Assembly (NCBI GenBank): GCA_002898315.1
Contig: BEHV01000002.1
Location: 124,001 to 188,000 of the forward strand
Origin: a bacterium HR19
GTDB lineage: Bacteria > Calescibacteriota > Calescibacteriia > Calescibacteriales > Calescibacteriaceae
Length of the DNA stretch: 64,000 nt
Reading direction: 5' to 3'
Both the position numbers and the translations under genes were made by a program. Within the stretch, counting starts at the first letter, position 1. Every line of letters begins with the position of its first letter. Shown here one piece after another: positions 1-64,000 of this stretch. The notes beneath the pieces are model-generated. The model searched no databases. It saw only the letters and a list, made by a program, of their open reading frames with translations, and was not told where the DNA came from.

Positions 1-495
1 GTCGCCTGTGTTGGTGGTGGCTCTAACGCAATCGGAATATTCTCCGCATTCCTGAAAGAAAAAAAGGTCAAGCTCATAGGAGTAGAAGCAGGTGGAAACG
101 GGAAGTTGCATTCCGCAAGCTTGACCAAGGGCTCGCTCGGTGTGTTCCACGGAATGAAAACTTATCTTATTCAAGATGAAGATGGACAGGTTCTTCCACC
201 TCACTCAATAGCTCCGGGACTTGACTACCCTGCTGTCGGTCCTGAACACGCATATCTCAAAGATTCTGGTAGGGCAGAGTACTATTCCGTTCAAGACGAA
301 GATGCATTAGAGGGCTTTGAGTTCCTCTCAAGATTTGAAGGAATTATACCAGCTCTTGAACCAGCTCATGCTATGGCTTGGATAATCAAAAACTCAAAAG
401 AGCTCAAAGGAAAAATTGTGATTTTAAATCTATCTGGGAGAGGAGACAAAGATATGGAGATATATTCAAACAGAAAAGCAGATCATCAAGCTTAA
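1..495 (+). CDS. trpB: Tryptophan synthase beta subunit, C-terminal part (5' end outside window)
   Basis: The reading frame is open from base 1 and ends at TAA, giving the last 164 residues. TrpB is the PLP enzyme that joins indole and serine to make tryptophan. The visible GGGSNA motif (residues 5-10 of the fragment) is the PLP phosphate-binding loop. Later landmarks are HSASL, the G(L)DYPAVGPEH segment and a C-terminal LSGRGDKD, all typical of TrpB1. TrpA would be the expected neighbour but does not follow; an opposite-strand gene overlaps its last 30 bp. trpF lies about 58 kb away in the same window, so the trp pathway is dispersed. The 5' part cannot be judged. Confidence 0.96.
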
Positions 496-1242
496 AGATA
501 TTACTATCAAAATTGGGATTAAACCTTTCCATTTCATCTTCCATCCTATAAACCCTCCAAAAGCGCATATAAGAGGAATGAGAACAGAAGTGAGCACGAA
601 TTTCGCTGGATTTTCAAATAAGTTCTCTGTAAATTTCTCCTTTTTCAAAACCTCTACTTTGCTTTGATTTCCAACCAAGTTTGCTGAAATAAATGGTTTC
701 AGATTTTCTTCTTCTGATTTTTCTATGATCTCTCCTTCTCGTGAAATCTTTATCATCTTCACCTTTTCCCCTTTTGGAGTGTTTTCCTTTTTGATATAAA
801 TAAGGTAGGCGGACTTATCTTTTTTTTCTATAAACACTTCTGCATATTCTCTTTTCTCTTTTGTTTTCCTCGCTTCAAGTTTTTCTTTTGCTTTTGGTGA
901 TACAAGTCCAGAGAAAATCATAATTGCGGGAGATATAACAGCGAGGTTGAGCAAAAAGACAGAAAAGAAAAATTTTATAGGGGACATACCGAATGTGATG
1001 AGTGAAGAAAATCTTTTGCTTTCGGTTGCAAAAAATCTGAAAAAAGAAATCGGAATAGAAAGAAAAAATATGTCAGGAATATAAGCAAGTAAAGAGAGAA
1101 AAAATATATCGTTTATTTTTTTGTTCCCTCTGTCTATCGCTTCAAGCAGTTCTATTTGAGATACAAGCAAGCTTATGATGATAGTTATTACCAGAGAAAA
1201 AGAAATTACTTTTTTCATTACGAATTTAAATAAAGTTCTCAT
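466..1242 (-). CDS. Short LptF/LptG (YjgP/YjgQ) family permease
   Basis: The protein has 258 residues with hydrophobic segments near 10-32, 48-70, 88-112, 214-235 and 238-257. The pattern is that of LptF/LptG permeases of the LPS transport ABC complex: a membrane block, a soluble domain (about 115-210), then a membrane block. The stretch [21 protein letters not shown] resembles the family's conserved coupling region, where a regulator-like 'E..AL.A.GIS' motif sits. LptF/G proteins usually have about 360 residues, so the periplasmic beta domain is strongly reduced here. It overlaps trpB convergently by 30 bp. No Shine-Dalgarno sequence is evident. Family assignment is good; LptF versus LptG is not resolved. 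Confidence 0.72.
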
Positions 1243-1280
1243 TTCATAATTTTCTTTCTTATGCGCTAAAAGTTTTGATT

Positions 1281-2228
1281 TTATTTGTATCTTTCCATGA
1301 ATAGTTCTTCAAATTTATCTTTTTGAATTTTCACTCCGAGATTTTTCTCAATAGCGTCAAAATTCACATAAAAATCCATAGTTGTTCCTATCTCTTTTAC
1401 GATGTTGTTTATTGAATCTCTGATTTTCTTTTCCCTCACAGCTTTGAAAACCTGGTCTATAACTTTTTCAAGTTCCCAGTACCCTTCTTCTACTTTATCT
1501 ACTACCGCGAATATTGCATATTTGTTGTTAAATTTTACAGGTTGAGATACTTCTCCTGCTTTGAGTGAAAGTATAATGCGAGATACCTCTTTTAATTTAT
1601 CGTTTATGTAATTTCTATCTATATATCCGTAATCAAATTCTGCGGGAAGGTGGCGTGTTTGAGCGATATTTATAAAGTCCTGAATAGTTTTTATCTTCTT
1701 CCTTATCTCTTCTATCTCTTCTTTACTGTCTGATTCTATTTTCATCAATCTTATAACATCGGGGTGTTTGAACATCTCTTTGTTTTTCTCGTAAAAATCC
1801 TGAATTTCTGGGAAATTGATTTGAAGGTATGGTTTTATCTTTTCGTTGAATAAATATGGTCTTACTATTTCAGCAGAGTTATATATCCATCTTACTTTTA
1901 TCTCAGGTCTATCAAAGTATCCTTGTGATTTTGAATATGTGAAGACCGCTACTGCTTCTATAAATTCTGCCACAAGCTGAGTGACTTTTTCTGGACTTCT
2001 CGCAAGCTCTATTTTTCTTGTTTCGGGGAGAGAATTTAAGAAACCTTTGAAATCTTCAATGCTTACTCTTACATCGCCTATTTTGACCATCGTTTCTCCT
2101 TCTTCTTTTTTCTTTTCTGTTCCCGCTTTTTTAATTCTATCACAAGAAAATGCTAACAAAAGAGCAAATATAATTGATGCCTTCAATATACTGCTTAACT
2201 TTGTGTTTTTTTTATTCTCAAAAGACAT
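1281..2228 (-). CDS. PpiC/SurA-like peptidyl-prolyl isomerase lipoprotein
   Basis: This 315-residue protein starts with a lipoprotein signal: lysines, a hydrophobic run, then LLAFSC with the lipidated Cys at residue 29. The body resembles SurA/PrsA-type chaperones. It has an N-terminal helical part, an 'F(Y)EKNKEMFKHPDVIRLMKI' segment that commonly precedes the parvulin domain, and a degenerate parvulin core (about 150-250) containing 'SLKAGEVSQPV'. The likely role is folding of exported or outer-membrane proteins. I chose the ATG at 2228 because GGAGG lies 11 nt upstream. That site overlaps the stop of the upstream small membrane protein, suggesting translational coupling in the yidD operon. 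Catalytic residues of the parvulin fold are poorly conserved, so it may be chaperone only. Confidence 0.75.
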   Translation of the reverse strand: MSFENKKNTKLSSILKASIIFALLLAFSCDRIKKAGTEKKKEEGETMVKIGDVRVSIEDFKGFLNSLPETRKIELARSPEKVTQLVAEFIEAVAVFTYSKSQGYFDRPEIKVRWIYNSAEIVRPYLFNEKIKPYLQINFPEIQDFYEKNKEMFKHPDVIRLMKIESDSKEEIEEIRKKIKTIQDFINIAQTRHLPAEFDYGYIDRNYINDKLKEVSRIILSLKAGEVSQPVKFNNKYAIFAVVDKVEEGYWELEKVIDQVFKAVREKKIRDSINNIVKEIGTTMDFYVNFDAIEKNLGVKIQKDKFEELFMERYK

Positions 2229-2232
2229 TGTT

Positions 2233-2430
2233 CTAATACCTCCACTCAAAAATTTTAACTTTTTCCACCTTAAACTTATCAATGTATTGCTTCTTTTTTA
2301 TGTTATGCCGTATTTTTAGGGGTAAGATTACAGGGAAAAGAACAAAACCTAAAATTTTCCTGACGATATAGATAACTGTGAAAAGTCCAAGTATTGAGAG
2401 AGAGAGAAGGGTTTTTGCTATTTGCTTCAT
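2233..2430 (-). CDS. Small membrane protein of unknown function
   Basis: A 65-residue protein with one or two hydrophobic segments (about 5-37) and a basic, lysine-rich tail. Its ATG overlaps the stop of yidD (ATGA arrangement), with GGAGGAG upstream inside yidD. Its own last codons carry the ribosome binding site of the next gene. This tight coupling supports it as real. I do not recognise the family. The position between YidD, a membrane-insertion factor, and a periplasmic chaperone suggests a role in envelope biogenesis, which is inference only. Confidence 0.6.
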   Translation of the reverse strand: MKQIAKTLLSLSILGLFTVIYIVRKILGFVLFPVILPLKIRHNIKKKQYIDKFKVEKVKIFEWRY

Positions 2431-2675
2431 GGCATATCAACTCCTCCTTTTGATATAGGATTACATCTCAAAATTCTCCACACCGTTTTTAAGACCGCTT
2501 TGGGTAAAGGATATTTTTCTATGCATATCAGGGCATATTCTGAACACGAAGGGTAGAACCTACAAGATGGAGGGAAGGGCAGAGTTCTCCATAAGCGTAC
2601 TCCAAAACTCATCAGAACTTTGGCTATATTTTCTACAAATCTCCAAAAATTTTTCAAAAATTCTATTATGAGCAT
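2427..2675 (-). CDS. yidD: Membrane protein insertion efficiency factor YidD
   Basis: An 82-residue protein with the YidD hallmark CRFYPSCSEYA (residues 38-48), then a conserved W..RILRCNP motif and a terminal GG(V)D. YidD is a small membrane-associated protein that helps YidC insert inner membrane proteins and usually sits near rpmH-rnpA-yidC, none of which is seen here. It is the first gene of a minus-strand run: yidD, small membrane protein, PpiC lipoprotein. Its start codon overlaps by 8 bp the start of the divergent gene at 2668, unless YidD begins at the internal Met at 2612. Confidence 0.93.
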   Translation of the reverse strand: MLIIEFLKNFWRFVENIAKVLMSFGVRLWRTLPFPPSCRFYPSCSEYALICIEKYPLPKAVLKTVWRILRCNPISKGGVDMP

Positions 2676-3264
2676 TTTTTTCTCAAAAAATTCCAGACCT
2701 TCTATATTCTTTATATTTACTATTTTTTTCCCTTTTTATGTTAATTCAAAGCTTTTTGAGATAAAACCTGTTGCTTTTTATCAAGATATTGTTGTATCAA
2801 ACCTTGATGCATACGCCGAATGTATCATATACCAGATGATAAAGAAAGAGTCAAGATGTGATAGAGATGATACAGATAAAATCCTTCTTTATGCTATCCT
2901 TCTTGTTTTCAGAAAGTCCTTTGAAGATATAATTGGGCTTGAACAAGACATTGCGAAAGATATTCTGGAAGGAGAGAATTTGTGGAAGCAAAAAGTGAGT
3001 GAAGATAAAATCTCTTTACTTATCGCTCTTGGCTTCACTCAAAGAGAGATAAAAGATAGAATTATAAGAGTAAGTGTATTTTATGAAAAAATAGAGAAGG
3101 AGTTTTTGATTGATTTTGAAAGTTTAAAATATGTTCTGAAAAAACTTTATTTAGAGCAGAATAACAGGTTGGGTGAAAATGTTGTTGCTGATGACCAAAA
3201 AACAAAGATGATTTATGAGATAATAAAGACATTCATTACAGATAAGATAATCTTGCGGCGCTGA
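2668..3264 (+). CDS. Exported or anchored protein of unknown function
   Basis: A 198-residue protein; I chose the ATG at 2668 because it gives an N-terminal signal-like hydrophobic segment (about residues 12-24) after a basic stretch. The remainder is predicted helical and charged, with no motif I recognise. Two cysteines flank a KKES segment near residue 60. The upstream TTG at 2620 would extend it by 16 residues inside yidD. It is divergent from yidD with overlapping 5' ends, and convergent with the HDOD gene with a 5-bp gap. It is kept because the frame is long, internally consistent and not antisense to another gene over most of its length. Confidence 0.55.
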   Translation: MSIFFSKNSRPSIFFIFTIFFPFYVNSKLFEIKPVAFYQDIVVSNLDAYAECIIYQMIKKESRCDRDDTDKILLYAILLVFRKSFEDIIGLEQDIAKDILEGENLWKQKVSEDKISLLIALGFTQREIKDRIIRVSVFYEKIEKEFLIDFESLKYVLKKLYLEQNNRLGENVVADDQKTKMIYEIIKTFITDKIILRR

Positions 3265-3269
3265 TTGAT

Positions 3270-4181
3270 TTACAGTTTCAGGGGTATTTCTTTGAAGAAC
3301 TCCTCCGATGTTGTCTCTACCTTCAAAAATGTCTCGTAAAATATCATTTCTATATCGCTTTCTTTTATTTTCAGTACATCAAAGCTCTTTTTTGAGAATT
3401 TCTCTACCATGTTGTCAAATCCAGCTCCTACTCCTGTCATCTGAGCTATTATGTCTCCTACATGGACTATAAATGTAAGATTTTTTATGTAATCTGGTGT
3501 ATCGTTAGGGAGAAGGTGTGGCGACTTAAAATATCTTAACGGTATCTTTATATCGTCTGGGAGGTTCCACGCCTCAGCTATAAGGTAATTTACTTCCTGA
3601 TGAGATATTCCTAAAATTTCTTCTTCTGCTTCTCTCATATCTTTGCCAGAAAGCACAGACCTTAACATTTCTTTTTTCTCCAAGAACACATAGAAATCCA
3701 GAATTATTTTTCCTATGTTTCTCATAGATGCTACTGCGAATGCGTTTTGCGAGAGGTGAGGGAAAGATATTTCTGCGATTCTTTTTGATGTGTATCCACC
3801 TATGAAGGATTGAAGGGCGAGTTCGGCTTTTTTGTAAATATATCCTTTAAGTTCTGTCTCCTGCAATCTCTTTATCCAGAAGGCAAGAGTGAGCCTTGCG
3901 ATGTTGTATACTCCGAGAAAAACTATTGTTGTTTCCAAAGATGAGACCCGTATTGTGGAAAATGTTCTTGAATTTATGTATCGCATTATATCAGCCACTA
4001 GGTTTGGCTCTTTTGCTATTTCCTCTGCCAGCTTCTGAACGCTTACTTCTTCATACATGGTGAGGTTTATTATGTTTCTTATCACATGTGGCAGAGGAGG
4101 AATTTTCTTCTCTATCTCGCTCAGAATTTTTGTCCTTCTCTGTATTTTTTCTAACTCTTTTGTTTCTTCTTGCTCTATCAT
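3270..4181 (-). CDS. HDOD domain signalling protein
   Basis: The 303-residue protein has an HDOD domain over roughly residues 25-225: 'IPPLPHV...I..L' at the start, an 'EIAKEPNLVADIMRYINS' helix, and 'SLETTIVFLGVYNIARL', all typical. HDOD proteins are relatives of HD phosphohydrolases without the catalytic His-Asp set. They act in chemotaxis, cell-cycle and stress signalling. The start is fixed by GGAGG six nt upstream of the ATG. Three 23-bp direct repeats lie just upstream, in or next to its promoter. No partner is adjacent, but CheR, a diguanylate cyclase and FIST/MCP-like proteins occur elsewhere in the window. Confidence 0.9.
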   Translation of the reverse strand: MIEQEETKELEKIQRRTKILSEIEKKIPPLPHVIRNIINLTMYEEVSVQKLAEEIAKEPNLVADIMRYINSRTFSTIRVSSLETTIVFLGVYNIARLTLAFWIKRLQETELKGYIYKKAELALQSFIGGYTSKRIAEISFPHLSQNAFAVASMRNIGKIILDFYVFLEKKEMLRSVLSGKDMREAEEEILGISHQEVNYLIAEAWNLPDDIKIPLRYFKSPHLLPNDTPDYIKNLTFIVHVGDIIAQMTGVGAGFDNMVEKFSKKSFDVLKIKESDIEMIFYETFLKVETTSEEFFKEIPLKL

Positions 4182-4215
4182 TTTATTCCTCCTTTCTGTA
4201 TTTTATATTAGATTT

Positions 4216-4284
4216 ACCCCCGTAGAAATTTTATCTTGACCCCGTAAGAGAATTTATTTTCACCCCGTGTTTTTAATTCCCTCT
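4216..4284 (+). repeat. Three 23-bp direct repeats upstream of the HDOD gene
   Basis: Three units begin at 4216, 4239 and 4262, each opening with ACCCC(C)GT and spaced exactly 23 bp apart. The first two are similar throughout (ACCCC-GTA-GA-A-TTTAT-TT). The third keeps only the ACCCCGT head. Read on the minus strand they are ACGGGGT boxes ending 35 bp before the HDOD start codon. They could be operator sites for that gene or the remnant of an IS end: IS21-family elements carry several similar internal end repeats. No transposase is nearby. Confidence 0.6.
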
Positions 4285-4374
4285 AATCAATTAGAATTTA
4301 ATTATTTTTCTCATTAAAGTGTTGAAAAATGAAAATTTTTGAGGAATTTTTTCCCAACTTTCAGGGAAGACAAG

Positions 4375-4728
4375 CTACGGATTTTCTATTTTTTCCTTTA
4401 TTTTCAGTATAGATGCTATCAGAAATTTATGAGAATTTGTGGAACAGTATAGCTGAGATAATCTTTTTGTAGAACGAATTACATCTTCTAACTTTTCCCC
4501 CAATATAAGTGCCGATAATGAAATCCTGATAATACATTTTTCTATGGGAATGATACTATCTAATTTCCTTCCGAGCGTTTCAGAGATTAATTTATCTATC
4601 TTTTCTCTGTTTTCAAGGAATGTTTTTATAAGTTCGTTTTCTGAGTTCATCAGAATTTTCATCTCTCCTCTCGCTTCTGCTTCGTACATTTCCAAGAGCG
4701 CGTCTTTAAATTTCTTTATAGGTAGCAT
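4375..4728 (-). CDS. nusB: Transcription antitermination factor NusB
   Basis: This 117-residue protein aligns with the C-terminal two thirds of NusB: 'N(R)EKIDKLISETL', 'IEKCIIRISLSALI', and 'HKFLIASILKIKEKI' match the family positions of ID..I, d..iLR.a..El and kFvNgvLd.i. NusB binds boxA RNA with NusE (S10) in rRNA antitermination. At 117 residues it is slightly short, and the usual R..A...LY start is degenerate. GAGGAG lies a few nt before the ATG. It is 31 bp downstream of hslV and probably cotranscribed from the tRNA-Asp promoter. Confidence 0.8.
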   Translation of the reverse strand: MLPIKKFKDALLEMYEAEARGEMKILMNSENELIKTFLENREKIDKLISETLGRKLDSIIPIEKCIIRISLSALILGEKLEDVIRSTKRLSQLYCSTNSHKFLIASILKIKEKIENP

Positions 4729-4759
4729 AAATCTCCTCGTTTTCTATGTTTTTTATAAT

Positions 4760-5281
4760 TCATTCCAGAACCTCAATAAAAATGTTTTCGTTTGAGTATA
4801 TTGAGATTTCTCCTGATAGTTTTATTGCTTCTTTTGCTATTTCTTCTGGTGGGAGCGAGGTGTGTTTGAGGAGTGCTTTTGCTACTGCAAGAGCTATTGG
4901 TCCTCCTGACCCTATTGCGGCGACATTATCATCTGGTGAGATGACATCTCCGTTTCCAGATATTACAAGTATATTTTGTTTGTCTGCGACAAGAAGCATT
5001 GAGGAGAGTTGACGGAGGGCTCTATCTGTTCTCCAATCTTTTGCTAATTCTATTGCAGATTTGAGAAGATTTCCACCGAACTCTTGGAGTTTCTTTTCAA
5101 ATCTTTCAAGCAGAGCCATGGAGTCGGCTGTGCTTCCAGCAAACCCTACGAGAACGCTGTTATTGTAAATTTTTCTCACCTTGCGTGTTGAGTGTTTGAA
5201 GATTATATCTCCTAATGTCATCTGACCATCAGAAGCCATAACGACTTTGCCATCTCTGTATATAGCTATGACGGTTGTCAA
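4760..5281 (-). CDS. hslV: ATP-dependent protease proteolytic subunit HslV
   Basis: The 173-residue protein is full length for HslV (ClpQ), the proteasome-like peptidase that works with the HslU unfoldase. It begins MTTV, so processing exposes the catalytic Thr2. The conserved K(V)RK, 'GFAGSTADSMAL', 'LLVAD', 'SG.GDV' and 'AIGSGG' segments are all visible. HslU is not adjacent, although the two are normally an operon. The start codon is only 9 nt downstream of the 3' end of tRNA-Asp on the same strand and has no Shine-Dalgarno site. Its mRNA may therefore be released by tRNA processing. Confidence 0.97.
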   Translation of the reverse strand: MTTVIAIYRDGKVVMASDGQMTLGDIIFKHSTRKVRKIYNNSVLVGFAGSTADSMALLERFEKKLQEFGGNLLKSAIELAKDWRTDRALRQLSSMLLVADKQNILVISGNGDVISPDDNVAAIGSGGPIALAVAKALLKHTSLPPEEIAKEAIKLSGEISIYSNENIFIEVLE

Positions 5282-5290
5282 TAGAATTTA

Positions 5291-5367
5291 TGGCGGGGCT
5301 GACGGGACTTGAACCCGCGACCTCCGGCTTGACAGACCGGCGTTCTAACCAGCTGAACTACAGCCCC
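5291..5367 (-). tRNA. tRNA-Asp (GTC)
   Basis: A 77-nt cloverleaf on the minus strand. The acceptor stem GGGGCTG pairs with CAGCCCC, and a discriminator G and encoded CCA follow. The anticodon stem CCGGT/GCCGG encloses loop CTGTCAA, so the anticodon is GTC (Asp). The T arm has GGTTCAA. An encoded CCA and a 9-nt gap to the hslV start codon are notable. Confidence 0.97.
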
Positions 5368-5477
5368 AAATGAAAATATATGATAAAAAATTTTTAATAT
5401 TGTCTTCCCTCTCTTTTTTCAATTTCAAAAATTTTTGTGAAGGCAAAAAATCAGCAAAAAACAATACACAAAAATAA

Positions 5478-7238
5478 GTGAAAAATTTTTTGAAGATGGG
5501 AAAGACAAAATCAGAACTCCTTGAAAATATAAAAGTGCTTTGTAATGGACTCTACGAAGATGCAAGGTTAAGAGATATGGTAGAGTTCGTCGTAAAACCC
5601 CAGAACCTTATTATGTTTGAAACAAAACTCAAAAATGATGGATTCAACATGATTCTTGACCTTTTCGGAGTTGATTTCTACAATAATCAAAGATTGAAAG
5701 ATTACGCGGGAGTAAAAGAAAGGTTTGCGGTGATATACCATTTCCTCAAAATACCGCAAAACGAAAGAGTAAGAGTTATTGTTCCTGTAAGCGAAGAGAA
5801 TCCTTCTGTGCCTTCATCTGTCAGATTGTTCAGGGGGGCAGATTGGTTTGAGAGAGAAGTTTATGACCTCTTCGGAATAAAATTTGAGGGACATCCAGAT
5901 TTGAGAAGAATAATGCTCCCCGAGGACTTTGAAGGTCATCCTCTGAGGAAAGATTTTCCTACAAAAGGAGTGAAAGAGTATGTTGGTACAAAATATACTC
6001 CTCGCCTTGTCAGGTTGCCAGGTAAAGAAAAACCACAAGATGTCTTTGAAGAAGGGTCAAGGATGATAATAAATGTTGGACCGACTCACCCTGCTACTCA
6101 CGGAACTTTCAGAATGATTTTTGAGCTTGAAGGTGAAGACATAGTTGGTGCGGATCTGGAAATAGGTTATCTTCACAGAGGTGTTGAAAAAAACGGTGAG
6201 AACATGAGATGGGAGGATTTCATTCCTATGACCGATAGGTTAAACTATCTTTCCGCATACCTTAACAATATGATTTATACAGAAATGCTGGAAAGATTTT
6301 TAGGTATATGGGATGATGTCCCGCAGAGAGCCAAATTCATAAGGGTTATTTTAGCAGAACTTTCAAGAATAGCAGACCACCTTGTTTCAATAGGGACCAT
6401 GGCAGTGGACCTCGGGGCGCTCACTCCGTTTTGGTATTTTTTCAAAGTCAGAGAGGAGATAAATTCTGTTTTTGAGTGGGCAGTTGGAGCACGACTCACA
6501 ACCTCTGGCACATCTGTTGGAGGTGTGAGAAGAGACCTTGACGAAAAAACAATAGAGAAAATAAAATGGATAATAGATGACCTCCTTCCAAAAGCTCTCA
6601 AAGATGTAGATGCTCTCCTTACAAAAAACAGAATATTTATAGATAGAACTCGCGGAATAGGAGTGGTATCGGCACAGGAAGCAATAGAATGGGGCTTTAC
6701 GGGTCCTTCTCTGAGAGGTTCAGGGGTAGCGTGGGATATAAGAAAAGTCCAGCCATATGGGCTTTACGAACTTTTTGATTTTGAAATACCTGTTGCGACA
6801 GAGGGAGATGTTTATTCAAGATACCTTGTCAGAATGGAGGAGATGGTTCAAAGCGCTAAAATAATAAGGCAAGCTCTTGAAAATATGCCACAAGATGGAA
6901 TAAGGATAAAGTCAGATAAGTTCGCTTCACTTCCTTCTTTGCCAGACAAAAAACTTGTATATACCCAAATAGAAGCTCTGATTCATCATTTCAAAGGAAT
7001 AGTTGAGGGAGTGGTTCCACCTTTTGGTTGGTTTTATTTTGGAGGGGAAGCGGCAAACGGTGAGCTTGGATTCTTCGCTATTTCAGATGGTAAAAGAACT
7101 CCGTGGAGAATAAGAATAAGACCTCCTTGCTTCGCTATATATCAGGCGTTCAGATACATGGTTTTGGGACACAAGCTTGCCGATTTTGTCGGAATTTTGG
7201 GGAGTATAAACATAGTCGCAGGAGAACTTGATAGATAG
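5478..7238 (+). CDS. nuoCD: NADH-quinone oxidoreductase fused subunits C and D (NuoCD)
   Basis: The 586-residue protein fuses NuoC (about 1-180) and NuoD (about 195-586), as in E. coli. NuoC shows the signature 'ERE(V)YDLFGI.F.GHPDLRRI' and 'LRKDFP'. NuoD shows 'GPTHPATHGT', 'GYLHRGVEK', 'DRLNYL' and the 'RIRPPCF..YQAF' region. It belongs to the quinone-binding peripheral arm of complex I or a related group 4 hydrogenase-like complex. The C-terminus reads GSINIVAGELDR, where an Asp is common at the Asn. No other nuo gene is in the window. The GTG at 5478 is used; the ATG at 5496 is equally possible, and both follow an A/T block without a Shine-Dalgarno site. Confidence 0.95.
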   Translation: MKNFLKMGKTKSELLENIKVLCNGLYEDARLRDMVEFVVKPQNLIMFETKLKNDGFNMILDLFGVDFYNNQRLKDYAGVKERFAVIYHFLKIPQNERVRVIVPVSEENPSVPSSVRLFRGADWFEREVYDLFGIKFEGHPDLRRIMLPEDFEGHPLRKDFPTKGVKEYVGTKYTPRLVRLPGKEKPQDVFEEGSRMIINVGPTHPATHGTFRMIFELEGEDIVGADLEIGYLHRGVEKNGENMRWEDFIPMTDRLNYLSAYLNNMIYTEMLERFLGIWDDVPQRAKFIRVILAELSRIADHLVSIGTMAVDLGALTPFWYFFKVREEINSVFEWAVGARLTTSGTSVGGVRRDLDEKTIEKIKWIIDDLLPKALKDVDALLTKNRIFIDRTRGIGVVSAQEAIEWGFTGPSLRGSGVAWDIRKVQPYGLYELFDFEIPVATEGDVYSRYLVRMEEMVQSAKIIRQALENMPQDGIRIKSDKFASLPSLPDKKLVYTQIEALIHHFKGIVEGVVPPFGWFYFGGEAANGELGFFAISDGKRTPWRIRIRPPCFAIYQAFRYMVLGHKLADFVGILGSINIVAGELDR

Positions 7239-7265
7239 AAATTTTTAAAATAAGGCAAACAAAAA

Positions 7266-8480
7266 GTGTATTCTGAAACCGATATGGGAATAGAAGATAG
7301 CACATCAGATAAAAAACCAGAAAAAGAAGTAATAAAGCCGTTCAGAGGTTTTTTGTATTCCCATCGCCTGAAAGATAAAATAAGCGATCTTATCTGCCCA
7401 CCTTACGATGTCATAGATGAGAAAATGCAGAGAGAACTTTTTGAAAAAAGTGAATTCAACTATGTGAGAATAGTTCTTTCACCTTATGGACACAACCACG
7501 CAACAGAAAGTTTGAAGAAATTTCTTCAAGAAAAAATAATAGAAAGAAGCGATGAAGAATCTATTTATGTTCTTGTTCAGAGTTTCTACGATGGAGAAGG
7601 AAAAAAGTTTGATTTCGTTGGGATTATTTCTCTTGTTTCATGTGATGCGAAAATAGTTGAGCACGAAAGAACGAAGCCAAAGGTAGTTGAGGATAGAATT
7701 GAGCTTCTTCAAAAAACCGGCTTCAATACCTGTCCGATATTCCTTATGACAGAAGGAAAAAATATAAGGAATTGGTATGAATCTTCAAAAAGCAGTTTCA
7801 AAAAGATTTTTGATTTTTCTTATGTTTCGTATGAGTATGAGATAAAGATTTTCGGCTCTTTGTTTTCATCACAAGATTTCTCAATCATCAGCAAGTTGCA
7901 AGATAAAGAATTCCTGATAGCAGACGGACATCACAGGTTCAATGCAATAAAGGAAGTGTACTATCAGAAAAAGAGCGAAAAGTTTTTTATGGCTTTTATT
8001 GCTGATGAGAGTTCAGGGTTTTTCATAATGCCATTTTTAAGAGAGGTAGAAAGCAAGTGGAAGGAGTATCTGAAATCGCTGAACTTTGATTTTATCTTAT
8101 CAAGGCAGAAAGTCCGCTTGCCTCAGAATATTGATATTTTTGCGCTTGCGAAGAACTTTGACGCGGACTTTCTTTTTATATTTGATGATGAAGCTGAAAA
8201 ATTGGTGTTGAGAAAACTTTTTGAAAAAAATCATCTTCAAGTTCTCCATGACTATATATTGAAAAATATTGAGGTAAATTTTGAAGCTAATATGTTAAAA
8301 TCTTTAAGAAAGATTCAAGGGGGGGATATAGGATGCGCAATTTTCCCAAGACCACTATCTATCCAGGAGATTTGGGAGATTGTAAGAAAAAAGAGCATCC
8401 TTCCCCCGAAGTCCACTTACTTTTGGCCAAAAATTCCATCAGGTCTTGTCTTGAACAAAACAAATTTCTCAGAACTTTAA
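7266..8480 (+). CDS. DUF1015 family protein
   Basis: This 404-residue protein matches the DUF1015 family. The N-terminal 'PFRG..YS' and 'ICPPYDVI' segments, the central 'IADGHHR(F)' motif (about residue 219) and the C-terminal 'LPPKSTYFWPKIPSGLV' are family hallmarks. DUF1015 proteins are cytosolic and are thought to be kinase-like relatives of the ParB/Srx fold. The substrate of this one is unknown. It follows nuoCD by 27 bp on the same strand, probably in one transcript. The start used is GTG at 7266; ATG at 7284 is an alternative. The conserved C-terminus confirms this frame to 8480 over an overlapping small frame beginning at 8333. Confidence 0.85.
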   Translation: MYSETDMGIEDSTSDKKPEKEVIKPFRGFLYSHRLKDKISDLICPPYDVIDEKMQRELFEKSEFNYVRIVLSPYGHNHATESLKKFLQEKIIERSDEESIYVLVQSFYDGEGKKFDFVGIISLVSCDAKIVEHERTKPKVVEDRIELLQKTGFNTCPIFLMTEGKNIRNWYESSKSSFKKIFDFSYVSYEYEIKIFGSLFSSQDFSIISKLQDKEFLIADGHHRFNAIKEVYYQKKSEKFFMAFIADESSGFFIMPFLREVESKWKEYLKSLNFDFILSRQKVRLPQNIDIFALAKNFDADFLFIFDDEAEKLVLRKLFEKNHLQVLHDYILKNIEVNFEANMLKSLRKIQGGDIGCAIFPRPLSIQEIWEIVRKKSILPPKSTYFWPKIPSGLVLNKTNFSEL

Positions 8481-8602
8481 ACTTTTTTTCAAAGTATTTC
8501 GTTTCCGGCAGTGTTGAATTTTTACCTTATTTTGATTCTTTGCTACTTCACAAGCTTTCTTCGGAACACTTTTTAATTAGATAAAAGAGGAGGTGAGGTA
8601 AT

Positions 8603-9673
8603 ATGCGTGGCGTTATTTTATCAGATAGCGGTACTATATCATATAATTCTGGAAAGGTTGGAGTAAGCAAGAAGAAAGGTTTGTACTATCCACTTCGGTT
8701 GGTTGAAGTTGAGATAACTTTGAGGTGTCCTTTGAGGTGTATTCATTGCAGTGTAGGTGGGGGAGAAAGTAAAGTTGATTTACCACTGGAAAAGTATATT
8801 GAACTCGTTGATGATTGCTACGAGCTCGGAGTTGAAGGAATTGATATAATAGGGGGAGAGCCACTTGCTTATCCACATATATACGAAGCCATAAGCTACA
8901 CTGTAAAGAAGATCCCGAAGACATACCTCAGTACTGCTGGATACTTCATAAATGAGAAGATGGCAGATAAATTGAAAAGTACGGGACTTGAATATGTATT
9001 TGTAAGTTTAGATGGTCCGACAAAAGAGAAGCACGAGAGAATAAGGGGTCCGGGGACATTTGAGAAAACGCTTTCGGCAATTCGCCTGCTCTCTGAAAAA
9101 GGTTTTTATGTTATAGTGTCTTTTGTCGCAACTTCTGAGACATTTTCTGATATTCCTGAGATGATTGAGCTATGTGAGAAAATATCTGCTAAAAAACTTT
9201 TTGTTCTTTCTTTTATTCCAGAGGGTAGGGGGAAGAAGGTAAGCAGTCTTACTCTGAAAGAGGATATGATAAAGCAGGTGATGAATTTTTATATTCATTA
9301 TAAGGGCGAAGTTGAGCTTGAATTTGATTGCTCTTTGAAAACTTACTTTGGAGACCTTCCATCAGATTGCCATATATGTCCAGCTGGTACGACATTCGCG
9401 ACCGTAAAGGTTAATGGTGATGTTTTTCCTTGTGGTTTTTTGCGTGACTACGAAAATCTGAAAGCTGGAAATATATTTGAGAGACGTTTCATAGAAATAT
9501 GGGGTGATGATGGGAATTTCTCTTATTTCAGAAAACCAATATCTGGTTGTGAAAGTTGTTCTATATACAAGGAGTGCAGAGGAGGATGCCAAGCGTTGAA
9601 AATAGGTAAGGTTTGTGATGGGAAACCATATATGAGGAAGCAGTTTTTTGCAGAGCTTGGTTTTGTAAAATAA
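8603..9673 (+). CDS. Radical SAM protein with SPASM domain
   Basis: A 356-residue protein. The radical SAM cluster motif is CPLRCIHC (residues 41-48), followed by the GGEP motif (about residue 94). A C-terminal SPASM-type domain has cysteines in C..CPAG, PCGFL, C..C(5)C...C and a final Cys, enough for two auxiliary [4Fe-4S] clusters. Relatives modify peptides (PqqE-, AlbA-like) or heme precursors (AhbC/NirJ-like). The substrate here cannot be assigned. A 40-residue N-terminal leader without a recognised domain precedes the cluster. A strong site, GAGGAGGTGAGG, ends 5 nt before the ATG. No RiPP precursor is obvious; a small frame (8333-8584) ending just upstream is probably spurious. Confidence 0.9.
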   Translation: MRGVILSDSGTISYNSGKVGVSKKKGLYYPLRLVEVEITLRCPLRCIHCSVGGGESKVDLPLEKYIELVDDCYELGVEGIDIIGGEPLAYPHIYEAISYTVKKIPKTYLSTAGYFINEKMADKLKSTGLEYVFVSLDGPTKEKHERIRGPGTFEKTLSAIRLLSEKGFYVIVSFVATSETFSDIPEMIELCEKISAKKLFVLSFIPEGRGKKVSSLTLKEDMIKQVMNFYIHYKGEVELEFDCSLKTYFGDLPSDCHICPAGTTFATVKVNGDVFPCGFLRDYENLKAGNIFERRFIEIWGDDGNFSYFRKPISGCESCSIYKECRGGCQALKIGKVCDGKPYMRKQFFAELGFVK

Positions 9674-9735
9674 CTCAATTTTCTCTTGAAACTTTTCTTA
9701 AAATTTCTTATGCTTTCAGTTAGAAAATAGCTTCT

Positions 9736-9969
9736 TTATTTCGCCTTCTTCACTTTTCTTCTTGATATAGGTTTTAGCTTTATTTCTCTTACAAGGTGGT
9801 TAGGTTTTCTTCCTCTGTTTTCCGGTGGAGGTGGTGGGTTGAGTTTATTTATTTCTGTGAGATTATCTGTTATTCTACCACAGATGATGCATTTTTTCAT
9901 CTGCAGTACTCCTTCGTGAGTTGATACCACTTCAAGAAACATTATTCCGCCACACTTCGTGCATCTCAT
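9736..9969 (-). CDS. Small zinc ribbon protein
   Basis: A 77-residue protein with two CxxC knuckles: CTKC at residues 3-6, and CIIC about 28 residues later. Together they form a zinc ribbon. The tail is basic, with a run of five prolines and an arginine/lysine-rich end, which suggests nucleic-acid or ribosome binding. I chose the ATG at 9969 because GGAGGG precedes it by 8 nt and because the CxxC then sits at the N-terminus. The upstream extension to 10266 is likely chance. That ribosome binding site is the 3' arm of a strong hairpin (see 9972-10003), so translation is probably regulated. The function is unknown. Confidence 0.75.
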   Translation of the reverse strand: MRCTKCGGIMFLEVVSTHEGVLQMKKCIICGRITDNLTEINKLNPPPPPENRGRKPNHLVREIKLKPISRRKVKKAK

Positions 9970-9971
9970 AA

Positions 9972-10003
9972 GCTCTTCCCTCCTTTTTTCGGAGGGAAAG
10001 AGC
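9972..10003 (-). promoter_or_regulatory. Hairpin sequestering the ribosome binding site of the zinc ribbon gene
   Basis: On the minus strand a CUCUUUCCCUCC arm, a GAAAAAA loop and a GGAGGGAAGAG arm form an 11-12 bp stem with one bulged base. The second arm contains the Shine-Dalgarno GGAGGG of the gene starting at 9969. The stem would block initiation until melted or bound, so this could be a thermosensor, a protein-binding autoregulatory site or an attenuator. It lies in the 219-bp divergent spacer 9970-10188, which also holds the start region of ispE and no other feature I can support. Confidence 0.65.
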
Positions 10004-10188
10004 CATTTCGCCTCTGCCCCTTTCTGCTTACCTTTTCTAAATAAATCGGAAAGATGAACAAAAACATTAGAAAATCTTCCAAGTTCATTCTCTCTTCGCT
10101 CTCGTTGAATTTTCTCTTTTATTTTTCTGAAATGAATATAGTTTCTTCTGAAAATCATTCTTTTGATGAGTGTGAGGTTATTGATGTT

Positions 10189-11022
10189 ATGGAGTGGAGT
10201 GTAAAGTGTCCCGCAAAAATCAACCTCTTTTTGTTTGTTGATGGTAAAAGAGAAGATGGATACCACGAAATTTTATCTCTTGTTGATACAATATCTCTCT
10301 GTGATGAGATAGTTATATCTGAAAGTCAAGAGAATGAAGTTTATTTTGATTCTCTGTGGGATATACCAGAAGGGAACACTGTGGAAAAGACGATAAAGCT
10401 TCTTTCAGTAGAAATAGGGAGATCTTTTAAGGTTGTGGTGAAAAAAAGGATTCCGCCGGGTTCTGGACTTGGAGGTGCTTCGTCTGATGCTGGCTCAATA
10501 ATAAGAGAATTCATGAGAAAAAATCTCATAGATTTTTCTACTGCCTTTTCTATTGCAGAAAAAATCGGAGGAGATGTCCCTCTTTTTCTTTTTAATCCTC
10601 CTACTTTGATATACGGAAAGGGGGAAAGAGTAAAGGAAGTCAAGTTGGTTGGGAGAGAAAAGGTGATTTTTGTTGTTGTCTGGCCAAATATAATTTCCAG
10701 CACTCCTTTGGTTTATAGTGAATTTGATAGAATCTACGGCGGAGATATAAAAAAAATTGATTTTTCAATACTTTCACAGAAGGAGTTTTCGTTTGATAGG
10801 TATATTGGTGTAAATGATCTTGAGACAGCTTTTCTCTCTCTTTATAAAGCTCATGCTATTAAAGATGTTCTCACAAGTTTTGGGAGATTTTATCTTACTG
10901 GTTCGGGTTCTGCTTATTTTTCTATTTTTTTTGATGAGATAGAGGCGGATTTTGTTTTCAGGTCTCTCAAAAAAAATTTTCAGTTTGTTTTCATGGCAAA
11001 ACCTTTTGAATTTTCAGAGTGA
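10189..11022 (+). CDS. ispE: 4-diphosphocytidyl-2-C-methyl-D-erythritol kinase
   Basis: A 277-residue GHMP kinase of the MEP isoprenoid pathway that phosphorylates the 2-OH of CDP-methylerythritol. The N-terminus has the PAKINLFL motif, and the ATP-binding loop is 'PPGSGLGGASSDA' (about residues 88-100). 'GGDVPLFL' and the late 'LTGSGSAYF' complete the family pattern. The start at 10189 places PAKINL near residue 9, as usual, and has GTGAGG upstream. An in-frame extension to 10054 is possible but atypical. The 3' end overlaps argD convergently by 9 bp. ispD, the preceding pathway enzyme, is about 25 kb away. Confidence 0.95.
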   Translation: MEWSVKCPAKINLFLFVDGKREDGYHEILSLVDTISLCDEIVISESQENEVYFDSLWDIPEGNTVEKTIKLLSVEIGRSFKVVVKKRIPPGSGLGGASSDAGSIIREFMRKNLIDFSTAFSIAEKIGGDVPLFLFNPPTLIYGKGERVKEVKLVGREKVIFVVVWPNIISSTPLVYSEFDRIYGGDIKKIDFSILSQKEFSFDRYIGVNDLETAFLSLYKAHAIKDVLTSFGRFYLTGSGSAYFSIFFDEIEADFVFRSLKKNFQFVFMAKPFEFSE

Positions 11023-12198
11023 TTTTTTGAATTTTTTCAGAACATTTATGAATATTGAAATTTCTCTCTCTGAGATTATAAACGGGGGCAGAATTCTTAT
11101 TCTGATTTCTTCTGTTGGAGTTTTTATCGTGTTGATTATTACGCCTTCGTTGAGGAAAAACTCGTTTATTTCTCTGGGTTCTTTTGAGATTTTGCCTATG
11201 ATTATTCCGAGCATAAGTCCCTTTCCGGAGACCTCAAATCCGATATTTTCTATTTCTTTTTTAAGGGTTTCTCCTTTTTTGAGAACGCTTTTGAGCATTT
11301 TTTTTATTTTTCTTATTGTTATTTTTCCTGCTGAGCATGAGAGAGGATTTCCGCCAAATGTAGATGCGTGCATTCCGGGTTTTATAAGTTCTGCTATTTT
11401 ATCTGATACCGCTGTCACTCCGAGCGGTAGTCCGCCTCCTATCGCTTTAGATGACACGAGTATATCTGGTTCTATATTTTCCCACTCAAAGCACCAGAAT
11501 TTTCCGGTTTTTCCGGCTCCTGTTTGTATCTCGTCTAAAATAAGCAGGGTTCCGGTCTCTTCGCAGGCGGATTTTAAGTTTTTCAGAAATCCTTGTGGTG
11601 GAGTTATTACTCCTGCCTCTCCCTGAATTGGCTCAACGATTACTCCTGCGAATTCAAGTTTTTTCAGTTCATTATAAACTGCATCAATATCTCCGTAAGG
11701 GACGAATTTGACTCCGGGCATGAGGGGTTCAAATGGTTTTCTGAAATCTTCTTTCCATGTTAAAGAGAGGGCACCATGAGTTCTTCCGTGAAAGCTTCCG
11801 AAAAAAGCTAAAAATTTTCTCCTTTTCTCATCAAAGGGGAGTTTTGCTATTTTTATTGCGGTTTCTACTGCTTCTGCTCCTGAGTTTGATAAGAATATTC
11901 TGTATTTTCCTTTGAGGGTTGAGATGAACTCTTTTGCGAATTCAATCTGGCTTTTCTGCCAGAAGAGATTAGAAAGATGCATGTGAAGTTTCAGCTGTTT
12001 TAATACCTCTTTTTTCACATCTTTGTCTGAGTGTCCCAAAGACATCACACCTATTCCGCTTATCATATCAAGGTATTTTCTGTTTTTTGAGTATATAAAT
12101 GCTCCTTCGGCTTTTTTGACTAAAAATGGATATCTCTGATATGTGTTGAGGAATAATTTTTCTATTTCTTGGGTCGTCATTTTTTCTGTTTTTCTCAT
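11014..12198 (-). CDS. argD: Acetylornithine-type aminotransferase (class III, PLP)
   Basis: The 394-residue protein is a class III aminotransferase. It shows 'SNSGAEAVE(T)AIKIA' for phosphate binding, 'FHGRTHGAL', 'GVIVEPIQGEAG', 'LILDEIQTGAGKTGK' and the PLP lysine in 'SSKAIGGGLPLG'. Length and motifs fit acetylornithine or acetyl-lysine aminotransferase (ArgD/LysJ) of arginine or lysine synthesis. The substrate cannot be fixed from sequence alone. The start overlaps the serS stop (ATGA), and serS contains the GGA upstream, so the two are coupled. The 3' end overlaps ispE by 9 bp. Confidence 0.9.
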   Translation of the reverse strand: MRKTEKMTTQEIEKLFLNTYQRYPFLVKKAEGAFIYSKNRKYLDMISGIGVMSLGHSDKDVKKEVLKQLKLHMHLSNLFWQKSQIEFAKEFISTLKGKYRIFLSNSGAEAVETAIKIAKLPFDEKRRKFLAFFGSFHGRTHGALSLTWKEDFRKPFEPLMPGVKFVPYGDIDAVYNELKKLEFAGVIVEPIQGEAGVITPPQGFLKNLKSACEETGTLLILDEIQTGAGKTGKFWCFEWENIEPDILVSSKAIGGGLPLGVTAVSDKIAELIKPGMHASTFGGNPLSCSAGKITIRKIKKMLKSVLKKGETLKKEIENIGFEVSGKGLMLGIIIGKISKEPREINEFFLNEGVIINTIKTPTEEIRIRILPPFIISEREISIFINVLKKFKKSL

Positions 12199-13445
12199 TT
12201 TCCTATGAAAGATTTTTTCATATAATCTGTGAGGGCAGGTGGAACTTTTACAGTTCCATCTTTTTGGAGGTAGTTTTCAAGTATTGCGGCAAGGCATCTT
12301 CCTATTGCTACTCCCGAGCCGTTTAGTGTATGGACATATTCTACTTTTCCGTTTTTTCTCCTCAATCTTATCATAGCTCTTCTTGCCTGAAAATCTTCAC
12401 AGTTTGAGCAAGATGATATTTCAACAAATTTCCCAAGTCCTGGCATCCAAACTTCAATATCGTATGTTTTTGAAGCTGAAAATCCCATATCATTTGCGGG
12501 TAGAAGAACGACTCTGTAAGGCAGGTTCAGGAGCTCAAGGATTCTGCAAGCGTCTTTGACGAGATTTTCAAGTTCATCATAAGATTGCTCTGGTTTTGAT
12601 ATTTTTACAAGTTCAACCTTGTTGAACTGGTGCTGTCTTATTATTCCTCTTGTTTCTCTTCCCCACGAACCTGCTTCTCTTCGGAAGCAAGCGGAGTAGG
12701 CGACGCAGTTTATCGTCAGTTCATCTTCCGGTATTATTTCTTCTCTGAAAAGATTTACAAGCGTTACCTCTGCTGTTGGAATGAGCCACAGGTTATCTTT
12801 TTCTATCTGATACATATCGTAGGCGAATTTCGGGAGGTGTCCCGTTCCTTCCATTATTTCTTCTCTTACGAGGTAAGGAGTAAATATTTCTCTGTATCCG
12901 TTTTTTGTATGGGTATCTAACATGAAGTTTATGAGAGCTCTTTCAAGCAGGGCACCATCTCCCTGCATTACGGTAAATCCTGAACCAGATAGTTTTGCTC
13001 CTTTTTCTTCGCTCATTATTTTTAGCTTTTCTCCTATCTCCCAGTGCGGTATGTGAAATTCTTCTTTTTTGGGTTCTCCCCATGTTTTGATTATTTTGGG
13101 TTCTTTTTCTGGTATGCTTTCATGGACTATGTTCGGGTAGTTCAGAATGAGGTTTTGCCATTCAGCATCTACCGATTTTCTTTCTTCTTCGCATTTTTTT
13201 ATCTCTTCTCTTATTTCTTTTGCTTTTCTTTTTAGTTCTTCCGCATTTTGATTTTTTCTTGTGAGCTCTGCGATCTTATCTGTTATGCTGTTCAACTCGT
13301 GCCTGAGGGAATCAATCTTCATCTGAATTTCTCTTCTTTTCATATCTTTTTCAATTAGCAGTTCAACATCAAAGTTTGACTCTCTTTTTCGTATGTTCTC
13401 TCTGAGCAGGTCGGGATTCTTTTTTATCAGGTCAGGGTTTATCAT
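12195..13445 (-). CDS. serS: Seryl-tRNA synthetase
   Basis: The 416-residue class II synthetase has an N-terminal coiled-coil arm (about 30-110, rich in E/K heptads) that binds the tRNA-Ser variable arm. The catalytic core follows: 'GTGHLPKF', 'LIPTAEV', motif 2 'FRREAGSWGRETRGI.R.HQF' and motif 3 'NGSGVAIGR'. It is full length for the family. The ATG at 13445 has no clear Shine-Dalgarno site. It is followed by argD with a 4-bp overlap, and a 73-bp spacer separates it from the flhG-like gene upstream. Confidence 0.97.
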   Translation of the reverse strand: MINPDLIKKNPDLLRENIRKRESNFDVELLIEKDMKRREIQMKIDSLRHELNSITDKIAELTRKNQNAEELKRKAKEIREEIKKCEEERKSVDAEWQNLILNYPNIVHESIPEKEPKIIKTWGEPKKEEFHIPHWEIGEKLKIMSEEKGAKLSGSGFTVMQGDGALLERALINFMLDTHTKNGYREIFTPYLVREEIMEGTGHLPKFAYDMYQIEKDNLWLIPTAEVTLVNLFREEIIPEDELTINCVAYSACFRREAGSWGRETRGIIRQHQFNKVELVKISKPEQSYDELENLVKDACRILELLNLPYRVVLLPANDMGFSASKTYDIEVWMPGLGKFVEISSCSNCEDFQARRAMIRLRRKNGKVEYVHTLNGSGVAIGRCLAAILENYLQKDGTVKVPPALTDYMKKSFIGK

Positions 13446-13518
13446 AGAATTTTATATTTTTGATTTGCTCTTCGGTTTCCCATAATTCAGTTTTTTATCT
13501 TGTAGGTTTTGGAATCTT

Positions 13519-14286
13519 TTATATTTTTGAGATGATTTCTTGAATCATTTTTTTTATGCTCTCTGATGCTTTGGATTTGGGAAAAGAGTTTATGAGCAAT
13601 TTTTGCATTCTGAACGACTCTCTCACACTTTCATCAAAAGGTATGGAGCCGAGAAGTTCGGGAGTTATTCCAAGGTACTTTTGGCAGACATTTCTGAATG
13701 TGAAAAAAGCGATATCTTTTTCTCGTGGATTTGACACCATGTTGACTACAACAAAAATTTTTCCTTGAAATCCAGATTTTGATATTACTTTTGAGAGGGC
13801 ATAAGAATCTGTTATAGAGACAGGGTCAGGGTTTATCACAACAATTACAGCTTGCGAGATAAGTGAGAAATTTATGACATTTTTCCCTATTCCAGCGGGC
13901 AGATCAAGAATGATGATATTTCCGTCCCACTCATTAAAGATGTTTTTTATTTTTTTCATTTGATTTTCAGTAAGCTGGTTCAGTTTTACTATTCCGCTTG
14001 AACCAGCTATAAAATCAAGCTTATCGTTTATCTTCTCAATAAGTTCGTTCAGAGAGATATTTCCTTCTAAGTAGTGTCCTATATGTTTTTTGGGGGTTAT
14101 TCCGAGAATTAGGTCTGCGTTTGCAAGGGTTAAATCGGCATCTACGAGTAATGTTTTCCTTCCGGTCTGGCTGATTCCGTAAGCCAAATTTACCGCTATT
14201 GTAGTTTTGCCCACTCCACCTTTACCAGAGGCGACCGATATAATCTTTTTTGATATTCTCCTCAACTTTTCTGCCTGGTCTTTCAC
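13519..14286 (-). CDS. MinD/FlhG (YlxH)-like P-loop ATPase
   Basis: A 255-residue ParA/MinD-type ATPase. The deviant Walker A is 'SGKGGVGKTTI' (residues 20-30). 'LLVDADLTLANADLILG' and 'IILDLPAGIG' are the switch motifs. The N-terminus 'DQAEKLRR' matches the DQAxxLR motif that FlhG uses to activate the SRP-like GTPase FlhF, which supports FlhG rather than MinD. A C-terminal amphipathic helix (KASESIKKMIQEIISKI) could bind membrane. The start is GTG at 14286. No flhF, min or flagellar gene is in the window, so the role (flagellar or pilus number or placement) is inferred. Confidence 0.82.
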   Translation of the reverse strand: MKDQAEKLRRISKKIISVASGKGGVGKTTIAVNLAYGISQTGRKTLLVDADLTLANADLILGITPKKHIGHYLEGNISLNELIEKINDKLDFIAGSSGIVKLNQLTENQMKKIKNIFNEWDGNIIILDLPAGIGKNVINFSLISQAVIVVINPDPVSITDSYALSKVISKSGFQGKIFVVVNMVSNPREKDIAFFTFRNVCQKYLGITPELLGSIPFDESVRESFRMQKLLINSFPKSKASESIKKMIQEIISKI

Positions 14287-14352
14287 TTCTGAATTTTACT
14301 TTTCTAATTATGTGAATTTTTTATATTTTTTTGAAAAAATTAAGTTTGAGTT

Positions 14353-15786
14353 ATGAAGGTCAGGAACACTTTGGGGGGGAAGGTGGAAATTTTTGAGCCG
14401 ATAGATAGGGGAAAGGTAGGAATATATGTTTGCGGTCTTACTGTCTACGATAGAATGCATGTGGGACACCTCAGAACATTTGTATCATTTGACATAATAA
14501 TAAGATACTTGAAGTTTAAGGGATATAAAGTTAGTTTTGTGAGAAATTTTACAGATATAGATGATAAGATAATAGATAGGGCGAGAAGAGAAGGTTTAAG
14601 CTCCCGCGAGCTCGCCGAAAAATACATAAACCTTTTCAAAAAAGATATATCTCATTTTGACCTTGTTCAGCCGGATTTTGAACCAAGGGTATCAGAGCAT
14701 ATTGAAGATATAGTAGAACTTATCAAAAGAATACTTGAAAAAGGGCATGGGTATATCGTAGATGGAGATGTTTTTTTTGATATAGATAGTTTCCCGGGAT
14801 ATGGGAAGCTTTCGGGGATGACGAAGGAGAACATGCTTGCCGGAGCAAGGGTTGAGCCGTCTGAGAAGAAAAGAAATCCTCTTGATTTTGCGTTGTGGAA
14901 GTCAAAAAAGTATCCTGACGAGCCGTCATGGAAAGCTCCTTGGGGTGAGGGAAGACCCGGCTGGCATATAGAGTGTTCTGCTATGAGCATGAAGTATCTC
15001 GGAGAAACTTTTGATATTCACGGTGGAGGAATTGACCTCGTCTTTCCTCATCATGAAAACGAAATAGCTCAGTCGGAATCTGCTACGGGTAAAAAATTTG
15101 TCAATTACTGGCTCCATGTCGGTCATCTCACAATAGAAGGAGAGAAGATGTCAAAATCTCTTGGAAATATAATAAATATAGATAAGATACTTGAGGATTT
15201 CCATCCCGAGGTTGTGAAGTTCTCTTTTGCAAGGTCTCACTACAGGAGTCCATTAGAGTTCTCACGAGATATGCTCAAAAAAGATGAAAAGACGCTTGTG
15301 AATTTCTACTACACTCTGGAGATGGAGATGCAGAAAGCGAGGATAAATATTGAATCGGGAGATATTGAGAGGATTCCAGCCGAGGGAGATTACCTGAAAA
15401 AATTTACAGATTTTATGGATGAGGATTTCAACACTTCTTCTGCTTTTTCTGTTGTTTTTTCGGCTTTTGATGAGGTGAGAAAGAGCGGGTCAAAGAACGA
15501 TCTTTTGAAATTTATTGCGTTCCTCAAAGAGGTGTGGAGAGCAACAGGGCTTTTCAGTTCAATTATTCCTATATCTGGCAAAAGCTTTATAGATGAGGAG
15601 GTGAAGAGAAGATGCAGAAAATCTGGATTTACCTATGAGGAGATTTGCAAACTCATAGAAAAAAGGGAGGAGTTGAGGAGACAGAGGAAATTTCGGGAAG
15701 CAGATGAGATAAGAAAGAAAATTTTGGAAATAGGAGTTTATCTTCAAGATACTCCCGAGGGAACAAAAACAATTCCTTATGTTTGA
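14353..15786 (+). CDS. cysS: Cysteinyl-tRNA synthetase
   Basis: The 477-residue class I synthetase has the signature 'HVGHLRTF' (HIGH-type, about residues 36-43), zinc-ligand motifs including 'GWHIECSAM', 'HGGG.DL.FPHHENE' and 'KMSKSLGN' (KMSKS). A C-terminal DALR-like helical domain follows. The length is normal. It is divergent from the FlhG-like gene; the 66-bp spacer is A/T-rich with no Shine-Dalgarno sequence before the ATG. The gene downstream is a sugar oxidoreductase, so no functional operon is suggested. Confidence 0.97.
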   Translation: MKVRNTLGGKVEIFEPIDRGKVGIYVCGLTVYDRMHVGHLRTFVSFDIIIRYLKFKGYKVSFVRNFTDIDDKIIDRARREGLSSRELAEKYINLFKKDISHFDLVQPDFEPRVSEHIEDIVELIKRILEKGHGYIVDGDVFFDIDSFPGYGKLSGMTKENMLAGARVEPSEKKRNPLDFALWKSKKYPDEPSWKAPWGEGRPGWHIECSAMSMKYLGETFDIHGGGIDLVFPHHENEIAQSESATGKKFVNYWLHVGHLTIEGEKMSKSLGNIINIDKILEDFHPEVVKFSFARSHYRSPLEFSRDMLKKDEKTLVNFYYTLEMEMQKARINIESGDIERIPAEGDYLKKFTDFMDEDFNTSSAFSVVFSAFDEVRKSGSKNDLLKFIAFLKEVWRATGLFSSIIPISGKSFIDEEVKRRCRKSGFTYEEICKLIEKREELRRQRKFREADEIRKKILEIGVYLQDTPEGTKTIPYV

Positions 15787-15824
15787 TATATATTTTTTGT
15801 TTGATTTTGGTTAAGATTTTATAT

Positions 15825-16796
15825 ATGGTAAAAGTTGCAGTAGCGGGGTTAGGGTATTGGGGACCGAACCTTCTGAGGAATTTTTATAATCATGAGCTCT
15901 GTGAGGTTGTAGGTATATGTGATATAGATAGTCAGAAAGTAAAGAAATTTTTGGGCATTTACCAGCGTGTCAGAAATGGATTTACCGATTTTTCAGAAAT
16001 TCTTAAACTTTCCGCAGACCTTGTAGTTATAGCTACTCCTCCTGAGACGCATTACGAGCTATCTAAAAAAGCTCTTCTTGCTGGCAAACATGTTCTTGTT
16101 GCGAAGCCGTTTACCACATCTTCTTCTGAAGCAGAGGAACTCATAGATATTGCCGAGAGAAAGGGATTGAAAATCTTTGTTGATCACACATTTGCGTTTA
16201 ATCCGTGTGTGAGAAAGATAAAGCATTTGATAGAAAGTGGGGAACTTGGAAATATCTTATACTTTGATTGCGAAAGAGTAAGAGGGGTATATAATGTTGA
16301 TGTTATATGGGACTTAGCTGTTCATGATTTTTCAATAATTTCCTTTTTAGGGTATGAAATAGAGGTTCAGGAGGTTATATCTACGAGGTTTTTTGGTAAG
16401 TATAAAAATGATATTGCGCACATAACTTTTACAGCCAATGGGAATGTGATAGGGCACATATATGTAAACTGGTTCTCTCCAGTAAAGATAAGAAAGATGA
16501 TAATAGGGGGCGATAAGAAGGTTCTGTGGTGGGATGATGTTCATCCGTTTGAGAAAATAAAGGTATATGATGCTGATAGAAGTCCCCAACCTGATGAGAA
16601 TCCTTTTTTCCCTTCATATATTTCGGGAGATATAAGAATAGTCAGAGTAGATAATAAGGAAAGTTTGGCAATAGAAGTTGATGAGATTATAAAAACTATT
16701 CTAAATGGTGGAGAACCTCTTGTGGGTGGTAAAGAAGGACTTAAAATAGTGAGAATTCTTGAAAAATGTGATAGATTAGCATCATCAAAGAGGTGA
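15825..16796 (+). CDS. Gfo/Idh/MocA family oxidoreductase (WlbA/WbpB-like)
   Basis: The 323-residue protein begins with the NAD-binding 'VAGLGYWGPNLLRNF' Rossmann motif. The family's catalytic 'KPF' segment (VAKPFTTSS) is about residue 93, and 'WDLAVHDFSII', with the conserved His, follows. These features and a WbpD-type acetyltransferase two genes downstream suggest UDP-GlcNAcA 3-dehydrogenase (WbpB/WlbA) in synthesis of a 2,3-diacetamido sugar. The matching aminotransferase (WbpE) is not in the window. The ATG at 15825 was chosen over a longer frame at 15783, which would add a hydrophobic leader overlapping cysS. Confidence 0.82.
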   Translation: MVKVAVAGLGYWGPNLLRNFYNHELCEVVGICDIDSQKVKKFLGIYQRVRNGFTDFSEILKLSADLVVIATPPETHYELSKKALLAGKHVLVAKPFTTSSSEAEELIDIAERKGLKIFVDHTFAFNPCVRKIKHLIESGELGNILYFDCERVRGVYNVDVIWDLAVHDFSIISFLGYEIEVQEVISTRFFGKYKNDIAHITFTANGNVIGHIYVNWFSPVKIRKMIIGGDKKVLWWDDVHPFEKIKVYDADRSPQPDENPFFPSYISGDIRIVRVDNKESLAIEVDEIIKTILNGGEPLVGGKEGLKIVRILEKCDRLASSKR

Positions 16797-16842
16797 ATGA
16801 CTATAATTTGATTTCAGTTTTTGAAAATTTTTGGGTTTTGAT

Positions 16843-17559
16843 ATGAAGAAGCTCGCCATAATACCTGTGTTCAACGAGGAAGGCAAGATATCAAAAGTTC
16901 TTGAGAAATTTCATCAAGGTCTTGTAGATGAAATTTTAGTTGTCAATGATGGTTCTACTGACAGATCTCATGAAGAAATAGAGAGGTTTAAAGATAAAAT
17001 TAATCTTACTCTTCTTCATAATGATAAGAGAAGGGGTGTGGGCTTTTCAATAAGAAGAGGAATAGATTATGGATTGGGGAAAAATTATGATATAGCGGTT
17101 ATACTCGCAGGAAACGGGAAAGACGACCCGCGAGAAATTCCTATTCTTACCAAACCAATAGAGAATGAAGGTTATGACTATGTTCAGGGCTCAAGATTTC
17201 TTGAAGGTGGTAGATGGGATAACCTCCCATTATCTCGCTATATAGGAATAAAGCTTTATTCTTTTTTTTGGAGCAAATTTTTAGGGATTCGCATTACAGA
17301 TGTATCAAATGGTTTCAGAGCGTACAGATTATCTATTTTCAGAGATAAGAGAATTAATATCTGGCAATCGTGGCTTGATACTTATGAACTTGAATTTTAT
17401 ATACATTATAAAGTGATTACGCTTGGTTATAAATTCAAAGAAGTTCCTGTATCTAAAATATATCCGATTTCGGGAAGCTACACGAAAATAAGACCTTTTG
17501 TAGATTGGTGGAGATTGATAAAACCTTTTATATATCTGCATTTTTTGAAGAGAGATTAG
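16843..17559 (+). CDS. Family 2 glycosyltransferase (DPM1/GtrB-like)
   Basis: A 238-residue GT-A enzyme without membrane segments. The motifs are 'IIPVFNEEGKI', 'VVNDGSTDRSHE', 'GNGKDDP' in the DxD position, and 'SNGFRAY(R)'. This pattern matches polyprenyl-phosphate hexosyltransferases (DPM1-like), which load a sugar from a nucleotide donor onto a lipid carrier. The GT39 enzyme downstream uses such lipid-linked sugars, so the two could form a pair. The ATG at 16843 follows an AAAATTTTT block and has no Shine-Dalgarno site. Confidence 0.85.
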   Translation: MKKLAIIPVFNEEGKISKVLEKFHQGLVDEILVVNDGSTDRSHEEIERFKDKINLTLLHNDKRRGVGFSIRRGIDYGLGKNYDIAVILAGNGKDDPREIPILTKPIENEGYDYVQGSRFLEGGRWDNLPLSRYIGIKLYSFFWSKFLGIRITDVSNGFRAYRLSIFRDKRINIWQSWLDTYELEFYIHYKVITLGYKFKEVPVSKIYPISGSYTKIRPFVDWWRLIKPFIYLHFLKRD

Positions 17560-17566
17560 ATTTTTT

Positions 17567-18181
17567 ATGGAAGGATATAAAAATTTTTTCGTTCATTCTC
17601 TTGCTCTTGTTGAAAGCGAGGATATAGGGGAAGGAACAAAGATATGGGCTTTCTCTCATGTTGCGAAAGGAGCAAAAATAGGCAAGTATTGTAATATAGG
17701 AGAACACTGCTATATAGAATCGGGAGTAATTATAGGAGATTACTGCACCGTAAAGAACGGAATATGCCTTTGGGATGGAATAGTTCTTGAAGATTATGTT
17801 TTTTTAGGACCTTGCGCTGTTTTCACAAATGATAAGTATCCGAGAAGCAGGAACAAGAATTGGGAACTCAGGAAAACTATTATAAGAAGGTATGCTTCTG
17901 TTGGGGCTGGAGCTGTGATATTATGTGGTATAGATATAGGTAGATACGCCGTTATAGGAGCTGGCTCGGTTGTCACAAAATCTGTCCCTGATTTTGCTGT
18001 TGTTTTCGGGAATCCCGCAAAAATTAGAGGTTTTGCCTGTGCATGTGGTAGGGTAATACTTAAAATTTCCAGAAAAAGCAGAGCAATAGCGAGAAGAGTA
18101 ATCACCTGTGAGTTCTGTTCAAGAGTTTACTCTTTTGATTCTGGAAAATTTTCATGGATTGGCGGTCCTCCTCTTCCCTAA
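17567..18181 (+). CDS. Left-handed beta-helix N-acetyltransferase (WbpD/WlbB-like)
   Basis: The 204-residue protein is built of hexapeptide repeats ('KIGKYCNIGEHCYI', 'VIIGDYCTVKNG', 'SVGAGAVILCGIDIG'). It carries the WbpD signature 'LEDYVFLGPCAVFTNDKYPRSR'. WbpD acetylates the 3-amino group of UDP-GlcNAc3NA. After the helix come 'GFACACGR' and 'CEFCSR', a zinc-knuckle-like tail seen in this subgroup. It lies 7 bp after the GT2 gene, and the Gfo/Idh oxidoreductase nearby supports the same pathway. The 3' end overlaps the GT39 gene convergently by 30 bp. Confidence 0.87.
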   Translation: MEGYKNFFVHSLALVESEDIGEGTKIWAFSHVAKGAKIGKYCNIGEHCYIESGVIIGDYCTVKNGICLWDGIVLEDYVFLGPCAVFTNDKYPRSRNKNWELRKTIIRRYASVGAGAVILCGIDIGRYAVIGAGSVVTKSVPDFAVVFGNPAKIRGFACACGRVILKISRKSRAIARRVITCEFCSRVYSFDSGKFSWIGGPPLP

Positions 18182-19597
18182 AAAATCTTTTATGTTCTTC
18201 ATGCCAAAAGCAGTTAAAATGAACGCTACTGGTTCAACAGTGTAGAATCTTCTTGGTTGAGCTGATTCAAATGTGGTCAGAATAAAAGTTCCATAAAGAA
18301 AAGCAAAAGCAAGAAGGTAAATTTCTCTTTTTATTTTAAAGACAGAAGGTATAAATAGAGAAAGCGATGTGAGGCGAATAAACCATGCTAATGCGTAAAA
18401 AATCCACCATCCGAAAGTCAATAATCTTAATCTCTTTTCTTTTATTTCCTTGTAGACCTCTTTTAGCTTTCCCTCAAATATTTTGGGAATGATGTAGCGA
18501 GTGATTTCTTTTTCTGATGGTTTTATGTTTCCTTTTATCATATAGTAGAGCATGGCTATTCCGAAGGGAGGCAATGAGCGTATGAAGCCAGCAAGGTGAA
18601 GCTCAAAAGGATATTTCCAGAATTTTTTGAGAACATCTTCCCTACATACTGATGCTATCTGTGTTTCCATAGTCAGAGAGAAATTAAAATTCTTTACTTC
18701 TTCTTCACTTACGAATTTTACTCCCCAACCGAACTTTTCCGATGCTCTGTTTAGAACTTCAATATCATATCCGATATATGCTTGTGGTAGTAGAGTTACC
18801 CATTCGCCTTTGTACATTTTTTTTCTTATCTCGCATAAAAAAACTGCTCCTCCGGGACGGAAAATTACTATTTTCCATATAAGGTAATTTCTGATCATCC
18901 ATGGAGAGATTGTCAGAAGGAAAAACACCCCTGATATAAAAAATTTCTTCCAGCTTTTTGAAATTATAAGTATTATAACTGGCAAAATCCATGGGAAAAA
19001 GTACCATAGCGGATGTGTAAGTGATAAGATTCCTGCTGTTATTCCTGAAAGGGCTGATAAGTTGCGAAAGATAAAAAAAATGAGAAGCAGGAGAAAGAAA
19101 CTCTGGAGCGGTTCTGTCATGAATGTTTGAGAGAAAACTATTGCAGATGGAGAAACCGCATATAAAATAGAAGGAACATAAAGATATGTGCCAGTGAGTC
19201 CGATTTGCCTTGATATAGCATAAATAAGAAATACTTTCAGTGAATCTATTATGTTTAGAGAGAAAATGACGAATTCCCTTTTCTCTCCGAATATGAGATA
19301 ATGGAGAGCGATAAACAGAGGAAAAATCGGCGGACGATATATCTCTGGTTCTTTTGAGGGGATACACTTTTCGGGAAAATCTTCGGGCAGAGGTCTTGGA
19401 CAATCGTTTATATATTTCCCTTTCTCTACAAGGTTTATGGCTGGAAATTCGTATGTATATGCATCTATTGTGTAAAAAGCTCTTTTAGGGTCGCCCCATA
19501 TGAACGAGAAAAAAAACAAAAACCTTATAAATATCGCCACTGAGAAAATGAAGAGAACCTTTAAATCTACTCTTTTCCAATTGCCAACGCTAAACAT
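18152..19597 (-). CDS. GT39/PMT-family membrane glycosyltransferase
   Basis: A 481-residue protein with about ten hydrophobic segments spread over its length. In the first loop an Asp-containing 'YTIDAYTYEFPA' and 'YRPPIFPLFIAL' resemble the conserved catalytic loop of the PMT_2/ArnT superfamily. These enzymes transfer sugars from polyprenyl phosphate to protein or lipid A in the periplasm. Cysteines in the first loop (ND-C-PRP, EK-C-IPS) may form a disulfide. It is convergent with, and overlaps, the WbpD-like gene. The likely donor maker is the DPM1-like enzyme nearby, which is inference. The acceptor is unknown. Confidence 0.78.
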   Translation of the reverse strand: MFSVGNWKRVDLKVLFIFSVAIFIRFLFFFSFIWGDPKRAFYTIDAYTYEFPAINLVEKGKYINDCPRPLPEDFPEKCIPSKEPEIYRPPIFPLFIALHYLIFGEKREFVIFSLNIIDSLKVFLIYAISRQIGLTGTYLYVPSILYAVSPSAIVFSQTFMTEPLQSFFLLLLIFFIFRNLSALSGITAGILSLTHPLWYFFPWILPVIILIISKSWKKFFISGVFFLLTISPWMIRNYLIWKIVIFRPGGAVFLCEIRKKMYKGEWVTLLPQAYIGYDIEVLNRASEKFGWGVKFVSEEEVKNFNFSLTMETQIASVCREDVLKKFWKYPFELHLAGFIRSLPPFGIAMLYYMIKGNIKPSEKEITRYIIPKIFEGKLKEVYKEIKEKRLRLLTFGWWIFYALAWFIRLTSLSLFIPSVFKIKREIYLLAFAFLYGTFILTTFESAQPRRFYTVEPVAFILTAFGMKNIKDFLGKRRTANP

Positions 19598-19679
19598 TGA
19601 AACAAAAAAGATTAACTATAATATAAAAATTTTTCAAAGAAAAGATTTAAAATAAATAACAAAGTAATCAAGCCAGATT

Positions 19680-20528
19680 ATGAAAGGTATGGAAAAAAGA
19701 TTAGGGAAAGGATTAGCATCTCTTATAACTTCTACAAGGAAAGACGAGGTTGTTATGATAGATATAAATAGAATCCAGCGAAGTGTTTTTCAGCCGAGAA
19801 GATACTTTGATGAAGAAAGTTTGAAGGAGCTTGCAGAAAGTATAAAATCAAAAGGTCTTATAGAGCCGGTAATTGTGAGATTAGGAAAAGATGGGAATTA
19901 CGAACTTATATGTGGTGAGAGGAGATTGAGGGCTTGCAAAATTGCAGGAATAAATAAACTGCCAGCTATAATCAAAGATATCTCAGATGAAGAGGCGTTT
20001 GAAATAGCGCTTATAGAAAATATTCAGAGAGAAGACCTTACCCCTCTTGAACTTGCGATGGCTTTTGAAAAACTCTCTAAAATGGGATATACACACGATA
20101 AAATAGCAAAAAAAATAGGCAAATCTCGCTCCTATGTCACCAATACGATGAGAATTCTCAATCTTCCAGATGAAGTAAAAAATCTTATTGAAAGCGGAAA
20201 AATTTCTCTGGGTCATGCAAAAGTTCTCTGCTCAATAAAAGATGAAAATAAAATAAGAGAACTCGCAAAAGATATAGTTGAAAAAAAACTGAATGTAAGG
20301 CAGGTTGAAGAAGAATTCAGAAAATTCAGGAACTCTGTCAGAGCAAGAAACAGAGATGACTTGGTTGATGATGCTGTTTTATCTTCAATAAAGAAAAGAG
20401 CAGAAGAATTTTTCCCTTTTGCCGATGTCAAAGTCAAAAGCGGGAAAGATTTTTTTGAACTTTCCATAAAAATCAAAAAAGAAAATTTAGAAAAGCTCAT
20501 TTCAGCTCTCTCAAACACAAAAAAATAA
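19680..20528 (+). CDS. parB: ParB/Spo0J family chromosome partition protein
   Basis: The 282-residue protein has an N-terminal 'LGKGLASLI' (the ParA-interacting region in this family). The ParB/CTPase domain follows with 'QPRRYFDEESLKELAESIKSKGLIEPV' and 'GERRLRACK' (box II), then a helix-turn-helix ('YTHDKIAKKIGKSRSYVTN') and a lysine-rich C-terminal dimerisation part. parA is not adjacent, and I saw no canonical 16-bp parS palindrome, though I could not search exhaustively. It is divergent from the GT39 gene across an 82-bp spacer. Confidence 0.94.
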   Translation: MKGMEKRLGKGLASLITSTRKDEVVMIDINRIQRSVFQPRRYFDEESLKELAESIKSKGLIEPVIVRLGKDGNYELICGERRLRACKIAGINKLPAIIKDISDEEAFEIALIENIQREDLTPLELAMAFEKLSKMGYTHDKIAKKIGKSRSYVTNTMRILNLPDEVKNLIESGKISLGHAKVLCSIKDENKIRELAKDIVEKKLNVRQVEEEFRKFRNSVRARNRDDLVDDAVLSSIKKRAEEFFPFADVKVKSGKDFFELSIKIKKENLEKLISALSNTKK

Positions 20529-20565
20529 AAAATGTGTTATACATCACTTTTCTATCTCTTTGAAA

Positions 20566-21450
20566 ATGCTAATTTTTATGACTATGGCTATGATTATAAA
20601 AAGGAAAAAGGTGGTTAGTTTGTTTGCGGTACTTACTTTTGCCGTTTTTTCTTCTTTTTTGTTTATTGTTGGGTATAGCGATGAAACAAAGCTAAATCTC
20701 AATCGTCCTCCGAAATCTCTTGATAAATTCTATCCGCCGGTCTCAAAAGATAAAAAATTCCTTCAGGCAATGCATAGTATGTCTTTATCTTTCAAAGCTA
20801 CTTTTCTCTATCTGCAAAGGGGAGATAAAAGTAAAGCAAAGAAATGGGCAGAAAACCTTGTTAAAAACTACCTTTCTATACCAGATATGGTTCCCGAGTG
20901 GAGAAATTATATCAAGAGAGAATTGGCAGAGAGCTTTTTAAAAGCTGTTGAAAGCGGAGATATGAATACAATCAAAAAATCCGCAGACGATCTTGGAAAA
21001 ACCTGTGGTTCATGCCACCAAGATAATCAGCTTTCTGTAAAAATATTTTATTACACACCAAATTGGGATGATATAGAAGTTGAAGACCCTGTCACACTCA
21101 AAAAAGTTGGGGTTCATAAATTCATGAAGGATATGAATGATAGCTTGCAGTTTGCCATCATAGGTTTTCAAGATGGTGATTTTTCTTTTGCGGGAAAGAA
21201 TGCGAAAGATTTTGTTGCAAGGGCAAGAGCTCTGAAAGAAATATGTTCTTCTTGCCATACCTCGCAGGAATCAATAGAAGCTATTGCTGGTAAAGCTTTC
21301 ATCACCTCTCTTGATTCTTTTGCTAAATCTGTAAATGAGAAAAAATCTGATGAGTTCTTCAAAAGTTTAGATAAAGTAGGTTATTATTGCTCCGCATGCC
21401 ACACAACTCATCTTTTCCTCTGGGAAATAAAAGAATCCCTTGAAGAATAG
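20566..21450 (+). CDS. Triheme c-type cytochrome with duplicated cytochrome c'-like module
   Basis: An approximately 294-residue exported protein: an N-terminal basic stretch, a hydrophobic segment (about 18-37), then a periplasmic part with three CxxCH heme sites (CGSCH, CSSCH, CSACH). The soluble part is two related helical modules of about 80 residues, each ending in 'D.(L/V)G..C.(S/A)CH'. The second has an extra CSSCH in its middle, where the first has DMVPEW. This looks like a tandem duplication of a cytochrome c'-like domain with one heme site lost or gained. Several in-frame ATGs (20566, 20578, 20584, 20590) leave the start uncertain. It is followed by the pentaheme gene after 27 bp. 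Confidence 0.82.
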   Translation: MLIFMTMAMIIKRKKVVSLFAVLTFAVFSSFLFIVGYSDETKLNLNRPPKSLDKFYPPVSKDKKFLQAMHSMSLSFKATFLYLQRGDKSKAKKWAENLVKNYLSIPDMVPEWRNYIKRELAESFLKAVESGDMNTIKKSADDLGKTCGSCHQDNQLSVKIFYYTPNWDDIEVEDPVTLKKVGVHKFMKDMNDSLQFAIIGFQDGDFSFAGKNAKDFVARARALKEICSSCHTSQESIEAIAGKAFITSLDSFAKSVNEKKSDEFFKSLDKVGYYCSACHTTHLFLWEIKESLEE

Positions 21451-21477
21451 AATATAACGAACCGAAAAAAAAGATTT

Positions 21478-22458
21478 ATGACGGCAAAATTAAGGTATTT
21501 AGACAGAAAAGCTTTATTTTACTTTATCTTTGGCTTTATTCTCATTTTTTCATTGGGTTGTAAGGACTTGAAAAGCAAATTTTCAAATATATTTTTAGAA
21601 AGAGACCTTTTGGAGCAACCTTCTGCACAAAGATGTGGGGAATGTCATAAAGATATTCATAAGGAATGGAAAAAATCCCGTCATGCGCAAGCGTGGGTGA
21701 GTGAGGACTTTATAAAAGAATCAAAAAACCGAACAGATGAAAAGTGTCTTGCCTGCCATGCTTCTTTTCCTGTATGGGCGGAAGAAAGTTTGTTCGTTGA
21801 AGAGCCAGATCTCAGAGAAAAACATCTTGATGATGGAATCTACTGTGTCTCCTGTCATTTTGCCCCTCACAGAAGAGCTATGATTGGTCCATACGATCTA
21901 TGGTCTCCCCCTCACCCTTCTCAAAAAGACGATAAAATTCTTTCTTCCCACCTGTGTTCTGTCTGTCATCAGGATACATTTTCTGAATGGGAAAGTTCAG
22001 GGGTGGAAACCACATGCCAGAGCTGTCATATGCCAGATATAGGAAAAAAATATCTTACTCAGAAGTTCCCGCTCGGCTTACTTCACTCAAAGAAAAAAAG
22101 AACATCTCATGAATTTCCAGCGCTCATAGCTCAACAGAAAGATATAGATGTAAAAGTTCAAAAAGATATAGGTGGGTTTTATGTTTATATAGTCAACAAG
22201 GGAGTTCCACATAATTTACCTACCGCAGATCAGGGAAATCCGAAGCTTTACATTTTTATATACAAAGATAATTCCTCTGAGCCAGCAGAGGTTTTAATTT
22301 TCTCTCCTCAACAGGAAAATTCTCTTGAATATATGCTTCCTGTGAGCAGATATATTGAAGGAGTTCCAAGGAGTGTGAAAGTTGTTATTGAAAGAAAGCT
22401 GAGCTGGAAAGATGAAAGAGATAAAATAGGTGAGTGGAATTTTCAGGTATTGCCTTGA
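21478..22458 (+). CDS. Pentaheme c-type cytochrome lipoprotein
   Basis: The 326-residue protein has a signal and lipobox (LIFSLGC, lipidated Cys about residue 24). Five heme-binding CxxCH motifs follow: CGECH, CLACH, CVSCH, CSVCH and CQSCH. Spacing and extra histidines (SRHAQAW, SSHLC) resemble cytochrome c554/NrfH-like multiheme proteins. After the hemes an Ig-like C-terminal half contains 'VPHNLPTADQG', the GHxxPTG-like motif of this group. It likely carries electrons across the periplasm on a membrane anchor, together with the upstream triheme protein. The partner reductase is not in the window. Confidence 0.88.
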   Translation: MTAKLRYLDRKALFYFIFGFILIFSLGCKDLKSKFSNIFLERDLLEQPSAQRCGECHKDIHKEWKKSRHAQAWVSEDFIKESKNRTDEKCLACHASFPVWAEESLFVEEPDLREKHLDDGIYCVSCHFAPHRRAMIGPYDLWSPPHPSQKDDKILSSHLCSVCHQDTFSEWESSGVETTCQSCHMPDIGKKYLTQKFPLGLLHSKKKRTSHEFPALIAQQKDIDVKVQKDIGGFYVYIVNKGVPHNLPTADQGNPKLYIFIYKDNSSEPAEVLIFSPQQENSLEYMLPVSRYIEGVPRSVKVVIERKLSWKDERDKIGEWNFQVLP

Positions 22459-22556
22459 AGATAAAATAAATCAGAGAGCTTTACCTTGTTGTTTGAGGAG
22501 TGAGCTGGAGGAGTTTGATTTCAAATTAATTTGGTTTTTGAAAATTGCGAAAACGA

Positions 22557-22562
22557 TATAAT
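22557..22562 (+). promoter_or_regulatory. Candidate -10 box of the tRNA-Arg/rtcB transcript
   Basis: A perfect TATAAT lies 34 nt upstream of the tRNA-Arg gene. No good -35 is at optimal spacing; TTGGTT is 20 bp upstream. It sits in the 138-bp spacer 22459-22596 after the pentaheme gene, which otherwise holds nothing I can support. A start near 22569 would give one transcript covering the tRNA and rtcB. Confidence 0.35.
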
Positions 22563-22596
22563 TAATTTTTTAAATTCTTGAACTTTTTAACTCTTT

Positions 22597-22672
22597 GCCC
22601 CCGTAGCTCAATAGGAAGAGCAGGGGACTTCTAATCCCCAGGTTGCGGGTTCGAGTCCCGCCGGGGGTACCA
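22597..22672 (+). tRNA. tRNA-Arg (TCT)
   Basis: A 76-nt cloverleaf. Acceptor GCCCCCG pairs with CGGGGGT (one G-U pair), then A and encoded CCA. Anticodon stem GGGGA/TCCCC encloses CTTCTAA, anticodon TCT (Arg, AGA/AGG codons). The T loop is GGTTCGAGTCC. The rtcB start codon follows after 9 nt with no Shine-Dalgarno sequence. Confidence 0.96.
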
Positions 22673-22681
22673 TAATTTGAA

Positions 22682-24118
22682 ATGGCAATAAAAAAAATAG
22701 ACAAATTGAAGTATCTTATAGAGAAGGAGGGTTCAATGAGAGTTCCTGCGGTTGTGTTTGCGAATGAAAAGATTTTTGAAAAGATTGTAGAAGATAAATC
22801 ATTAGAACAGCTCAAAAATGTCGCATCTTTACCGGGAATAGTCGGGAAAGCGATAGGTATGCCAGATATTCACTGGGGGTATGGAATGCCCGTTGGAGGT
22901 GTTGCTGCCTTTGACGCCGAAGAAGGAATAATAGGACCAGGAATGATAGGTTTTGATATAAACTGTGGGGTGAGATTACATATAACTTCACTTGTTTTTG
23001 AAGATATAAAAGATAAGATTGATAAGATTGTCAAAAAAATGTTTGAACTCATTCCTGCTGGGGTTGGACTTTCTGGACATGTTGAACTTGGAAAAAAGGA
23101 GATGAAAAATGTATGCGAGGAGGGGGCGAGATTTGTTGTGGAAAAACTTGGATTCGGCTCTCCCGATGAATTAGAAAATATAGAGTCATACGGCTGTATT
23201 GAGGGAGCTGATTTTTCTGCTGTTTCAGAGAAAGCGTATGAAAGGGGAAGAGATCAGCTCGGTACAGTAGGGTCGGGAAATCACTTTGTTGAGCTCGGTT
23301 ATGTTGAGAAGGTTTTCAAGAAAGACATAGCTGAAAAGTGGGGAGTTTTTGAGGGACAGGTCACTCTTCTTGTGCATTCTGGTTCTCGTGGTTTTGGTCA
23401 TCAGATATGTGAGGATTATCTGAAAGTAGCTTTGAGGTGGTGTGAGAAAAACAGAGCACCTCTGCCAGATAAACAGCTCGCATATATGGGTATAAATTCT
23501 TCCGAAGCAAAAAGTTATATATCTGCTATGAAGAGCGCTATAAACTACGCTTTTTCAAATCGTCTTATAATAGCTCATTATGCAAAAAAAGCTCTCGCAG
23601 ATGCTCTGGGTATAAAAGCAGAAAGTTTGGGCTGGAAACTGATTTACGATGTTGCCCACAATACCGCTAAATTTGAAGAGCATTTTGTTGATGGTAAAGT
23701 GAGAAAGGTTGTAGTCCACAGAAAAGGTGCTACTCGCGCTTTCCCAAAGGGGCATCCAGAACTTCCCGGAAAACACAGAGAAATAGGTCAGCCGGTCATA
23801 ATCCCGGGAGATATGGGAAGATACTCTTATATTCTTGTGGGAAATGAGAAAGCCATGGATGAGAGTTTTGGCTCAACCTGTCACGGTGCTGGGAGGGTTA
23901 TGTCCCGAAAACAAGCTATAAAATCAGCCAGAGGAAGAGATATAAGGCAGGAGCTTCTTAAAAAGAACATAATCGTTATGGCAAGAGAAGTTCATCTTCT
24001 TGCTGAGGAGATGTCAGATGCTTACAAAGATGTTGCAGATGTTGTGGAGGTCTGCGAAGAGGCTGGTCTCTCTCTTATAGTTGCTCGGCTAAAACCTGTT
24101 GGAGTTATAAAAGGATAA
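22682..24118 (+). CDS. rtcB: RNA-splicing ligase RtcB
   Basis: The 478-residue protein is a full-length RtcB, the GTP/Mn-dependent ligase that joins 2',3'-cyclic phosphate or 3'-phosphate RNA ends to 5'-OH ends. Metal and active-site motifs are all present: 'GFDINCGVR' (Cys ligand), 'GSGNHFVE', 'HSGSRGFGHQ', 'YDVAHN' and 'GSTCHGAGR', which contains the guanylylated His. Archease and RtcA are not adjacent. The start lies 9 nt after tRNA-Arg, so tRNA 3' processing could set the mRNA 5' end. That is suggestive for an RNA-repair enzyme, but no functional link is shown. Confidence 0.97.
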   Translation: MAIKKIDKLKYLIEKEGSMRVPAVVFANEKIFEKIVEDKSLEQLKNVASLPGIVGKAIGMPDIHWGYGMPVGGVAAFDAEEGIIGPGMIGFDINCGVRLHITSLVFEDIKDKIDKIVKKMFELIPAGVGLSGHVELGKKEMKNVCEEGARFVVEKLGFGSPDELENIESYGCIEGADFSAVSEKAYERGRDQLGTVGSGNHFVELGYVEKVFKKDIAEKWGVFEGQVTLLVHSGSRGFGHQICEDYLKVALRWCEKNRAPLPDKQLAYMGINSSEAKSYISAMKSAINYAFSNRLIIAHYAKKALADALGIKAESLGWKLIYDVAHNTAKFEEHFVDGKVRKVVVHRKGATRAFPKGHPELPGKHREIGQPVIIPGDMGRYSYILVGNEKAMDESFGSTCHGAGRVMSRKQAIKSARGRDIRQELLKKNIIVMAREVHLLAEEMSDAYKDVADVVEVCEEAGLSLIVARLKPVGVIKG

Positions 24119-24145
24119 TACCAAGTATTAAAATTTTATTTGGTT

Positions 24146-25465
24146 GTGTTTGAGTTTCCAAAAAGGTCTCTTTTGCTCACGTTGATTTTTTTCGCAGGGG
24201 GTGTTGCCGTCACTGCATATTTGATTTTTGCTGTGCTGAAAACGGGCGAATACAGAGGATATAGTTTGAAACTTGTCGTTCGCTCTGCCGAAGGATTGGG
24301 AGAGGGTAGCCCTGTTGTTCTGAGCGGAGTTCAGGTAGGAAAAATCAGCAAAGTAGAGCTATCCCAAGATGGAAAGAATGCCATCTTATTGGTTCAGATA
24401 AAGAGAAATATAAAAATCACAAAAGACGCAAATTTTTCTATTAAGATGAAAGGAGTCCTCGGAGATAGATATATTTCAGTAATTCAGGGGGATTCTGACG
24501 AGTATTTCAAAGATGGAGATGTTGTTGTTCTTGAACGAGATTCTTCTGAGATTTCTCGCATAACAGAAGATATAGGAGAACTTTCAAAAAATTTCTCCAG
24601 AACTCTTGAAGAGATAAGAGCTCTTGCGGAAAATATCAACTCTCTCGTTGATGACTTGAAAAATGAGAAATTAGCAGCACGTCTTGGAGATACACTCAGT
24701 AATTCTTCTTCTGCTGTTCAAGAAATAAGATATCTTGTTGAGGACGCAAGAGATACTGTTCGCAAGATAGATAACATTATAGAAGGTTTTCAGGAACCAG
24801 CAAAAAAATTCTCCAGTGATATCACCAAAATATCAGATAACATAAAGGAGTTATCAGAAAAGCTCAACAAAGTTGCCTCATCTCTTGAAAAAGAAGGTAT
24901 CCAAGCTCTTATGGGCGAAGATAGAGAAAAAATCAAAAACCTTGTCAATGATATAGATTCCTTGAGTCCAAAAGTTAAGGAAATAGTTTATAAGACCGAT
25001 TCTCTGATATCTGATGTAAAGAAGAATTTAGAAAAAGCTTCTTCAATAGATGTGGGAGTTGGAGCAAAGATTGAGGGAGGAATAAAAGATGGAAAGTTTG
25101 TGGGGTCAGAAGGAATTTTTGCTACCTTCATGAGAAATAAAAGATTGTTTCTGGATTTCGGAGTTATATCTCCACCGGGAGAGAATACTGTAAAATTCAA
25201 CTCAATTTTGGGATTGAGAAACAAGGTTTTTTCATCTGGCGGAATATCGGTTGGAGCGGGATTTTTGAGGAGCAGTCCCTCATTCATATTTGACTTTACA
25301 CCTTATAGCTTTATTTTCACAAGGTTTGAAATTATCGGAATCTCTCAACCAAATTTGAGAGGATTATTAGGCGGGAGAATTTCATATTTCAGCTTTTACG
25401 GAGGAATTGAGAATTTTCTTTATAACAGCAGATTCTTCCTCATCGGAGTGGAGATAAAAGATTGA
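24146..25465 (+). CDS. mlaD: MlaD/MCE-family lipid transport protein
   Basis: The protein has a single N-terminal transmembrane helix (about 10-30) and an MCE domain (about 38-115) with 'AEGLGEGSPVVLSGVQVGKI' and 'GVLGDRYISV', both diagnostic. A long helical region (about 130-300, rich in S/D/I/K) follows, and the beta-rich C-terminus may be an added domain. MlaD-type hexamers bridge the periplasm and move phospholipids between membranes with MlaE/MlaF permease and ATPase. Those partners are not in the window. The start could be TTG at 24140 or GTG at 24146; no Shine-Dalgarno site decides it. Confidence 0.87.
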   Translation: MFEFPKRSLLLTLIFFAGGVAVTAYLIFAVLKTGEYRGYSLKLVVRSAEGLGEGSPVVLSGVQVGKISKVELSQDGKNAILLVQIKRNIKITKDANFSIKMKGVLGDRYISVIQGDSDEYFKDGDVVVLERDSSEISRITEDIGELSKNFSRTLEEIRALAENINSLVDDLKNEKLAARLGDTLSNSSSAVQEIRYLVEDARDTVRKIDNIIEGFQEPAKKFSSDITKISDNIKELSEKLNKVASSLEKEGIQALMGEDREKIKNLVNDIDSLSPKVKEIVYKTDSLISDVKKNLEKASSIDVGVGAKIEGGIKDGKFVGSEGIFATFMRNKRLFLDFGVISPPGENTVKFNSILGLRNKVFSSGGISVGAGFLRSSPSFIFDFTPYSFIFTRFEIIGISQPNLRGLLGGRISYFSFYGGIENFLYNSRFFLIGVEIKD

Positions 25466-25575
25466 TTTTTCAAAAGAGGAATGCTTTTTTAAAAATTTTT
25501 CTGTATAAGCATAAAAAGGTTTTTGCGGAGAAAAAATAAAATTTACCAAACTTTTCAGAACGGGAGGTATAGGAT

Positions 25576-26421
25576 ATGGAAGAGAAAGTAATTAAGGAGT
25601 ATCCGGCGGAGGTAATATCTATAACAGGGGAAGCTATCAAGAAATACATAGAGGGTATAAGTGAAGATAACCCGTTTTTTTTCAAAGATGGTGTGAAAGC
25701 TCCACCACTTTACGCTACCGCTCTTTCAATACCTTTTACGGGAAGAGTCCTTTTTGATGAGGAAGTCAATCAAGGAGTGAATCCGATGAGAGTTGTTCAC
25801 GGAGAGCAGGATTCAAGGATTTTCAAACTTATAAAAGAGGGAGATGAGATAAAGATAGTGACCAAATTCTTGGGTGTTGAACAAAAAGAAGCGGGAACGA
25901 TATTTACAATAAAAGCAGAACAGTTTGATAATAAGACGGGGATGAAGATTGGGGAAGGATATCATTTGTATTTCATAAGAGGTGAAAAGAAAGCAGGTGG
26001 AGAAAAGAAAAAAGAAGAGGAGAAAAAACCAGAACAGAGCAAGAAGCTTTATGAGTGGAAAACAAGGGTAGCGAAAGACCAACCAATAAAGTATGCGGAA
26101 GGTTCAGGAGATAGATTCCCAATACATACAGATGAGAATTTTGCGAAAGCGATGGGTTTTCCAACAATAATACTCCATGGTATGTGCACTATGGCTTTTG
26201 CGGCTAAATCTGTTATAGATAAGGTCTGCGGTGGAGACCCTACAAAGCTCAAAAGGATGAGGGTGCGTTTTTCAAAAATAGTCCTCCCAGAAGATGAGCT
26301 GACTTTCATAGGATACGAAAGTGTGGAGAAGCCAGAAATAGGAAAAAGAAGAATAGATATAGTGGCTTTAAATCAGAACGGTGAAGAAGTTCTCAAAAAC
26401 GCCTTTGCGGAAATAGAATAA
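25576..26421 (+). CDS. MaoC-like hydratase with two hot-dog domains
   Basis: A 281-residue protein with two hot-dog folds joined by a lysine/glutamate linker (about 133-155). The C-terminal half carries the R-specific enoyl hydratase motif: 'GSGDRFPIHTDENFAKAMGF' keeps the catalytic Asp and His, then 'ILHGMC'. It probably hydrates a 2-enoyl-CoA or a related thioester. A GGGAGG site precedes the ATG by 9 nt. It is preceded by a 110-bp spacer and followed by a 133-bp spacer to sufB, in which only sufB's ribosome binding site is evident. The substrate is unknown. Confidence 0.85.
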   Translation: MEEKVIKEYPAEVISITGEAIKKYIEGISEDNPFFFKDGVKAPPLYATALSIPFTGRVLFDEEVNQGVNPMRVVHGEQDSRIFKLIKEGDEIKIVTKFLGVEQKEAGTIFTIKAEQFDNKTGMKIGEGYHLYFIRGEKKAGGEKKKEEEKKPEQSKKLYEWKTRVAKDQPIKYAEGSGDRFPIHTDENFAKAMGFPTIILHGMCTMAFAAKSVIDKVCGGDPTKLKRMRVRFSKIVLPEDELTFIGYESVEKPEIGKRRIDIVALNQNGEEVLKNAFAEIE

Positions 26422-26554
26422 ATCTTTTGGCTCCGCCCTGCTTTTATAATACCACCTTTAACTGCTGAAAATTTCAGGAAAAAAGAAAAGGAAGTCGCTT
26501 CGTGCATAAAATATTAAGAATAGAGAAGTAAGAAGACCGGGAGGTAAAGAAGAT

Positions 26555-27988
26555 ATGAAATCAAGTGTTGCAGAGGAGAGAAAAAGAGAGTCAAAAGAAA
26601 ATGAACTGTCTTTTGATTATATGAAGTATGACTTCAAGATGCCAGAGATATATGAGTTCAAAACTAAAAAGGGGCTTGATGAAGAAGTTGTAAAGCAGAT
26701 TTCATATATAAAAGGTGAACCTCAGTGGATGACGGAGTTCAGGCTCAGGGCATACCAAATTTTCAAGAAAAAGCCAATGCCAACATGGGGACCTGACCTA
26801 TCTGAAATAAACTTTGATGAGTATCACTATTACATAAAGCCAACAGATAAAAAAGGGCACTCATGGGAAGATGTTCCTGATTACATAAAGGAGACATTTG
26901 AAAGGTTGGGAATTCCGGAGGCGGAAAGAAAATTCCTCGCAGGAGTTGGAGCTATGTATGAGAGCGAAGTTGTCTATCACAAGATAAGAGAAGACCTTCA
27001 AAGGAAAGGAGTTATTTTTGTAGATACAGATACTGCTGTTAGAGAGTATCCTGAACTTGTAAAAGAGTATTTCGGAAAAGTCGTCCCGCCAACAGATAAT
27101 AAATTTGCAGCTCTTAACTCTGCGGTTTGGTCTGGTGGTTCATTTATTTATGTCCCCCCGGGAGTGAAAGTTGATATGCCGTTGCAAGCGTATTTTAGAA
27201 TAAATGCTCAGAATGTCGGGCAGTTTGAGAGGACGCTTATAATAGCAGATGAAGATTCTTCTGTCACCTATGTTGAAGGGTGCTCTGCTCCGGTGTATTC
27301 AAAAGATTCTCTTCACTCTGCTGTTGTTGAAATAATTGCTAAACCGGGTGCGAGGGTTCAGTATATCACAATCCAGAACTGGTCAAAGAATGTTTTTAAC
27401 CTTGTTACGAAGAGAGCGGTTGCTTATGAAGATGCTGAGGTGATATGGATAGATGGGAATATTGGTTCAAAGGTCACGATGAAGTATCCGGCGATATACC
27501 TTATGGGTAGGGGTGCGAGGGGTCAGATTATATCTGTGGCTTACGCGGGAAGAGGTCAGTGGCAGGATGCTGGGGCAAAAGTCATTCACGCAGCACCATA
27601 TACAAGGTCTGTCATAACATCAAAATCGGTCTCAAAATTCGGTGGAGTGACCACTTACAGAGGACTTGTCAAAGTCGTTGAAGGAGCAAAAGGATCTTCT
27701 GTTTCTGTCTCATGTGATGCTCTTATTCTTGACGAGTTCTCAAAGTCAAACACAATACCTCATATGGAAATTCTTGAAGACGATGTTGAGATATCTCACG
27801 AGGCATCTGTTGGGAGAATTTCTGAAGATGTCATATTCTACCTTACTTCAAGGGGGCTTAAAGAATCCGAAGCTCTTGCTCTTATAGTCAGGGGATTTAT
27901 GGAACCATTTGTCAAAACTCTGCCGATGGAATACGCCGTTGAGATGAACAGATTGCTTGAACTTGAAATGGAAGGAGCAGTGGGATAA
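26555..27988 (+). CDS. sufB: Fe-S cluster assembly scaffold protein SufB
   Basis: The 477-residue protein is full length for SufB. Landmarks are 'PTDNKFAALN', 'SGGSFIYVPPGVKVDMPLQ', 'YVEGCSAPVY', 'SCDALILDEFS' (the Cys used for cluster assembly) and 'HEASVGRISED..FYL.SRGL'. SufB assembles [Fe-S] clusters in the SufBCD complex. SufC is absent nearby, and SufD is about 28 kb downstream, so the suf operon is broken up. A GGGAGG site precedes the ATG. Confidence 0.97.
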   Translation: MKSSVAEERKRESKENELSFDYMKYDFKMPEIYEFKTKKGLDEEVVKQISYIKGEPQWMTEFRLRAYQIFKKKPMPTWGPDLSEINFDEYHYYIKPTDKKGHSWEDVPDYIKETFERLGIPEAERKFLAGVGAMYESEVVYHKIREDLQRKGVIFVDTDTAVREYPELVKEYFGKVVPPTDNKFAALNSAVWSGGSFIYVPPGVKVDMPLQAYFRINAQNVGQFERTLIIADEDSSVTYVEGCSAPVYSKDSLHSAVVEIIAKPGARVQYITIQNWSKNVFNLVTKRAVAYEDAEVIWIDGNIGSKVTMKYPAIYLMGRGARGQIISVAYAGRGQWQDAGAKVIHAAPYTRSVITSKSVSKFGGVTTYRGLVKVVEGAKGSSVSVSCDALILDEFSKSNTIPHMEILEDDVEISHEASVGRISEDVIFYLTSRGLKESEALALIVRGFMEPFVKTLPMEYAVEMNRLLELEMEGAVG

Positions 27989-28108
27989 TACAAAGAAGTC
28001 CTAAAAGCAAAAAGCTGGAGAACTTTGAGAAAAAAAGTGTTCTCTTCGTAAACTATTTCTTTATTGTTTCTATATTTTTTCTTTTTTGATGTTTTTTATT
28101 TTTTATTG

Positions 28109-29695
28109 ATGATGTTCCCGAAAGATTTCAAACTTGTCAGCAGAGAAAGAGCGAGAGAGCTTGATAAAATAGCGGAAGAACAGTTTTCAATCCCTACATC
28201 TTTGCTTATGGAGAATGCCGGTAGAAAGGTTGCGGAGCATACAATAAAAATTCTTGTAGAAGGTGGCTATAAAAATGTAGTTGTAGTTGCTGGTGCAGGA
28301 AATAACGGGGGGGATGGATTCTGCGCAGCAAAACACATAAAGAATTCGGGCTTCCAACCAAAAATAATACTCATTGACTCCGAAGAAAAGATAAAAGGTG
28401 ATGCTCTTTTGAACTTCAACATAATCAGAAAAATGAAAATTGAAATAATTTCATATAAGGGAGGAAAAAATTCTTTTCTCCAAATCCTTCCAGAATCAGG
28501 AATTTTAATAGATGCTATATTCGGCACAGGACTTTCAAGAGATATTCAAGATGATAAACTCATAAGTATAATAGAGGAGATAAACAGATGGAAAAGGTCT
28601 GGCAAAGGAAGATTTGTTATATCGGTAGATATACCTTCTGGTCTTGACTCAAATACTGGAATCCCAAGACCTGTTGCTGTTGAAGCAGATGTGACTGTAA
28701 CATTTGCCCCAGCGAAAGTCGGATTATTTGTCGGTTCTGCTCAAAAATTTACAGGTAAAATTGAAATAGAAGATATAGGAATACCGCTTGAACTTTGGCA
28801 GAATTCAGAGTTCTCACTTGTTAAGTTAGATTTTATAAGAGCTTTACTGAAAGATAGGCAAGACCTATCTCATAAAGGGAACTACGGTCATCTTCTTTGT
28901 ATCTGCGGAGGGCTTGGCAGAGCGGGAGCAGCAGTCCTTGTCGGAAAATCAGCAGTCCATTCCGGAACAGGTTTGGTCACCTTGATGGTTCCAGATGTTG
29001 TATACGCTCCCGTAGCAAGTTCTGCGAGAGAGTATATGGTTTTTCCTGCTCCTTCTAAGGGCAGAACATTTTCTGAAAAATCTGTTGAACTTCTTGATGA
29101 ACTTATTGAAGGTAAAAGTGCTGTTGTCATAGGTCCGGGAATATGGGATGATGATGGGAGCAAGAAATTACTGTACCACCTAATAGAGAAGTTGAAGGAA
29201 AGAAATATACCATGTGTTTTAGATGCGGATGCTCTGAATATAGTTTCTCATGATGGCCTGGGGGTTCTGAAAGGATTGAAGGGAGTTATCACTCCACATC
29301 CCGGGGAGGCGGGACGCCTCCTTGGCAAATCTACAACAGATATACAGAAAGATAGAATTGGCTCAGCGAAGGAGTTAAGCGAGAGCTCTGGTATGGTTGC
29401 GGTTCTGAAGGGTTTCAGAACAATAATTACAGATGGCAAAACTTTCTACATAAACACAACAGGAGGAGGTGAGCTTGCAACCGGAGGTACAGGAGATGTG
29501 CTTTCGGGCATTATAGGAGGTCTTTTAGCTCAGGGATACTCTCCGTACGAATCTGCGATAATTGGTGTTTTTGTTCATGGATTAGCGGGAGAGATTATTT
29601 CAAAAGAGCTGAACTACAAGCTTGCGACCGCAGATAGATTAGCTGAAAACATAGAAAAAGCTCTCGGAGTTATCAAAGGTACTAATGTAGTTTAA
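28109..29695 (+). CDS. nnr: Bifunctional NAD(P)HX epimerase / ADP-dependent NAD(P)HX dehydratase
   Basis: A 528-residue fusion. The N-terminal YjeF epimerase domain (about 1-215) shows 'MENAGRKVAE', 'VAGAGNNGGDGFCAAKHI' and 'DIPSGLDSNTG'. The C-terminal ribokinase-like dehydratase domain shows 'HKGNYGHLL', 'LDADALN', 'TPHPGEAGRLLG' and 'ATGGTGDVLSG'. Together they repair hydrated NADH and NADPH. I chose ATG 28109 (or 28112) because the longer frame from TTG 28064 adds an implausible Phe-rich hydrophobic leader. It is convergent with kdsA with a 4-bp gap. Confidence 0.95.
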   Translation: MMFPKDFKLVSRERARELDKIAEEQFSIPTSLLMENAGRKVAEHTIKILVEGGYKNVVVVAGAGNNGGDGFCAAKHIKNSGFQPKIILIDSEEKIKGDALLNFNIIRKMKIEIISYKGGKNSFLQILPESGILIDAIFGTGLSRDIQDDKLISIIEEINRWKRSGKGRFVISVDIPSGLDSNTGIPRPVAVEADVTVTFAPAKVGLFVGSAQKFTGKIEIEDIGIPLELWQNSEFSLVKLDFIRALLKDRQDLSHKGNYGHLLCICGGLGRAGAAVLVGKSAVHSGTGLVTLMVPDVVYAPVASSAREYMVFPAPSKGRTFSEKSVELLDELIEGKSAVVIGPGIWDDDGSKKLLYHLIEKLKERNIPCVLDADALNIVSHDGLGVLKGLKGVITPHPGEAGRLLGKSTTDIQKDRIGSAKELSESSGMVAVLKGFRTIITDGKTFYINTTGGGELATGGTGDVLSGIIGGLLAQGYSPYESAIIGVFVHGLAGEIISKELNYKLATADRLAENIEKALGVIKGTNVV

Positions 29696-29699
29696 CTTA

Positions 29700-30554
29700 T
29701 CAACTTGATTTGAGATTTTTCCAGAGAGCATCTTGTATTTTCTTTATATCCTGAATTATTTCTTCAAACATTTCAAAGGTTATTGATGTTTTCGGGTCTG
29801 AAAGAGCTTTTTCTGGTTCTGGGTGGACTTCAAAGAAGAATCCATCCACTCCGACTGCTGCTGCTGCACGAGATAGGTAAGGCGAGAAAATTCTTTCCCC
29901 TTCTGATATTCCGTCTCCGGCTGATGGTTTCTGTAAGCTATGGGTTCCATCAAATGTGACGAGTGCCCACTGCTGCATTATGGGAATTCCCCTGAAATCT
30001 ACCACGAGGTCTCCGTATCCGAAAGCGAAACCTCTCTCGCATAAGATGATCTTTTGATTTCCTGTTGATTCAGCTTTTTCTACTATATATTTTGTGCTTG
30101 CGGGGGAGGAGAACTGCGGTTTTTTTATGTGAAGTGGCTTTTGGGTTTTTGCAGCTCCGACAACAAGGTCTGTCTGCCTTGCGAGAAAAGCCGGAATCTG
30201 AATCACATCAAGGACCTCTCCGGCGGGTTCTATCTCCTCTTTGCAGTGCACATCAGATAAGACCGGCAATCCAACCTTGCTCCTTACCTTTGCAAGTATT
30301 TCAAGTCCCTTTTCAAGTCCAGGTCCTCTGAATGACTTTACAGATGTTCTGTTCGCTTTATCGTACGATGCCTTGAAGATGAGTTGTATCCTGTGTTTTT
30401 CAGCAATCTGAAGGAGTTTTTCTGCACATTTTAGTGTGAAATCTTCTCCCTCTATGACGCATGGACCTGCGATGAAGATGAGGTCTTCCCCAGCAGTACA
30501 TTTGCGAACATCATCATCTCCTATCTCAAAAACTCTTTTTCTCCTTCTTAACAT
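29700..30554 (-). CDS. kdsA: KDO-8-phosphate synthase
   Basis: A 284-residue TIM-barrel enzyme that condenses phosphoenolpyruvate and arabinose 5-phosphate to KDO-8-phosphate, for LPS. Signatures include 'FIAGPCVIE', 'FKASYDKANR', 'GLPVLSDVH', 'IQIPAFLARQTDL', 'CERG' and 'FEVHPEPEKALSD'. The Cys in 'AGPC' occupies the metal-ligand position that is Asn in E. coli KdsA, so this is the metal-dependent class, as in Aquifex. It is strong evidence for an LPS outer membrane. It is 44 bp downstream of thiC on the same strand. Confidence 0.96.
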   Translation of the reverse strand: MLRRRKRVFEIGDDDVRKCTAGEDLIFIAGPCVIEGEDFTLKCAEKLLQIAEKHRIQLIFKASYDKANRTSVKSFRGPGLEKGLEILAKVRSKVGLPVLSDVHCKEEIEPAGEVLDVIQIPAFLARQTDLVVGAAKTQKPLHIKKPQFSSPASTKYIVEKAESTGNQKIILCERGFAFGYGDLVVDFRGIPIMQQWALVTFDGTHSLQKPSAGDGISEGERIFSPYLSRAAAAVGVDGFFFEVHPEPEKALSDPKTSITFEMFEEIIQDIKKIQDALWKNLKSS

Positions 30555-30598
30555 CTTTTTGGTTTCTGAACTTTTGAATTCTTATGTTTCCTGATTTT

Positions 30599-31915
30599 TT
30601 AATGGATGTGTTCTATGTGTATGTTATATCCTTTCTTTTTCAGAGTTTGCTCAACAAGGTTCATAGGGCAGAAGGGACCACACATAGAGCATGCTTTGGT
30701 TTTTGATGACCTTTCTCTAAATATTTTTTGTGCTTCGTTTGGGAAGAGCGCGAGTTCAAACTGTTTTTTCCAGTCAAGTTTGTATCTTGCCTGAGACATA
30801 AGAAGATTTCTCTCAATTGCTTTTTTATTACCTCTTGCTATGTCAGCTATGTGAGCTGCTATTCGGAAAGCTATCAGACCTTCTTTTACCTGTTCTGGTG
30901 ATGGTAGCCCGAGGTGTTCTGCTGGGGTGAGGTAGCAGAGCATATCTGCTCCGTACATTCCGGCAAGTGCTCCACCTATTGCTCCTGCTATGTGGTCGTA
31001 TCCTGCTGCTGTATCGCAGGGTAGCATGCCCAAAATGTAAAATGGCGCCCCCTTGCAGAGTTTCTTCTCTATCTGAACATTTGTGAAAATCTCATTGAGC
31101 GGTATGTGTCCCGGACCTTCTACCATAGCTTGAACTCCGGCTTTTCTCGCTCTTTCAACAAGCTCCCCTATTATTATTAGTTCTTGTATTTGTGGTCTAT
31201 CTGTTGAATCTGCTATTGAGCCCGGTCTCAGACCATCTCCTAAGCTCAAAGTCATATCATACTCTCTTGCTATTTCAAGTAATCTATCAAAGTATTTGTA
31301 AAGGGGATTTTCCATTTCGTTGTGAATCATCCACGCAGCCATCAATCCCCCACCTCTTGATACAATTCCGGTCACTCTCTGGGTGTTTTGATACCTCCTG
31401 AGGGATTCAAGAGTCACTCCGCAGTGGACTGTTATGAAATCTACTCCTCTTTTTCCGTGTTCTTCAATCACTTCAAATAGGTCATCAACCGTCATGTTGT
31501 AGAATGAGCCCTTTTGCTTTGCCGCCCTGAATTCTGCCTCATATATGGGAACTGTTCCAATTGGTATTTTTGATTTTTCAATAAGAGTTTTCATTATGGT
31601 TTCAAGGTCTCCACCTGTTGAAAGGTCCATCACTGTATCTCCACCATACTCCATCGCTATGGCAAGTTTTTCTATTTCCTCATCTAAATTTGCGTAGTCA
31701 TAAGATGTTCCTATATTCACATTTACTTTTACTGTCAATCCTTCTCCTATTCCTGTGAATCTTTCTAATGATTTGTGATTTGGGTTTGCGGGTATTACTA
31801 CCAATCCTTGTGCTACTTTTTCTCTTAACTCTTCGGGTGATATTCCTTCTTGTTCTGCTATATAATACATTTCGTCTGTGATTATTCCTTTTCTTGCTTT
31901 TTCAAGCTGTGTCAT
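30599..31915 (-). CDS. thiC: Phosphomethylpyrimidine synthase ThiC
   Basis: The 438-residue radical SAM enzyme converts aminoimidazole ribotide to the thiamin pyrimidine. It has 'NVNIGTS', 'MDLSTGGDL', 'GTVPIYEA', 'EGPGHIPL', 'LPCDTAAGYDHI' and the C-terminal cluster motif CSMCGPFC (CxxCxxxxC). It lacks the long N-terminal domain of proteobacterial ThiC, as in many thermophiles and anaerobes. GGAGGTG lies before the ATG. Only 58 bp separate it from the HisZ-like gene upstream, too short for a TPP riboswitch, and no thi-box sequence is visible. BzaF is a less likely alternative. Confidence 0.95.
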   Translation of the reverse strand: MTQLEKARKGIITDEMYYIAEQEGISPEELREKVAQGLVVIPANPNHKSLERFTGIGEGLTVKVNVNIGTSYDYANLDEEIEKLAIAMEYGGDTVMDLSTGGDLETIMKTLIEKSKIPIGTVPIYEAEFRAAKQKGSFYNMTVDDLFEVIEEHGKRGVDFITVHCGVTLESLRRYQNTQRVTGIVSRGGGLMAAWMIHNEMENPLYKYFDRLLEIAREYDMTLSLGDGLRPGSIADSTDRPQIQELIIIGELVERARKAGVQAMVEGPGHIPLNEIFTNVQIEKKLCKGAPFYILGMLPCDTAAGYDHIAGAIGGALAGMYGADMLCYLTPAEHLGLPSPEQVKEGLIAFRIAAHIADIARGNKKAIERNLLMSQARYKLDWKKQFELALFPNEAQKIFRERSSKTKACSMCGPFCPMNLVEQTLKKKGYNIHIEHIH

Positions 31916-31973
31916 AAAGATTTCACCTCCTTAATTCATTTTAATTTAGTAATTTTTGAAGTTGTTTTATGTT

Positions 31974-32687
31974 TTACCGACTTAATTTTAGCAGGTTTAT
32001 TGAGAATCCGATTCCTTCCTTGCCGAAGAGAGAGTATATTCCTCCTGCTCCTATTTTTTTAGAGTTGTGAAATAATATGAAGACAGTTCCCGAGTAATAA
32101 TCTTTTTGTGCTTTTTCAGAGAGGTTGAACAATTTTTTCAGAGAGACCGATTTTGAAAAAACCTTCATATCGTATGGCATCTCTATGACTTCTTGTATTT
32201 TTTTCTCGTCTTCAAAGACCGAGAAGAAAACTTTCGCTATCTCGTTTTCTATTTTTTTCTCTTCTATGAGTTTTTGTATTTGCGTTGCGTTTTTTTTGAA
32301 GAAATATTCTGCGTACTCTCCGAGTATTTTTTTTGCAATTCCCTGATGTGCTATGAGAACACTCATTTCTCCTCCCGAGATTTCAGTTATTATATTTGAA
32401 ATCATGTTGAGCGCCAAGGCACATAGTTTTATCTCCTCCTCGCCAACATATTTGTTTATTATCTCACAACCTATCTGATACATTTCTTCTCCTCTTCCAA
32501 AGTGGGTTATTCTGAATATGCTTCCTCTGTAGCAGACCTTGCCTCCTGATGTTCTTTTTGCTATCTCACGGGTAAAATCTTCTCTGACCTCTTTTTCGTA
32601 GAGAGGAATTCTTATCTCCTCAAATCCGAGTTCATCAAAAACCTTCATAGTTCTGAACTCTATTTCTCTTATTTCTTTGAGGTTCAT
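31974..32687 (-). CDS. Short HisZ-like ATP phosphoribosyltransferase regulatory subunit
   Basis: The 237-residue protein resembles a trimmed class II HisRS-like domain: 'FDELGFEEIRIPLYE', 'DFTREIAKRT' and 'VCYRGSIFR..HFGRGEEMYQIGCE' follow motifs of HisZ, and 'YYSGTVFILF' matches its late motif. HisZ stimulates short-form HisG in histidine synthesis and has about 280-400 residues, so this one is unusually small. It lacks the tRNA-synthetase catalytic motifs needed for HisRS. Its ATG overlaps the deacetylase stop (ATGA). hisG is not in the window. Confidence 0.75.
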   Translation of the reverse strand: MNLKEIREIEFRTMKVFDELGFEEIRIPLYEKEVREDFTREIAKRTSGGKVCYRGSIFRITHFGRGEEMYQIGCEIINKYVGEEEIKLCALALNMISNIITEISGGEMSVLIAHQGIAKKILGEYAEYFFKKNATQIQKLIEEKKIENEIAKVFFSVFEDEKKIQEVIEMPYDMKVFSKSVSLKKLFNLSEKAQKDYYSGTVFILFHNSKKIGAGGIYSLFGKEGIGFSINLLKLSR

Positions 32688-33697
32688 AGCTCTCTTTTCC
32701 TTTCAAAAAAGAAATCAATCAGTTTTTTTTCAAAAATTTCTCCGTTCCAGTTCATAACTGCGAACCTCGGGATTTGGTTTCTTGGGGTGAGAAAATAGAC
32801 CTGACCTTTTATTCCTGTGAAAGAAAATTTAAATATTCTTTTTGCTAATTCAAGGGTCTTTTCGTTGAAATCTTCTTTCAGACCGAATGGGTAAGCGAAG
32901 AGTTCAATTTTTCTATTACATATTTTTTCAAGTTTTATTGCGCTGATAAGCATTTCACTTTCTTGTTCTCTCTCTTCTAAGATTGATAGGGTTCTGTGAG
33001 TTTCAGTGTGCGCTCCTATGAGAAAATTTTTCCCAAGTTCGGCGACTTCGTCTTCTATCATGTAATTTCTTCCATCCATTTCATCTTCGTCATCATCCGA
33101 TATGCTTTTTTTTACTTTCTCAAAAATTTCATCTGGATTTTTTGAATATTTTATTTTTCGGTAGAGCAGAGCAAAAAGTTCTGATTTTTTCAAATTCAGT
33201 TTTCGGTTTGAGATTTTTTCAAACGGTTTTGAGTATGTGAATGGAGGGAGAACATCTATCTCATCATCTTTTTCAAGCTCAATCTCCAAGGTAGTTTTTT
33301 CATCTATTTCAAGGGAGAAATTTTTTTTGATTTTTCCTGTGAGAAATATTTCTTCAAGTTTATCATACCAGGAATATTTTTTTCCGAGAAATCCAGTTGT
33401 GATGAAAAACACTGCTCCGACTCCGTGTTTTTCAAGGATTTTTTTCGCGTAATCAAAGTTATCTTTGTATCCGTCATCAAATGTGAGAAGGACTTTGCCT
33501 TTGGGTTTTGGGCAGAAAATATCTTCAAGCGGGCAGGCAAATTTTTTTATGACTTCTATCTGCTCTTCAAAGTTCTTCAAAGAGACCTTTATTTTGTATA
33601 GGTCTTTTTCATCTTTTTCTGTTATTCTGTGGTAAAGAAGAACAACGCCTGCTGGTAATTTCTCAACAATAAACCTCTTTATAAACGCCTTTAACAT
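32684..33697 (-). CDS. Polysaccharide deacetylase (NodB homology)
   Basis: The 337-residue protein has the NodB fold: 'VLLYHRI', 'LLTFDDGYKDN' (catalytic base and metal Asp), 'AVFFITTGFL', 'IGAHTETHRTL' (metal histidines) and 'FAYPFG'. A long insert (about 125-205) of charged residues separates the halves. It likely de-N-acetylates a cell-surface sugar. No signal peptide is evident, so it may be cytosolic. Its last base pairs overlap the HisZ-like start. It is divergent from rpoZ with a 94-bp spacer. Confidence 0.9.
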   Translation of the reverse strand: MLKAFIKRFIVEKLPAGVVLLYHRITEKDEKDLYKIKVSLKNFEEQIEVIKKFACPLEDIFCPKPKGKVLLTFDDGYKDNFDYAKKILEKHGVGAVFFITTGFLGKKYSWYDKLEEIFLTGKIKKNFSLEIDEKTTLEIELEKDDEIDVLPPFTYSKPFEKISNRKLNLKKSELFALLYRKIKYSKNPDEIFEKVKKSISDDDEDEMDGRNYMIEDEVAELGKNFLIGAHTETHRTLSILEEREQESEMLISAIKLEKICNRKIELFAYPFGLKEDFNEKTLELAKRIFKFSFTGIKGQVYFLTPRNQIPRFAVMNWNGEIFEKKLIDFFFERKREL

Positions 33698-33791
33698 AAG
33701 ATAGATAGACCTGCTTTAAAATTAAAATTATGCGTCATAAATTTTTGAAAAACTATCAAAACAAGTTGTGTTTTTTTATTCTTTAAGGTAT

Positions 33792-34022
33792 ATGGCAAGG
33801 ATAACAATTGAGGATTGCCTGGAAAAAGTCCCGAATAAATTTGTTCTTGTGAGGATGGCAATTTTGAGGGCAAATCAGCTTATGAAAGGAACAAGACCAC
33901 TTATAGATAACATAGAGGATAATAGAGAAATAGTCCTCGCTCTCCGAGAGATAGCGGCGGGAAAAGTAAAATACAAAGAGGTGTCAGAAGAAGAAAGAAG
34001 AAGAGAAGAAAAAATTCTCTGA
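33792..34022 (+). CDS. rpoZ: RNA polymerase omega subunit
   Basis: A 76-residue protein with the omega pattern: '[19 protein letters not shown]' at the N-terminus, '[12 protein letters not shown]', then '[15 protein letters not shown]' and an acidic/basic helical tail. Omega latches beta' during RNA polymerase assembly. I chose the ATG at 33792, next to AAGG, because a longer frame from 33768 would add eight residues atypical for omega. A 133-bp spacer follows, which contains the lepA promoter candidate. Confidence 0.94.
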
Positions 34023-34102
34023 AAAAAAATCTCTCTTTCGCATTTGAAATTTTGGGAATTTCTGTTCTCATAAGTTTTCAAGCGGTTTAAGTATTTGCAA
34101 AC

Positions 34103-34132
34103 TTGACAGAGCCGAACATAACTTATTACTTT
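34103..34132 (+). promoter_or_regulatory. Candidate promoter of lepA
   Basis: A perfect -35 hexamer TTGACA (34103-34108) is followed after 18 bp by TACTTT (34127-34132), a weak -10 match. A start near 34139 leaves a leader of about 17 nt before the lepA ATG at 34156. A second TATA-like element lies nearer the ATG, so the exact start is uncertain. Confidence 0.4.
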
Positions 34133-34155
34133 GATTATTATTCTATATTGGTTCT

Positions 34156-35952
34156 ATGCCTTTTAAAGATACAAAGAGAAACTTCTGTATAATAGCTCAT
34201 GTTGATCACGGAAAATCTACTCTGGCAGATAGATTCCTTGAAATCTCCGGTGCGGTTGATCCGAGAAAAATGAGAGAGCAATTTCTTGATAATCTCTCTG
34301 TTGAAAGAGAAAGGGGGATTACAGTAAGGTCTCAGACCGCTCATCTGAGGTACAAATTAAACGGGGTAGAGTATGAGCTTAACCTTATAGATACTCCGGG
34401 ACACTCTGATTTTCAATATGAGGTCTCGCGTGCTATGTCTGCCTGTGAGGGAGCGGTCTTGCTTGTTGATGCTACACAGGGAGTCCAAGCTCAAACTCTC
34501 TCTTATGCCTACCTTGCGATAGAAAGGGGATTAGAGATAGTCGTTGCAATAAACAAAATAGACCTGCCCGCTGCTGATATTGAGAGAACGAAAAAGCAAA
34601 TAGAGGAGATTATAGGAATAGATGCTGGGGGTGCAGTTCTTGTCAGCGCAAAAACAGGTCAAGGTGTTCAAGAACTCATCAAAAAGATTATAGATGTTAT
34701 ACCGCCTCCTTACTACGATGAAAATGGAACTCTTTCTTGCCTTATATTTGATTCGTGGTATGACCCGTACTGGGGAGTTATAGCTCTCGTGAGAGTTTTC
34801 AACGGGAAGATGAACAAAGGGGATAAAATTCGTGTTTTCTCAACAGGTAAAGATTTCACTATACAACGACTTGGTTTTGTAAGAGGAGGAGAAACATATG
34901 ATACAGATTACCTTGAACAGGGAGATGTCGGATTTGTTATTCTTGGGACGAAAGATATTTCTGATCTGAAAGTTGGGGATACTATTACTTCATCGGAAAA
35001 TCCCGTCAAAGAACCGATTCCGGGTTTCAGAGAGATAAAACCGGTTGTTTTCGCTTCTTTTTATCCGCAGTTTCCAGAAGATTATGAAAAGCTCAAAGAT
35101 GCGCTTTTTAAGCTGAAGCTCAACGATTACTCACTTGAGATAGAGTATGAGAACTCTCCTGCTCTCGGAGCTGGTTTCAGAATAGGTTTTTGTGGAACTC
35201 TTCATATGGAGGTGACATCGCAGAGAATAAAAGATGAATTCGGAGTAGATGTTATAGCCACATTTCCTCAGGTTGCGTATATTGTCAGGTTGAGAGATGG
35301 TAAGGAGATAGTTGTGAAAAGTCCAGCTGAATTTCCCAGTCCCGATAGAATAGATGTGATAAAGGAGCCGAGGGTTAGGGTTACCATTCATACTCCACAG
35401 GAGTATATAGGGGAGATATTCAGGATATGTGAGGAGAGAAGGGGTAAGCAGTTGGATTTCAAGGTATCATCTGACCTTGCGGTTATAACTTACTCTATGC
35501 CACTTTCTTCTATTGTTTTTGGTTTTAACGATGAGGTGAAGTCGGTTTCTCGTGGTTTTGCTTCTTGGGACTATGAGTTTGAAGGTTGGGAGCCGGCTGA
35601 TATAGTAAAGCTTGACACTTATATAAATCAGAAGAGGGTTGATGAACTTTCTGTTATAGTGCCGAGAGATACTGCTCAGAGGAAAGCGAGAGAGATAGCC
35701 GAAAAGCTACGGCAAATCATTCCGAGGCAGGTTTTTGAAGTTGTAATTCAGGTCGGGATCGGTTCAAGAATCCTTGCGAGAGAGGAGATAAAACCTTACA
35801 GGAAAGATGTTACTGCAAAGTGCTACGGCGGAGATGTCACAAGAAAGATAAAACTTCTTGAAAAACAGAAGGAAGGAAAAAAGAGGTTGAAGATGATAGG
35901 TAATGTTGAAGTCCCCCCGGAAGCGTTTATAGAGGTCTTCAAGGTAAAGTGA
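34156..35952 (+). CDS. lepA: Elongation factor 4 (LepA)
   Basis: The 598-residue translational GTPase has 'AHVDHGKSTLADR' (G1), 'RERGITV' (G2), 'DTPGHSDF' (G3), 'NKIDLP' (G4) and 'SAKTGQGV' (G5). Domains II, III and V and the LepA-specific C-terminal domain ('DVTAKCYGGDVTRK', 'GNVEVP.EAF') follow. EF4 acts on stalled or initiating ribosomes. It is full length and lies 14 bp from convergent ispD. No Shine-Dalgarno site precedes the ATG. Confidence 0.97.
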   Translation: MPFKDTKRNFCIIAHVDHGKSTLADRFLEISGAVDPRKMREQFLDNLSVERERGITVRSQTAHLRYKLNGVEYELNLIDTPGHSDFQYEVSRAMSACEGAVLLVDATQGVQAQTLSYAYLAIERGLEIVVAINKIDLPAADIERTKKQIEEIIGIDAGGAVLVSAKTGQGVQELIKKIIDVIPPPYYDENGTLSCLIFDSWYDPYWGVIALVRVFNGKMNKGDKIRVFSTGKDFTIQRLGFVRGGETYDTDYLEQGDVGFVILGTKDISDLKVGDTITSSENPVKEPIPGFREIKPVVFASFYPQFPEDYEKLKDALFKLKLNDYSLEIEYENSPALGAGFRIGFCGTLHMEVTSQRIKDEFGVDVIATFPQVAYIVRLRDGKEIVVKSPAEFPSPDRIDVIKEPRVRVTIHTPQEYIGEIFRICEERRGKQLDFKVSSDLAVITYSMPLSSIVFGFNDEVKSVSRGFASWDYEFEGWEPADIVKLDTYINQKRVDELSVIVPRDTAQRKAREIAEKLRQIIPRQVFEVVIQVGIGSRILAREEIKPYRKDVTAKCYGGDVTRKIKLLEKQKEGKKRLKMIGNVEVPPEAFIEVFKVK

Positions 35953-35966
35953 TTTTTTTCAACACG

Positions 35967-36707
35967 TTATAGATCTTCTGATAATATTGCTGAAGATATT
36001 TTTATATCTACGGGGAATGTTATTTTGATGTTCTCTCTTTCTCCTTTTATACCTTTGATTTTTTTAGATGTTTTGAAGATGAGTCCTGCGAGGTCTGTGA
36101 TTTTTGATTTGTTTTTGATTTTATTTTTGTTTTTTTCAAGCGCTTTTTTTATAAGTGAGGCGCTGAAAGCTTGTGGTGTTTGAATAAGTGCAACTCTTTT
36201 TCTTGGTATTTCCGATGAGAAGGAGAACGGTTCTTTTCTGCCTTTTATTAATCTTATGGTTTCAGGCGGCGTTATAAATGGTACTGCGGAGCCGTATTTT
36301 TCAGCATAACTTATTACTTTTTTGAGCAGTTTTTCAGAGAAAAGAGGTCTTGCCCCATCGTGTTCTAAAATAATATCTCCATCTTTGAGTTCAAAATTCT
36401 GCTGTATTTTTCTGAAAGCTTTTAGGAACGACTCAAACCTTTCTTTCCCTCCGTAAACAACAAGTGTTTTGAGATTTTTATTTTTTTTTCTCGCTTCACC
36501 TTCAAGTTCTCTGAGCATATCTTCGGTTTCTTTGAAAATGTCCTTTCTCTTGGGTGGAACAGCTACTACCAGAATATCTACATACTTCGCAAGCTTATTT
36601 AAAGAGTACTCCAGAATTTTTTTCCCCTTGAGTTTTATAAAGCATTTTGGTTCTCTGCTTTTGAACCTTTTACCTTTCCCTGCTGCAAGTATTATTCCAA
36701 CTATCAT
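35967..36707 (-). CDS. ispD: 2-C-methyl-D-erythritol 4-phosphate cytidylyltransferase
   Basis: The 246-residue protein starts 'MIVGIILAAGKGKRF', the nucleotidyltransferase loop. 'PKCFIKLKGKKILEYSL', 'LEHDGARPLFS' (the D-GARP motif) and 'RVALIQTPQAFS' are specific to IspD, the third MEP-pathway step. Start at ATG 36707 chosen because the longer frame adds 33 unrelated residues overlapping the cheR end. The ATG follows an AAAATTTT block directly, without a Shine-Dalgarno site. It is 31 bp downstream of cheR on the same strand. Confidence 0.94.
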   Translation of the reverse strand: MIVGIILAAGKGKRFKSREPKCFIKLKGKKILEYSLNKLAKYVDILVVAVPPKRKDIFKETEDMLRELEGEARKKNKNLKTLVVYGGKERFESFLKAFRKIQQNFELKDGDIILEHDGARPLFSEKLLKKVISYAEKYGSAVPFITPPETIRLIKGRKEPFSFSSEIPRKRVALIQTPQAFSASLIKKALEKNKNKIKNKSKITDLAGLIFKTSKKIKGIKGERENIKITFPVDIKISSAILSEDL

Positions 36708-36738
36708 AAAATTTTTGAATGGACTTTGAAAGATCATA

Positions 36739-37596
36739 TCATAAGAATTCTCCTGATTTTTCAACTTTTTTGTAGAAGAACATACCGCTGTCAAAGAGCG
36801 GTTCAAATATAAGGGAAATTATACTGATTCTCTCTGCGGGTCCAAGAACTAAAAATCCGCCTTTTTTGAGTATTGACCAGAATGTCTCTGCGAGTTTGTT
36901 CCGCGATGAATCATCAAAATATATTATGACATTTTTACAGAATATGACATCAAACTTTCCCAAAAGCTTTACTCTCACTCTATCCATAAGGTTCACTCTC
37001 TCAAGCTGAACTTTCTTTTTCACATCTTCCTTTATCTTCCATGTTGAGTCATCTAATCTTTCAAAATATTTTGTGAATATGTATGGTGGAGTGCTTCTTA
37101 CGGAGTATATTCCATATATTCCTTCTTTTGCTTTGCTTATGAAGTTTTCGTTTATATCTACTCCCACGACTTTGAAATTTATCAGAGGGAATTTTTCAAG
37201 AAGATATATTGCAATTGTGTATGGTTCTTCTCCTGTTGAACATCCTGCGGAGAGGAAACTTATTTCCTCACCTTTATAATCTTTCAGATACTCTCTGAAA
37301 ATTTTGTCAAAGAATATATCAAGTTGAATCTTATCTCTGAAAAACTGTGTTTCTCCTATGGTTATTGAGTTTATAATTTCTTTTATTTCTTCTGATACGG
37401 AGTCGTTTAGCAATCTTACATATTCTCTTGGTTTTATGTCAAGCTTTTTCAATCTTGAACCTACTTTATAATTGAGGAGGTAGAGTTTGTTATCTTCAAT
37501 GTATATTCCAGTTTGTTTCCATATTATATCTCTTATTTCTTTCAATTCTTCCTGAGTGAAGTTTATTATAATATCCTTTTCTTCGGTACTTATCAT
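36739..37596 (-). CDS. cheR: Chemotaxis protein methyltransferase CheR
   Basis: A 285-residue methyltransferase with the N-terminal helical CheR domain (about 10-80, 'IGETQFFRD' at its end). The SAM-binding domain shows 'SAGCSTGEEPYTIAI', 'VGVDINENFISKAKEGIYG' and 'FDVIFCKNVIIYFD'. CheR methylates glutamates of chemoreceptors. No cheA, cheW or cheB lies nearby. The possible receptors in the window, the coiled-coil proteins at 61497-64000, lack a clear conserved Glu pattern at the signalling tip. It is divergent from the SDR gene across 174 bp in which I see no confident promoter. Confidence 0.95.
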   Translation of the reverse strand: MISTEEKDIIINFTQEELKEIRDIIWKQTGIYIEDNKLYLLNYKVGSRLKKLDIKPREYVRLLNDSVSEEIKEIINSITIGETQFFRDKIQLDIFFDKIFREYLKDYKGEEISFLSAGCSTGEEPYTIAIYLLEKFPLINFKVVGVDINENFISKAKEGIYGIYSVRSTPPYIFTKYFERLDDSTWKIKEDVKKKVQLERVNLMDRVRVKLLGKFDVIFCKNVIIYFDDSSRNKLAETFWSILKKGGFLVLGPAERISIISLIFEPLFDSGMFFYKKVEKSGEFL

Positions 37597-37770
37597 CGGC
37601 TTTTAGCCAAATTTTTTCAGAACCCCGTTGTGTCAAAAATCGCAAAAATTTTTAAAAAAGTTTGCAACTCTGAAAATAAATTAGTGAGAAAATCAACTTT
37701 TTTCCTTTATTTTTTAAAATTTATGCTTTGTTTTTATTTGTTTTTCTATTTTTGAACTTTATGAAGGTTT

Positions 37771-38754
37771 ATGGATAGAGAGAAATTCTGGAGAGATAGA
37801 CCAACACTCATCACCGGCGCAACAGGTATTTTAGGTTCTGCTCTTATCAAACTTCTCTATGAACTCCGTGCTGATGTGGTCTGCATAATGAGGGATTGGG
37901 TTCCAAAAAGCGAACTTATCTTGTCGGGACTTATAGAAAAAGTAAAGGTTGTAAGAGGAGACCTTTCAGATGTTGATTTTTTGAGAAGGGTGATAGGTGA
38001 ATATGAGATAGATACGGTTTTTCATCTCGCTGCCCAAACTCAGGTTCCCGTTGCAAATCAGGACCCCCTCTCAACATTTGAGTCAAATATAAGGGGAACA
38101 TGGAACCTTCTTGATGCGTGCAGAATAAACGGGAGAGTAAAAAATATAGTTGTGGCATCATCTGACAAAGCTTATGGGGAGACGCAATTACTGCCTTATA
38201 CAGAGGATATGGTTCTTAATCCGATTTACCCTTATGATGTGAGCAAAGCGTGTGCAGAACTTATATCTCGCTCCTACTCAAAAGTTTTCGGTTTGAAAAT
38301 AATAATCACAAGGTGCGGGAACTTTTTCGGAGAGGGTGACCTCAACTGGTCAAGAATAGTTCCGGGAACAATAAGAAGTGTCATCAGGGGAGTTCCACCT
38401 GTTATAAGGTCAGATGGAACACTCGTCAGAGATTACATATATGTTCAAGATGTCGCAGAAGCTTATATTCTCTGTGCCGAAAAACTTGAAGAAAACCCTT
38501 CTCTGACAGGTGAAGCGTTCAACTTCTCATACGAAAAACCTCTATCTGTCATTGAAATTGTTGAACTTATTCTGAAACTTATGAACTCAGATTTGAAACC
38601 CATAATAAAGAATGAGGCGAAACATGAGATAAAAGCTCAATACCTTAGTGCAGAAAAAGCAAGAAAAATTCTTGGATGGAGACCTCGCTTCACACTTGAG
38701 GAGGGTCTGAGAAGAACAATAGATTGGTATAAAAAATTCTTTGAAGCAAGCTGA
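37771..38754 (+). CDS. NAD-dependent sugar-nucleotide epimerase/dehydratase (SDR)
   Basis: A 327-residue extended SDR. The NAD motif is '[13 protein letters not shown]' (about 14-26). '[22 protein letters not shown]' and 'SSDKAYG' precede the catalytic 'YDVSKACAE' (YxxxK). The opening '[11 protein letters not shown]' and '[16 protein letters not shown]' resemble CDP-glucose 4,6-dehydratase (RfbG), which makes a 4-keto-6-deoxy sugar nucleotide. GAAGG lies 4 nt before the ATG. It probably supplies surface polysaccharide synthesis with the export genes at 44.7-47 kb. The substrate is an inference. Confidence 0.85.
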
Positions 38755-38868
38755 ATTTGCTTTCTGGAAATTTCTCATAAGGTTTTGGGGAATCTATGGA
38801 GAGGAATTGAAATTATATTTGAACTGCTTTTAACTTTTTTCTGTTCTCCTGTTTTTAATTTTTTATCT

Positions 38869-41487
38869 ATGCGTTTTGAGAGGTTCACATCAAGAGCGCA
38901 GGAAGTTTTAGAAGAAGCGGCAGAACTTGCGAGAAGGAAAAATAACGGTGAGGTTTTTCCCGAACACGTAGCTTATATTCTCACAAAAGACCAGATGGCA
39001 AATGTTATAAAAGCTCTCGGAAAAGATATATCAAAAATTCTTTTCAAGTTAGAAGAAGCAATATCATATCTTCCGAAGGTCTTTGGGGATTCATCAGAGG
39101 TTTATATATCTCCCCAGCTTCGGAAAGTTCTCACAAGGGCAGAAAGCATATCATCTGCTATGGGAGATAGCTATGTATCAACAGAGCATCTTTTTATGGC
39201 ATCTCTTGAGCACGAACCGGTTCAGAGGATTTTCCTTTCAGAAGGTATAAGTCCAAAAGACATTGAGGCGAAGATAATTGAGATGAGGAGAGGGAAAAGA
39301 ATTGAGGGCAGAGATGAAGATTTCGGAGAAGGTTCGGCGCTTTCAAGATACGGGCGAGACCTTGTGGAACTCGCAAAGCAGGGAAAACTTGACCCGGTCA
39401 TAGGCAGAGAAGATGAAATAAGAAGAGTCATAGAAGTTCTGATGAGAAGGAGGAAAAATAATCCTGTTTTGATAGGAGACCCGGGAGTAGGGAAGACCGC
39501 TATTGTTGAAGGTCTTGCGCAGAAAATAGCGATTGGAGATGTTCCGGAACCACTCAAAGGCAAAAAGATATTTCAGCTTGATATGTCATCTCTTCTTGCA
39601 GGAGCGAAGTACAGAGGAGAATTTGAGGAGAGATTAAAAAGCGTTCTTAAAGAAGTTCAGGAATCAGGTGGTGAGATAATTCTTTTTGTTGATGAGGTTC
39701 ATAATCTTGTTGGGGCGGGGAGAGCTGAGGGTCAGGCGATGGATGCTGCGAACATAATGAAGCCCGCGCTCGCACGAGGAGAAATACGACTTATTGGAGC
39801 AACCACAATAGATGAATACAGAAAATACATAGAAAAAGACCCTGCTCTTGAAAGGAGATTGCAACCTATATTTGTGAGAGAACCCACCATTGAAGAGACA
39901 ATATCAATCCTCCGAGGATTAAAACAAAAATACGAGGTCCATCATGGAGTTAAAATTTCTGATTCTGCAATAGTTGCTGCTGCAAAGCTTTCGGCACGAT
40001 ATATACAAGATAGGAAGCTCCCAGATAAAGCCATAGACCTGATAGATCAGGCGGCGAGCTCTCTCAGAATGCAGATAGAAAGCACCCCGGCTCCGATATA
40101 TGAGCTTGAAAGAAAAATATCCGAACTTGAGATTGAGAGACAGGCGTTGACACTTGAATTAAGCACAGCATCTCAGAGAGAAAAGACGGAAATTCAAGAA
40201 AAGATAAATGATATATCTCATAGGTTAGCCGAACTCAGAGAGAAGTTAAATCAGCTCAGATCAAAGTGGGAGTATGAGAGAAAACTTCTTGATAGAATTA
40301 GGGAGCTGAAAGATAAGATTTCTGAACTTGAGCTTTCTGCTGAAAAAGCGACCCGTTCGGGAGATTACGAGAAAGCGGCGAGGATAACCTACGGTGAGAT
40401 TCCCACTTTGAAAAAAGAGCTTGAAAAGCTTAACGCAGAATTTGAGAGCTTGAAAGATCGGCTCGTTTCAGATCAGGTGACAGCAGAAGATATAATGCGA
40501 CTTATATCAAAGATGACGGGAATACCTGTTGAGCGTATGAGGGAGGAGGAGATGGAAAAACTCGCTCATATTGAAGATTTTCTCTCAAAAAAGGTTGTAG
40601 GGCAGGACCATGCGTTGAAGCTTATAGCTAACACCATAAGGAGAGCCAGAGCGGGTTTTTCGGACCCAAAAAGACCAATAGGTTCTTTTCTTTTCTTGGG
40701 ACCGACAGGAGTTGGGAAAACACTTACCGCAAGGGCGCTTGCTGAATTCCTGTTTGGAGATGAAAACGCAATGATAAGAATAGATATGTCTGAGTACATG
40801 GAAAAGCACTCCGTGGCAAAACTCATAGGAGCTCCCCCCGGATATGTGGGATATGAAGAAGGTGGTCAGCTCACAGAGGCGGTCAGACGAAAGCCGTTCT
40901 CTGTCATACTCCTTGATGAAATAGAAAAGGCGCACCCAGAGGTGTTCAATTTACTCCTGCAAGTCCTTGAAGATGGACGGCTCACCGACTCAAAAGGAAG
41001 AACTGTTGATTTCAAAAATACAATAATAATAATGACTTCAAACATAGGAAGCGATATAATAATGCGAGAAAGTTTTGAATCTGCTGAAAGGAAGATAAAA
41101 GACCTCCTCCTCTCATATTTCAGACCAGAGTTCATCAACAGAATTGACGAAATCGTTGTCTTCAAACCTCTTTCAGAGGAAATGATAAGAAAGATTGTAG
41201 ATATACAGCTTGAGGAAGTTATAAAGAGATCTCTTGAAAGGAGAATTCGCATTAAATTCACTTCTCGGGTGAGAGATTTTCTGGCTCAGGTGGGTTTTGA
41301 CCCGAACTTTGGTGCAAGACCGCTGAGGAGAGCTATTCAAAAATACATATTAGATGAACTCGCTTTGAAGTTTGTTTCAGGAGAAATAAAAGAAGGTGAT
41401 GAATGTGAAATTGATTACGATGGAGAGAAAGTGGTTTTCAAAGTGGTTTCATCTGATTTAGGAGCAGAGCAGGTTCAGATAAATTGA
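38869..41487 (+). CDS. clpB: ATP-dependent disaggregase ClpB
   Basis: The 872-residue AAA+ protein has a Clp_N domain (about 1-145), NBD1 with '[15 protein letters not shown]', and the long coiled-coil middle domain (about 405-530) that distinguishes ClpB from ClpA/C. NBD2 follows with '[19 protein letters not shown]', '[18 protein letters not shown]' and '[10 protein letters not shown]'. With DnaK it resolves protein aggregates. I chose the ATG at 38869, where the Clp_N pattern '[13 protein letters not shown]' begins. The longer frame from 38785 adds an unrelated hydrophobic leader. The 114-bp spacer before it shows no clear heat-shock promoter. Confidence 0.96.
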
Positions 41488-41502
41488 AAATTTTTGAAAG
41501 AC

Positions 41503-41940
41503 ATGCAGAGGATTCAGAAAGACGGTGTGAGAAAAGTCAGGCATCCCGGCGGTGGTTGCGTCTTCTGCTCAAAAGGTTTCTGGGGATTTTTTGACCCGGA
41601 AAATAACAGAGCTTTCTTTGAGTTTATATTCTCTGATGAGCATCAGGGACCTCCCAATCATGTTCACGGAGGCGTAATTGCAACTTTTATAGATGAGGTC
41701 ATGAGCTTCGCTACGGGAAATTTTTTTCCTTGCTTTCTCGGAAAGATTGAGATATGGTACAGAAAACCTGTTCCTCTTTTTTCTCGTCTCCAGCTTGAAG
41801 GTGAAGTGGTAAAGGTTGAAGGGAGAAAAATTTTCACGAAAGGGTTCATAAAAAAAGACGGAGAGGTTCTTATTGAGGCACATGGAGTTTATATTCAGCC
41901 AAAAGAGAGAAATGATGTTTCGCTTGAGTTTATTGAGTGA
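41503..41940 (+). CDS. Hot-dog thioesterase (PaaI-like)
   Basis: An approximately 145-residue single hot-dog protein. The motif 'NHVHGGVIATFIDEVM' (HGG, then the catalytic Asp/Glu helix) places it with PaaI/YbgC-type acyl-CoA thioesterases. 'CxxC'-like cysteines near residue 19 precede a 'FFDPENNRAFFEF' strand. The ATG at 41503 lies 15 nt after the clpB stop and follows an AAAATTTTT block; TTG 41494 is an alternative. The substrate is unknown, and cotranscription with clpB is likely. Confidence 0.85.
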   Translation: MQRIQKDGVRKVRHPGGGCVFCSKGFWGFFDPENNRAFFEFIFSDEHQGPPNHVHGGVIATFIDEVMSFATGNFFPCFLGKIEIWYRKPVPLFSRLQLEGEVVKVEGRKIFTKGFIKKDGEVLIEAHGVYIQPKERNDVSLEFIE

Positions 41941-42006
41941 TTTTTCTTTCCTGGAAATTTCCTGTCTTATCTGAAAAAATTTTTTATTCTTTGAAATTTT
42001 AAGTTT

Positions 42007-42738
42007 ATGGAGAGGGTTTTTGCTACTTCAAGGCGTGACATATGGTGGGCTGAAACTTTTGGAAGTGCGGTTGTTTTTCTGGGGGTGATTCTTTATTCAA
42101 TAGTAAGAGCTCTTGAAGGGAAGTTCTTTGAGTGGGGACCTTATGTTTCTCCCTTGTATTCTATACCTTTTGATACCGCGTGGATTTCTCCGGCTGTTTT
42201 CACCATGTGGGTTCCCGCTGGGTACAGGATAACATGCTACTTTTGCCGTCGTGTTTATTATCGGAGTATATTTGCTGACCCGCCTGCCTGTGCTGTGAGG
42301 GAGTTCAAGAGAAATTACAAAGGAGAATCTGCTTTTCCTTACATTCTTTTGAACGTTCACAGATATTTTCTTTATCTTGTTGTGATTTTTGTTTTTATTC
42401 ATTGGGGGCACGCTATATCTGCATTTTTGAGATGGGGTGAGAATGGGAGTATAAAGTTCGGTATGGGGCTTGGTTCCCTTCTTATTCTTGGTGATACGGT
42501 TCTGCTTACGCTTTATGTTCTTTCTTGTCATTCTTTGAGGCATATTTTGGGTGGTGGTTCTGATTTTTATTCTGTGGAGCATATGGGGAAGATAAAGTAT
42601 TCGTTGTGGAAGTTTGTGAGCAGGTTGAATGAGCATCACGGGTTTTTCTTCTGGACGAGCCTTTTGAGTGTGGCGATAGCAGATTTTTATGTAAGGGCGG
42701 TCTCTTCCGGGGTGATAAATGATATAAGGTTCTTCTGA
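42007..42738 (+). CDS. Succinate dehydrogenase-type membrane anchor (actinobacterial Sdh1-like)
   Basis: A 243-residue integral membrane protein with about five hydrophobic segments. The arrangement 'GPYVSPLYS', 'SPAVFTMWVPAGYRITCYFCRRVYYRS', 'PPACAV', 'ILLNVHRYFLYL' and 'CHSLRHILGG' resembles the anchor of the actinobacterial Rv0247c-Rv0249c type succinate dehydrogenase. That anchor binds heme and quinone through such histidines. No flavoprotein (SdhA) or iron-sulfur (SdhB) gene flanks it. It is convergent with a GT2 gene with a 7-bp gap. The assignment rests on recalled similarity. Confidence 0.72.
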   Translation: MERVFATSRRDIWWAETFGSAVVFLGVILYSIVRALEGKFFEWGPYVSPLYSIPFDTAWISPAVFTMWVPAGYRITCYFCRRVYYRSIFADPPACAVREFKRNYKGESAFPYILLNVHRYFLYLVVIFVFIHWGHAISAFLRWGENGSIKFGMGLGSLLILGDTVLLTLYVLSCHSLRHILGGGSDFYSVEHMGKIKYSLWKFVSRLNEHHGFFFWTSLLSVAIADFYVRAVSSGVINDIRFF

Positions 42739-42745
42739 ATTTTTA

Positions 42746-43678
42746 TTACATTCTGAACTCTTCAAGTTTTTCAGGGGGATATTTTAACTTCATGTATTTT
42801 TCGTATAGCCCGAGCAAAAGTAAAATAGATTTAGCAAGGTCTTTTACATTTTTTGTGTAAAGAAAAGATAAGAGTAAGGATTTTAAAGCTATATCTTTGT
42901 ATCCTGCCAAGTATGAAGTCCAAGCAAGACGGTTGAACCTGAACGAGAGCTCCCTTTTTCCCAGCTCCCTTAAAATCTCATCTTTGAATTCAAGTAAGAT
43001 GCTTAAAAATTCTTTCATCTGAATATTTGTTTTCATGCTTAATCTTTCGAGCGAAGACCTCCTTTTTATTACACAAAGTGGTTCTGGGACATAGTCAAAG
43101 CTGGTGATTCGTGATACGCAAACTAAAAATTTGGTATCATCTGTTATTATTCTTCTTTCATCAAATAAACCAGATTGTGTTGCTATATCTTTTCTCACAA
43201 TTAATGTTTGGAGATTTATCAAAGGAAATTTTAGCATTTCTCTATAAACATAACCTTTAAGCCTTTGTATCCTCATTAATTCCATCCCTTTTCCCGTCTC
43301 TATAAATGCGTCACAATAAACAAGTCCTACATCACCATCCCTCAAAAGCAATCTAACCTGCTTCTCCGTCTTCTCAGGTAAGAAATAATCGTCATGATCA
43401 AGGAAAGCAAGAATTTCACCATCTGAATTCAAAATACCTATATTCCTTGGCACAGCAGGTCTCCCACTATTTTTCGGCAACCTTATATATTTTATTCTTG
43501 AATCCTTGAATCTTTGAACTATCTCAGGTGTGTTATCTTCCGAAGCATCATCTACCACTACAACCTGAATGTTCTTATATGTTTGGTCAAGACAACTTTG
43601 AATAGCTCTCTTCAAAAGCTCTGCTCTGTTATATGTCGGTATTATAATTGATACTAAAGGCTCATATATCCTCTTCAC
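42746..43678 (-). CDS. Family 2 glycosyltransferase
   Basis: A 310-residue GT-A protein with 'SIIIPTYNRAELLKRAI', 'VVDDASEDNTPEIV', 'RNIGILNSDGEILAFLDHDDYF' (DxD-like metal site) and a helical C-terminus. It lacks transmembrane segments. It forms a two-gene minus-strand unit with the next GT2 (4-bp gap). The unit is divergent from the Wzt/Wzm exporter, so it likely builds the exported glycan. Donor and acceptor are unknown. Confidence 0.88.
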   Translation of the reverse strand: MKRIYEPLVSIIIPTYNRAELLKRAIQSCLDQTYKNIQVVVVDDASEDNTPEIVQRFKDSRIKYIRLPKNSGRPAVPRNIGILNSDGEILAFLDHDDYFLPEKTEKQVRLLLRDGDVGLVYCDAFIETGKGMELMRIQRLKGYVYREMLKFPLINLQTLIVRKDIATQSGLFDERRIITDDTKFLVCVSRITSFDYVPEPLCVIKRRSSLERLSMKTNIQMKEFLSILLEFKDEILRELGKRELSFRFNRLAWTSYLAGYKDIALKSLLLSFLYTKNVKDLAKSILLLLGLYEKYMKLKYPPEKLEEFRM

Positions 43679-43682
43679 AAAG

Positions 43683-44693
43683 TTATAAATTTTTTACCTT
43701 CTTTAAGATTTTTGAAGAAAATTCACAAAATTTTGCATATAATTGCAAGATTTTGCTATCGGGCATAGTTTTATAAAGTAAATAAGGAAGTATATGAACT
43801 GACCATAAGGCAAGATAAATTTTTTGTTTTTGAGATATATTACTGTTAAGCTTATCAGCCAACAAACATATTCTCACACTTTCGAAGATAAATTTTATTT
43901 CCTCAGGAACAAGCACAAGGCGTAAAATACTCTCCCTATATTTTCCTGGTATTTTATCAATAATACTATGGTATATCATGTAATAAAATTTGTTGTGTGG
44001 TTTAAGGTGGAGAATTTGTCTAAAAAGATTATCTTCGGTCCCTATAAAAATTGGATGATTTATGGTTCTGTAAACAATTGCTTCTGGTTCAAACTTATAT
44101 TTCCCTATTAATGCTCCCTGAGCTAGCATATATGCATCTGAAACTATGGTTTCCGGAAAGTTTATCTTTTCTAATACTTCTTTTTTCCATAATCCATAAA
44201 TTGTAAATGAACCTAGGTCTTCAAGGATTCTTTTGTACCTTTCTATAGCATTTTCAATCTCAGATGTATCCTCTTTTTGTATCCATGTGTACTCAGTATT
44301 TGAACTGGAATCAATTACTTTGGGAAACACAAGAATTATTTTGTCATCATTTGATTTCTTGAATGAATTTAAGAGTTTTTCAAGCAGTTGTGGATGCCAT
44401 ATATCGTGTCCAGATAACCAGATAAAAAAAGGAGTTTTCGCTTGATCTAATACAAACTTGAAGTTTTTCAAAGCTCCGAGGTTTTTCTTCTGCCTGAAAA
44501 ACTTTATTCTTTTTTCTTTCTTTGCGTACTCTTCGCATATCTTATCTGTTCCATCAGTTGAACTGTTATCTGAAATCACAACTTCAAAATTCTGATATGT
44601 CTGATTGAGTAAAGATTCAAGAGTTTTTTCTATGAATTTTCGCTCATTATACACCGGCATTCCCACTGTTATTTCAGGATTTCCCTTCTTCAT
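43683..44693 (-). CDS. Family 2 glycosyltransferase
   Basis: A 336-residue GT-A protein. The motifs are 'TVGMPVYNERKFIEKTLESLLNQTY', 'VISDNSSTDGTDKICEEYAK' and 'FIWLSGHDIW' in the metal site position. A helical C-terminal part (about 240-336) is lysine-rich and without membrane segments. It is upstream of the other GT2 on the same strand. Its start is 55 bp from divergent wzt, an A/T-rich spacer that presumably holds both promoters. Role in surface polysaccharide synthesis inferred from context. Confidence 0.87.
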   Translation of the reverse strand: MKKGNPEITVGMPVYNERKFIEKTLESLLNQTYQNFEVVISDNSSTDGTDKICEEYAKKEKRIKFFRQKKNLGALKNFKFVLDQAKTPFFIWLSGHDIWHPQLLEKLLNSFKKSNDDKIILVFPKVIDSSSNTEYTWIQKEDTSEIENAIERYKRILEDLGSFTIYGLWKKEVLEKINFPETIVSDAYMLAQGALIGKYKFEPEAIVYRTINHPIFIGTEDNLFRQILHLKPHNKFYYMIYHSIIDKIPGKYRESILRLVLVPEEIKFIFESVRICLLADKLNSNISQKQKIYLALWSVHILPYLLYKTMPDSKILQLYAKFCEFSSKILKKVKNL

Positions 44694-44748
44694 AATCTAC
44701 AATTTTTAATTTTATCTTTAATCCAAATCACAAATTAAAAATTTTGCA

Positions 44749-46044
44749 ATGAATATAGCTATAAAAGTGGAGAATTTGAGCAAGCTTTACAAGATAGGGA
44801 AAAAAGAGCCATATATGGCACTCCGAGATGCTCTTTCCGAAAGCATAAAAAAACTTTTCAGAAAAAATGAAAAAGATAAAGAAAATGAAAGCTACATATG
44901 GGCTTTAAAAAATGTATCATTTGAGGTAAAAGAAGGAGAAATCGTAGGAATAATAGGTAGAAACGGAGCTGGGAAAACAACTTTACTTAAAATCCTCTCA
45001 CGCATAACATATCCAACAGAAGGAAAAGCAGTTGTGAAGGGAAAAGTCGGCTCTCTCCTTGAAGTCGGAATAGGTTTCCACCCAGAACTCACAGGAAGAG
45101 AAAACATTTACCTTTATGGAACAATCTTGGGCATGAAGAAAAAAGAAATTGATGAGAAATTTGATGAGATAGTTGAATTCTCTGGACTGGCACAGTTTAT
45201 AGATACACCCGTGAAATACTATTCATCTGGAATGTATGTTCGTCTTGCTTTTGCTACTGCTGCCTATCTTCAAACAAATATATTGCTCATTGATGAGGTC
45301 CTGGCAGTTGGAGATGTTGGTTTTCAGAGGAAATGTTTTCAGAGGATGGAAGAGGTAAGAAAAGAGGAAAGAACAATCCTTGTTGTATCACATAATATGG
45401 AAGCTATTTTAAGATTCTGCAAAAGGTCAATTCTTATTGACAAAGGAAGAATAATAAAAGATGGAAATACTAAAGAAGTTGTAGAAGAATATCTAAAATA
45501 TTTCTCGGAAATTTACAATTTTAGAGAATGGAGTTTTGATCAAGCTCCCGGCAGCGAATTCGCAAAGCTAAAATCTATAAAAATCAAAGATAAAAATGGA
45601 AATCAGAAAAACTCATTTGACTCAAGAGAACCCATATTTGTTGAGGTAGAATACTGGATAATAAAACCAAAGAATATCTACGCTAGTATTGTTCTACAAA
45701 ACCAGATGGGAGTAATAGTATTCATAGCATCGGAAAGCTCTTCTTACCTCGGTAGAGCATATAAAATTCTTGAGCCAGGATTATATAGGGCTGTATGTGA
45801 GATACCATCTAATCTCCTTGCAGATGGTAACTACACTTTGAGAGTGGTCCTAGTAGAGCTGGGAAAGGATAGTTCACCTTTATATCATGCAGATGTTCAT
45901 AATGCTGTTGGCTTCCAAGTTTTTGTCCCTCTTGCTCCCGATTCCCCGCGTGGAGATTATCCCGGGGGATACCCAGGAGTAGTTTGGCCAAAATTCAAAT
46001 GGGAAACATATCAGGTAGATAAAAACATTTTTCCTGAAAGTTAA
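44749..46044 (+). CDS. wzt: Polysaccharide ABC exporter ATPase (Wzt-type) with carbohydrate-binding domain
   Basis: A 431-residue protein. The N-terminal ABC ATPase has Walker A 'GRNGAGKTT' (about 74-82), signature 'YSSGMYVRLAFA' (YSSGM is Wzt-typical) and Walker B 'LLIDEVLAVGD'. Residues about 260-431 form the Wzt C-terminal beta-sandwich that in O9a-type systems binds the terminus of the finished polysaccharide. A polymer-termination modification may therefore be read. It is followed by wzm after 17 bp. The ATG lies just after an AAAAATTTT block, with no Shine-Dalgarno site. Confidence 0.94.
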   Translation: MNIAIKVENLSKLYKIGKKEPYMALRDALSESIKKLFRKNEKDKENESYIWALKNVSFEVKEGEIVGIIGRNGAGKTTLLKILSRITYPTEGKAVVKGKVGSLLEVGIGFHPELTGRENIYLYGTILGMKKKEIDEKFDEIVEFSGLAQFIDTPVKYYSSGMYVRLAFATAAYLQTNILLIDEVLAVGDVGFQRKCFQRMEEVRKEERTILVVSHNMEAILRFCKRSILIDKGRIIKDGNTKEVVEEYLKYFSEIYNFREWSFDQAPGSEFAKLKSIKIKDKNGNQKNSFDSREPIFVEVEYWIIKPKNIYASIVLQNQMGVIVFIASESSSYLGRAYKILEPGLYRAVCEIPSNLLADGNYTLRVVLVELGKDSSPLYHADVHNAVGFQVFVPLAPDSPRGDYPGGYPGVVWPKFKWETYQVDKNIFPES

Positions 46045-46061
46045 AAATTTACTTAAACATT

Positions 46062-46895
46062 ATGCAAGAAAAAAAAGAAACTATTATTATAAAACCCCCC
46101 TCTTCTGTTTTTGATGCAATAAATCTGAAGGAGATAATAAGCAGAATAGACCTTCTTTTTGCGCTTGCTATAAGAGACATAAAAATAAGGTACAGAAGAA
46201 CTATTATAGGATTTGGATGGGCTGTTATTCAACCATTTGCGCAAATGGTCATTTTCTCACTGATTTTCGGCAAGTTCACAAAAATACCCTCTGAAAATGT
46301 TCCTTACCCGATTTTTGTTTACTCCGCTCTTGTCCCCTGGCAACTTTTCGCAAGAGCTCTGAACGATGCCAGTATGAGCGTTGTAAATAATATTCACATA
46401 ATATCAAAAATATACTTCCCGAGAATTATTCTCCCTATGTCTGTCATAATTTCCGCGCTGGTTGATTTTTTCTCCGCTTTCTCAATACTCATACTTCTTA
46501 TGATTTTTTATGGTGTAATCCCGACAGCAAAGGTGCTCCTTTTTCCTGTCTTCGTGTTTGTGGAGATTTTATGCGCCCTTGGAGTTGCTCTATGGCTATC
46601 TGCCCTAAATGTAAAATTCAGAGATGTAAAATACACTCTGCAGTTTCTCACACAAATCTGGCTCTTTGCAACGCCCGTTATTTACCCCGCAAAAATCATC
46701 CCCGAAAAATTCAAATTTATTTTCGCTCTCAACCCCATGACAGGAGTAGTTGAAGGGTTCAGATGGATTCTCCTTAACACCACTCCCCCTGATTTTACCA
46801 TGATGGCTATCTCAACTCTCATGATTTTTATCGTCTTTATATTCGGAGTCGTTTTCTTCTACAAAATGGAAAAAGAGTTCGCAGATATAATGTGA
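46062..46895 (+). CDS. wzm: Polysaccharide ABC exporter permease (Wzm-type)
   Basis: A 277-residue ABC-2 permease with six hydrophobic segments (about 57-79, 87-105, 129-151, 159-184, 198-216, 246-270). It shows the family's 'LFALAIRDIKIRYRRTIIGFGWAVIQP' entry segment and 'NPMTGVVEGFRW'. It forms the channel driven by Wzt and exports undecaprenyl-linked O-antigen or capsule glycan. Its stop overlaps the next ABC ATPase gene by 4 bp, an unusual third component. Confidence 0.93.
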   Translation: MQEKKETIIIKPPSSVFDAINLKEIISRIDLLFALAIRDIKIRYRRTIIGFGWAVIQPFAQMVIFSLIFGKFTKIPSENVPYPIFVYSALVPWQLFARALNDASMSVVNNIHIISKIYFPRIILPMSVIISALVDFFSAFSILILLMIFYGVIPTAKVLLFPVFVFVEILCALGVALWLSALNVKFRDVKYTLQFLTQIWLFATPVIYPAKIIPEKFKFIFALNPMTGVVEGFRWILLNTTPPDFTMMAISTLMIFIVFIFGVVFFYKMEKEFADIM

Positions 46896-47611
46896 GTCAA
46901 AAACAAATTTTTCAAAAGGGAAAAACAAGAATGTTAGTTCATAAATATTTAAAATCTGATTTTTCAGTTGTGAGCGAAAGAAATAACAATAAACTTGAAG
47001 TTGTAGGTTTATCAAAATCTTATAACGGTATCCAAGTCATAAAAGATTTGAGCTTTTCTGTTGAGAGAGGAGAAGTTTTAGCAGTAGTAGGGAAGAACGG
47101 CTCGGGAAAAACCACTTTGCTCAAACTCATCTCAGGAATATCACAGAAAGATTCCGGAACTATAAAGTTATACGGGAAAGATATTTCTCATCATGATGTA
47201 AGAAGCAAAATTCTTTTTGTCGGACATTTTCCGAACATTTACAGCCACCTTACTGTTTTTGAAAATCTTGTTTTCTGGGCGAAAATCTGGGGAAAAAATT
47301 GTGATGAAAAAAACATAAAATTCGCTCTTGACTTTTTCGGAATCTTGAAATTCAAAAACTATTTTGTACATCAGCTATCTCAGGGGACGAAAAGGAAAGT
47401 TTCCCTCTGCAAGTTCTTCATTATAGACCCTGATGTTTTGGTCGTAGATGAACCGTTTTCTAACATAGATGATTTCGGCAGAGAAAAAATCTCCGAACTC
47501 TTTTCAAGGTGCAAGAAAGAAAATAAGATAGTCATTTTCTCCTCTCCCGAGAAAAAAACCGAATTCAAAGCAGATTTGATTTTAGACCTTGATTCTCTTC
47601 CGAGAACCTGA
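46892..47611 (+). CDS. Stand-alone ABC ATPase (CcmA-like)
   Basis: The 239-residue protein is a single ABC domain. Walker A 'GKNGSGKTTLL' is about residue 68, signature 'LSQGTKRKVSLCK' and Walker B 'VLVVDEPFSNID'. Short length and sequence style fit CcmA, the ATPase of heme export for c-type cytochrome maturation. It also fits generic ABC-2 exporters. It overlaps wzm by 4 bp (GTGA), so it could be a second ATPase of the polysaccharide exporter. A ccmB is not present. An alternative start is ATG 46931, which is preceded by AAAGGG. Confidence 0.75.
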   Translation: MSQKQIFQKGKTRMLVHKYLKSDFSVVSERNNNKLEVVGLSKSYNGIQVIKDLSFSVERGEVLAVVGKNGSGKTTLLKLISGISQKDSGTIKLYGKDISHHDVRSKILFVGHFPNIYSHLTVFENLVFWAKIWGKNCDEKNIKFALDFFGILKFKNYFVHQLSQGTKRKVSLCKFFIIDPDVLVVDEPFSNIDDFGREKISELFSRCKKENKIVIFSSPEKKTEFKADLILDLDSLPRT

Positions 47612-47727
47612 TATATACTTTTTCTTTTCCCGCAAACGGAATTTTGGTTTTCGTTGTATTTTTGCGAGAATCTTTTTTAGCGAATTTGCCTGCTCGCTCG
47701 TTCCCATTTATTTTAATTTAAATAGAT

Positions 47728-49167
47728 ATGAATTTCAGATATCTGATAACTGTTTCGGGAGAACTTCCTATAAAATCAAGTAAGACCAGAATAAAATTTT
47801 ATAGAACTCTTCTCAGTAACATAAAACATCTGCTAAAAGAAAAGGGTTCTAAAACCTATAAACTTGAAATAATCTCCGCAAAGATTTTTTTAGAAACAGA
47901 TACAGATGTTCTTGAAGATTTAGCAAGAGTTTTCGGTGTGATGAGGGTCGCAAAAGTAGAAGTGATGGAGTTTTCTGACATAAAAGACCTCGTTCTCAAA
48001 ATCGGTGAAAGAACAAAGGACATGGTTTCAGGTAAAAAGTTTGCGGTGAGAGTTAGCAGGTCGGGAGAGCATAATTTCTCCTCGGAACAGTTCGCAAGAG
48101 AACTTGGTGCCTTTCTGAAACCATACTCCGCAGGTGTTGACCTTGAAAATCCAGATGTAGAGATTCGTATAGAGATCAGAGATAGGAGAGCATTTTTGTA
48201 TAAGAATTTGCTTTCTGCTTGTGGTGGTCTGCCTATCGGAACAGAAGGAAGAGCCCTTTCTCTTTTCTCTGGTGGATTTGACTCACCTGTGGCTTCATAC
48301 CTTATAGCTAAAAGAGGTGTAAAGATAGATTTTCTCCACTTCTTCTTCGGCTCAGTTAGCGCGACAAGATTAGCTTTCTCTGTCGCAAAAAAACTCACAG
48401 AAAAATGGTTTTACGGACATAATCCGAAGTTCTATTTTATAGACCTCACAGAGCTTATAGATTTTTTAGCGGGTAAGGTAAGATGGGAGTTCAGGCAGGT
48501 TGTTCTGCGAACTCTTATGTATCGTATTGCATCAAAAGTCGCCGGCAAAAAATATAGTGCAGTAATCACAGGCGAATCAATAGGGCAAGCATCAAGCCAA
48601 ACCCTTGCAAATATCAGAAGTTGTGAGCTCGTCTCGGGGATAGAAATACCAATCTTAAGACCACTTCTCGGATTTGATAAAACCGAGATAATAGATTATT
48701 CACGCAAGATAGGAACTTATGAGCTATCTTCCAAGGTATGTGAAGCATGTGCCATAGCTCCGAAAAAAGTGAGAACAAAAACCGAAGTGGAAGAGCTGAA
48801 ATCAGAATTTGAAAAATTGCCAGAAGACCTTATAGATAAAGCCATTGCAGAAATGAAAACCTTAGATGTCAGGAGCTCAATTATTGATGATATACTCGTT
48901 CAAAAAAGTGTTATTATTGACTACATTCCAGATGATGCCGTTGTTCTTGACCTCAGAGATTACAGCTCTTATATTAAGTGGCATTATCCCGGCGCCCTAC
49001 ACTATGACAATGTAAATTTAGAAGAACTCAAAGATAAAACTCTGGTTCTATACTGCTATGCGGGAGCAAAAAGCTATCTCGAAGCTTTGAGATTAAGAGC
49101 AAAGAACATCAAAGCGTATTCTTTTGCCGGTGGTCTTGAAAACATCAAAAAGATAGCAAAATCTTAG
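47728..49167 (+). CDS. thiI: tRNA 4-thiouridine synthase ThiI with rhodanese domain
   Basis: The 479-residue protein has a ferredoxin-like plus THUMP N-terminal region (about 1-165), and the PP-loop 'SLFSGGFDSPVAS' (about 182-194). A C-terminal rhodanese domain follows with 'LYCYAGAKS', whose Cys carries the persulfide. This is the long, E. coli-type ThiI, which thiolates U8 of tRNA and may donate sulfur for thiamin. A 116-bp A/T-rich spacer precedes it. No Shine-Dalgarno site is visible. Confidence 0.96.
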   Translation: MNFRYLITVSGELPIKSSKTRIKFYRTLLSNIKHLLKEKGSKTYKLEIISAKIFLETDTDVLEDLARVFGVMRVAKVEVMEFSDIKDLVLKIGERTKDMVSGKKFAVRVSRSGEHNFSSEQFARELGAFLKPYSAGVDLENPDVEIRIEIRDRRAFLYKNLLSACGGLPIGTEGRALSLFSGGFDSPVASYLIAKRGVKIDFLHFFFGSVSATRLAFSVAKKLTEKWFYGHNPKFYFIDLTELIDFLAGKVRWEFRQVVLRTLMYRIASKVAGKKYSAVITGESIGQASSQTLANIRSCELVSGIEIPILRPLLGFDKTEIIDYSRKIGTYELSSKVCEACAIAPKKVRTKTEVEELKSEFEKLPEDLIDKAIAEMKTLDVRSSIIDDILVQKSVIIDYIPDDAVVLDLRDYSSYIKWHYPGALHYDNVNLEELKDKTLVLYCYAGAKSYLEALRLRAKNIKAYSFAGGLENIKKIAKS

Positions 49168-49260
49168 CTTTCAGAAAATCACGAGAATCAAGAGAGAAAA
49201 CATTACAAAAATTTTTATTTTTTCGGCTTTTCTTCAAAAATTTTATTTTGATTTTTTAAG

Positions 49261-51318
49261 ATGGACAGGGTTGAAAGCAGAGCAGAGACCTCAAATTTAT
49301 TTCAAAAACTCTCTTTTATCTGGAACTTTCTGATACCTTTGAGCATAGGTGCTCTATTTTTCACTTCTCTCTTTATACTCGCAATAATGAGAAAAGAAAA
49401 TATATCAGCATCATGGATACTTGTATTGGCCCTATCTTCATACTACATAGGATATAGATATTACAGCAGGTTTATTGCTGGAAAGGTTTTTGGTTTAGAT
49501 GATAATGCAAAGACCCCAGCACATATTTTCAACAACGGATACGATTTTGTTCCAACAAATAAGTTTGTTCTTTTTGGACACCACTTTGCTGCAATAAGTG
49601 GAGCAGGTCCTCTCGTCGGTCCAGTTCTTGCAGCTCAGATGGGATACCTTCCAGCAACCTTATGGATAGTTTTCGGAGTTATTCTGGCAGGAGCAGTCCA
49701 AGATATGGTCATACTCATAATTTCAGAAAGGAAAAACGCGAGGTCTCTTGGAGAAATCATATCTGATGAGCTCGGAAAATTCGGCGGTATAATAGGACTT
49801 ATAGGAATTTACTCAATTCTGATAATTCTTATAGCAGTGCTTTCTCTTGTTGTCGTTAAAGCCCTCTTTGAAAGCCCCTGGGGTGCATTCACTCTACTTA
49901 TGACAATACCCATAGCGATGATTATGGGAACTTGGATGTGGAAGATAAAACCAGGAAGCGTTATCGGTCCAAGTGTTTTCGGATTTGTCGCACTTCTCGC
50001 AAGTTTGATCGCAGGAAGATTCGTCGCTCTACACCCAGAACTCTCACGAATATTTTCGTTTTCCGAAACTCATATCGCACTTGGCATAATAATTTACGGA
50101 GCTTTGGCATCAATACTCCCTATATGGCTCCTCCTCGCTCCGAGAGATTATCTCAGCACATTTTTGAAAGTCGGTACGGTTTTTATTTTAGCTGTCGGAA
50201 TATTCATCGCCCTCCCTGATATAAAAATGCCAGCGATAACTCAATTTATAAATGGCAACGGTCCTGTTTGGAAGGGGGACCTATTCCCTTTCCTTTTCAT
50301 AACAATCGCCTGCGGAGCTATATCTGGTTTTCATTCCCTCGTGTCTTCTGGAACTACTCCCAAACTCCTTGATAAAGAACCAGACGCAAGGTTTGTGGGA
50401 TACGGCGGAATGCTTACAGAGTCATTCGTTGCCATAATGGCTCTTATTGCTGCTGTCACTATGGAACCAGGAATATACTTTGCAATAAACTCTCCCCCCT
50501 CTGAAATAGGAAAAGATATAGCGCAGGCAGTTGAGAAGATAAACTCCTGGGGATTTCATATCACAAAAGAAGAAATTGAAGGTCTTGCCACAGCAATAGA
50601 AGAGAAAACCATACTTTCAAGAACAGGTGGCGCTCCATCTCTTGCCATAGGTATGGCTCTCATATTCTCAAAAACATTCGGAGAACATCTTATTGCCTTC
50701 TTCTACCACTTCATAATCTTATTTGAAGCGCTCTTTATCTTAACTACAATAGATGCTGGAACAAGAATAGGAAGATATATCTTTCAAGATATAGCCGGCA
50801 AAGTCATAAAACCGCTCGGAAATTATAACTCTTACTTATCCTCATTCGTAGCTACTATTATAACTGTCTTTCTGTGGGGATACTTTCTCTACGCTGGTGT
50901 TGTTGATCCTTATGGTGGTATAAAGACATTCTGGCCAATATTTGGTATTGCGAACCAGCTCCTTGCAAGTATGGCTCTGATTACAGCTACAACATACCTT
51001 GTAAACAACGGAAAAACAAAATATGCCTTCATAACAGCTATTCCTATGGCTTTCGTTGTCACAAATACAATCTACGGAGCTTTGCAGAAAATATTCAGTT
51101 CAAACCCGCAGATCGGCTTTATCTCACACGCAAGAAAAATGAAAGAGTTTCTCTCCTCCGGAACTGTTCCTGAAAACATACCTTCTCCCGAAATACTCAA
51201 AAAAGTTATATTTTCAGATTATCTCAATGTCTTTGTTCTTTCAATCTATATAACTGTTGTTTTCATTATCTTTGCTCTTGCTGTAAGAAAATGGTTTAAC
51301 GCGATCTATAAGACCTGA
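49261..51318 (+). CDS. cstA: CstA-family carbon starvation transporter
   Basis: The 685-residue, strongly hydrophobic protein has about 16 segments. The family motifs are 'HIFNNGYDFVPTNKFVLFGHHFAAISGAGPL', 'GPVLAAQMGYLPA', 'GAVQDMVIL', 'SERKNARSLG' and 'SSGTTPK', and the late 'RIGRYIFQDI'. CstA and BtsT relatives take up peptides or pyruvate. A 93-bp A/T-rich spacer precedes it. Neighbours do not indicate the substrate. Confidence 0.95.
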   Translation: MDRVESRAETSNLFQKLSFIWNFLIPLSIGALFFTSLFILAIMRKENISASWILVLALSSYYIGYRYYSRFIAGKVFGLDDNAKTPAHIFNNGYDFVPTNKFVLFGHHFAAISGAGPLVGPVLAAQMGYLPATLWIVFGVILAGAVQDMVILIISERKNARSLGEIISDELGKFGGIIGLIGIYSILIILIAVLSLVVVKALFESPWGAFTLLMTIPIAMIMGTWMWKIKPGSVIGPSVFGFVALLASLIAGRFVALHPELSRIFSFSETHIALGIIIYGALASILPIWLLLAPRDYLSTFLKVGTVFILAVGIFIALPDIKMPAITQFINGNGPVWKGDLFPFLFITIACGAISGFHSLVSSGTTPKLLDKEPDARFVGYGGMLTESFVAIMALIAAVTMEPGIYFAINSPPSEIGKDIAQAVEKINSWGFHITKEEIEGLATAIEEKTILSRTGGAPSLAIGMALIFSKTFGEHLIAFFYHFIILFEALFILTTIDAGTRIGRYIFQDIAGKVIKPLGNYNSYLSSFVATIITVFLWGYFLYAGVVDPYGGIKTFWPIFGIANQLLASMALITATTYLVNNGKTKYAFITAIPMAFVVTNTIYGALQKIFSSNPQIGFISHARKMKEFLSSGTVPENIPSPEILKKVIFSDYLNVFVLSIYITVVFIIFALAVRKWFNAIYKT

Positions 51319-51426
51319 AACCATCTCCGTTTCCAACATAAACAGAAAAATAGAATCTGCCCTTCGGTTTAAATTAAATTAATCTGAATTGCTTTTTGTG
51401 ATTCCGATATAAGTGTTCTTGAAAAC

Positions 51427-52908
51427 TTGAAAATGATAAAAGAGCAAAAAATAAATGGAAGAGAAAACGAGAGAGATGAACCCCGAAAAAACAATATAAC
51501 TTTATTTTTCAGAAACTTCGGATGTAAGACGAACTTTTCAGACATTTTCTCAATCATAGGGAAATTAAAAGATAGTTTCAATTTTAAAGTGGAGAGTTTT
51601 GATAGCGCTCAGGTGGTGCTTCTGAACTCATGCTCGGTGACAGAAGACGCCGAAAGAGAACTTGTAAAGTGGATAAGAAAAGCAAAAAGATACGGAAAAA
51701 AAGTCGTGGTCACAGGATGCCTGCCCAACCTGAACTATTCAAAAGTTATAAACTCAGGAGCAGATGTCGCCATAGGTACAGGAAAATATTCGCAAGAAAA
51801 CCTGATTTCAGCATTCTCAAAACTTTTCAACGAGTATGACCGAGAAAAATCAGCTCAAAAAGATTCTGAGAAGCAAAACCAAAACCAGAATTCCGAAAAA
51901 TATTCTGACTTCTACCTTGCGAAGATTTCAGACATATCTTATGATATTGAAGAAGATTTATATTTCTTCTCTTTTGATCTTTTCCCCAGGCACAGAGTTT
52001 ATCTCAAAATTCAAGAAGGTTGTTCAAGGTTTTGCACATTCTGCTCCATACCTATAACTCGTGGTCTTCCTCGTTTTGTCTCGCCGGAAAAAGTTATTGA
52101 AAAACTCAAAGAACTTCAAGACAGTGGAGTAAAGGAAGTTGTTCTTGTTGGAACTCACCTTGCACTCTACGGAAAAAACGGAAAGGTATCAGAAAACAGC
52201 AAATCATCTGGTAAAGAAAATATATCTCTTGGAACTCTTGCGCAGAAGATAACGAAAGAGATTTCTGGTATTAGAATAAGGTTCGCTTCTTTATCTCCTG
52301 GGGAAATAGATGAAGATTTTCTCTCTGCAATTGAAATTGGCAGAAAAATTTTCTGCCCACACTTCCATATCTCTGTTCAATCCGGTTCAAACAAGATTCT
52401 TAAACTTATGAGAAGATGGCATACTTTTGAAGATTTTATCAACGATTCCGAAAAACTCCTTAAAATTTTTCCATACGCTTCAGTTGGAACAGATATAATT
52501 GTTGGATTTCCCGGCGAAACAGAAAAGGATTTCCTTGAGACATACAATAACCTTAAATCAGCAAAAATCGGATACATTCATGTTTTTCCTTTTTCTCCGC
52601 GCCCGAGAACTCCTGCATATTTTATGAAGGGTTTGCCGAAGTCAGAAATAAAAAGCAGAGTAGAAATCCTCATCTCATTATCTTATGAGAAAAAATTCAA
52701 ATTCTATAATAGCTGTGTTGGACAGAGTTTTGAGCTCCTCGTAGAAGAACAAAAGGGAAATACTTTTGAAGGAACTACTGAAAACTACCTCACTATTGTG
52801 TTGGAGAAAACATCTTCAAAAGTCAATTGTGGAGACATTATAAAGGTAAAGCTAAAATGCGTTCAGGAAAAAGATGGAAAGATTTACGGATTAGGAGAAA
52901 CTATATAA
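51427..52908 (+). CDS. mtaB: tRNA t6A37 methylthiotransferase MtaB
   Basis: A 493-residue radical SAM methylthiotransferase. The N-terminal UPF0004 domain has 'FRNFGCKTNFSD', 'LLNSCSVTEDAERE' and 'VVTGCLPN' (three Cys of the auxiliary cluster). The radical SAM motif is CSRFCTFC, then 'GFPGETEKDF' and a TRAM-like end. The 'GCKTN' and 'CSVT' spellings favour MtaB over MiaB/RimO. An N-terminal charged extension (about 25 residues) and a lysine/glutamine-rich linker near residue 145 are unusual. Confidence 0.93.
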   Translation: MKMIKEQKINGRENERDEPRKNNITLFFRNFGCKTNFSDIFSIIGKLKDSFNFKVESFDSAQVVLLNSCSVTEDAERELVKWIRKAKRYGKKVVVTGCLPNLNYSKVINSGADVAIGTGKYSQENLISAFSKLFNEYDREKSAQKDSEKQNQNQNSEKYSDFYLAKISDISYDIEEDLYFFSFDLFPRHRVYLKIQEGCSRFCTFCSIPITRGLPRFVSPEKVIEKLKELQDSGVKEVVLVGTHLALYGKNGKVSENSKSSGKENISLGTLAQKITKEISGIRIRFASLSPGEIDEDFLSAIEIGRKIFCPHFHISVQSGSNKILKLMRRWHTFEDFINDSEKLLKIFPYASVGTDIIVGFPGETEKDFLETYNNLKSAKIGYIHVFPFSPRPRTPAYFMKGLPKSEIKSRVEILISLSYEKKFKFYNSCVGQSFELLVEEQKGNTFEGTTENYLTIVLEKTSSKVNCGDIIKVKLKCVQEKDGKIYGLGETI

Positions 52909-52952
52909 AAATAAAATTGCGCAAGAACTGCTTAAAAAAATAAAAATAGTTC

Positions 52953-53582
52953 GTGAGAACGGAGAGACAAAAACTACCTTTTCTTGTAATACTTATAATA
53001 ATCTTCTTGGCGATCGGCTATGTTATAAATAGTTCGGGAGAAGAACCCGAGCAGAAATACCTTCAAAAAGTTATTGATATTTCAGATTTCGTAAAGAGCA
53101 TAACAGATGTTCCGGGAATAGAACTTGAGAAAGCAAGGTATTTTTCTGATAATTTTCTTATACACCCGCTGGCGGAAATCTCTCTTCCCGACCCGCTCTA
53201 CAACCTTCTCTGGTTCTCAAAAACTTTTGACACATTTTCAGAAAACATAAAAACAAGAAAGTTTTCCCCCATATTCTATGCTATCGCTAAATACTCCAGC
53301 AAAATAAAAAGAATAGATATAATACAAGACCCATCAATCCAGTTTTTTGAAGAGAAATCTCCCCCTCCTCCGGAAGCAATGAAAGTTTTCTCCGGAAAAA
53401 TTCAAAATCCTTCGCTGATTTTCTCGCTTGTAAGATGCCTCTCAAAACCATATTCAAGATATAAAACCTATGCCGAAAAGCTAACAAACTATATAGGAGA
53501 GATAAAGAAGTTTGAAGATACGGAAAATATTTCTTCTTTTCTGATGAAAAAAGATTTAGAAGAAATTAACAACATCGCTTAG
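52953..53582 (+). CDS. Secreted protein, N-terminal portion; in-frame TAG separates it from the repeat domain
   Basis: The 209 residues start at GTG with a hydrophobic anchor or signal segment (about 9-24), then a helical region with 'SPPPPEAMK' near residue 137. No known domain. The frame ends at TAG (53580-53582), but the same frame stays open from 53583 for another 1,368 bases to 54953 and encodes the GNDxY-repeat domain. The simplest reading is one approximately 665-residue exported protein broken by a nonsense codon. A readthrough product or two separate proteins are alternatives. TAG is a normal stop here (nuoCD ends with it). Confidence 0.7.
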   Translation: MRTERQKLPFLVILIIIFLAIGYVINSSGEEPEQKYLQKVIDISDFVKSITDVPGIELEKARYFSDNFLIHPLAEISLPDPLYNLLWFSKTFDTFSENIKTRKFSPIFYAIAKYSSKIKRIDIIQDPSIQFFEEKSPPPPEAMKVFSGKIQNPSLIFSLVRCLSKPYSRYKTYAEKLTNYIGEIKKFEDTENISSFLMKKDLEEINNIA

Positions 53583-54953
53583 GTCTCAAATACATCTTTT
53601 TACAATATCTTGCTCTGCTTTGAAAATTTTCTCAGCAAAATAAAAGATGACCCGAAAATACTTGGTGTTTTCAACGCAGATGTATCAGATTTTTCTGTTT
53701 TATCACTCGGAGAGAAAGATAACTTTGTTGTTATACCACAAACACCAACAATAATAATTGATGTTCTCAAAAAAGATACAACCTATATTTACAAAAGATG
53801 GGATAGCGATGGCTTATTTTCACCCGGATTGGTGATAATAATTGATTTTGGAGGAAACGATAAATATATTTTTGAAAATTCATCGGTTCTCTCTTTTGTT
53901 CTGACTTATGACCAAGAAGGAAATGACGAAAGGATTTGCAATTTTGTGTGCCAAGGAGGTTCAATCGGTGGAGCAGATATGCTTATTGATTTATCGGGGA
54001 ACGATACTTATAAATCCTTGGGAATAAGTCAAGGTGCTGGAATACTCGGAACAGGAGTTCTTTTAGATTATGATGGAGATGACACATACGAATCGGTCTC
54101 TTTCTCGCAGGGGTTTGGTGGCGTCGGCGGAGGAGCTCTCGTGGATTTCAAAGGCAACGATAAATATATCTTGAAAGAAGGAACAGAAAACCCATCTTTT
54201 CAGGATAGAACAAAAAATTTGAGCATGGGGCAAGGATGCGGAAGCGGACTTAGAGCTGACTTCCTTGAAGATTTCAAATCTGTCCCCGGCGGGCTTGGAA
54301 TTCTCTTTGATTACGAAGGAAATGACCTTTATTCAGCTCAGGTTTTCTCTCAGGGCTGTGGATACTGGTACGGTATAGGGGTTATAGTTGACGGCGGAGG
54401 GAATGATACTTATAAAGGATACTGGTATTGTCAGGGAACATCTGCTCACTTCGGAACGGGCATCCTCTTGGATTTTTCGGGAGATGATTCTTATTCCTGT
54501 GATTATCAGGGAATGGGGCAAGGACACGATTTAGGTCTCGGAATTATATTTGATATAGAGTCAAAAAGAAATTCTGATTCTGATTCCTTTGAGTGTAAAA
54601 CAAGGTGTCTTGGTATGGGACACGCTAACGGAGTAGGAATATTTATAAATCAAGGTGGAAGTGATTTTTACAGAGCAGATGATTACGCTTTCGGAGATGT
54701 CACTGTAGATATATACAGAAGACCTCCCGGCATAAGAGAGATTATTCCAACTTGGGGGTTTTTCTTTGATCTGAACTCATATAAGTTCAATTCGTCTCGC
54801 AAAGAAAATCCCGCTGAAAAATCTGATGAGAAACTCAAAAATGTGAGCAAAGATAAATTTCTCCTCAGAGGTAAAGAAATTTCTCCCGAAGAGATAAAGT
54901 CAGCCATAAAAAAAACTTTTCCTTTTTTGAGAACTTTCTTTTACAGTGAGTAG
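53583..54953 (+). CDS. GNDxY-repeat protein, downstream portion in frame with the preceding gene
   Basis: About 456 codons follow the TAG. A TTG at 53610 is the only early start candidate (447 residues) and lacks a ribosome binding site. The protein contains about nine irregular repeats of 'D..G(N/D)D.Y' each followed by 'QG.G..G.G.L.D', spaced about 25-45 residues apart. Such Asp/Asn/Gly turns suggest calcium-binding beta repeats, as in extracellular beta-solenoid or propeller proteins. Without the upstream signal segment it would not be exported, which argues that both parts belong to one gene. The function is unknown. Confidence 0.72.
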   Translation, partial: VSNTSFYNILLCFENFLSKIKDDPKILGVFNADVSDFSVLSLGEKDNFVVIPQTPTIIIDVLKKDTTYIYKRWDSDGLFSPGLVIIIDFGGNDKYIFENSSVLSFVLTYDQEGNDERICNFVCQGGSIGGADMLIDLSGNDTYKSLGISQGAGILGTGVLLDYDGDDTYESVSFSQGFGGVGGGALVDFKGNDKYILKEGTENPSFQDRTKNLSMGQGCGSGLRADFLEDFKSVPGGLGILFDYEGNDLYSAQVFSQGCGYWYGIGVIVDGGGNDTYKGYWYCQGTSAHFGTGILLDFSGDDSYSCDYQGMGQGHDLGLGIIFDIESKRNSDSDSFECKTRCLGMGHANGVGIFINQGGSDFYRADDYAFGDVTVDIYRRPPGIREIIPTWGFFFDLNSYKFNSSRKENPAEKSDEKLKNVSKDKFLLRGKEISPEEIKSAIKKTFPFLRTFFYSE

Positions 54954-54973
54954 AGAGAAGAAATTAAGTTTTT

Positions 54974-55801
54974 TCATTGCTCAAGCGGGTGAAAGATGCT
55001 TTCTACAACAAATATGATTATCCATAGTATCACCGCTCCGATTATTTGTTTATCTACGACAAGAAGTGAAGGGTCTTTTCCTTTGTTCTGCTCCGCTACT
55101 ATGTAGTACCTTATTATTCCAAATACAACCGGTATTATTGAGAGGAGGAGGAAGTAGCTTTCTCTTTCTACTACGACATACATTGTGAAGAAGATAATTG
55201 TCAAAGTAGCAGATATCAAACCGATGGTTTCGTAGATTTTTGATTGTTCCTGTGTTTCTGCTTCTCTTTTCATCGCAGATATAAAAAGTGATACAAAAAA
55301 CGTGCATGTGATAAGCCAAGAGGAAGGTTTAACAGATATGGCTATCCCTCCTGCTAAAACTCTTATTACAAATCCAAGAGAGATGATTATTATATCAGCT
55401 GGTGTGTTGCCTTTTATACGCAGTGAATATACGACATTAAGGAGAAAGTAAATCATAATTACCGCTTTGATGTATATATTATCTGCAATGGCAAGAGATA
55501 GCAGAAGAAGTGAAGAAGAAAAGAGTATTGCTTCTTTTTTTGATATAGTTCCGCTTGCTACGGGACGATTTTTTTTTACGGGATGGTTTTTGTCTTTTTC
55601 GTAGTCGATCACATCGTTCAGAGAGTATACAGAAGATGATGCAAAGATAAAGCAGATGAGAGTGATTAATGATTTCAGGATTTTTTCTTTTGAGAACGAG
55701 AAGGAGAAAAATAAAGGAGCAAGTACAAAGACGTTTTTGTGCCACTGAAAAGGTCTTGAAAGTTTCAAAAACACAAGAATTTTACTTTTTGCTGTTTTCA
55801 T
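54974..55801 (-). CDS. UbiA-family prenyltransferase (decaprenyl-phosphate phosphoribosyltransferase-like)
   Basis: A 275-residue membrane protein with about eight hydrophobic helices. 'LSRPFQWHKNVFVLAPLFF' and the Asp-rich 'NDVIDYEKDKNHPVKKNRPVASG' match the UbiA subgroup that includes decaprenyl-phosphate 5-phosphoribosyltransferase. 'RVLAGGIAISVKPSSWLI' and 'KREAET' also match that group. It probably attaches a phosphosugar to polyprenyl phosphate. It is divergent from tRNA-Pro and convergent with the repeat protein. The acceptor chemistry is inferred. Confidence 0.85.
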   Translation of the reverse strand: MKTAKSKILVFLKLSRPFQWHKNVFVLAPLFFSFSFSKEKILKSLITLICFIFASSSVYSLNDVIDYEKDKNHPVKKNRPVASGTISKKEAILFSSSLLLLSLAIADNIYIKAVIMIYFLLNVVYSLRIKGNTPADIIIISLGFVIRVLAGGIAISVKPSSWLITCTFFVSLFISAMKREAETQEQSKIYETIGLISATLTIIFFTMYVVVERESYFLLLSIIPVVFGIIRYYIVAEQNKGKDPSLLVVDKQIIGAVILWIIIFVVESIFHPLEQ

Positions 55802-55898
55802 TTTTCTTTCTTCCTGTTTGCGACTCTACTTACTGATATTTTTAGAAATTTGGCTTTTGTTTTGTTGGATACATATATTTTTAGGGATAGGGGGAAAT

Positions 55899-55973
55899 CG
55901 GGGCGTGGCGTAGAGGTAGCGCGTTGGCATGGGGGGCCAAAGGTCGCCGGTTCAAATCCGGTCGCCCCGACCA
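55899..55973 (+). tRNA. tRNA-Pro (GGG)
   Basis: A 75-nt cloverleaf. Acceptor CGGGGCG pairs with CGCCCCG, then A and encoded CCA. Anticodon stem TTGGC/GCCAA encloses ATGGGGG, anticodon GGG (Pro, CCC/CCU). The T arm has GGTTCAAATCC. trxA starts 11 nt downstream with no Shine-Dalgarno site. Confidence 0.95.
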
Positions 55974-55984
55974 CCCAAACCAAA

Positions 55985-56302
55985 ATGGCAATACAACTTG
56001 ACGACAAAAACTTCGATAATGAAATAAACTCAGAAAAACCAATACTTGTTGATTTCTGGGCTGCTTGGTGCGCCCCTTGCAGAGCAATAGCTCCAATACT
56101 TGAAGAAATAGAAAAAGAAGACGGTGAAAAAATAAGAATAGGAAAACTCAATGTAGATGAATACCCTGACATCGCTTCAAGATTCAAAATATTCTCTATC
56201 CCAACCCTCGTCATATTTAAGTCGGGTAAGGAATTAGGAAGAATGGTAGGTGCAGCACCAAAATCTAAACTCAAACAGTTTATAGAAGAATCCCTAAAAT
56301 AA
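55985..56302 (+). CDS. trxA: Thioredoxin
   Basis: The 105-residue thioredoxin fold has active site WCAPC (about residues 28-32) in 'VDFWAAWCAPCRAIAPILEE', the cis-proline 'SIPTLVIFKSG', and a C-terminal helix. It is full length. A reading frame continuing upstream runs through tRNA-Pro and is not coding. The start is 11 nt after the tRNA, and its mRNA may be set by tRNA 3' processing. sufD follows after 25 bp. Confidence 0.97.
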   Translation: MAIQLDDKNFDNEINSEKPILVDFWAAWCAPCRAIAPILEEIEKEDGEKIRIGKLNVDEYPDIASRFKIFSIPTLVIFKSGKELGRMVGAAPKSKLKQFIEESLK

Positions 56303-56327
56303 CCAAAATCCCTTAAAAATTAACTGA

Positions 56328-57386
56328 ATGCAAGAAATCAAAGGAAGATATATAAGAGTAAAACTCCCAGATAACCTCAAAAGCGTTGAATGGAGAAAAT
56401 CAGATAGCGAAACAAGAGTCCAAGTATTCCTCAAACTCTTCAACAAAGAAAGAGAAAAAAATCAGGTCTTCGTTTTTGCGGATGAGGGAATTTTTATCGC
56501 AAATTCAAATGTAAAATCTGACATCAGAACAAACAAAGCAGAAATCGGAGATACTAGTTTTGAGACAAACGAATTAGCTCTTTTCATCTTTGAAAGTTCA
56601 GATGTTTTCTTGATATTCGGAGAGAACCAAGCAAACTATGTCAGCTCAATCTCTATAACGGTAGAGAGCGGGATATCTGTAAACCTTTTTGAAATCTGGA
56701 AGACGCCCCCGCAATCTTCTTCATTTAACATAACAAAAATTTATCTCAAACCGTCAAGTTCTCTTAAACTGCTGTTTTTAGAAAACACAGAAGAATCATC
56801 CCTCGTGGTTCAGAAAAAAAAGTTTTTTATCTCAGAAAGCTCTGATATGTACGGAGGAAATATATGGAGGGGATTAGGAAAAACCTTCGTTTCAGAGGAG
56901 GTATATCTTGATGGAGATGAGAGTTCTTTGAGGGATTTTCACCTGTGCTTGGGAGAAGGTAAGAAAAAACTTGAAGTAAATTACAAAGTTTTTCACAGAG
57001 GGAAAAGGACAAAAAGTTTTGTATCTTCTAAAATTATTTTGAAAGATAGCTCAGAGATTGCTTTCCTTGAAGATGCAGAGATAGAAAATTCAGCTCTTGA
57101 TTCCGACTCTTATGTAGAGGGCAAGTCGCTGATTCTTTCGGAAAAAGCCAAAAACTTCCTTATTCCGTCAATGAATATAGGGGTAAATATAGTCAAGGCG
57201 AAGCACTCTGCTTCTTGTAGTAGAGTGGGGGAAAAAGAACTCTTCTATCTTATGTCAAGAGGTCTTGATAGAGAAACTGCCGAAAAACTTATAATATATG
57301 GTTTTATATCAGAGATACTTAATGAGTTCCCTTTGAAACGTTTTATTCCCAAACTCCCTGATTTCCCCCAAGACCTTTTGCTTTGA
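56328..57386 (+). CDS. sufD: Fe-S cluster assembly protein SufD (divergent)
   Basis: The 352-residue protein has a diverged N-terminal half, but the C-terminal third shows the SufB/SufD beta-helix end: 'VKAKHSASCSRVGEKELFYLMSRGLDRETAEKLIIYGF'. The His in 'KHSAS' corresponds to the SufD metal-site His, and the 'LFYLMSRGL' segment is diagnostic. SufD pairs with SufB in the SufBC2D scaffold. sufB is 28 kb upstream and sufC is not seen. The 3' end overlaps the diguanylate cyclase gene convergently by 44 bp. It could instead be a SufB paralogue. Confidence 0.85.
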   Translation: MQEIKGRYIRVKLPDNLKSVEWRKSDSETRVQVFLKLFNKEREKNQVFVFADEGIFIANSNVKSDIRTNKAEIGDTSFETNELALFIFESSDVFLIFGENQANYVSSISITVESGISVNLFEIWKTPPQSSSFNITKIYLKPSSSLKLLFLENTEESSLVVQKKKFFISESSDMYGGNIWRGLGKTFVSEEVYLDGDESSLRDFHLCLGEGKKKLEVNYKVFHRGKRTKSFVSSKIILKDSSEIAFLEDAEIENSALDSDSYVEGKSLILSEKAKNFLIPSMNIGVNIVKAKHSASCSRVGEKELFYLMSRGLDRETAEKLIIYGFISEILNEFPLKRFIPKLPDFPQDLLL

Positions 57387-58704
57387 GCAATCTCTTATCT
57401 GCAACTTTTATTATCTCCTCGTAGTTTGAATCCGCTTCTTTTACTGCACATAAGCCCCAGCTCACAGTGGGGCTTTCCCCAAGAATAGCTTTGAGTTCTT
57501 GATATAAACTGAATTTTCCAGTTATCCTCCTTATGACAGATATACTTTCCTCTTTCTCTATTTCATCAAGAAGAAGAACGAACTCATCTCCTCCAAATCT
57601 TGCAGGTATATCGTATCCTCTTACATTCTGCTTCAAAATAAGAGCGAATTTTTTCAAAATCTCATCTCCTACTGTATGACCGTACTTATCATTGATTGAC
57701 TTGAATCTATCTATGTCAAATATAACTACAACATAGTTTTTCTGAGTTCTCCTGTATTTTGCAAAGTTTTGTTCTAAGCGAGCCATAAAATATCTTCTGT
57801 TGTATATTGCGGTAAGAGGGTCTGTGATAGCTTTTATTTTTAGCTCTTCTTCGGTCTCTATGCGTTTGAGTATAGCAGATGTTAATTTTGAGATAAGATA
57901 GAGAAGATTCTTCTTGTTTGCGTCAAGTTCTCCTCTCACTACTATAAATCCATACTTTTCTCCGTTAGATAATGGAAATGAAGTGTATTCTTTCTCTTCT
58001 TCTATCATTCCCTTTGCTATACTATCTATGATTTTGCTTAAAAACTCCTCTCCTTTGATTATCTTTATTTTTTCTTTTTTGTCGGTTTCTGTTATTACTT
58101 CTTGTTCAGAACTCTTCTCAAATATAGCTATGCCTATTTCATTTTGGGGTAGTATATACTCCAAAAAATTTCCAACTTCTCTGAAAAGTTTATATCTATC
58201 TGTTTCCGCAATTGAGTATCTTATAAAGTTTGTGAGGTAAATGATAAATTTTTCATGCTTATCAGCAGAAACTAATTTTTCTTTGATTCCTTTTTTGGTT
58301 TTCAGTATTGTATAGAATATTTCTTCTAACTCTTTTGATAATTCAGGAATACTGATTTTCTCTAATTTTTCGTCCGGGCTTTTGGGGGAAGATGCTTTTT
58401 CTTCCTTTCCTTCTGGATTTTCTAATATATTTTTTATGTATTTCAGCTCTTCAAAGAAATTCAATATCTTTGATATGAACTCTCTGTAAATTATAAAGCT
58501 CAAAATAAAGAGCGAAAAAGCAATTAAAATGAAAGAGATTATATCTATCCTCCCAAAGATGTGGAGCAAAAGGAGAATAATGAAAATAGTTGCAGGAATA
58601 ATAAAAAAGCTCTTTGGAAGAATGAAAAATATTCTCATTTTCGCCAGGGCGAGCGAGGCAAAAGAAAATAAAACAAAAAGCAGTATATACAAAGTGATTT
58701 CCAT
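57343..58704 (-). CDS. Membrane diguanylate cyclase (GGDEF)
   Basis: The 453-residue protein has three N-terminal hydrophobic segments (about 3-22, 30-50, 54-75). A charged linker, a sensor-like region (about 130-285, GAF-like by position only) and a C-terminal GGDEF domain follow. The active site 'RFGGDEF' is intact. RGYD, five residues before it, is a canonical inhibitory I-site (RxxD), so product feedback is expected. 'DPLTAIYNRRYF' and 'FDIDRFKSIND' support activity. It makes c-di-GMP. The 3' end overlaps sufD by 44 bp. No EAL or PilZ gene is seen. Confidence 0.93.
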   Translation of the reverse strand: MEITLYILLFVLFSFASLALAKMRIFFILPKSFFIIPATIFIILLLLHIFGRIDIISFILIAFSLFILSFIIYREFISKILNFFEELKYIKNILENPEGKEEKASSPKSPDEKLEKISIPELSKELEEIFYTILKTKKGIKEKLVSADKHEKFIIYLTNFIRYSIAETDRYKLFREVGNFLEYILPQNEIGIAIFEKSSEQEVITETDKKEKIKIIKGEEFLSKIIDSIAKGMIEEEKEYTSFPLSNGEKYGFIVVRGELDANKKNLLYLISKLTSAILKRIETEEELKIKAITDPLTAIYNRRYFMARLEQNFAKYRRTQKNYVVVIFDIDRFKSINDKYGHTVGDEILKKFALILKQNVRGYDIPARFGGDEFVLLLDEIEKEESISVIRRITGKFSLYQELKAILGESPTVSWGLCAVKEADSNYEEIIKVADKRLLKAKGLGGNQGVWE

Positions 58705-58808
58705 ATTTGCTCAATCTCCTTCCTCACGATTTCCCGATACAATAAAAAATATAAAAATCCTGAATATACTTATTGCTTTACTTATACTTTTTTCTTGTAT
58801 CTTATTTT

Positions 58809-59435
58809 ATGGTTGTGAAGATATGTGGTCTGACAAATGAGGAAGATGTTCTGCTATGCGACAGCGAAGGAGCAGATATGCTCGGATTCATATTTATAAG
58901 GCAAAGCCCAAGATATGTAGAGAAGGGCTCAAAAATCTTTAAATTGAAAACTCGTGCGAAAAAGGTTGCTGTGCTATCAAATCCAGAGATAAAAAATATT
59001 GAATTCTTCGCAGAGCATTTTGAGTTCGTTCAGCTACACGGATTGGAAGAAAGAAAAACTATAAATGAATTCAAAAAAATCGGTTTGAAAATCATAAAGA
59101 CAATTTTCCCGGAAGTTGAAGAGTCGGTAAAGCTGTGCTTTCAAGTTTCAGATGTAGTTGACCTTTTTCTTGTTGATTCGTCTTCCAAACTCAAAGGAGT
59201 AAAGAGTTCCCTCTTTTCATTAGAAAAACTGAAAGATATATTAGATAGTGAAGGAAAGATTCTCGGTGTGAATTACATATTATCTGGTGGCTTAAATCCC
59301 GAAAATGTTGTAGAATTTCTCAGAATCTTAAAGCCCTACGGTGTTGATGTCGCCTCTGGTGTAGAGGACTCTCCCGGAAAAAAATCTCCCGAAAAAGTGA
59401 GAAAATTCATACTAAGTGTAAAAAATTTTTCTTAA
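58809..59435 (+). CDS. trpF: Phosphoribosylanthranilate isomerase
   Basis: A 208-residue TIM-barrel enzyme of tryptophan synthesis. It begins 'VVKICGLTNEED' (KICG(L/I)T signature). 'FIFIRQSPRYV', 'FVQLHG', 'SGGLNPENV' and 'GVDVASGVEDSPGKKSPEKV' are conserved. I chose the ATG at 58809 because the KICGLT motif must be at the N-terminus; the frame from 58773 adds a hydrophobic leader that is not part of TrpF. pgeF follows after 2 bp. The nearest trp gene is trpB, at the other end of the window. Confidence 0.95.
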   Translation: MVVKICGLTNEEDVLLCDSEGADMLGFIFIRQSPRYVEKGSKIFKLKTRAKKVAVLSNPEIKNIEFFAEHFEFVQLHGLEERKTINEFKKIGLKIIKTIFPEVEESVKLCFQVSDVVDLFLVDSSSKLKGVKSSLFSLEKLKDILDSEGKILGVNYILSGGLNPENVVEFLRILKPYGVDVASGVEDSPGKKSPEKVRKFILSVKNFS

Positions 59436-59437
59436 AC

Positions 59438-60109
59438 ATGCATAAAATCAACTCAAAAATGCGCGAGATAGATTCAGGAATACAATTTGATTTTCCAACC
59501 GGAGAAAAAGGTATCTTCTTCTTCAAGAATTTTCAAATCACAGAAGAATTCATAAACGATATGGTTCTTGCGAGACAAAATCATACGGGAACAAATATAA
59601 TTTATCCAGATGAATACAATAAATTTGAATTTTTTGATGGCTTGGTCTCTTATAGGAGTGTAAGGCAATATCTTGGTGTTAAGACCGCAGATTGTCTCCC
59701 TGTTCTTTTCGCATCAGAGAAGTTAAAGGGTTGCTTTCATTCTGGATGGAGAGGTCTGATAAACGGTATAGTTGAAAACCTTTATGAAAAGGTGAAAATT
59801 ATGGGTGAGGATTTTTCAGAAATAACATTTGTTATTGGACCTCATATCTGTGGCAGATGCTATGAAGTCAAGGAAGATGTAGCCGATATTTTCATAAGAT
59901 TTGCAAAGGAGAAAGGTATCAGCCAGAGTGTATTTATGTATTTCAAAGACCACAAGATTTTTATTGATCTTGCTTCCTGCTGTAAGGCCTTGCTCAAAAC
60001 ATTTTCTGTAAAAAAAATTTTTGATGTCCAGATATGTGTTAAAGAAGATATGAGGTTTTTTTCAAGAAGAAGGGGAGATAATTCCTCGCAGATTTCAGTG
60101 ATATTTTAG
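59438..60109 (+). CDS. pgeF: Laccase-domain protein PgeF/YfiH
   Basis: A 223-residue member of the DUF152 laccase-domain family. 'KTADCLPVLFA' and 'GCFHSGWRGL(I)NGI' carry the zinc-ligand Cys and His, and 'GPHICGRCYEVKEDV' follows. Family members are purine nucleoside phosphorylases/adenosine deaminases or peptidoglycan editing factors; which activity applies is unclear. The ATG follows an AAAAATTTTT block and is 2 bp after trpF. A late extra copper-type site is not evident. Confidence 0.92.
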   Translation: MHKINSKMREIDSGIQFDFPTGEKGIFFFKNFQITEEFINDMVLARQNHTGTNIIYPDEYNKFEFFDGLVSYRSVRQYLGVKTADCLPVLFASEKLKGCFHSGWRGLINGIVENLYEKVKIMGEDFSEITFVIGPHICGRCYEVKEDVADIFIRFAKEKGISQSVFMYFKDHKIFIDLASCCKALLKTFSVKKIFDVQICVKEDMRFFSRRRGDNSSQISVIF

Positions 60110-60205
60110 GATGAATTTTGTGTTTAGTTATTGAGCGTGGGAGAGCATATTTTGTAAAAGAAGATATTTTTGTCCGAAGGTAATAAAATAATTTTTTTAT
60201 ATTGG

Positions 60206-60292
60206 GGGTAGGTGGCGGAATGGTAGACGCAGGGGACTTAAAATCCCCTGGGGGTGTAAACCCCCGTGCGGGTTCAAGTCCCGCCCTACCCA
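60206..60292 (+). tRNA. tRNA-Leu (TAA), CCA not encoded
   Basis: An 87-nt class II tRNA. Acceptor GGGTAGG pairs with CCTACCC. Anticodon stem GGGGA/TCCCC encloses CTTAAAA, anticodon TAA (Leu, UUA/UUG). A long variable arm with GGGGG/CCCCC follows the anticodon stem. After discriminator A (60292) the genome reads CAT rather than CCA, unlike the other three tRNAs here, so a CCA-adding enzyme is needed. The FIST gene starts 10 nt downstream. Confidence 0.95.
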
Positions 60293-60302
60293 CATATTAT
60301 TT

Positions 60303-61433
60303 GTGTTTTGTACAACCTCTTTCTCTAACATCAAAAGCGAAGAAAAAGCATGCAAGAGCATCATAGATGAAGTTATAAGTAAACTTGAACTACCGAGAAA
60401 AAAAGATATGATGCTCATAATTTTCCTCAGCTCAAAATACAAAGTTGAAAAAGTGATGGATTTTTTTTCAGATATAGATAATATCGGTGTCTCTGTTGGT
60501 GGAAATATAACAGATGATGGTGAATTTGAAGGAGAAGAGTCAGGAATATCTGTTCTCGCAATAGATAAAAGGTATATCCGTTGTCAGAGCTTCTCTTTTT
60601 CCGTCCCACAAATGGGATTGAGGGAAGTAGGTAGAAAAATCGCAGAAAGATTTGCAACAGACATACCATCATCTCTAATTCTTTTTCCAACCCCTTTTTA
60701 TAACATAGATGAAATTCTGAACGGAATAAGAGATATAAAAAGTGATAACCTTTTTGTAACCGGAGGAGTAGCGAGTTCTTATGGAGATTCTCCTATCTTT
60801 ACATTTGAAAATGGCTCGATAGGAAGCTATGCGATAAGTGGAGTGTTTTTGGAAGGTGTGGAGGGAAGCGGAAGAGTTGCTCAGAGCTGTAAAGTTGTGA
60901 GCAGTAAGTTTGTGGTTACATCATCAGAAACCAATGTCATAGAGGAGATAGATGGAGAGTTAGCTTCTGATGTGTTGAACTATGTTGCTTCTGAAGTAAT
61001 TACCGAAGAACCCGATATAGGAAAATTACCATGGTTCGTCGGAGTTGAAATTGACAGCAGATTGGAGCTGTTCAGATTCTATCCTATTTTAGATGTCAAA
61101 AACGGGTATATATATGTTGGTGGTGAAGTGGAGGTAGGAAAAAACATAGTGTTTGCGGTTATGTCTCGGAAATATGCAGATGAGATTTCAAAAATGGAGT
61201 TTTCATCCATCAGTCCTAATTTATCTTACGATTTTTGCATGATTTTCAACTGCCTTGCGAGAGGAAAAAAGTTTTTCGGAAGAAAAAATCACGATATATC
61301 AATAGTAAAAAAGAGATTGAAGTGTTCTATAGGTGGGTTTTTTTCAAACGGTGAAATAATAACTTTGGGTTCGCCTTTTCTTTTCACATACTCAGCAGTT
61401 CTCGCAAATTTCAGAAAAGTTTTCATATCGTAA
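60303..61433 (+). CDS. FIST N/C domain sensory protein
   Basis: The 376-residue protein matches the FIST family: N-terminal domain 'GVSVGGNITDDGEF' and 'SGISVLAID', a central 'FVTGGVASSYGD' strand, and FIST_C features such as 'GRVAQSCKVV' and the CxxRG motif 'CLARGKKFFG'. FIST proteins are cytosolic small-molecule sensors (amino acids suspected) that couple to chemoreceptors, GGDEF or histidine-kinase outputs. The start is GTG at 60303, ten nt after tRNA-Leu and without a Shine-Dalgarno site. The next genes encode MCP-like membrane coiled-coil proteins, a plausible output partner. Confidence 0.88.
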   Translation: MFCTTSFSNIKSEEKACKSIIDEVISKLELPRKKDMMLIIFLSSKYKVEKVMDFFSDIDNIGVSVGGNITDDGEFEGEESGISVLAIDKRYIRCQSFSFSVPQMGLREVGRKIAERFATDIPSSLILFPTPFYNIDEILNGIRDIKSDNLFVTGGVASSYGDSPIFTFENGSIGSYAISGVFLEGVEGSGRVAQSCKVVSSKFVVTSSETNVIEEIDGELASDVLNYVASEVITEEPDIGKLPWFVGVEIDSRLELFRFYPILDVKNGYIYVGGEVEVGKNIVFAVMSRKYADEISKMEFSSISPNLSYDFCMIFNCLARGKKFFGRKNHDISIVKKRLKCSIGGFFSNGEIITLGSPFLFTYSAVLANFRKVFIS

Positions 61434-61496
61434 TTGAGCTATATGGTTTTTATTGTAAAATTCGGAAGAAATATTTAAACTAATTTTTATATACTT

Positions 61497-63236
61497 ATGC
61501 TTTGGCTCTATGCTATAAGGTTTGTGCTCAAATTGCTTGCTGTCTCCTTTGTTGATTACTCTAAAATCACGTCTCCTGAATTTTCCTTGCCTTTCCTTTT
61601 CATTTCCTCTTTTGAAATATTATTTTCACGCAGATTATATTCTCGCAGAGAAAACATATATCTTATCGCAATAGCTTCTTTTCTCATCTATCTTATCACA
61701 ATATACTCCAAAGCTCATCTTTATCTCCTTTTGCTTTTCTTATTCATTGATATAAGCTCGGGAATGGCTATTTTTTTGAGATGGGTGGTATTTCTACCTC
61801 TGATATTTACGGTTGCGATTTTCTCTCTCAATATCCCTGTTTTATTTGTGTCTCGCTCGGTGAGTCCAGATAAAGACCTACCCGAAAATTTCAAGGTGAT
61901 CAAAGGAAGCATGATAGACAGATACACGGGGAAAAAGGGGAGTGTAAATTTTTTGGGTGGTTTCCTTGTTGGTAATTATCTTTTTTCCACAACATCTCCA
62001 GAAGGAGACGAGTTCTTTGTTTTTCTGAGAACAATTGATAGCGAGAAAGAAATACTCTTTTTTTCTTTTTTGATAATTTTGAGTTTGATTTTCGTACTAC
62101 TTATTTTGCAAACTGAAAGAAAAGATTTTTCCGCAGATTCATACTCAAATGGTAAAGCCAAAACAGATAGAAATATATCTGATGAAAAGGGGGTGCCAAG
62201 CGAAGATAAAACCGAACTCTTTGCTCTATACAAAAAATATTTAGAAGAAGCCATATCAAATCTGAAAGTAAACATTGAAGAAGATAAAGCTTACCTATCA
62301 TCAATCACCAAAACCTTAGACGATTTCAAGTTTAAGGTCTCATCAATACTTCTTGAAAGATCATCTGAAACAGATGTAGGGTCATTGATTAAGAATTTCA
62401 AATCATCAATATATGATAAAGTTCAGCAAATATCTAAAAAGATTGATGAGTTTGAAAGAGTCATTGATATTTCTGCATTTGAGAGAATTCAGCTCTCATC
62501 TTATGATTTTTATCTCTCTCTTATTACACTTAAAGAGAGTATAAGCTCACTCCGTGAAATTTTGCTCCATAAGTTCAGAAATATTGAGTATGTTTTCCAC
62601 GAGATTTACTCCCCTCTTGGCGGTATAGAGAATGATATTGGTAAAATAAGATTTTTCAACATACAGAAAATTTTTGATTTTTCCGACATTGAAGAGGTAT
62701 TTCAGGATTTTTGTGAAATGATTGTAAGGTTCAAATCAAGTATATCTGCAATTCTTGACAGCATAAAAATTCTCGCTTTCAACTCTTTCGTGATAGCATA
62801 TAAAATAAAGGACAAGGTGGAAAGCTTTGAAGTCCTTTCATCAGCGATAGAGATGATAATGGTAAATGTAGAGAATTTTTACTCTGAAGTGCAGGAGCTA
62901 TGGAATGTGGTAGAGGAAAATCTGGCAAACCTTAGGTTTGAAAACCCAGGTATTTCACTTGACGAGCTTGAAAAACAGATTGCCGAAGCGAAGAAAATAT
63001 TAGACGAAGGAATGCAGGGAATAAGGTCTTTCGTAAGTTCTCTTGTCCAGTTTACCAATACATTTTTGAACAATTTAAGTTCGGGTATAGAAGATATGAC
63101 AGAAGGTACCAATTTCTTCTCCAAAGTTCATATCAAATTTGAACTCCTGAAAGATAGTTTTGATTTGATAAAAGGAGATATTTCTCTGCTAGAAGATTTT
63201 GCAAGTAAAAAAAGTGAGGGGGTGGAAGAAAAATGA
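61497..63236 (+). CDS. Membrane coiled-coil protein with degenerate chemoreceptor signalling tip
   Basis: The 579-residue protein has four to six N-terminal hydrophobic segments (about 1-135), a loop with 'NFKVIKGSMI..YTG', another segment (about 185-200), then a long helical coiled coil. Residues about 425-455 align without gaps to the MCP signalling hairpin: ILAFN matches LLALN, and FEVLSSAIEMI matches FAVVA-E-R-L. The conserved E and GRG residues of the tip are missing. It may be a receptor that lost contact with CheA/CheW or gained another partner. It follows the FIST gene, and the next gene overlaps its stop by 4 bp. Confidence 0.68.
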   Translation: MLWLYAIRFVLKLLAVSFVDYSKITSPEFSLPFLFISSFEILFSRRLYSRRENIYLIAIASFLIYLITIYSKAHLYLLLLFLFIDISSGMAIFLRWVVFLPLIFTVAIFSLNIPVLFVSRSVSPDKDLPENFKVIKGSMIDRYTGKKGSVNFLGGFLVGNYLFSTTSPEGDEFFVFLRTIDSEKEILFFSFLIILSLIFVLLILQTERKDFSADSYSNGKAKTDRNISDEKGVPSEDKTELFALYKKYLEEAISNLKVNIEEDKAYLSSITKTLDDFKFKVSSILLERSSETDVGSLIKNFKSSIYDKVQQISKKIDEFERVIDISAFERIQLSSYDFYLSLITLKESISSLREILLHKFRNIEYVFHEIYSPLGGIENDIGKIRFFNIQKIFDFSDIEEVFQDFCEMIVRFKSSISAILDSIKILAFNSFVIAYKIKDKVESFEVLSSAIEMIMVNVENFYSEVQELWNVVEENLANLRFENPGISLDELEKQIAEAKKILDEGMQGIRSFVSSLVQFTNTFLNNLSSGIEDMTEGTNFFSKVHIKFELLKDSFDLIKGDISLLEDFASKKSEGVEEK

Positions 63237-64000
63237 AATTTGATTCCGCAAAAATAAAGCCAGCTCACAGAGATATATTCAAGGTTATTTTGCTTATTGC
63301 AATTTTTATTCTTCTCAATATATCCTTCGGTAAAGGTATTTTTGATTTTCCCGATCTTTATATTTTGCCTTTTGGATTCATATTGGCACTCTTTATTAGA
63401 AAAGAAAGAAAATTATTCTTTTTCATCTTCTTCACGACATTTCTTCTTCCATATTTTGGTATAAGAACTGCTTTCTCATCGGTTCTATATCATGAGCTAT
63501 CAGCTATATTGATTCTCTCTCTTTCATCACTCTTTATTTCACTTGTCTTATCATTTCTCACCGTAAAATTTCTGCAAGATAAAGGAGAAATTTTTTATAA
63601 GATAAGTGAGGTTGAAGACAAAAAGTTAGAAAAAGAGAAAGAGGTGGAAGTGTATGTGAGAGATGATGAAGATCAGAAAAGAGTAGTAGAAGAATTGAAA
63701 GATGAGATAAGATTTTTTGAAACAGAGATAGAGAGCGAGGTAAGGAAGAAATTTCCCGAAATTAATTCGGCTGAAGAAGAGCTGGAAAAGAGCATAGAAA
63801 GAGAGAAGAAAAGAAGAGAGGAGAGCATAGCATCTTTGTATGAGCTGAAAGAGAAGATTTCCTACTTCAAAAAGAGAGTGAGCAAAAGCTACTCTGAACT
63901 CTCTTCATTCATAAAAGATGTCAAAGATATTTATACATATACTGTTTCGTTTATCAGAAAAGTTGAGAATTTGAAAGAACTTTTAGATGCTAAAATTCCC
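63233..64000 (+). CDS. Membrane coiled-coil protein, possibly MCP-like (3' end beyond window)
   Basis: The frame opens with ATG at 63233, overlapping the previous stop (ATGA), after a GGGGGTGG site about 8 nt upstream. It remains open to the window end (256 codons). Hydrophobic segments lie about 16-34, 44-58, 64-85 and 92-115. A charged coiled coil begins near residue 125, dense in K/E/R heptads. The architecture repeats that of the preceding protein, so a second receptor-like protein is likely. The signalling region would lie outside the window and cannot be checked. Confidence 0.8.
   Translation, partial: MKFDSAKIKPAHRDIFKVILLIAIFILLNISFGKGIFDFPDLYILPFGFILALFIRKERKLFFFIFFTTFLLPYFGIRTAFSSVLYHELSAILILSLSSLFISLVLSFLTVKFLQDKGEIFYKISEVEDKKLEKEKEVEVYVRDDEDQKRVVEELKDEIRFFETEIESEVRKKFPEINSAEEELEKSIEREKKRREESIASLYELKEKISYFKKRVSKSYSELSSFIKDVKDIYTYTVSFIRKVENLKELLDAKIP

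Follow-up and report, generated by a model that had tools for sequence, protein, structure and literature searches.

The window analysed here, a 64,000-nucleotide stretch of a draft bacterial genome (G000; 1.88 Mb, 82% complete, 45 detected tRNA genes), carries four tRNA genes, each of which lies directly upstream of a protein gene on the same strand. The hslV gene of the window is 73–81% identical to hslV on named Candidatus Calescibacterium (EM19/Calescamantes) contigs, and the source of the window is a relative of that group, a poorly known one from hot springs. The four tRNA–gene pairs are composed as follows:

4760–5281, minus strand: hslV, TTG start, first gene 3′ of tRNA-Asp (Pfam Proteasome, 2.9e-23)
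5282–5290, minus strand: spacer from tRNA-Asp to hslV, 9 nt from CCA, 12 nt from the discriminator, without a Shine–Dalgarno motif (sequence)
5291–5367, minus strand: tRNA-Asp(gtc), CCA encoded, discriminator at 5294 (ARAGORN; Rfam RF00005, 74.1 bits over 5294–5367)
22597–22672, plus strand: tRNA-Arg(tct), CCA encoded, discriminator at 22669 (ARAGORN; Rfam)
22673–22681, plus strand: spacer from tRNA-Arg to rtcB, 9 nt from CCA, 12 nt from the discriminator (sequence)
22682–24118, plus strand: rtcB, ATG start (Pfam RtcB, 2.1e-164)
55899–55973, plus strand: tRNA-Pro(ggg), CCA encoded, discriminator at 55970 (ARAGORN; Rfam)
55974–55984, plus strand: spacer from tRNA-Pro to trxA, 11 nt from CCA, 14 nt from the discriminator (sequence)
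55985–56302, plus strand: trxA (thioredoxin), ATG start (Pfam Thioredoxin, 5.6e-31)
60206–60292, plus strand: tRNA-Leu(taa), no encoded CCA, discriminator A at 60292 with CAT next (ARAGORN; Rfam)
60293–60302, plus strand: spacer from tRNA-Leu to the FIST gene, 10 nt from the discriminator (sequence)
60303–61433, plus strand: FIST-domain protein gene, GTG start (Pfam FIST, 3.6e-18)

ARAGORN and Rfam are concordant for all four tRNAs, with Rfam scores of 62–74 bits. The loci, genes and spacer coordinates are as given in the original prediction, which placed the four tRNAs 9–11 nt before same-strand genes, but that range mixed two rulers: the values of 9, 9 and 11 nt for tRNA-Asp, tRNA-Arg and tRNA-Pro were counted from the encoded CCA, and the 10 nt for tRNA-Leu, which encodes no CCA, from the discriminator. 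On one ruler, the gap being taken throughout as the distance from the discriminator base to the start codon, the spacings are 12 nt (Asp–hslV), 12 nt (Arg–rtcB), 14 nt (Pro–trxA) and 10 nt (Leu–FIST). The absence of a Shine–Dalgarno (SD) sequence from these genes, also predicted, was borne out, with AGGA, GGAG and GAGG all missing from the 22 nt upstream at 4/4 starts; the anti-SD sequence at the 3′ end of the 16S rRNA is intact (GGATCACCTCCTTTC).

The spacings recur in related genomes. Four relatives from the same family were compared with G000, giving five drafts (G000–G004) of 82–86% completeness; G002 is nearly identical to G000 at hslV (98%) and was thus not counted as independent evidence. 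The TTG start of hslV and its 12-nt discriminator gap are also present in G002, G003 and G004, and a Candidatus C. nevadense contig (L062) has an hslV TTG 11 nt after the discriminator. The TTG assignment is sound because the active threonine must directly follow the initiator (MTT...) and because the codon is kept in three more genomes. The GTG start of the FIST gene, at 10 nt, is likewise found in G002 and G004.

The genome-wide survey covered the sequence around every tRNA of G000, G003 and G004 and around 45 of the 46 in G002, together with sample stretches. Genes were called with a home-made codon-usage model trained on long open reading frames, each gene was scored at its called and at its leftmost in-frame start, and gaps of 6–16 nt were classed as short. 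Same-strand protein–protein neighbours from the same sequence, treated by identical start rules, served as the control for gap counts (Fisher test). The next feature after the 45 tRNAs of G000 is a same-strand CDS in 33 cases, an opposite-strand CDS in eight and another tRNA in three; the remaining one, the rRNA-operon tRNA-Ala, has no called downstream protein gene. Short gaps make up 23/33 of the same-strand cases with called starts and 25/33 with leftmost starts, the mode being 9 nt, compared with 2/68 and 4/68, respectively, of the protein–protein gaps (p about 7e-13; 6.6e-13 for called starts). G003 (24/37 short tRNA–CDS gaps versus 3/31 protein–protein; p = 4e-6) and G004 (24–25/37 versus 4–5/42; p = 1e-6 to 9e-8) show the same excess. 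The tRNA-to-start spacing excess is thus confirmed as far beyond chance genome-wide, and the sharp excess at 8–12 nt that a survey of the whole genome and its relatives had been predicted to give was found in three genera. The regularity that the original prediction saw at all four window tRNAs is a genome-wide trend, but 4/4 was slightly lucky: it holds for about 70–75% of tRNAs with a same-strand downstream gene, and roughly one in four to one in three of the same-strand tRNA–CDS cases have longer gaps.

Samples of G085 and G010, with few tRNAs in each, gave no sign of short spacing, and tRNAs on named contigs of other phyla have 0/6 short gaps with called starts and 2/6 with leftmost starts. 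Since the start rules admit TTG and GTG and the leftmost start, and about 10 of the 21 tallied short-gap starts in G000 are TTG or GTG, an artefact of start calling near tRNAs has to be weighed. We regard it as very improbable: the same rule returned only the 4/68 protein–protein gaps noted above and no short tRNA–CDS gap in the unrelated control genomes of other phyla (0/12 in G014, 0/13 in G222), and the N-termini of HslV, DnaX-like, thioredoxin, Prs-like and ribokinase-like proteins begin as expected and align between genera. As the protein–protein controls were scored identically, the excess is not due to the counting of leftmost starts.

The two sides of the tRNA genes differ. On the 5′ side, same-strand upstream gaps have a median of 70–110 nt, only two per genome fall at 0–16 nt, and otherwise the neighbour is divergent; protein–protein gaps in the same genomes are broad, with a median of about 46–74 nt. 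Neighbours on the opposite strand, too, end only a few nucleotides from tRNA 3′ ends, and the genomes are compact, which would suit a reading in which the tRNA stays uncut until translation, ribosomes loading either on the tRNA–mRNA as it stands or on mRNA from an internal promoter within the tRNA gene, and the short gap reflects packing. We think this unlikely: the protein–protein gaps are broad and the 5′ side is not compact, so that general packing does not account for the sharp mode at 9 nt. As a separate observation, the genes following tRNA-Ser(gga), tRNA-Thr(ggt) and tRNA-Trp (L025, L013 and L003) appear by eye to be SmpB-like, MreB-like and SecE-like, respectively. At tRNA-Leu(caa) (L038, L225 and L253) a conserved TTGAACA-A-ATTC lies directly 3′ of the tRNA and the next called gene begins 93–111 nt further on; this element is possibly a short open reading frame or a promoter element.

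Comparison between genera indicates that the length of the leader is conserved, rather than its sequence or the identity of the gene. There are 71 orthologous tRNA–gene pairs between genera, and the gap is short on both sides in 57 of these; across the 57 pairs mean leader identity is 35%, and the lengths differ by no more than 1 nt in 28. The 12-nt Asp–hslV gap of G000, G002, G003 and G004, for example, is filled by leader sequences that are unrelated between genera. At Lys(ctt), Ala(ggc), Leu(tag), Arg(ccg) and Ser(gga) the partner gene has been swapped with the spacing retained, close to 9 nt; Lys(ctt), for instance, is followed in G000 by a gene for a protein of 86 aa but in G004 by a GAPDH-like gene, with a gap of 10 nt in both. 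The partner of Ala(cgc) in G000 resembles that of Ala(ggc) in G004. That leader length is held while sequence and partners change argues that the spacing is under selection, and that it does not reflect a few lucky inherited junctions. Most tRNA–gene pairs are orthologous between genera, as would follow if an ancestral chance placement of genes after tRNAs had been passively kept without function, but the replacement of the leaders at constant length, the swapping of partners and the occurrence of the same spacing in an unrelated lineage make such passive inheritance a quite unlikely explanation.

That lineage is represented by G093, a 1.6-Mb genome from another family, outside this phylum, to which a crude pattern scan (T-arm, 18–23 nt, ATG) over 386 genomes had pointed. 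The T-arm pattern count itself proved too crude to serve as a ruler: Calescibacterium genomes give 8–20 hits, which is high but not unique, and G222 gives 23 hits yet had 0/13 short gaps on inspection. In G093 a same-strand CDS comes next for 35 of the 42 tRNAs, and the gaps are short in 18/35 cases with called starts and 24/35 with leftmost starts, versus 8–9/42 for protein–protein neighbours (p = 0.004 and 6e-5); this genome is more compact overall. A sample of its congener G361 contains 3–4/9 short gaps. The short spacing in G093 implies that the trait arose more than once, or that it predates the phylum. Leaders in G093 and G361 are even scarcer in G (3/168).

The leaders also have a distinctive composition: A makes up 47% and G 7% after tRNAs, compared with 36% and 16%, respectively, ahead of other genes (p = 1e-7 for the difference in G). 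SD sequences are near-absent from tRNA-linked starts, which have short leaders; the mean anti-SD duplex energy at these starts is −1.33, compared with −1.11 for shuffled sequences. One exception is Glu(ctc) in G000 and G002 (L037 and L224), where the gap is 28–29 nt and a clear SD, AAAGGAG (GAAAGGAG), is present, as expected if those genes initiate conventionally. An SD is also missing from many first-of-operon genes in G000, so its absence is not special to tRNA-linked genes. Anti-SD pairing of the first genes of divergent pairs in the window is barely above shuffled, and genes after longer same-strand gaps do pair. A search of ordinary genes for short uniform 5′ leaders gave no clear −10 box peak at a fixed distance from the start codons.

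Evidence on promoters comes from both sides of the tRNA. We observed a weak excess of −10-like motifs 16–20 nt before tRNA 5′ ends (20 versus 10.9, sd 3.5; z about 2.6). No −10-like or TATAAT-like motif was detected at −60 to −11 upstream of 69 tRNA-linked starts, nor inside the tRNAs; the protein genes are thus without a visible promoter of their own, which also speaks against ribosome loading on mRNA from an internal promoter. In the uncut transcripts the acceptor stem would end 9–14 nt short of the start codon; folding predicted it to be paired up to the leader for three of the window's four pairs, and the fourth, the tRNA-Pro transcript, was misfolded by the folding model. The 30S subunit needs single-stranded mRNA, and an acceptor stem that is still folded 9 nt ahead of the start should block its loading on an uncut transcript. 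From the paired acceptor stem beside the start and the lack of an own promoter, we infer that the mRNA is generated by tRNA 3′ cleavage.

In the reading that we consider probable, one transcript spans tRNA and mRNA, and cleavage at the tRNA 3′ end leaves the mRNA with a short leader. Most tRNA genes of Calescibacterium and its family would be the first cistron of such a unit, transcribed from a promoter upstream of the tRNA, with read-through to the protein gene; an endonuclease that matures the tRNA, cutting at the discriminator or one nucleotide past it, would then create the mRNA 5′ end. The released leader, of about 8–11 nt, would be A-rich, G-poor and devoid of an SD, and the ribosome would initiate on this near-leaderless end. 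Spacing would be selected, shorter gaps leaving too little mRNA before the start codon and longer ones being rare. The arrangement itself is seen in the genome sequences; that tRNA and mRNA share a transcript and are cut apart, by what kind of nuclease, and how ribosomes would start on the product are deductions from it. The original proposal, that tRNA 3′ processing yields short-leader mRNAs, is strengthened by the predicted 8–12-nt excess and by the conservation of length, but its cleavage step belongs to these deductions, and the canonical enzyme for that step was not found in the five drafts.

Neither of the canonical RNase Z models, TIGR02651 and TIGR02650, has a match above cut-off in the five drafts (G000–G004; 82–86% complete). 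The best match to an RNase Z model is a 256-aa metallo-β-lactamase protein (L268) that scores 45.8 bits against a cut-off of 293; this score is far under the cut-off, and among solved structures the protein is closest to a class-II cyclic-nucleotide phosphodiesterase, so we do not put it forward as the missing RNase Z. A second metallo-β-lactamase match (L381) looked lactonase/glyoxalase-like by eye.

The tRNA 3′ ends themselves are informative. CCA is encoded in 17–21 of the 44–46 tRNAs per genome, so that more than half need CCA addition, and gap length is independent of encoded CCA (p = 0.32). Every tRNA of G000, G002 and G003 has C74 after the discriminator, including 78/78 of those without CCA, in which positions 75 and 76 vary freely. 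The invariant C74 suggests a 3′ nuclease, or a CCA-adding step, that needs or leaves C74. Cleavage after C74 has been mapped in Streptomyces coelicolor (PMC4681348), and in Propionibacterium acnes, which has no obvious tRNase Z, cleavage was mapped between the two Cs of CCA (PMC3848588).

As a variant of the co-transcription and cleavage model, a non-canonical nuclease may cut after C74, and not after the discriminator, with the CCA-adding enzyme restoring CA; the mRNA leader would then be 1 nt shorter than the gap, so that the modal gap of 9 nt would yield a leader of 8 nt. The invariance of C74 in G000, G002 and G003 while positions 75 and 76 vary, the lack of an RNase Z above cut-off in the five drafts, the equal gap lengths with and without encoded CCA, and the mapped precedents in P. 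acnes (PMC3848588) and S. coelicolor (PMC4681348), to which the link is ours, all point this way. Against it, G004 has C74 in only 20/25 of its non-CCA tRNAs, lacking it in 5/46 tRNAs overall, and in G093 only 17/36 non-CCA tRNAs have C74 despite the same spacing. We therefore hold the cut after C74 as a tentative possibility.

Several known systems resemble this arrangement in part. In animal mitochondria there is essentially no gap between tRNA and mRNA. As in mitochondrial tRNA punctuation, tRNAs here adjoin mRNAs genome-wide, and their excision would set 5′ ends that lack a leader and an SD. The organelle-like punctuation of the original prediction applies to one side of the tRNA, its 3′ side abutting mRNA 5′ ends, but mRNA 3′ ends do not abut tRNAs, and 6–16 nt remain. 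The system also differs from the mitochondrial one in its promoter-sized upstream gaps, its set of about 45 tRNAs and its setting in a free-living bacterium, and, whereas organelle punctuation uses RNase Z (ELAC), the canonical enzyme was not found in the five drafts.

Single bacterial tRNA–mRNA operons are textbook knowledge, and in one such cotranscript, E. coli thrU-tyrU-glyT-thrT-tufB, the tRNA comes first and a protein gene in the same transcript is split off by tRNA processing, much as proposed here. Known bacterial cotranscripts are, however, isolated cases with longer spacers and normal ribosome-binding sites, whereas in these genomes the short spacing is found at most tRNAs. P. acnes is alike in that about half of its tRNAs encode CCA and no obvious tRNase Z is present, and an endonucleolytic end after C74 would be in keeping with the invariance of C74 described above; it differs in that most of its tRNAs are reported to be individually transcribed and no protein gene is reported directly 3′ of them (PMC3848588). 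Our search of the open-access literature turned up mitochondrial punctuation and isolated examples, and it gave no report of tRNA–mRNA abutment across a whole bacterial genome.

In its fullest form, the proposal would be that in a bacterial phylum, and independently in at least one other lineage, dozens of core-gene mRNAs owe their 5′ ends to an RNase Z-independent cut after C74, translation being obligatorily coupled to tRNA processing and 30S initiation occurring on leaders of about 8 nt without an SD. We regard this form as doubtful. If true, organelle-style punctuation would count as a strategy of free-living bacteria rather than a peculiarity of organelles with reduced genomes. Expression of the HslV, RtcB, thioredoxin, MreB-like, DnaX-like, SmpB-like, SecE-like and other genes would be coupled to the supply of particular tRNAs, the mRNAs would be natural substrates for SD-independent initiation on very short leaders, and the arrangement would point to a new tRNA 3′ nuclease.
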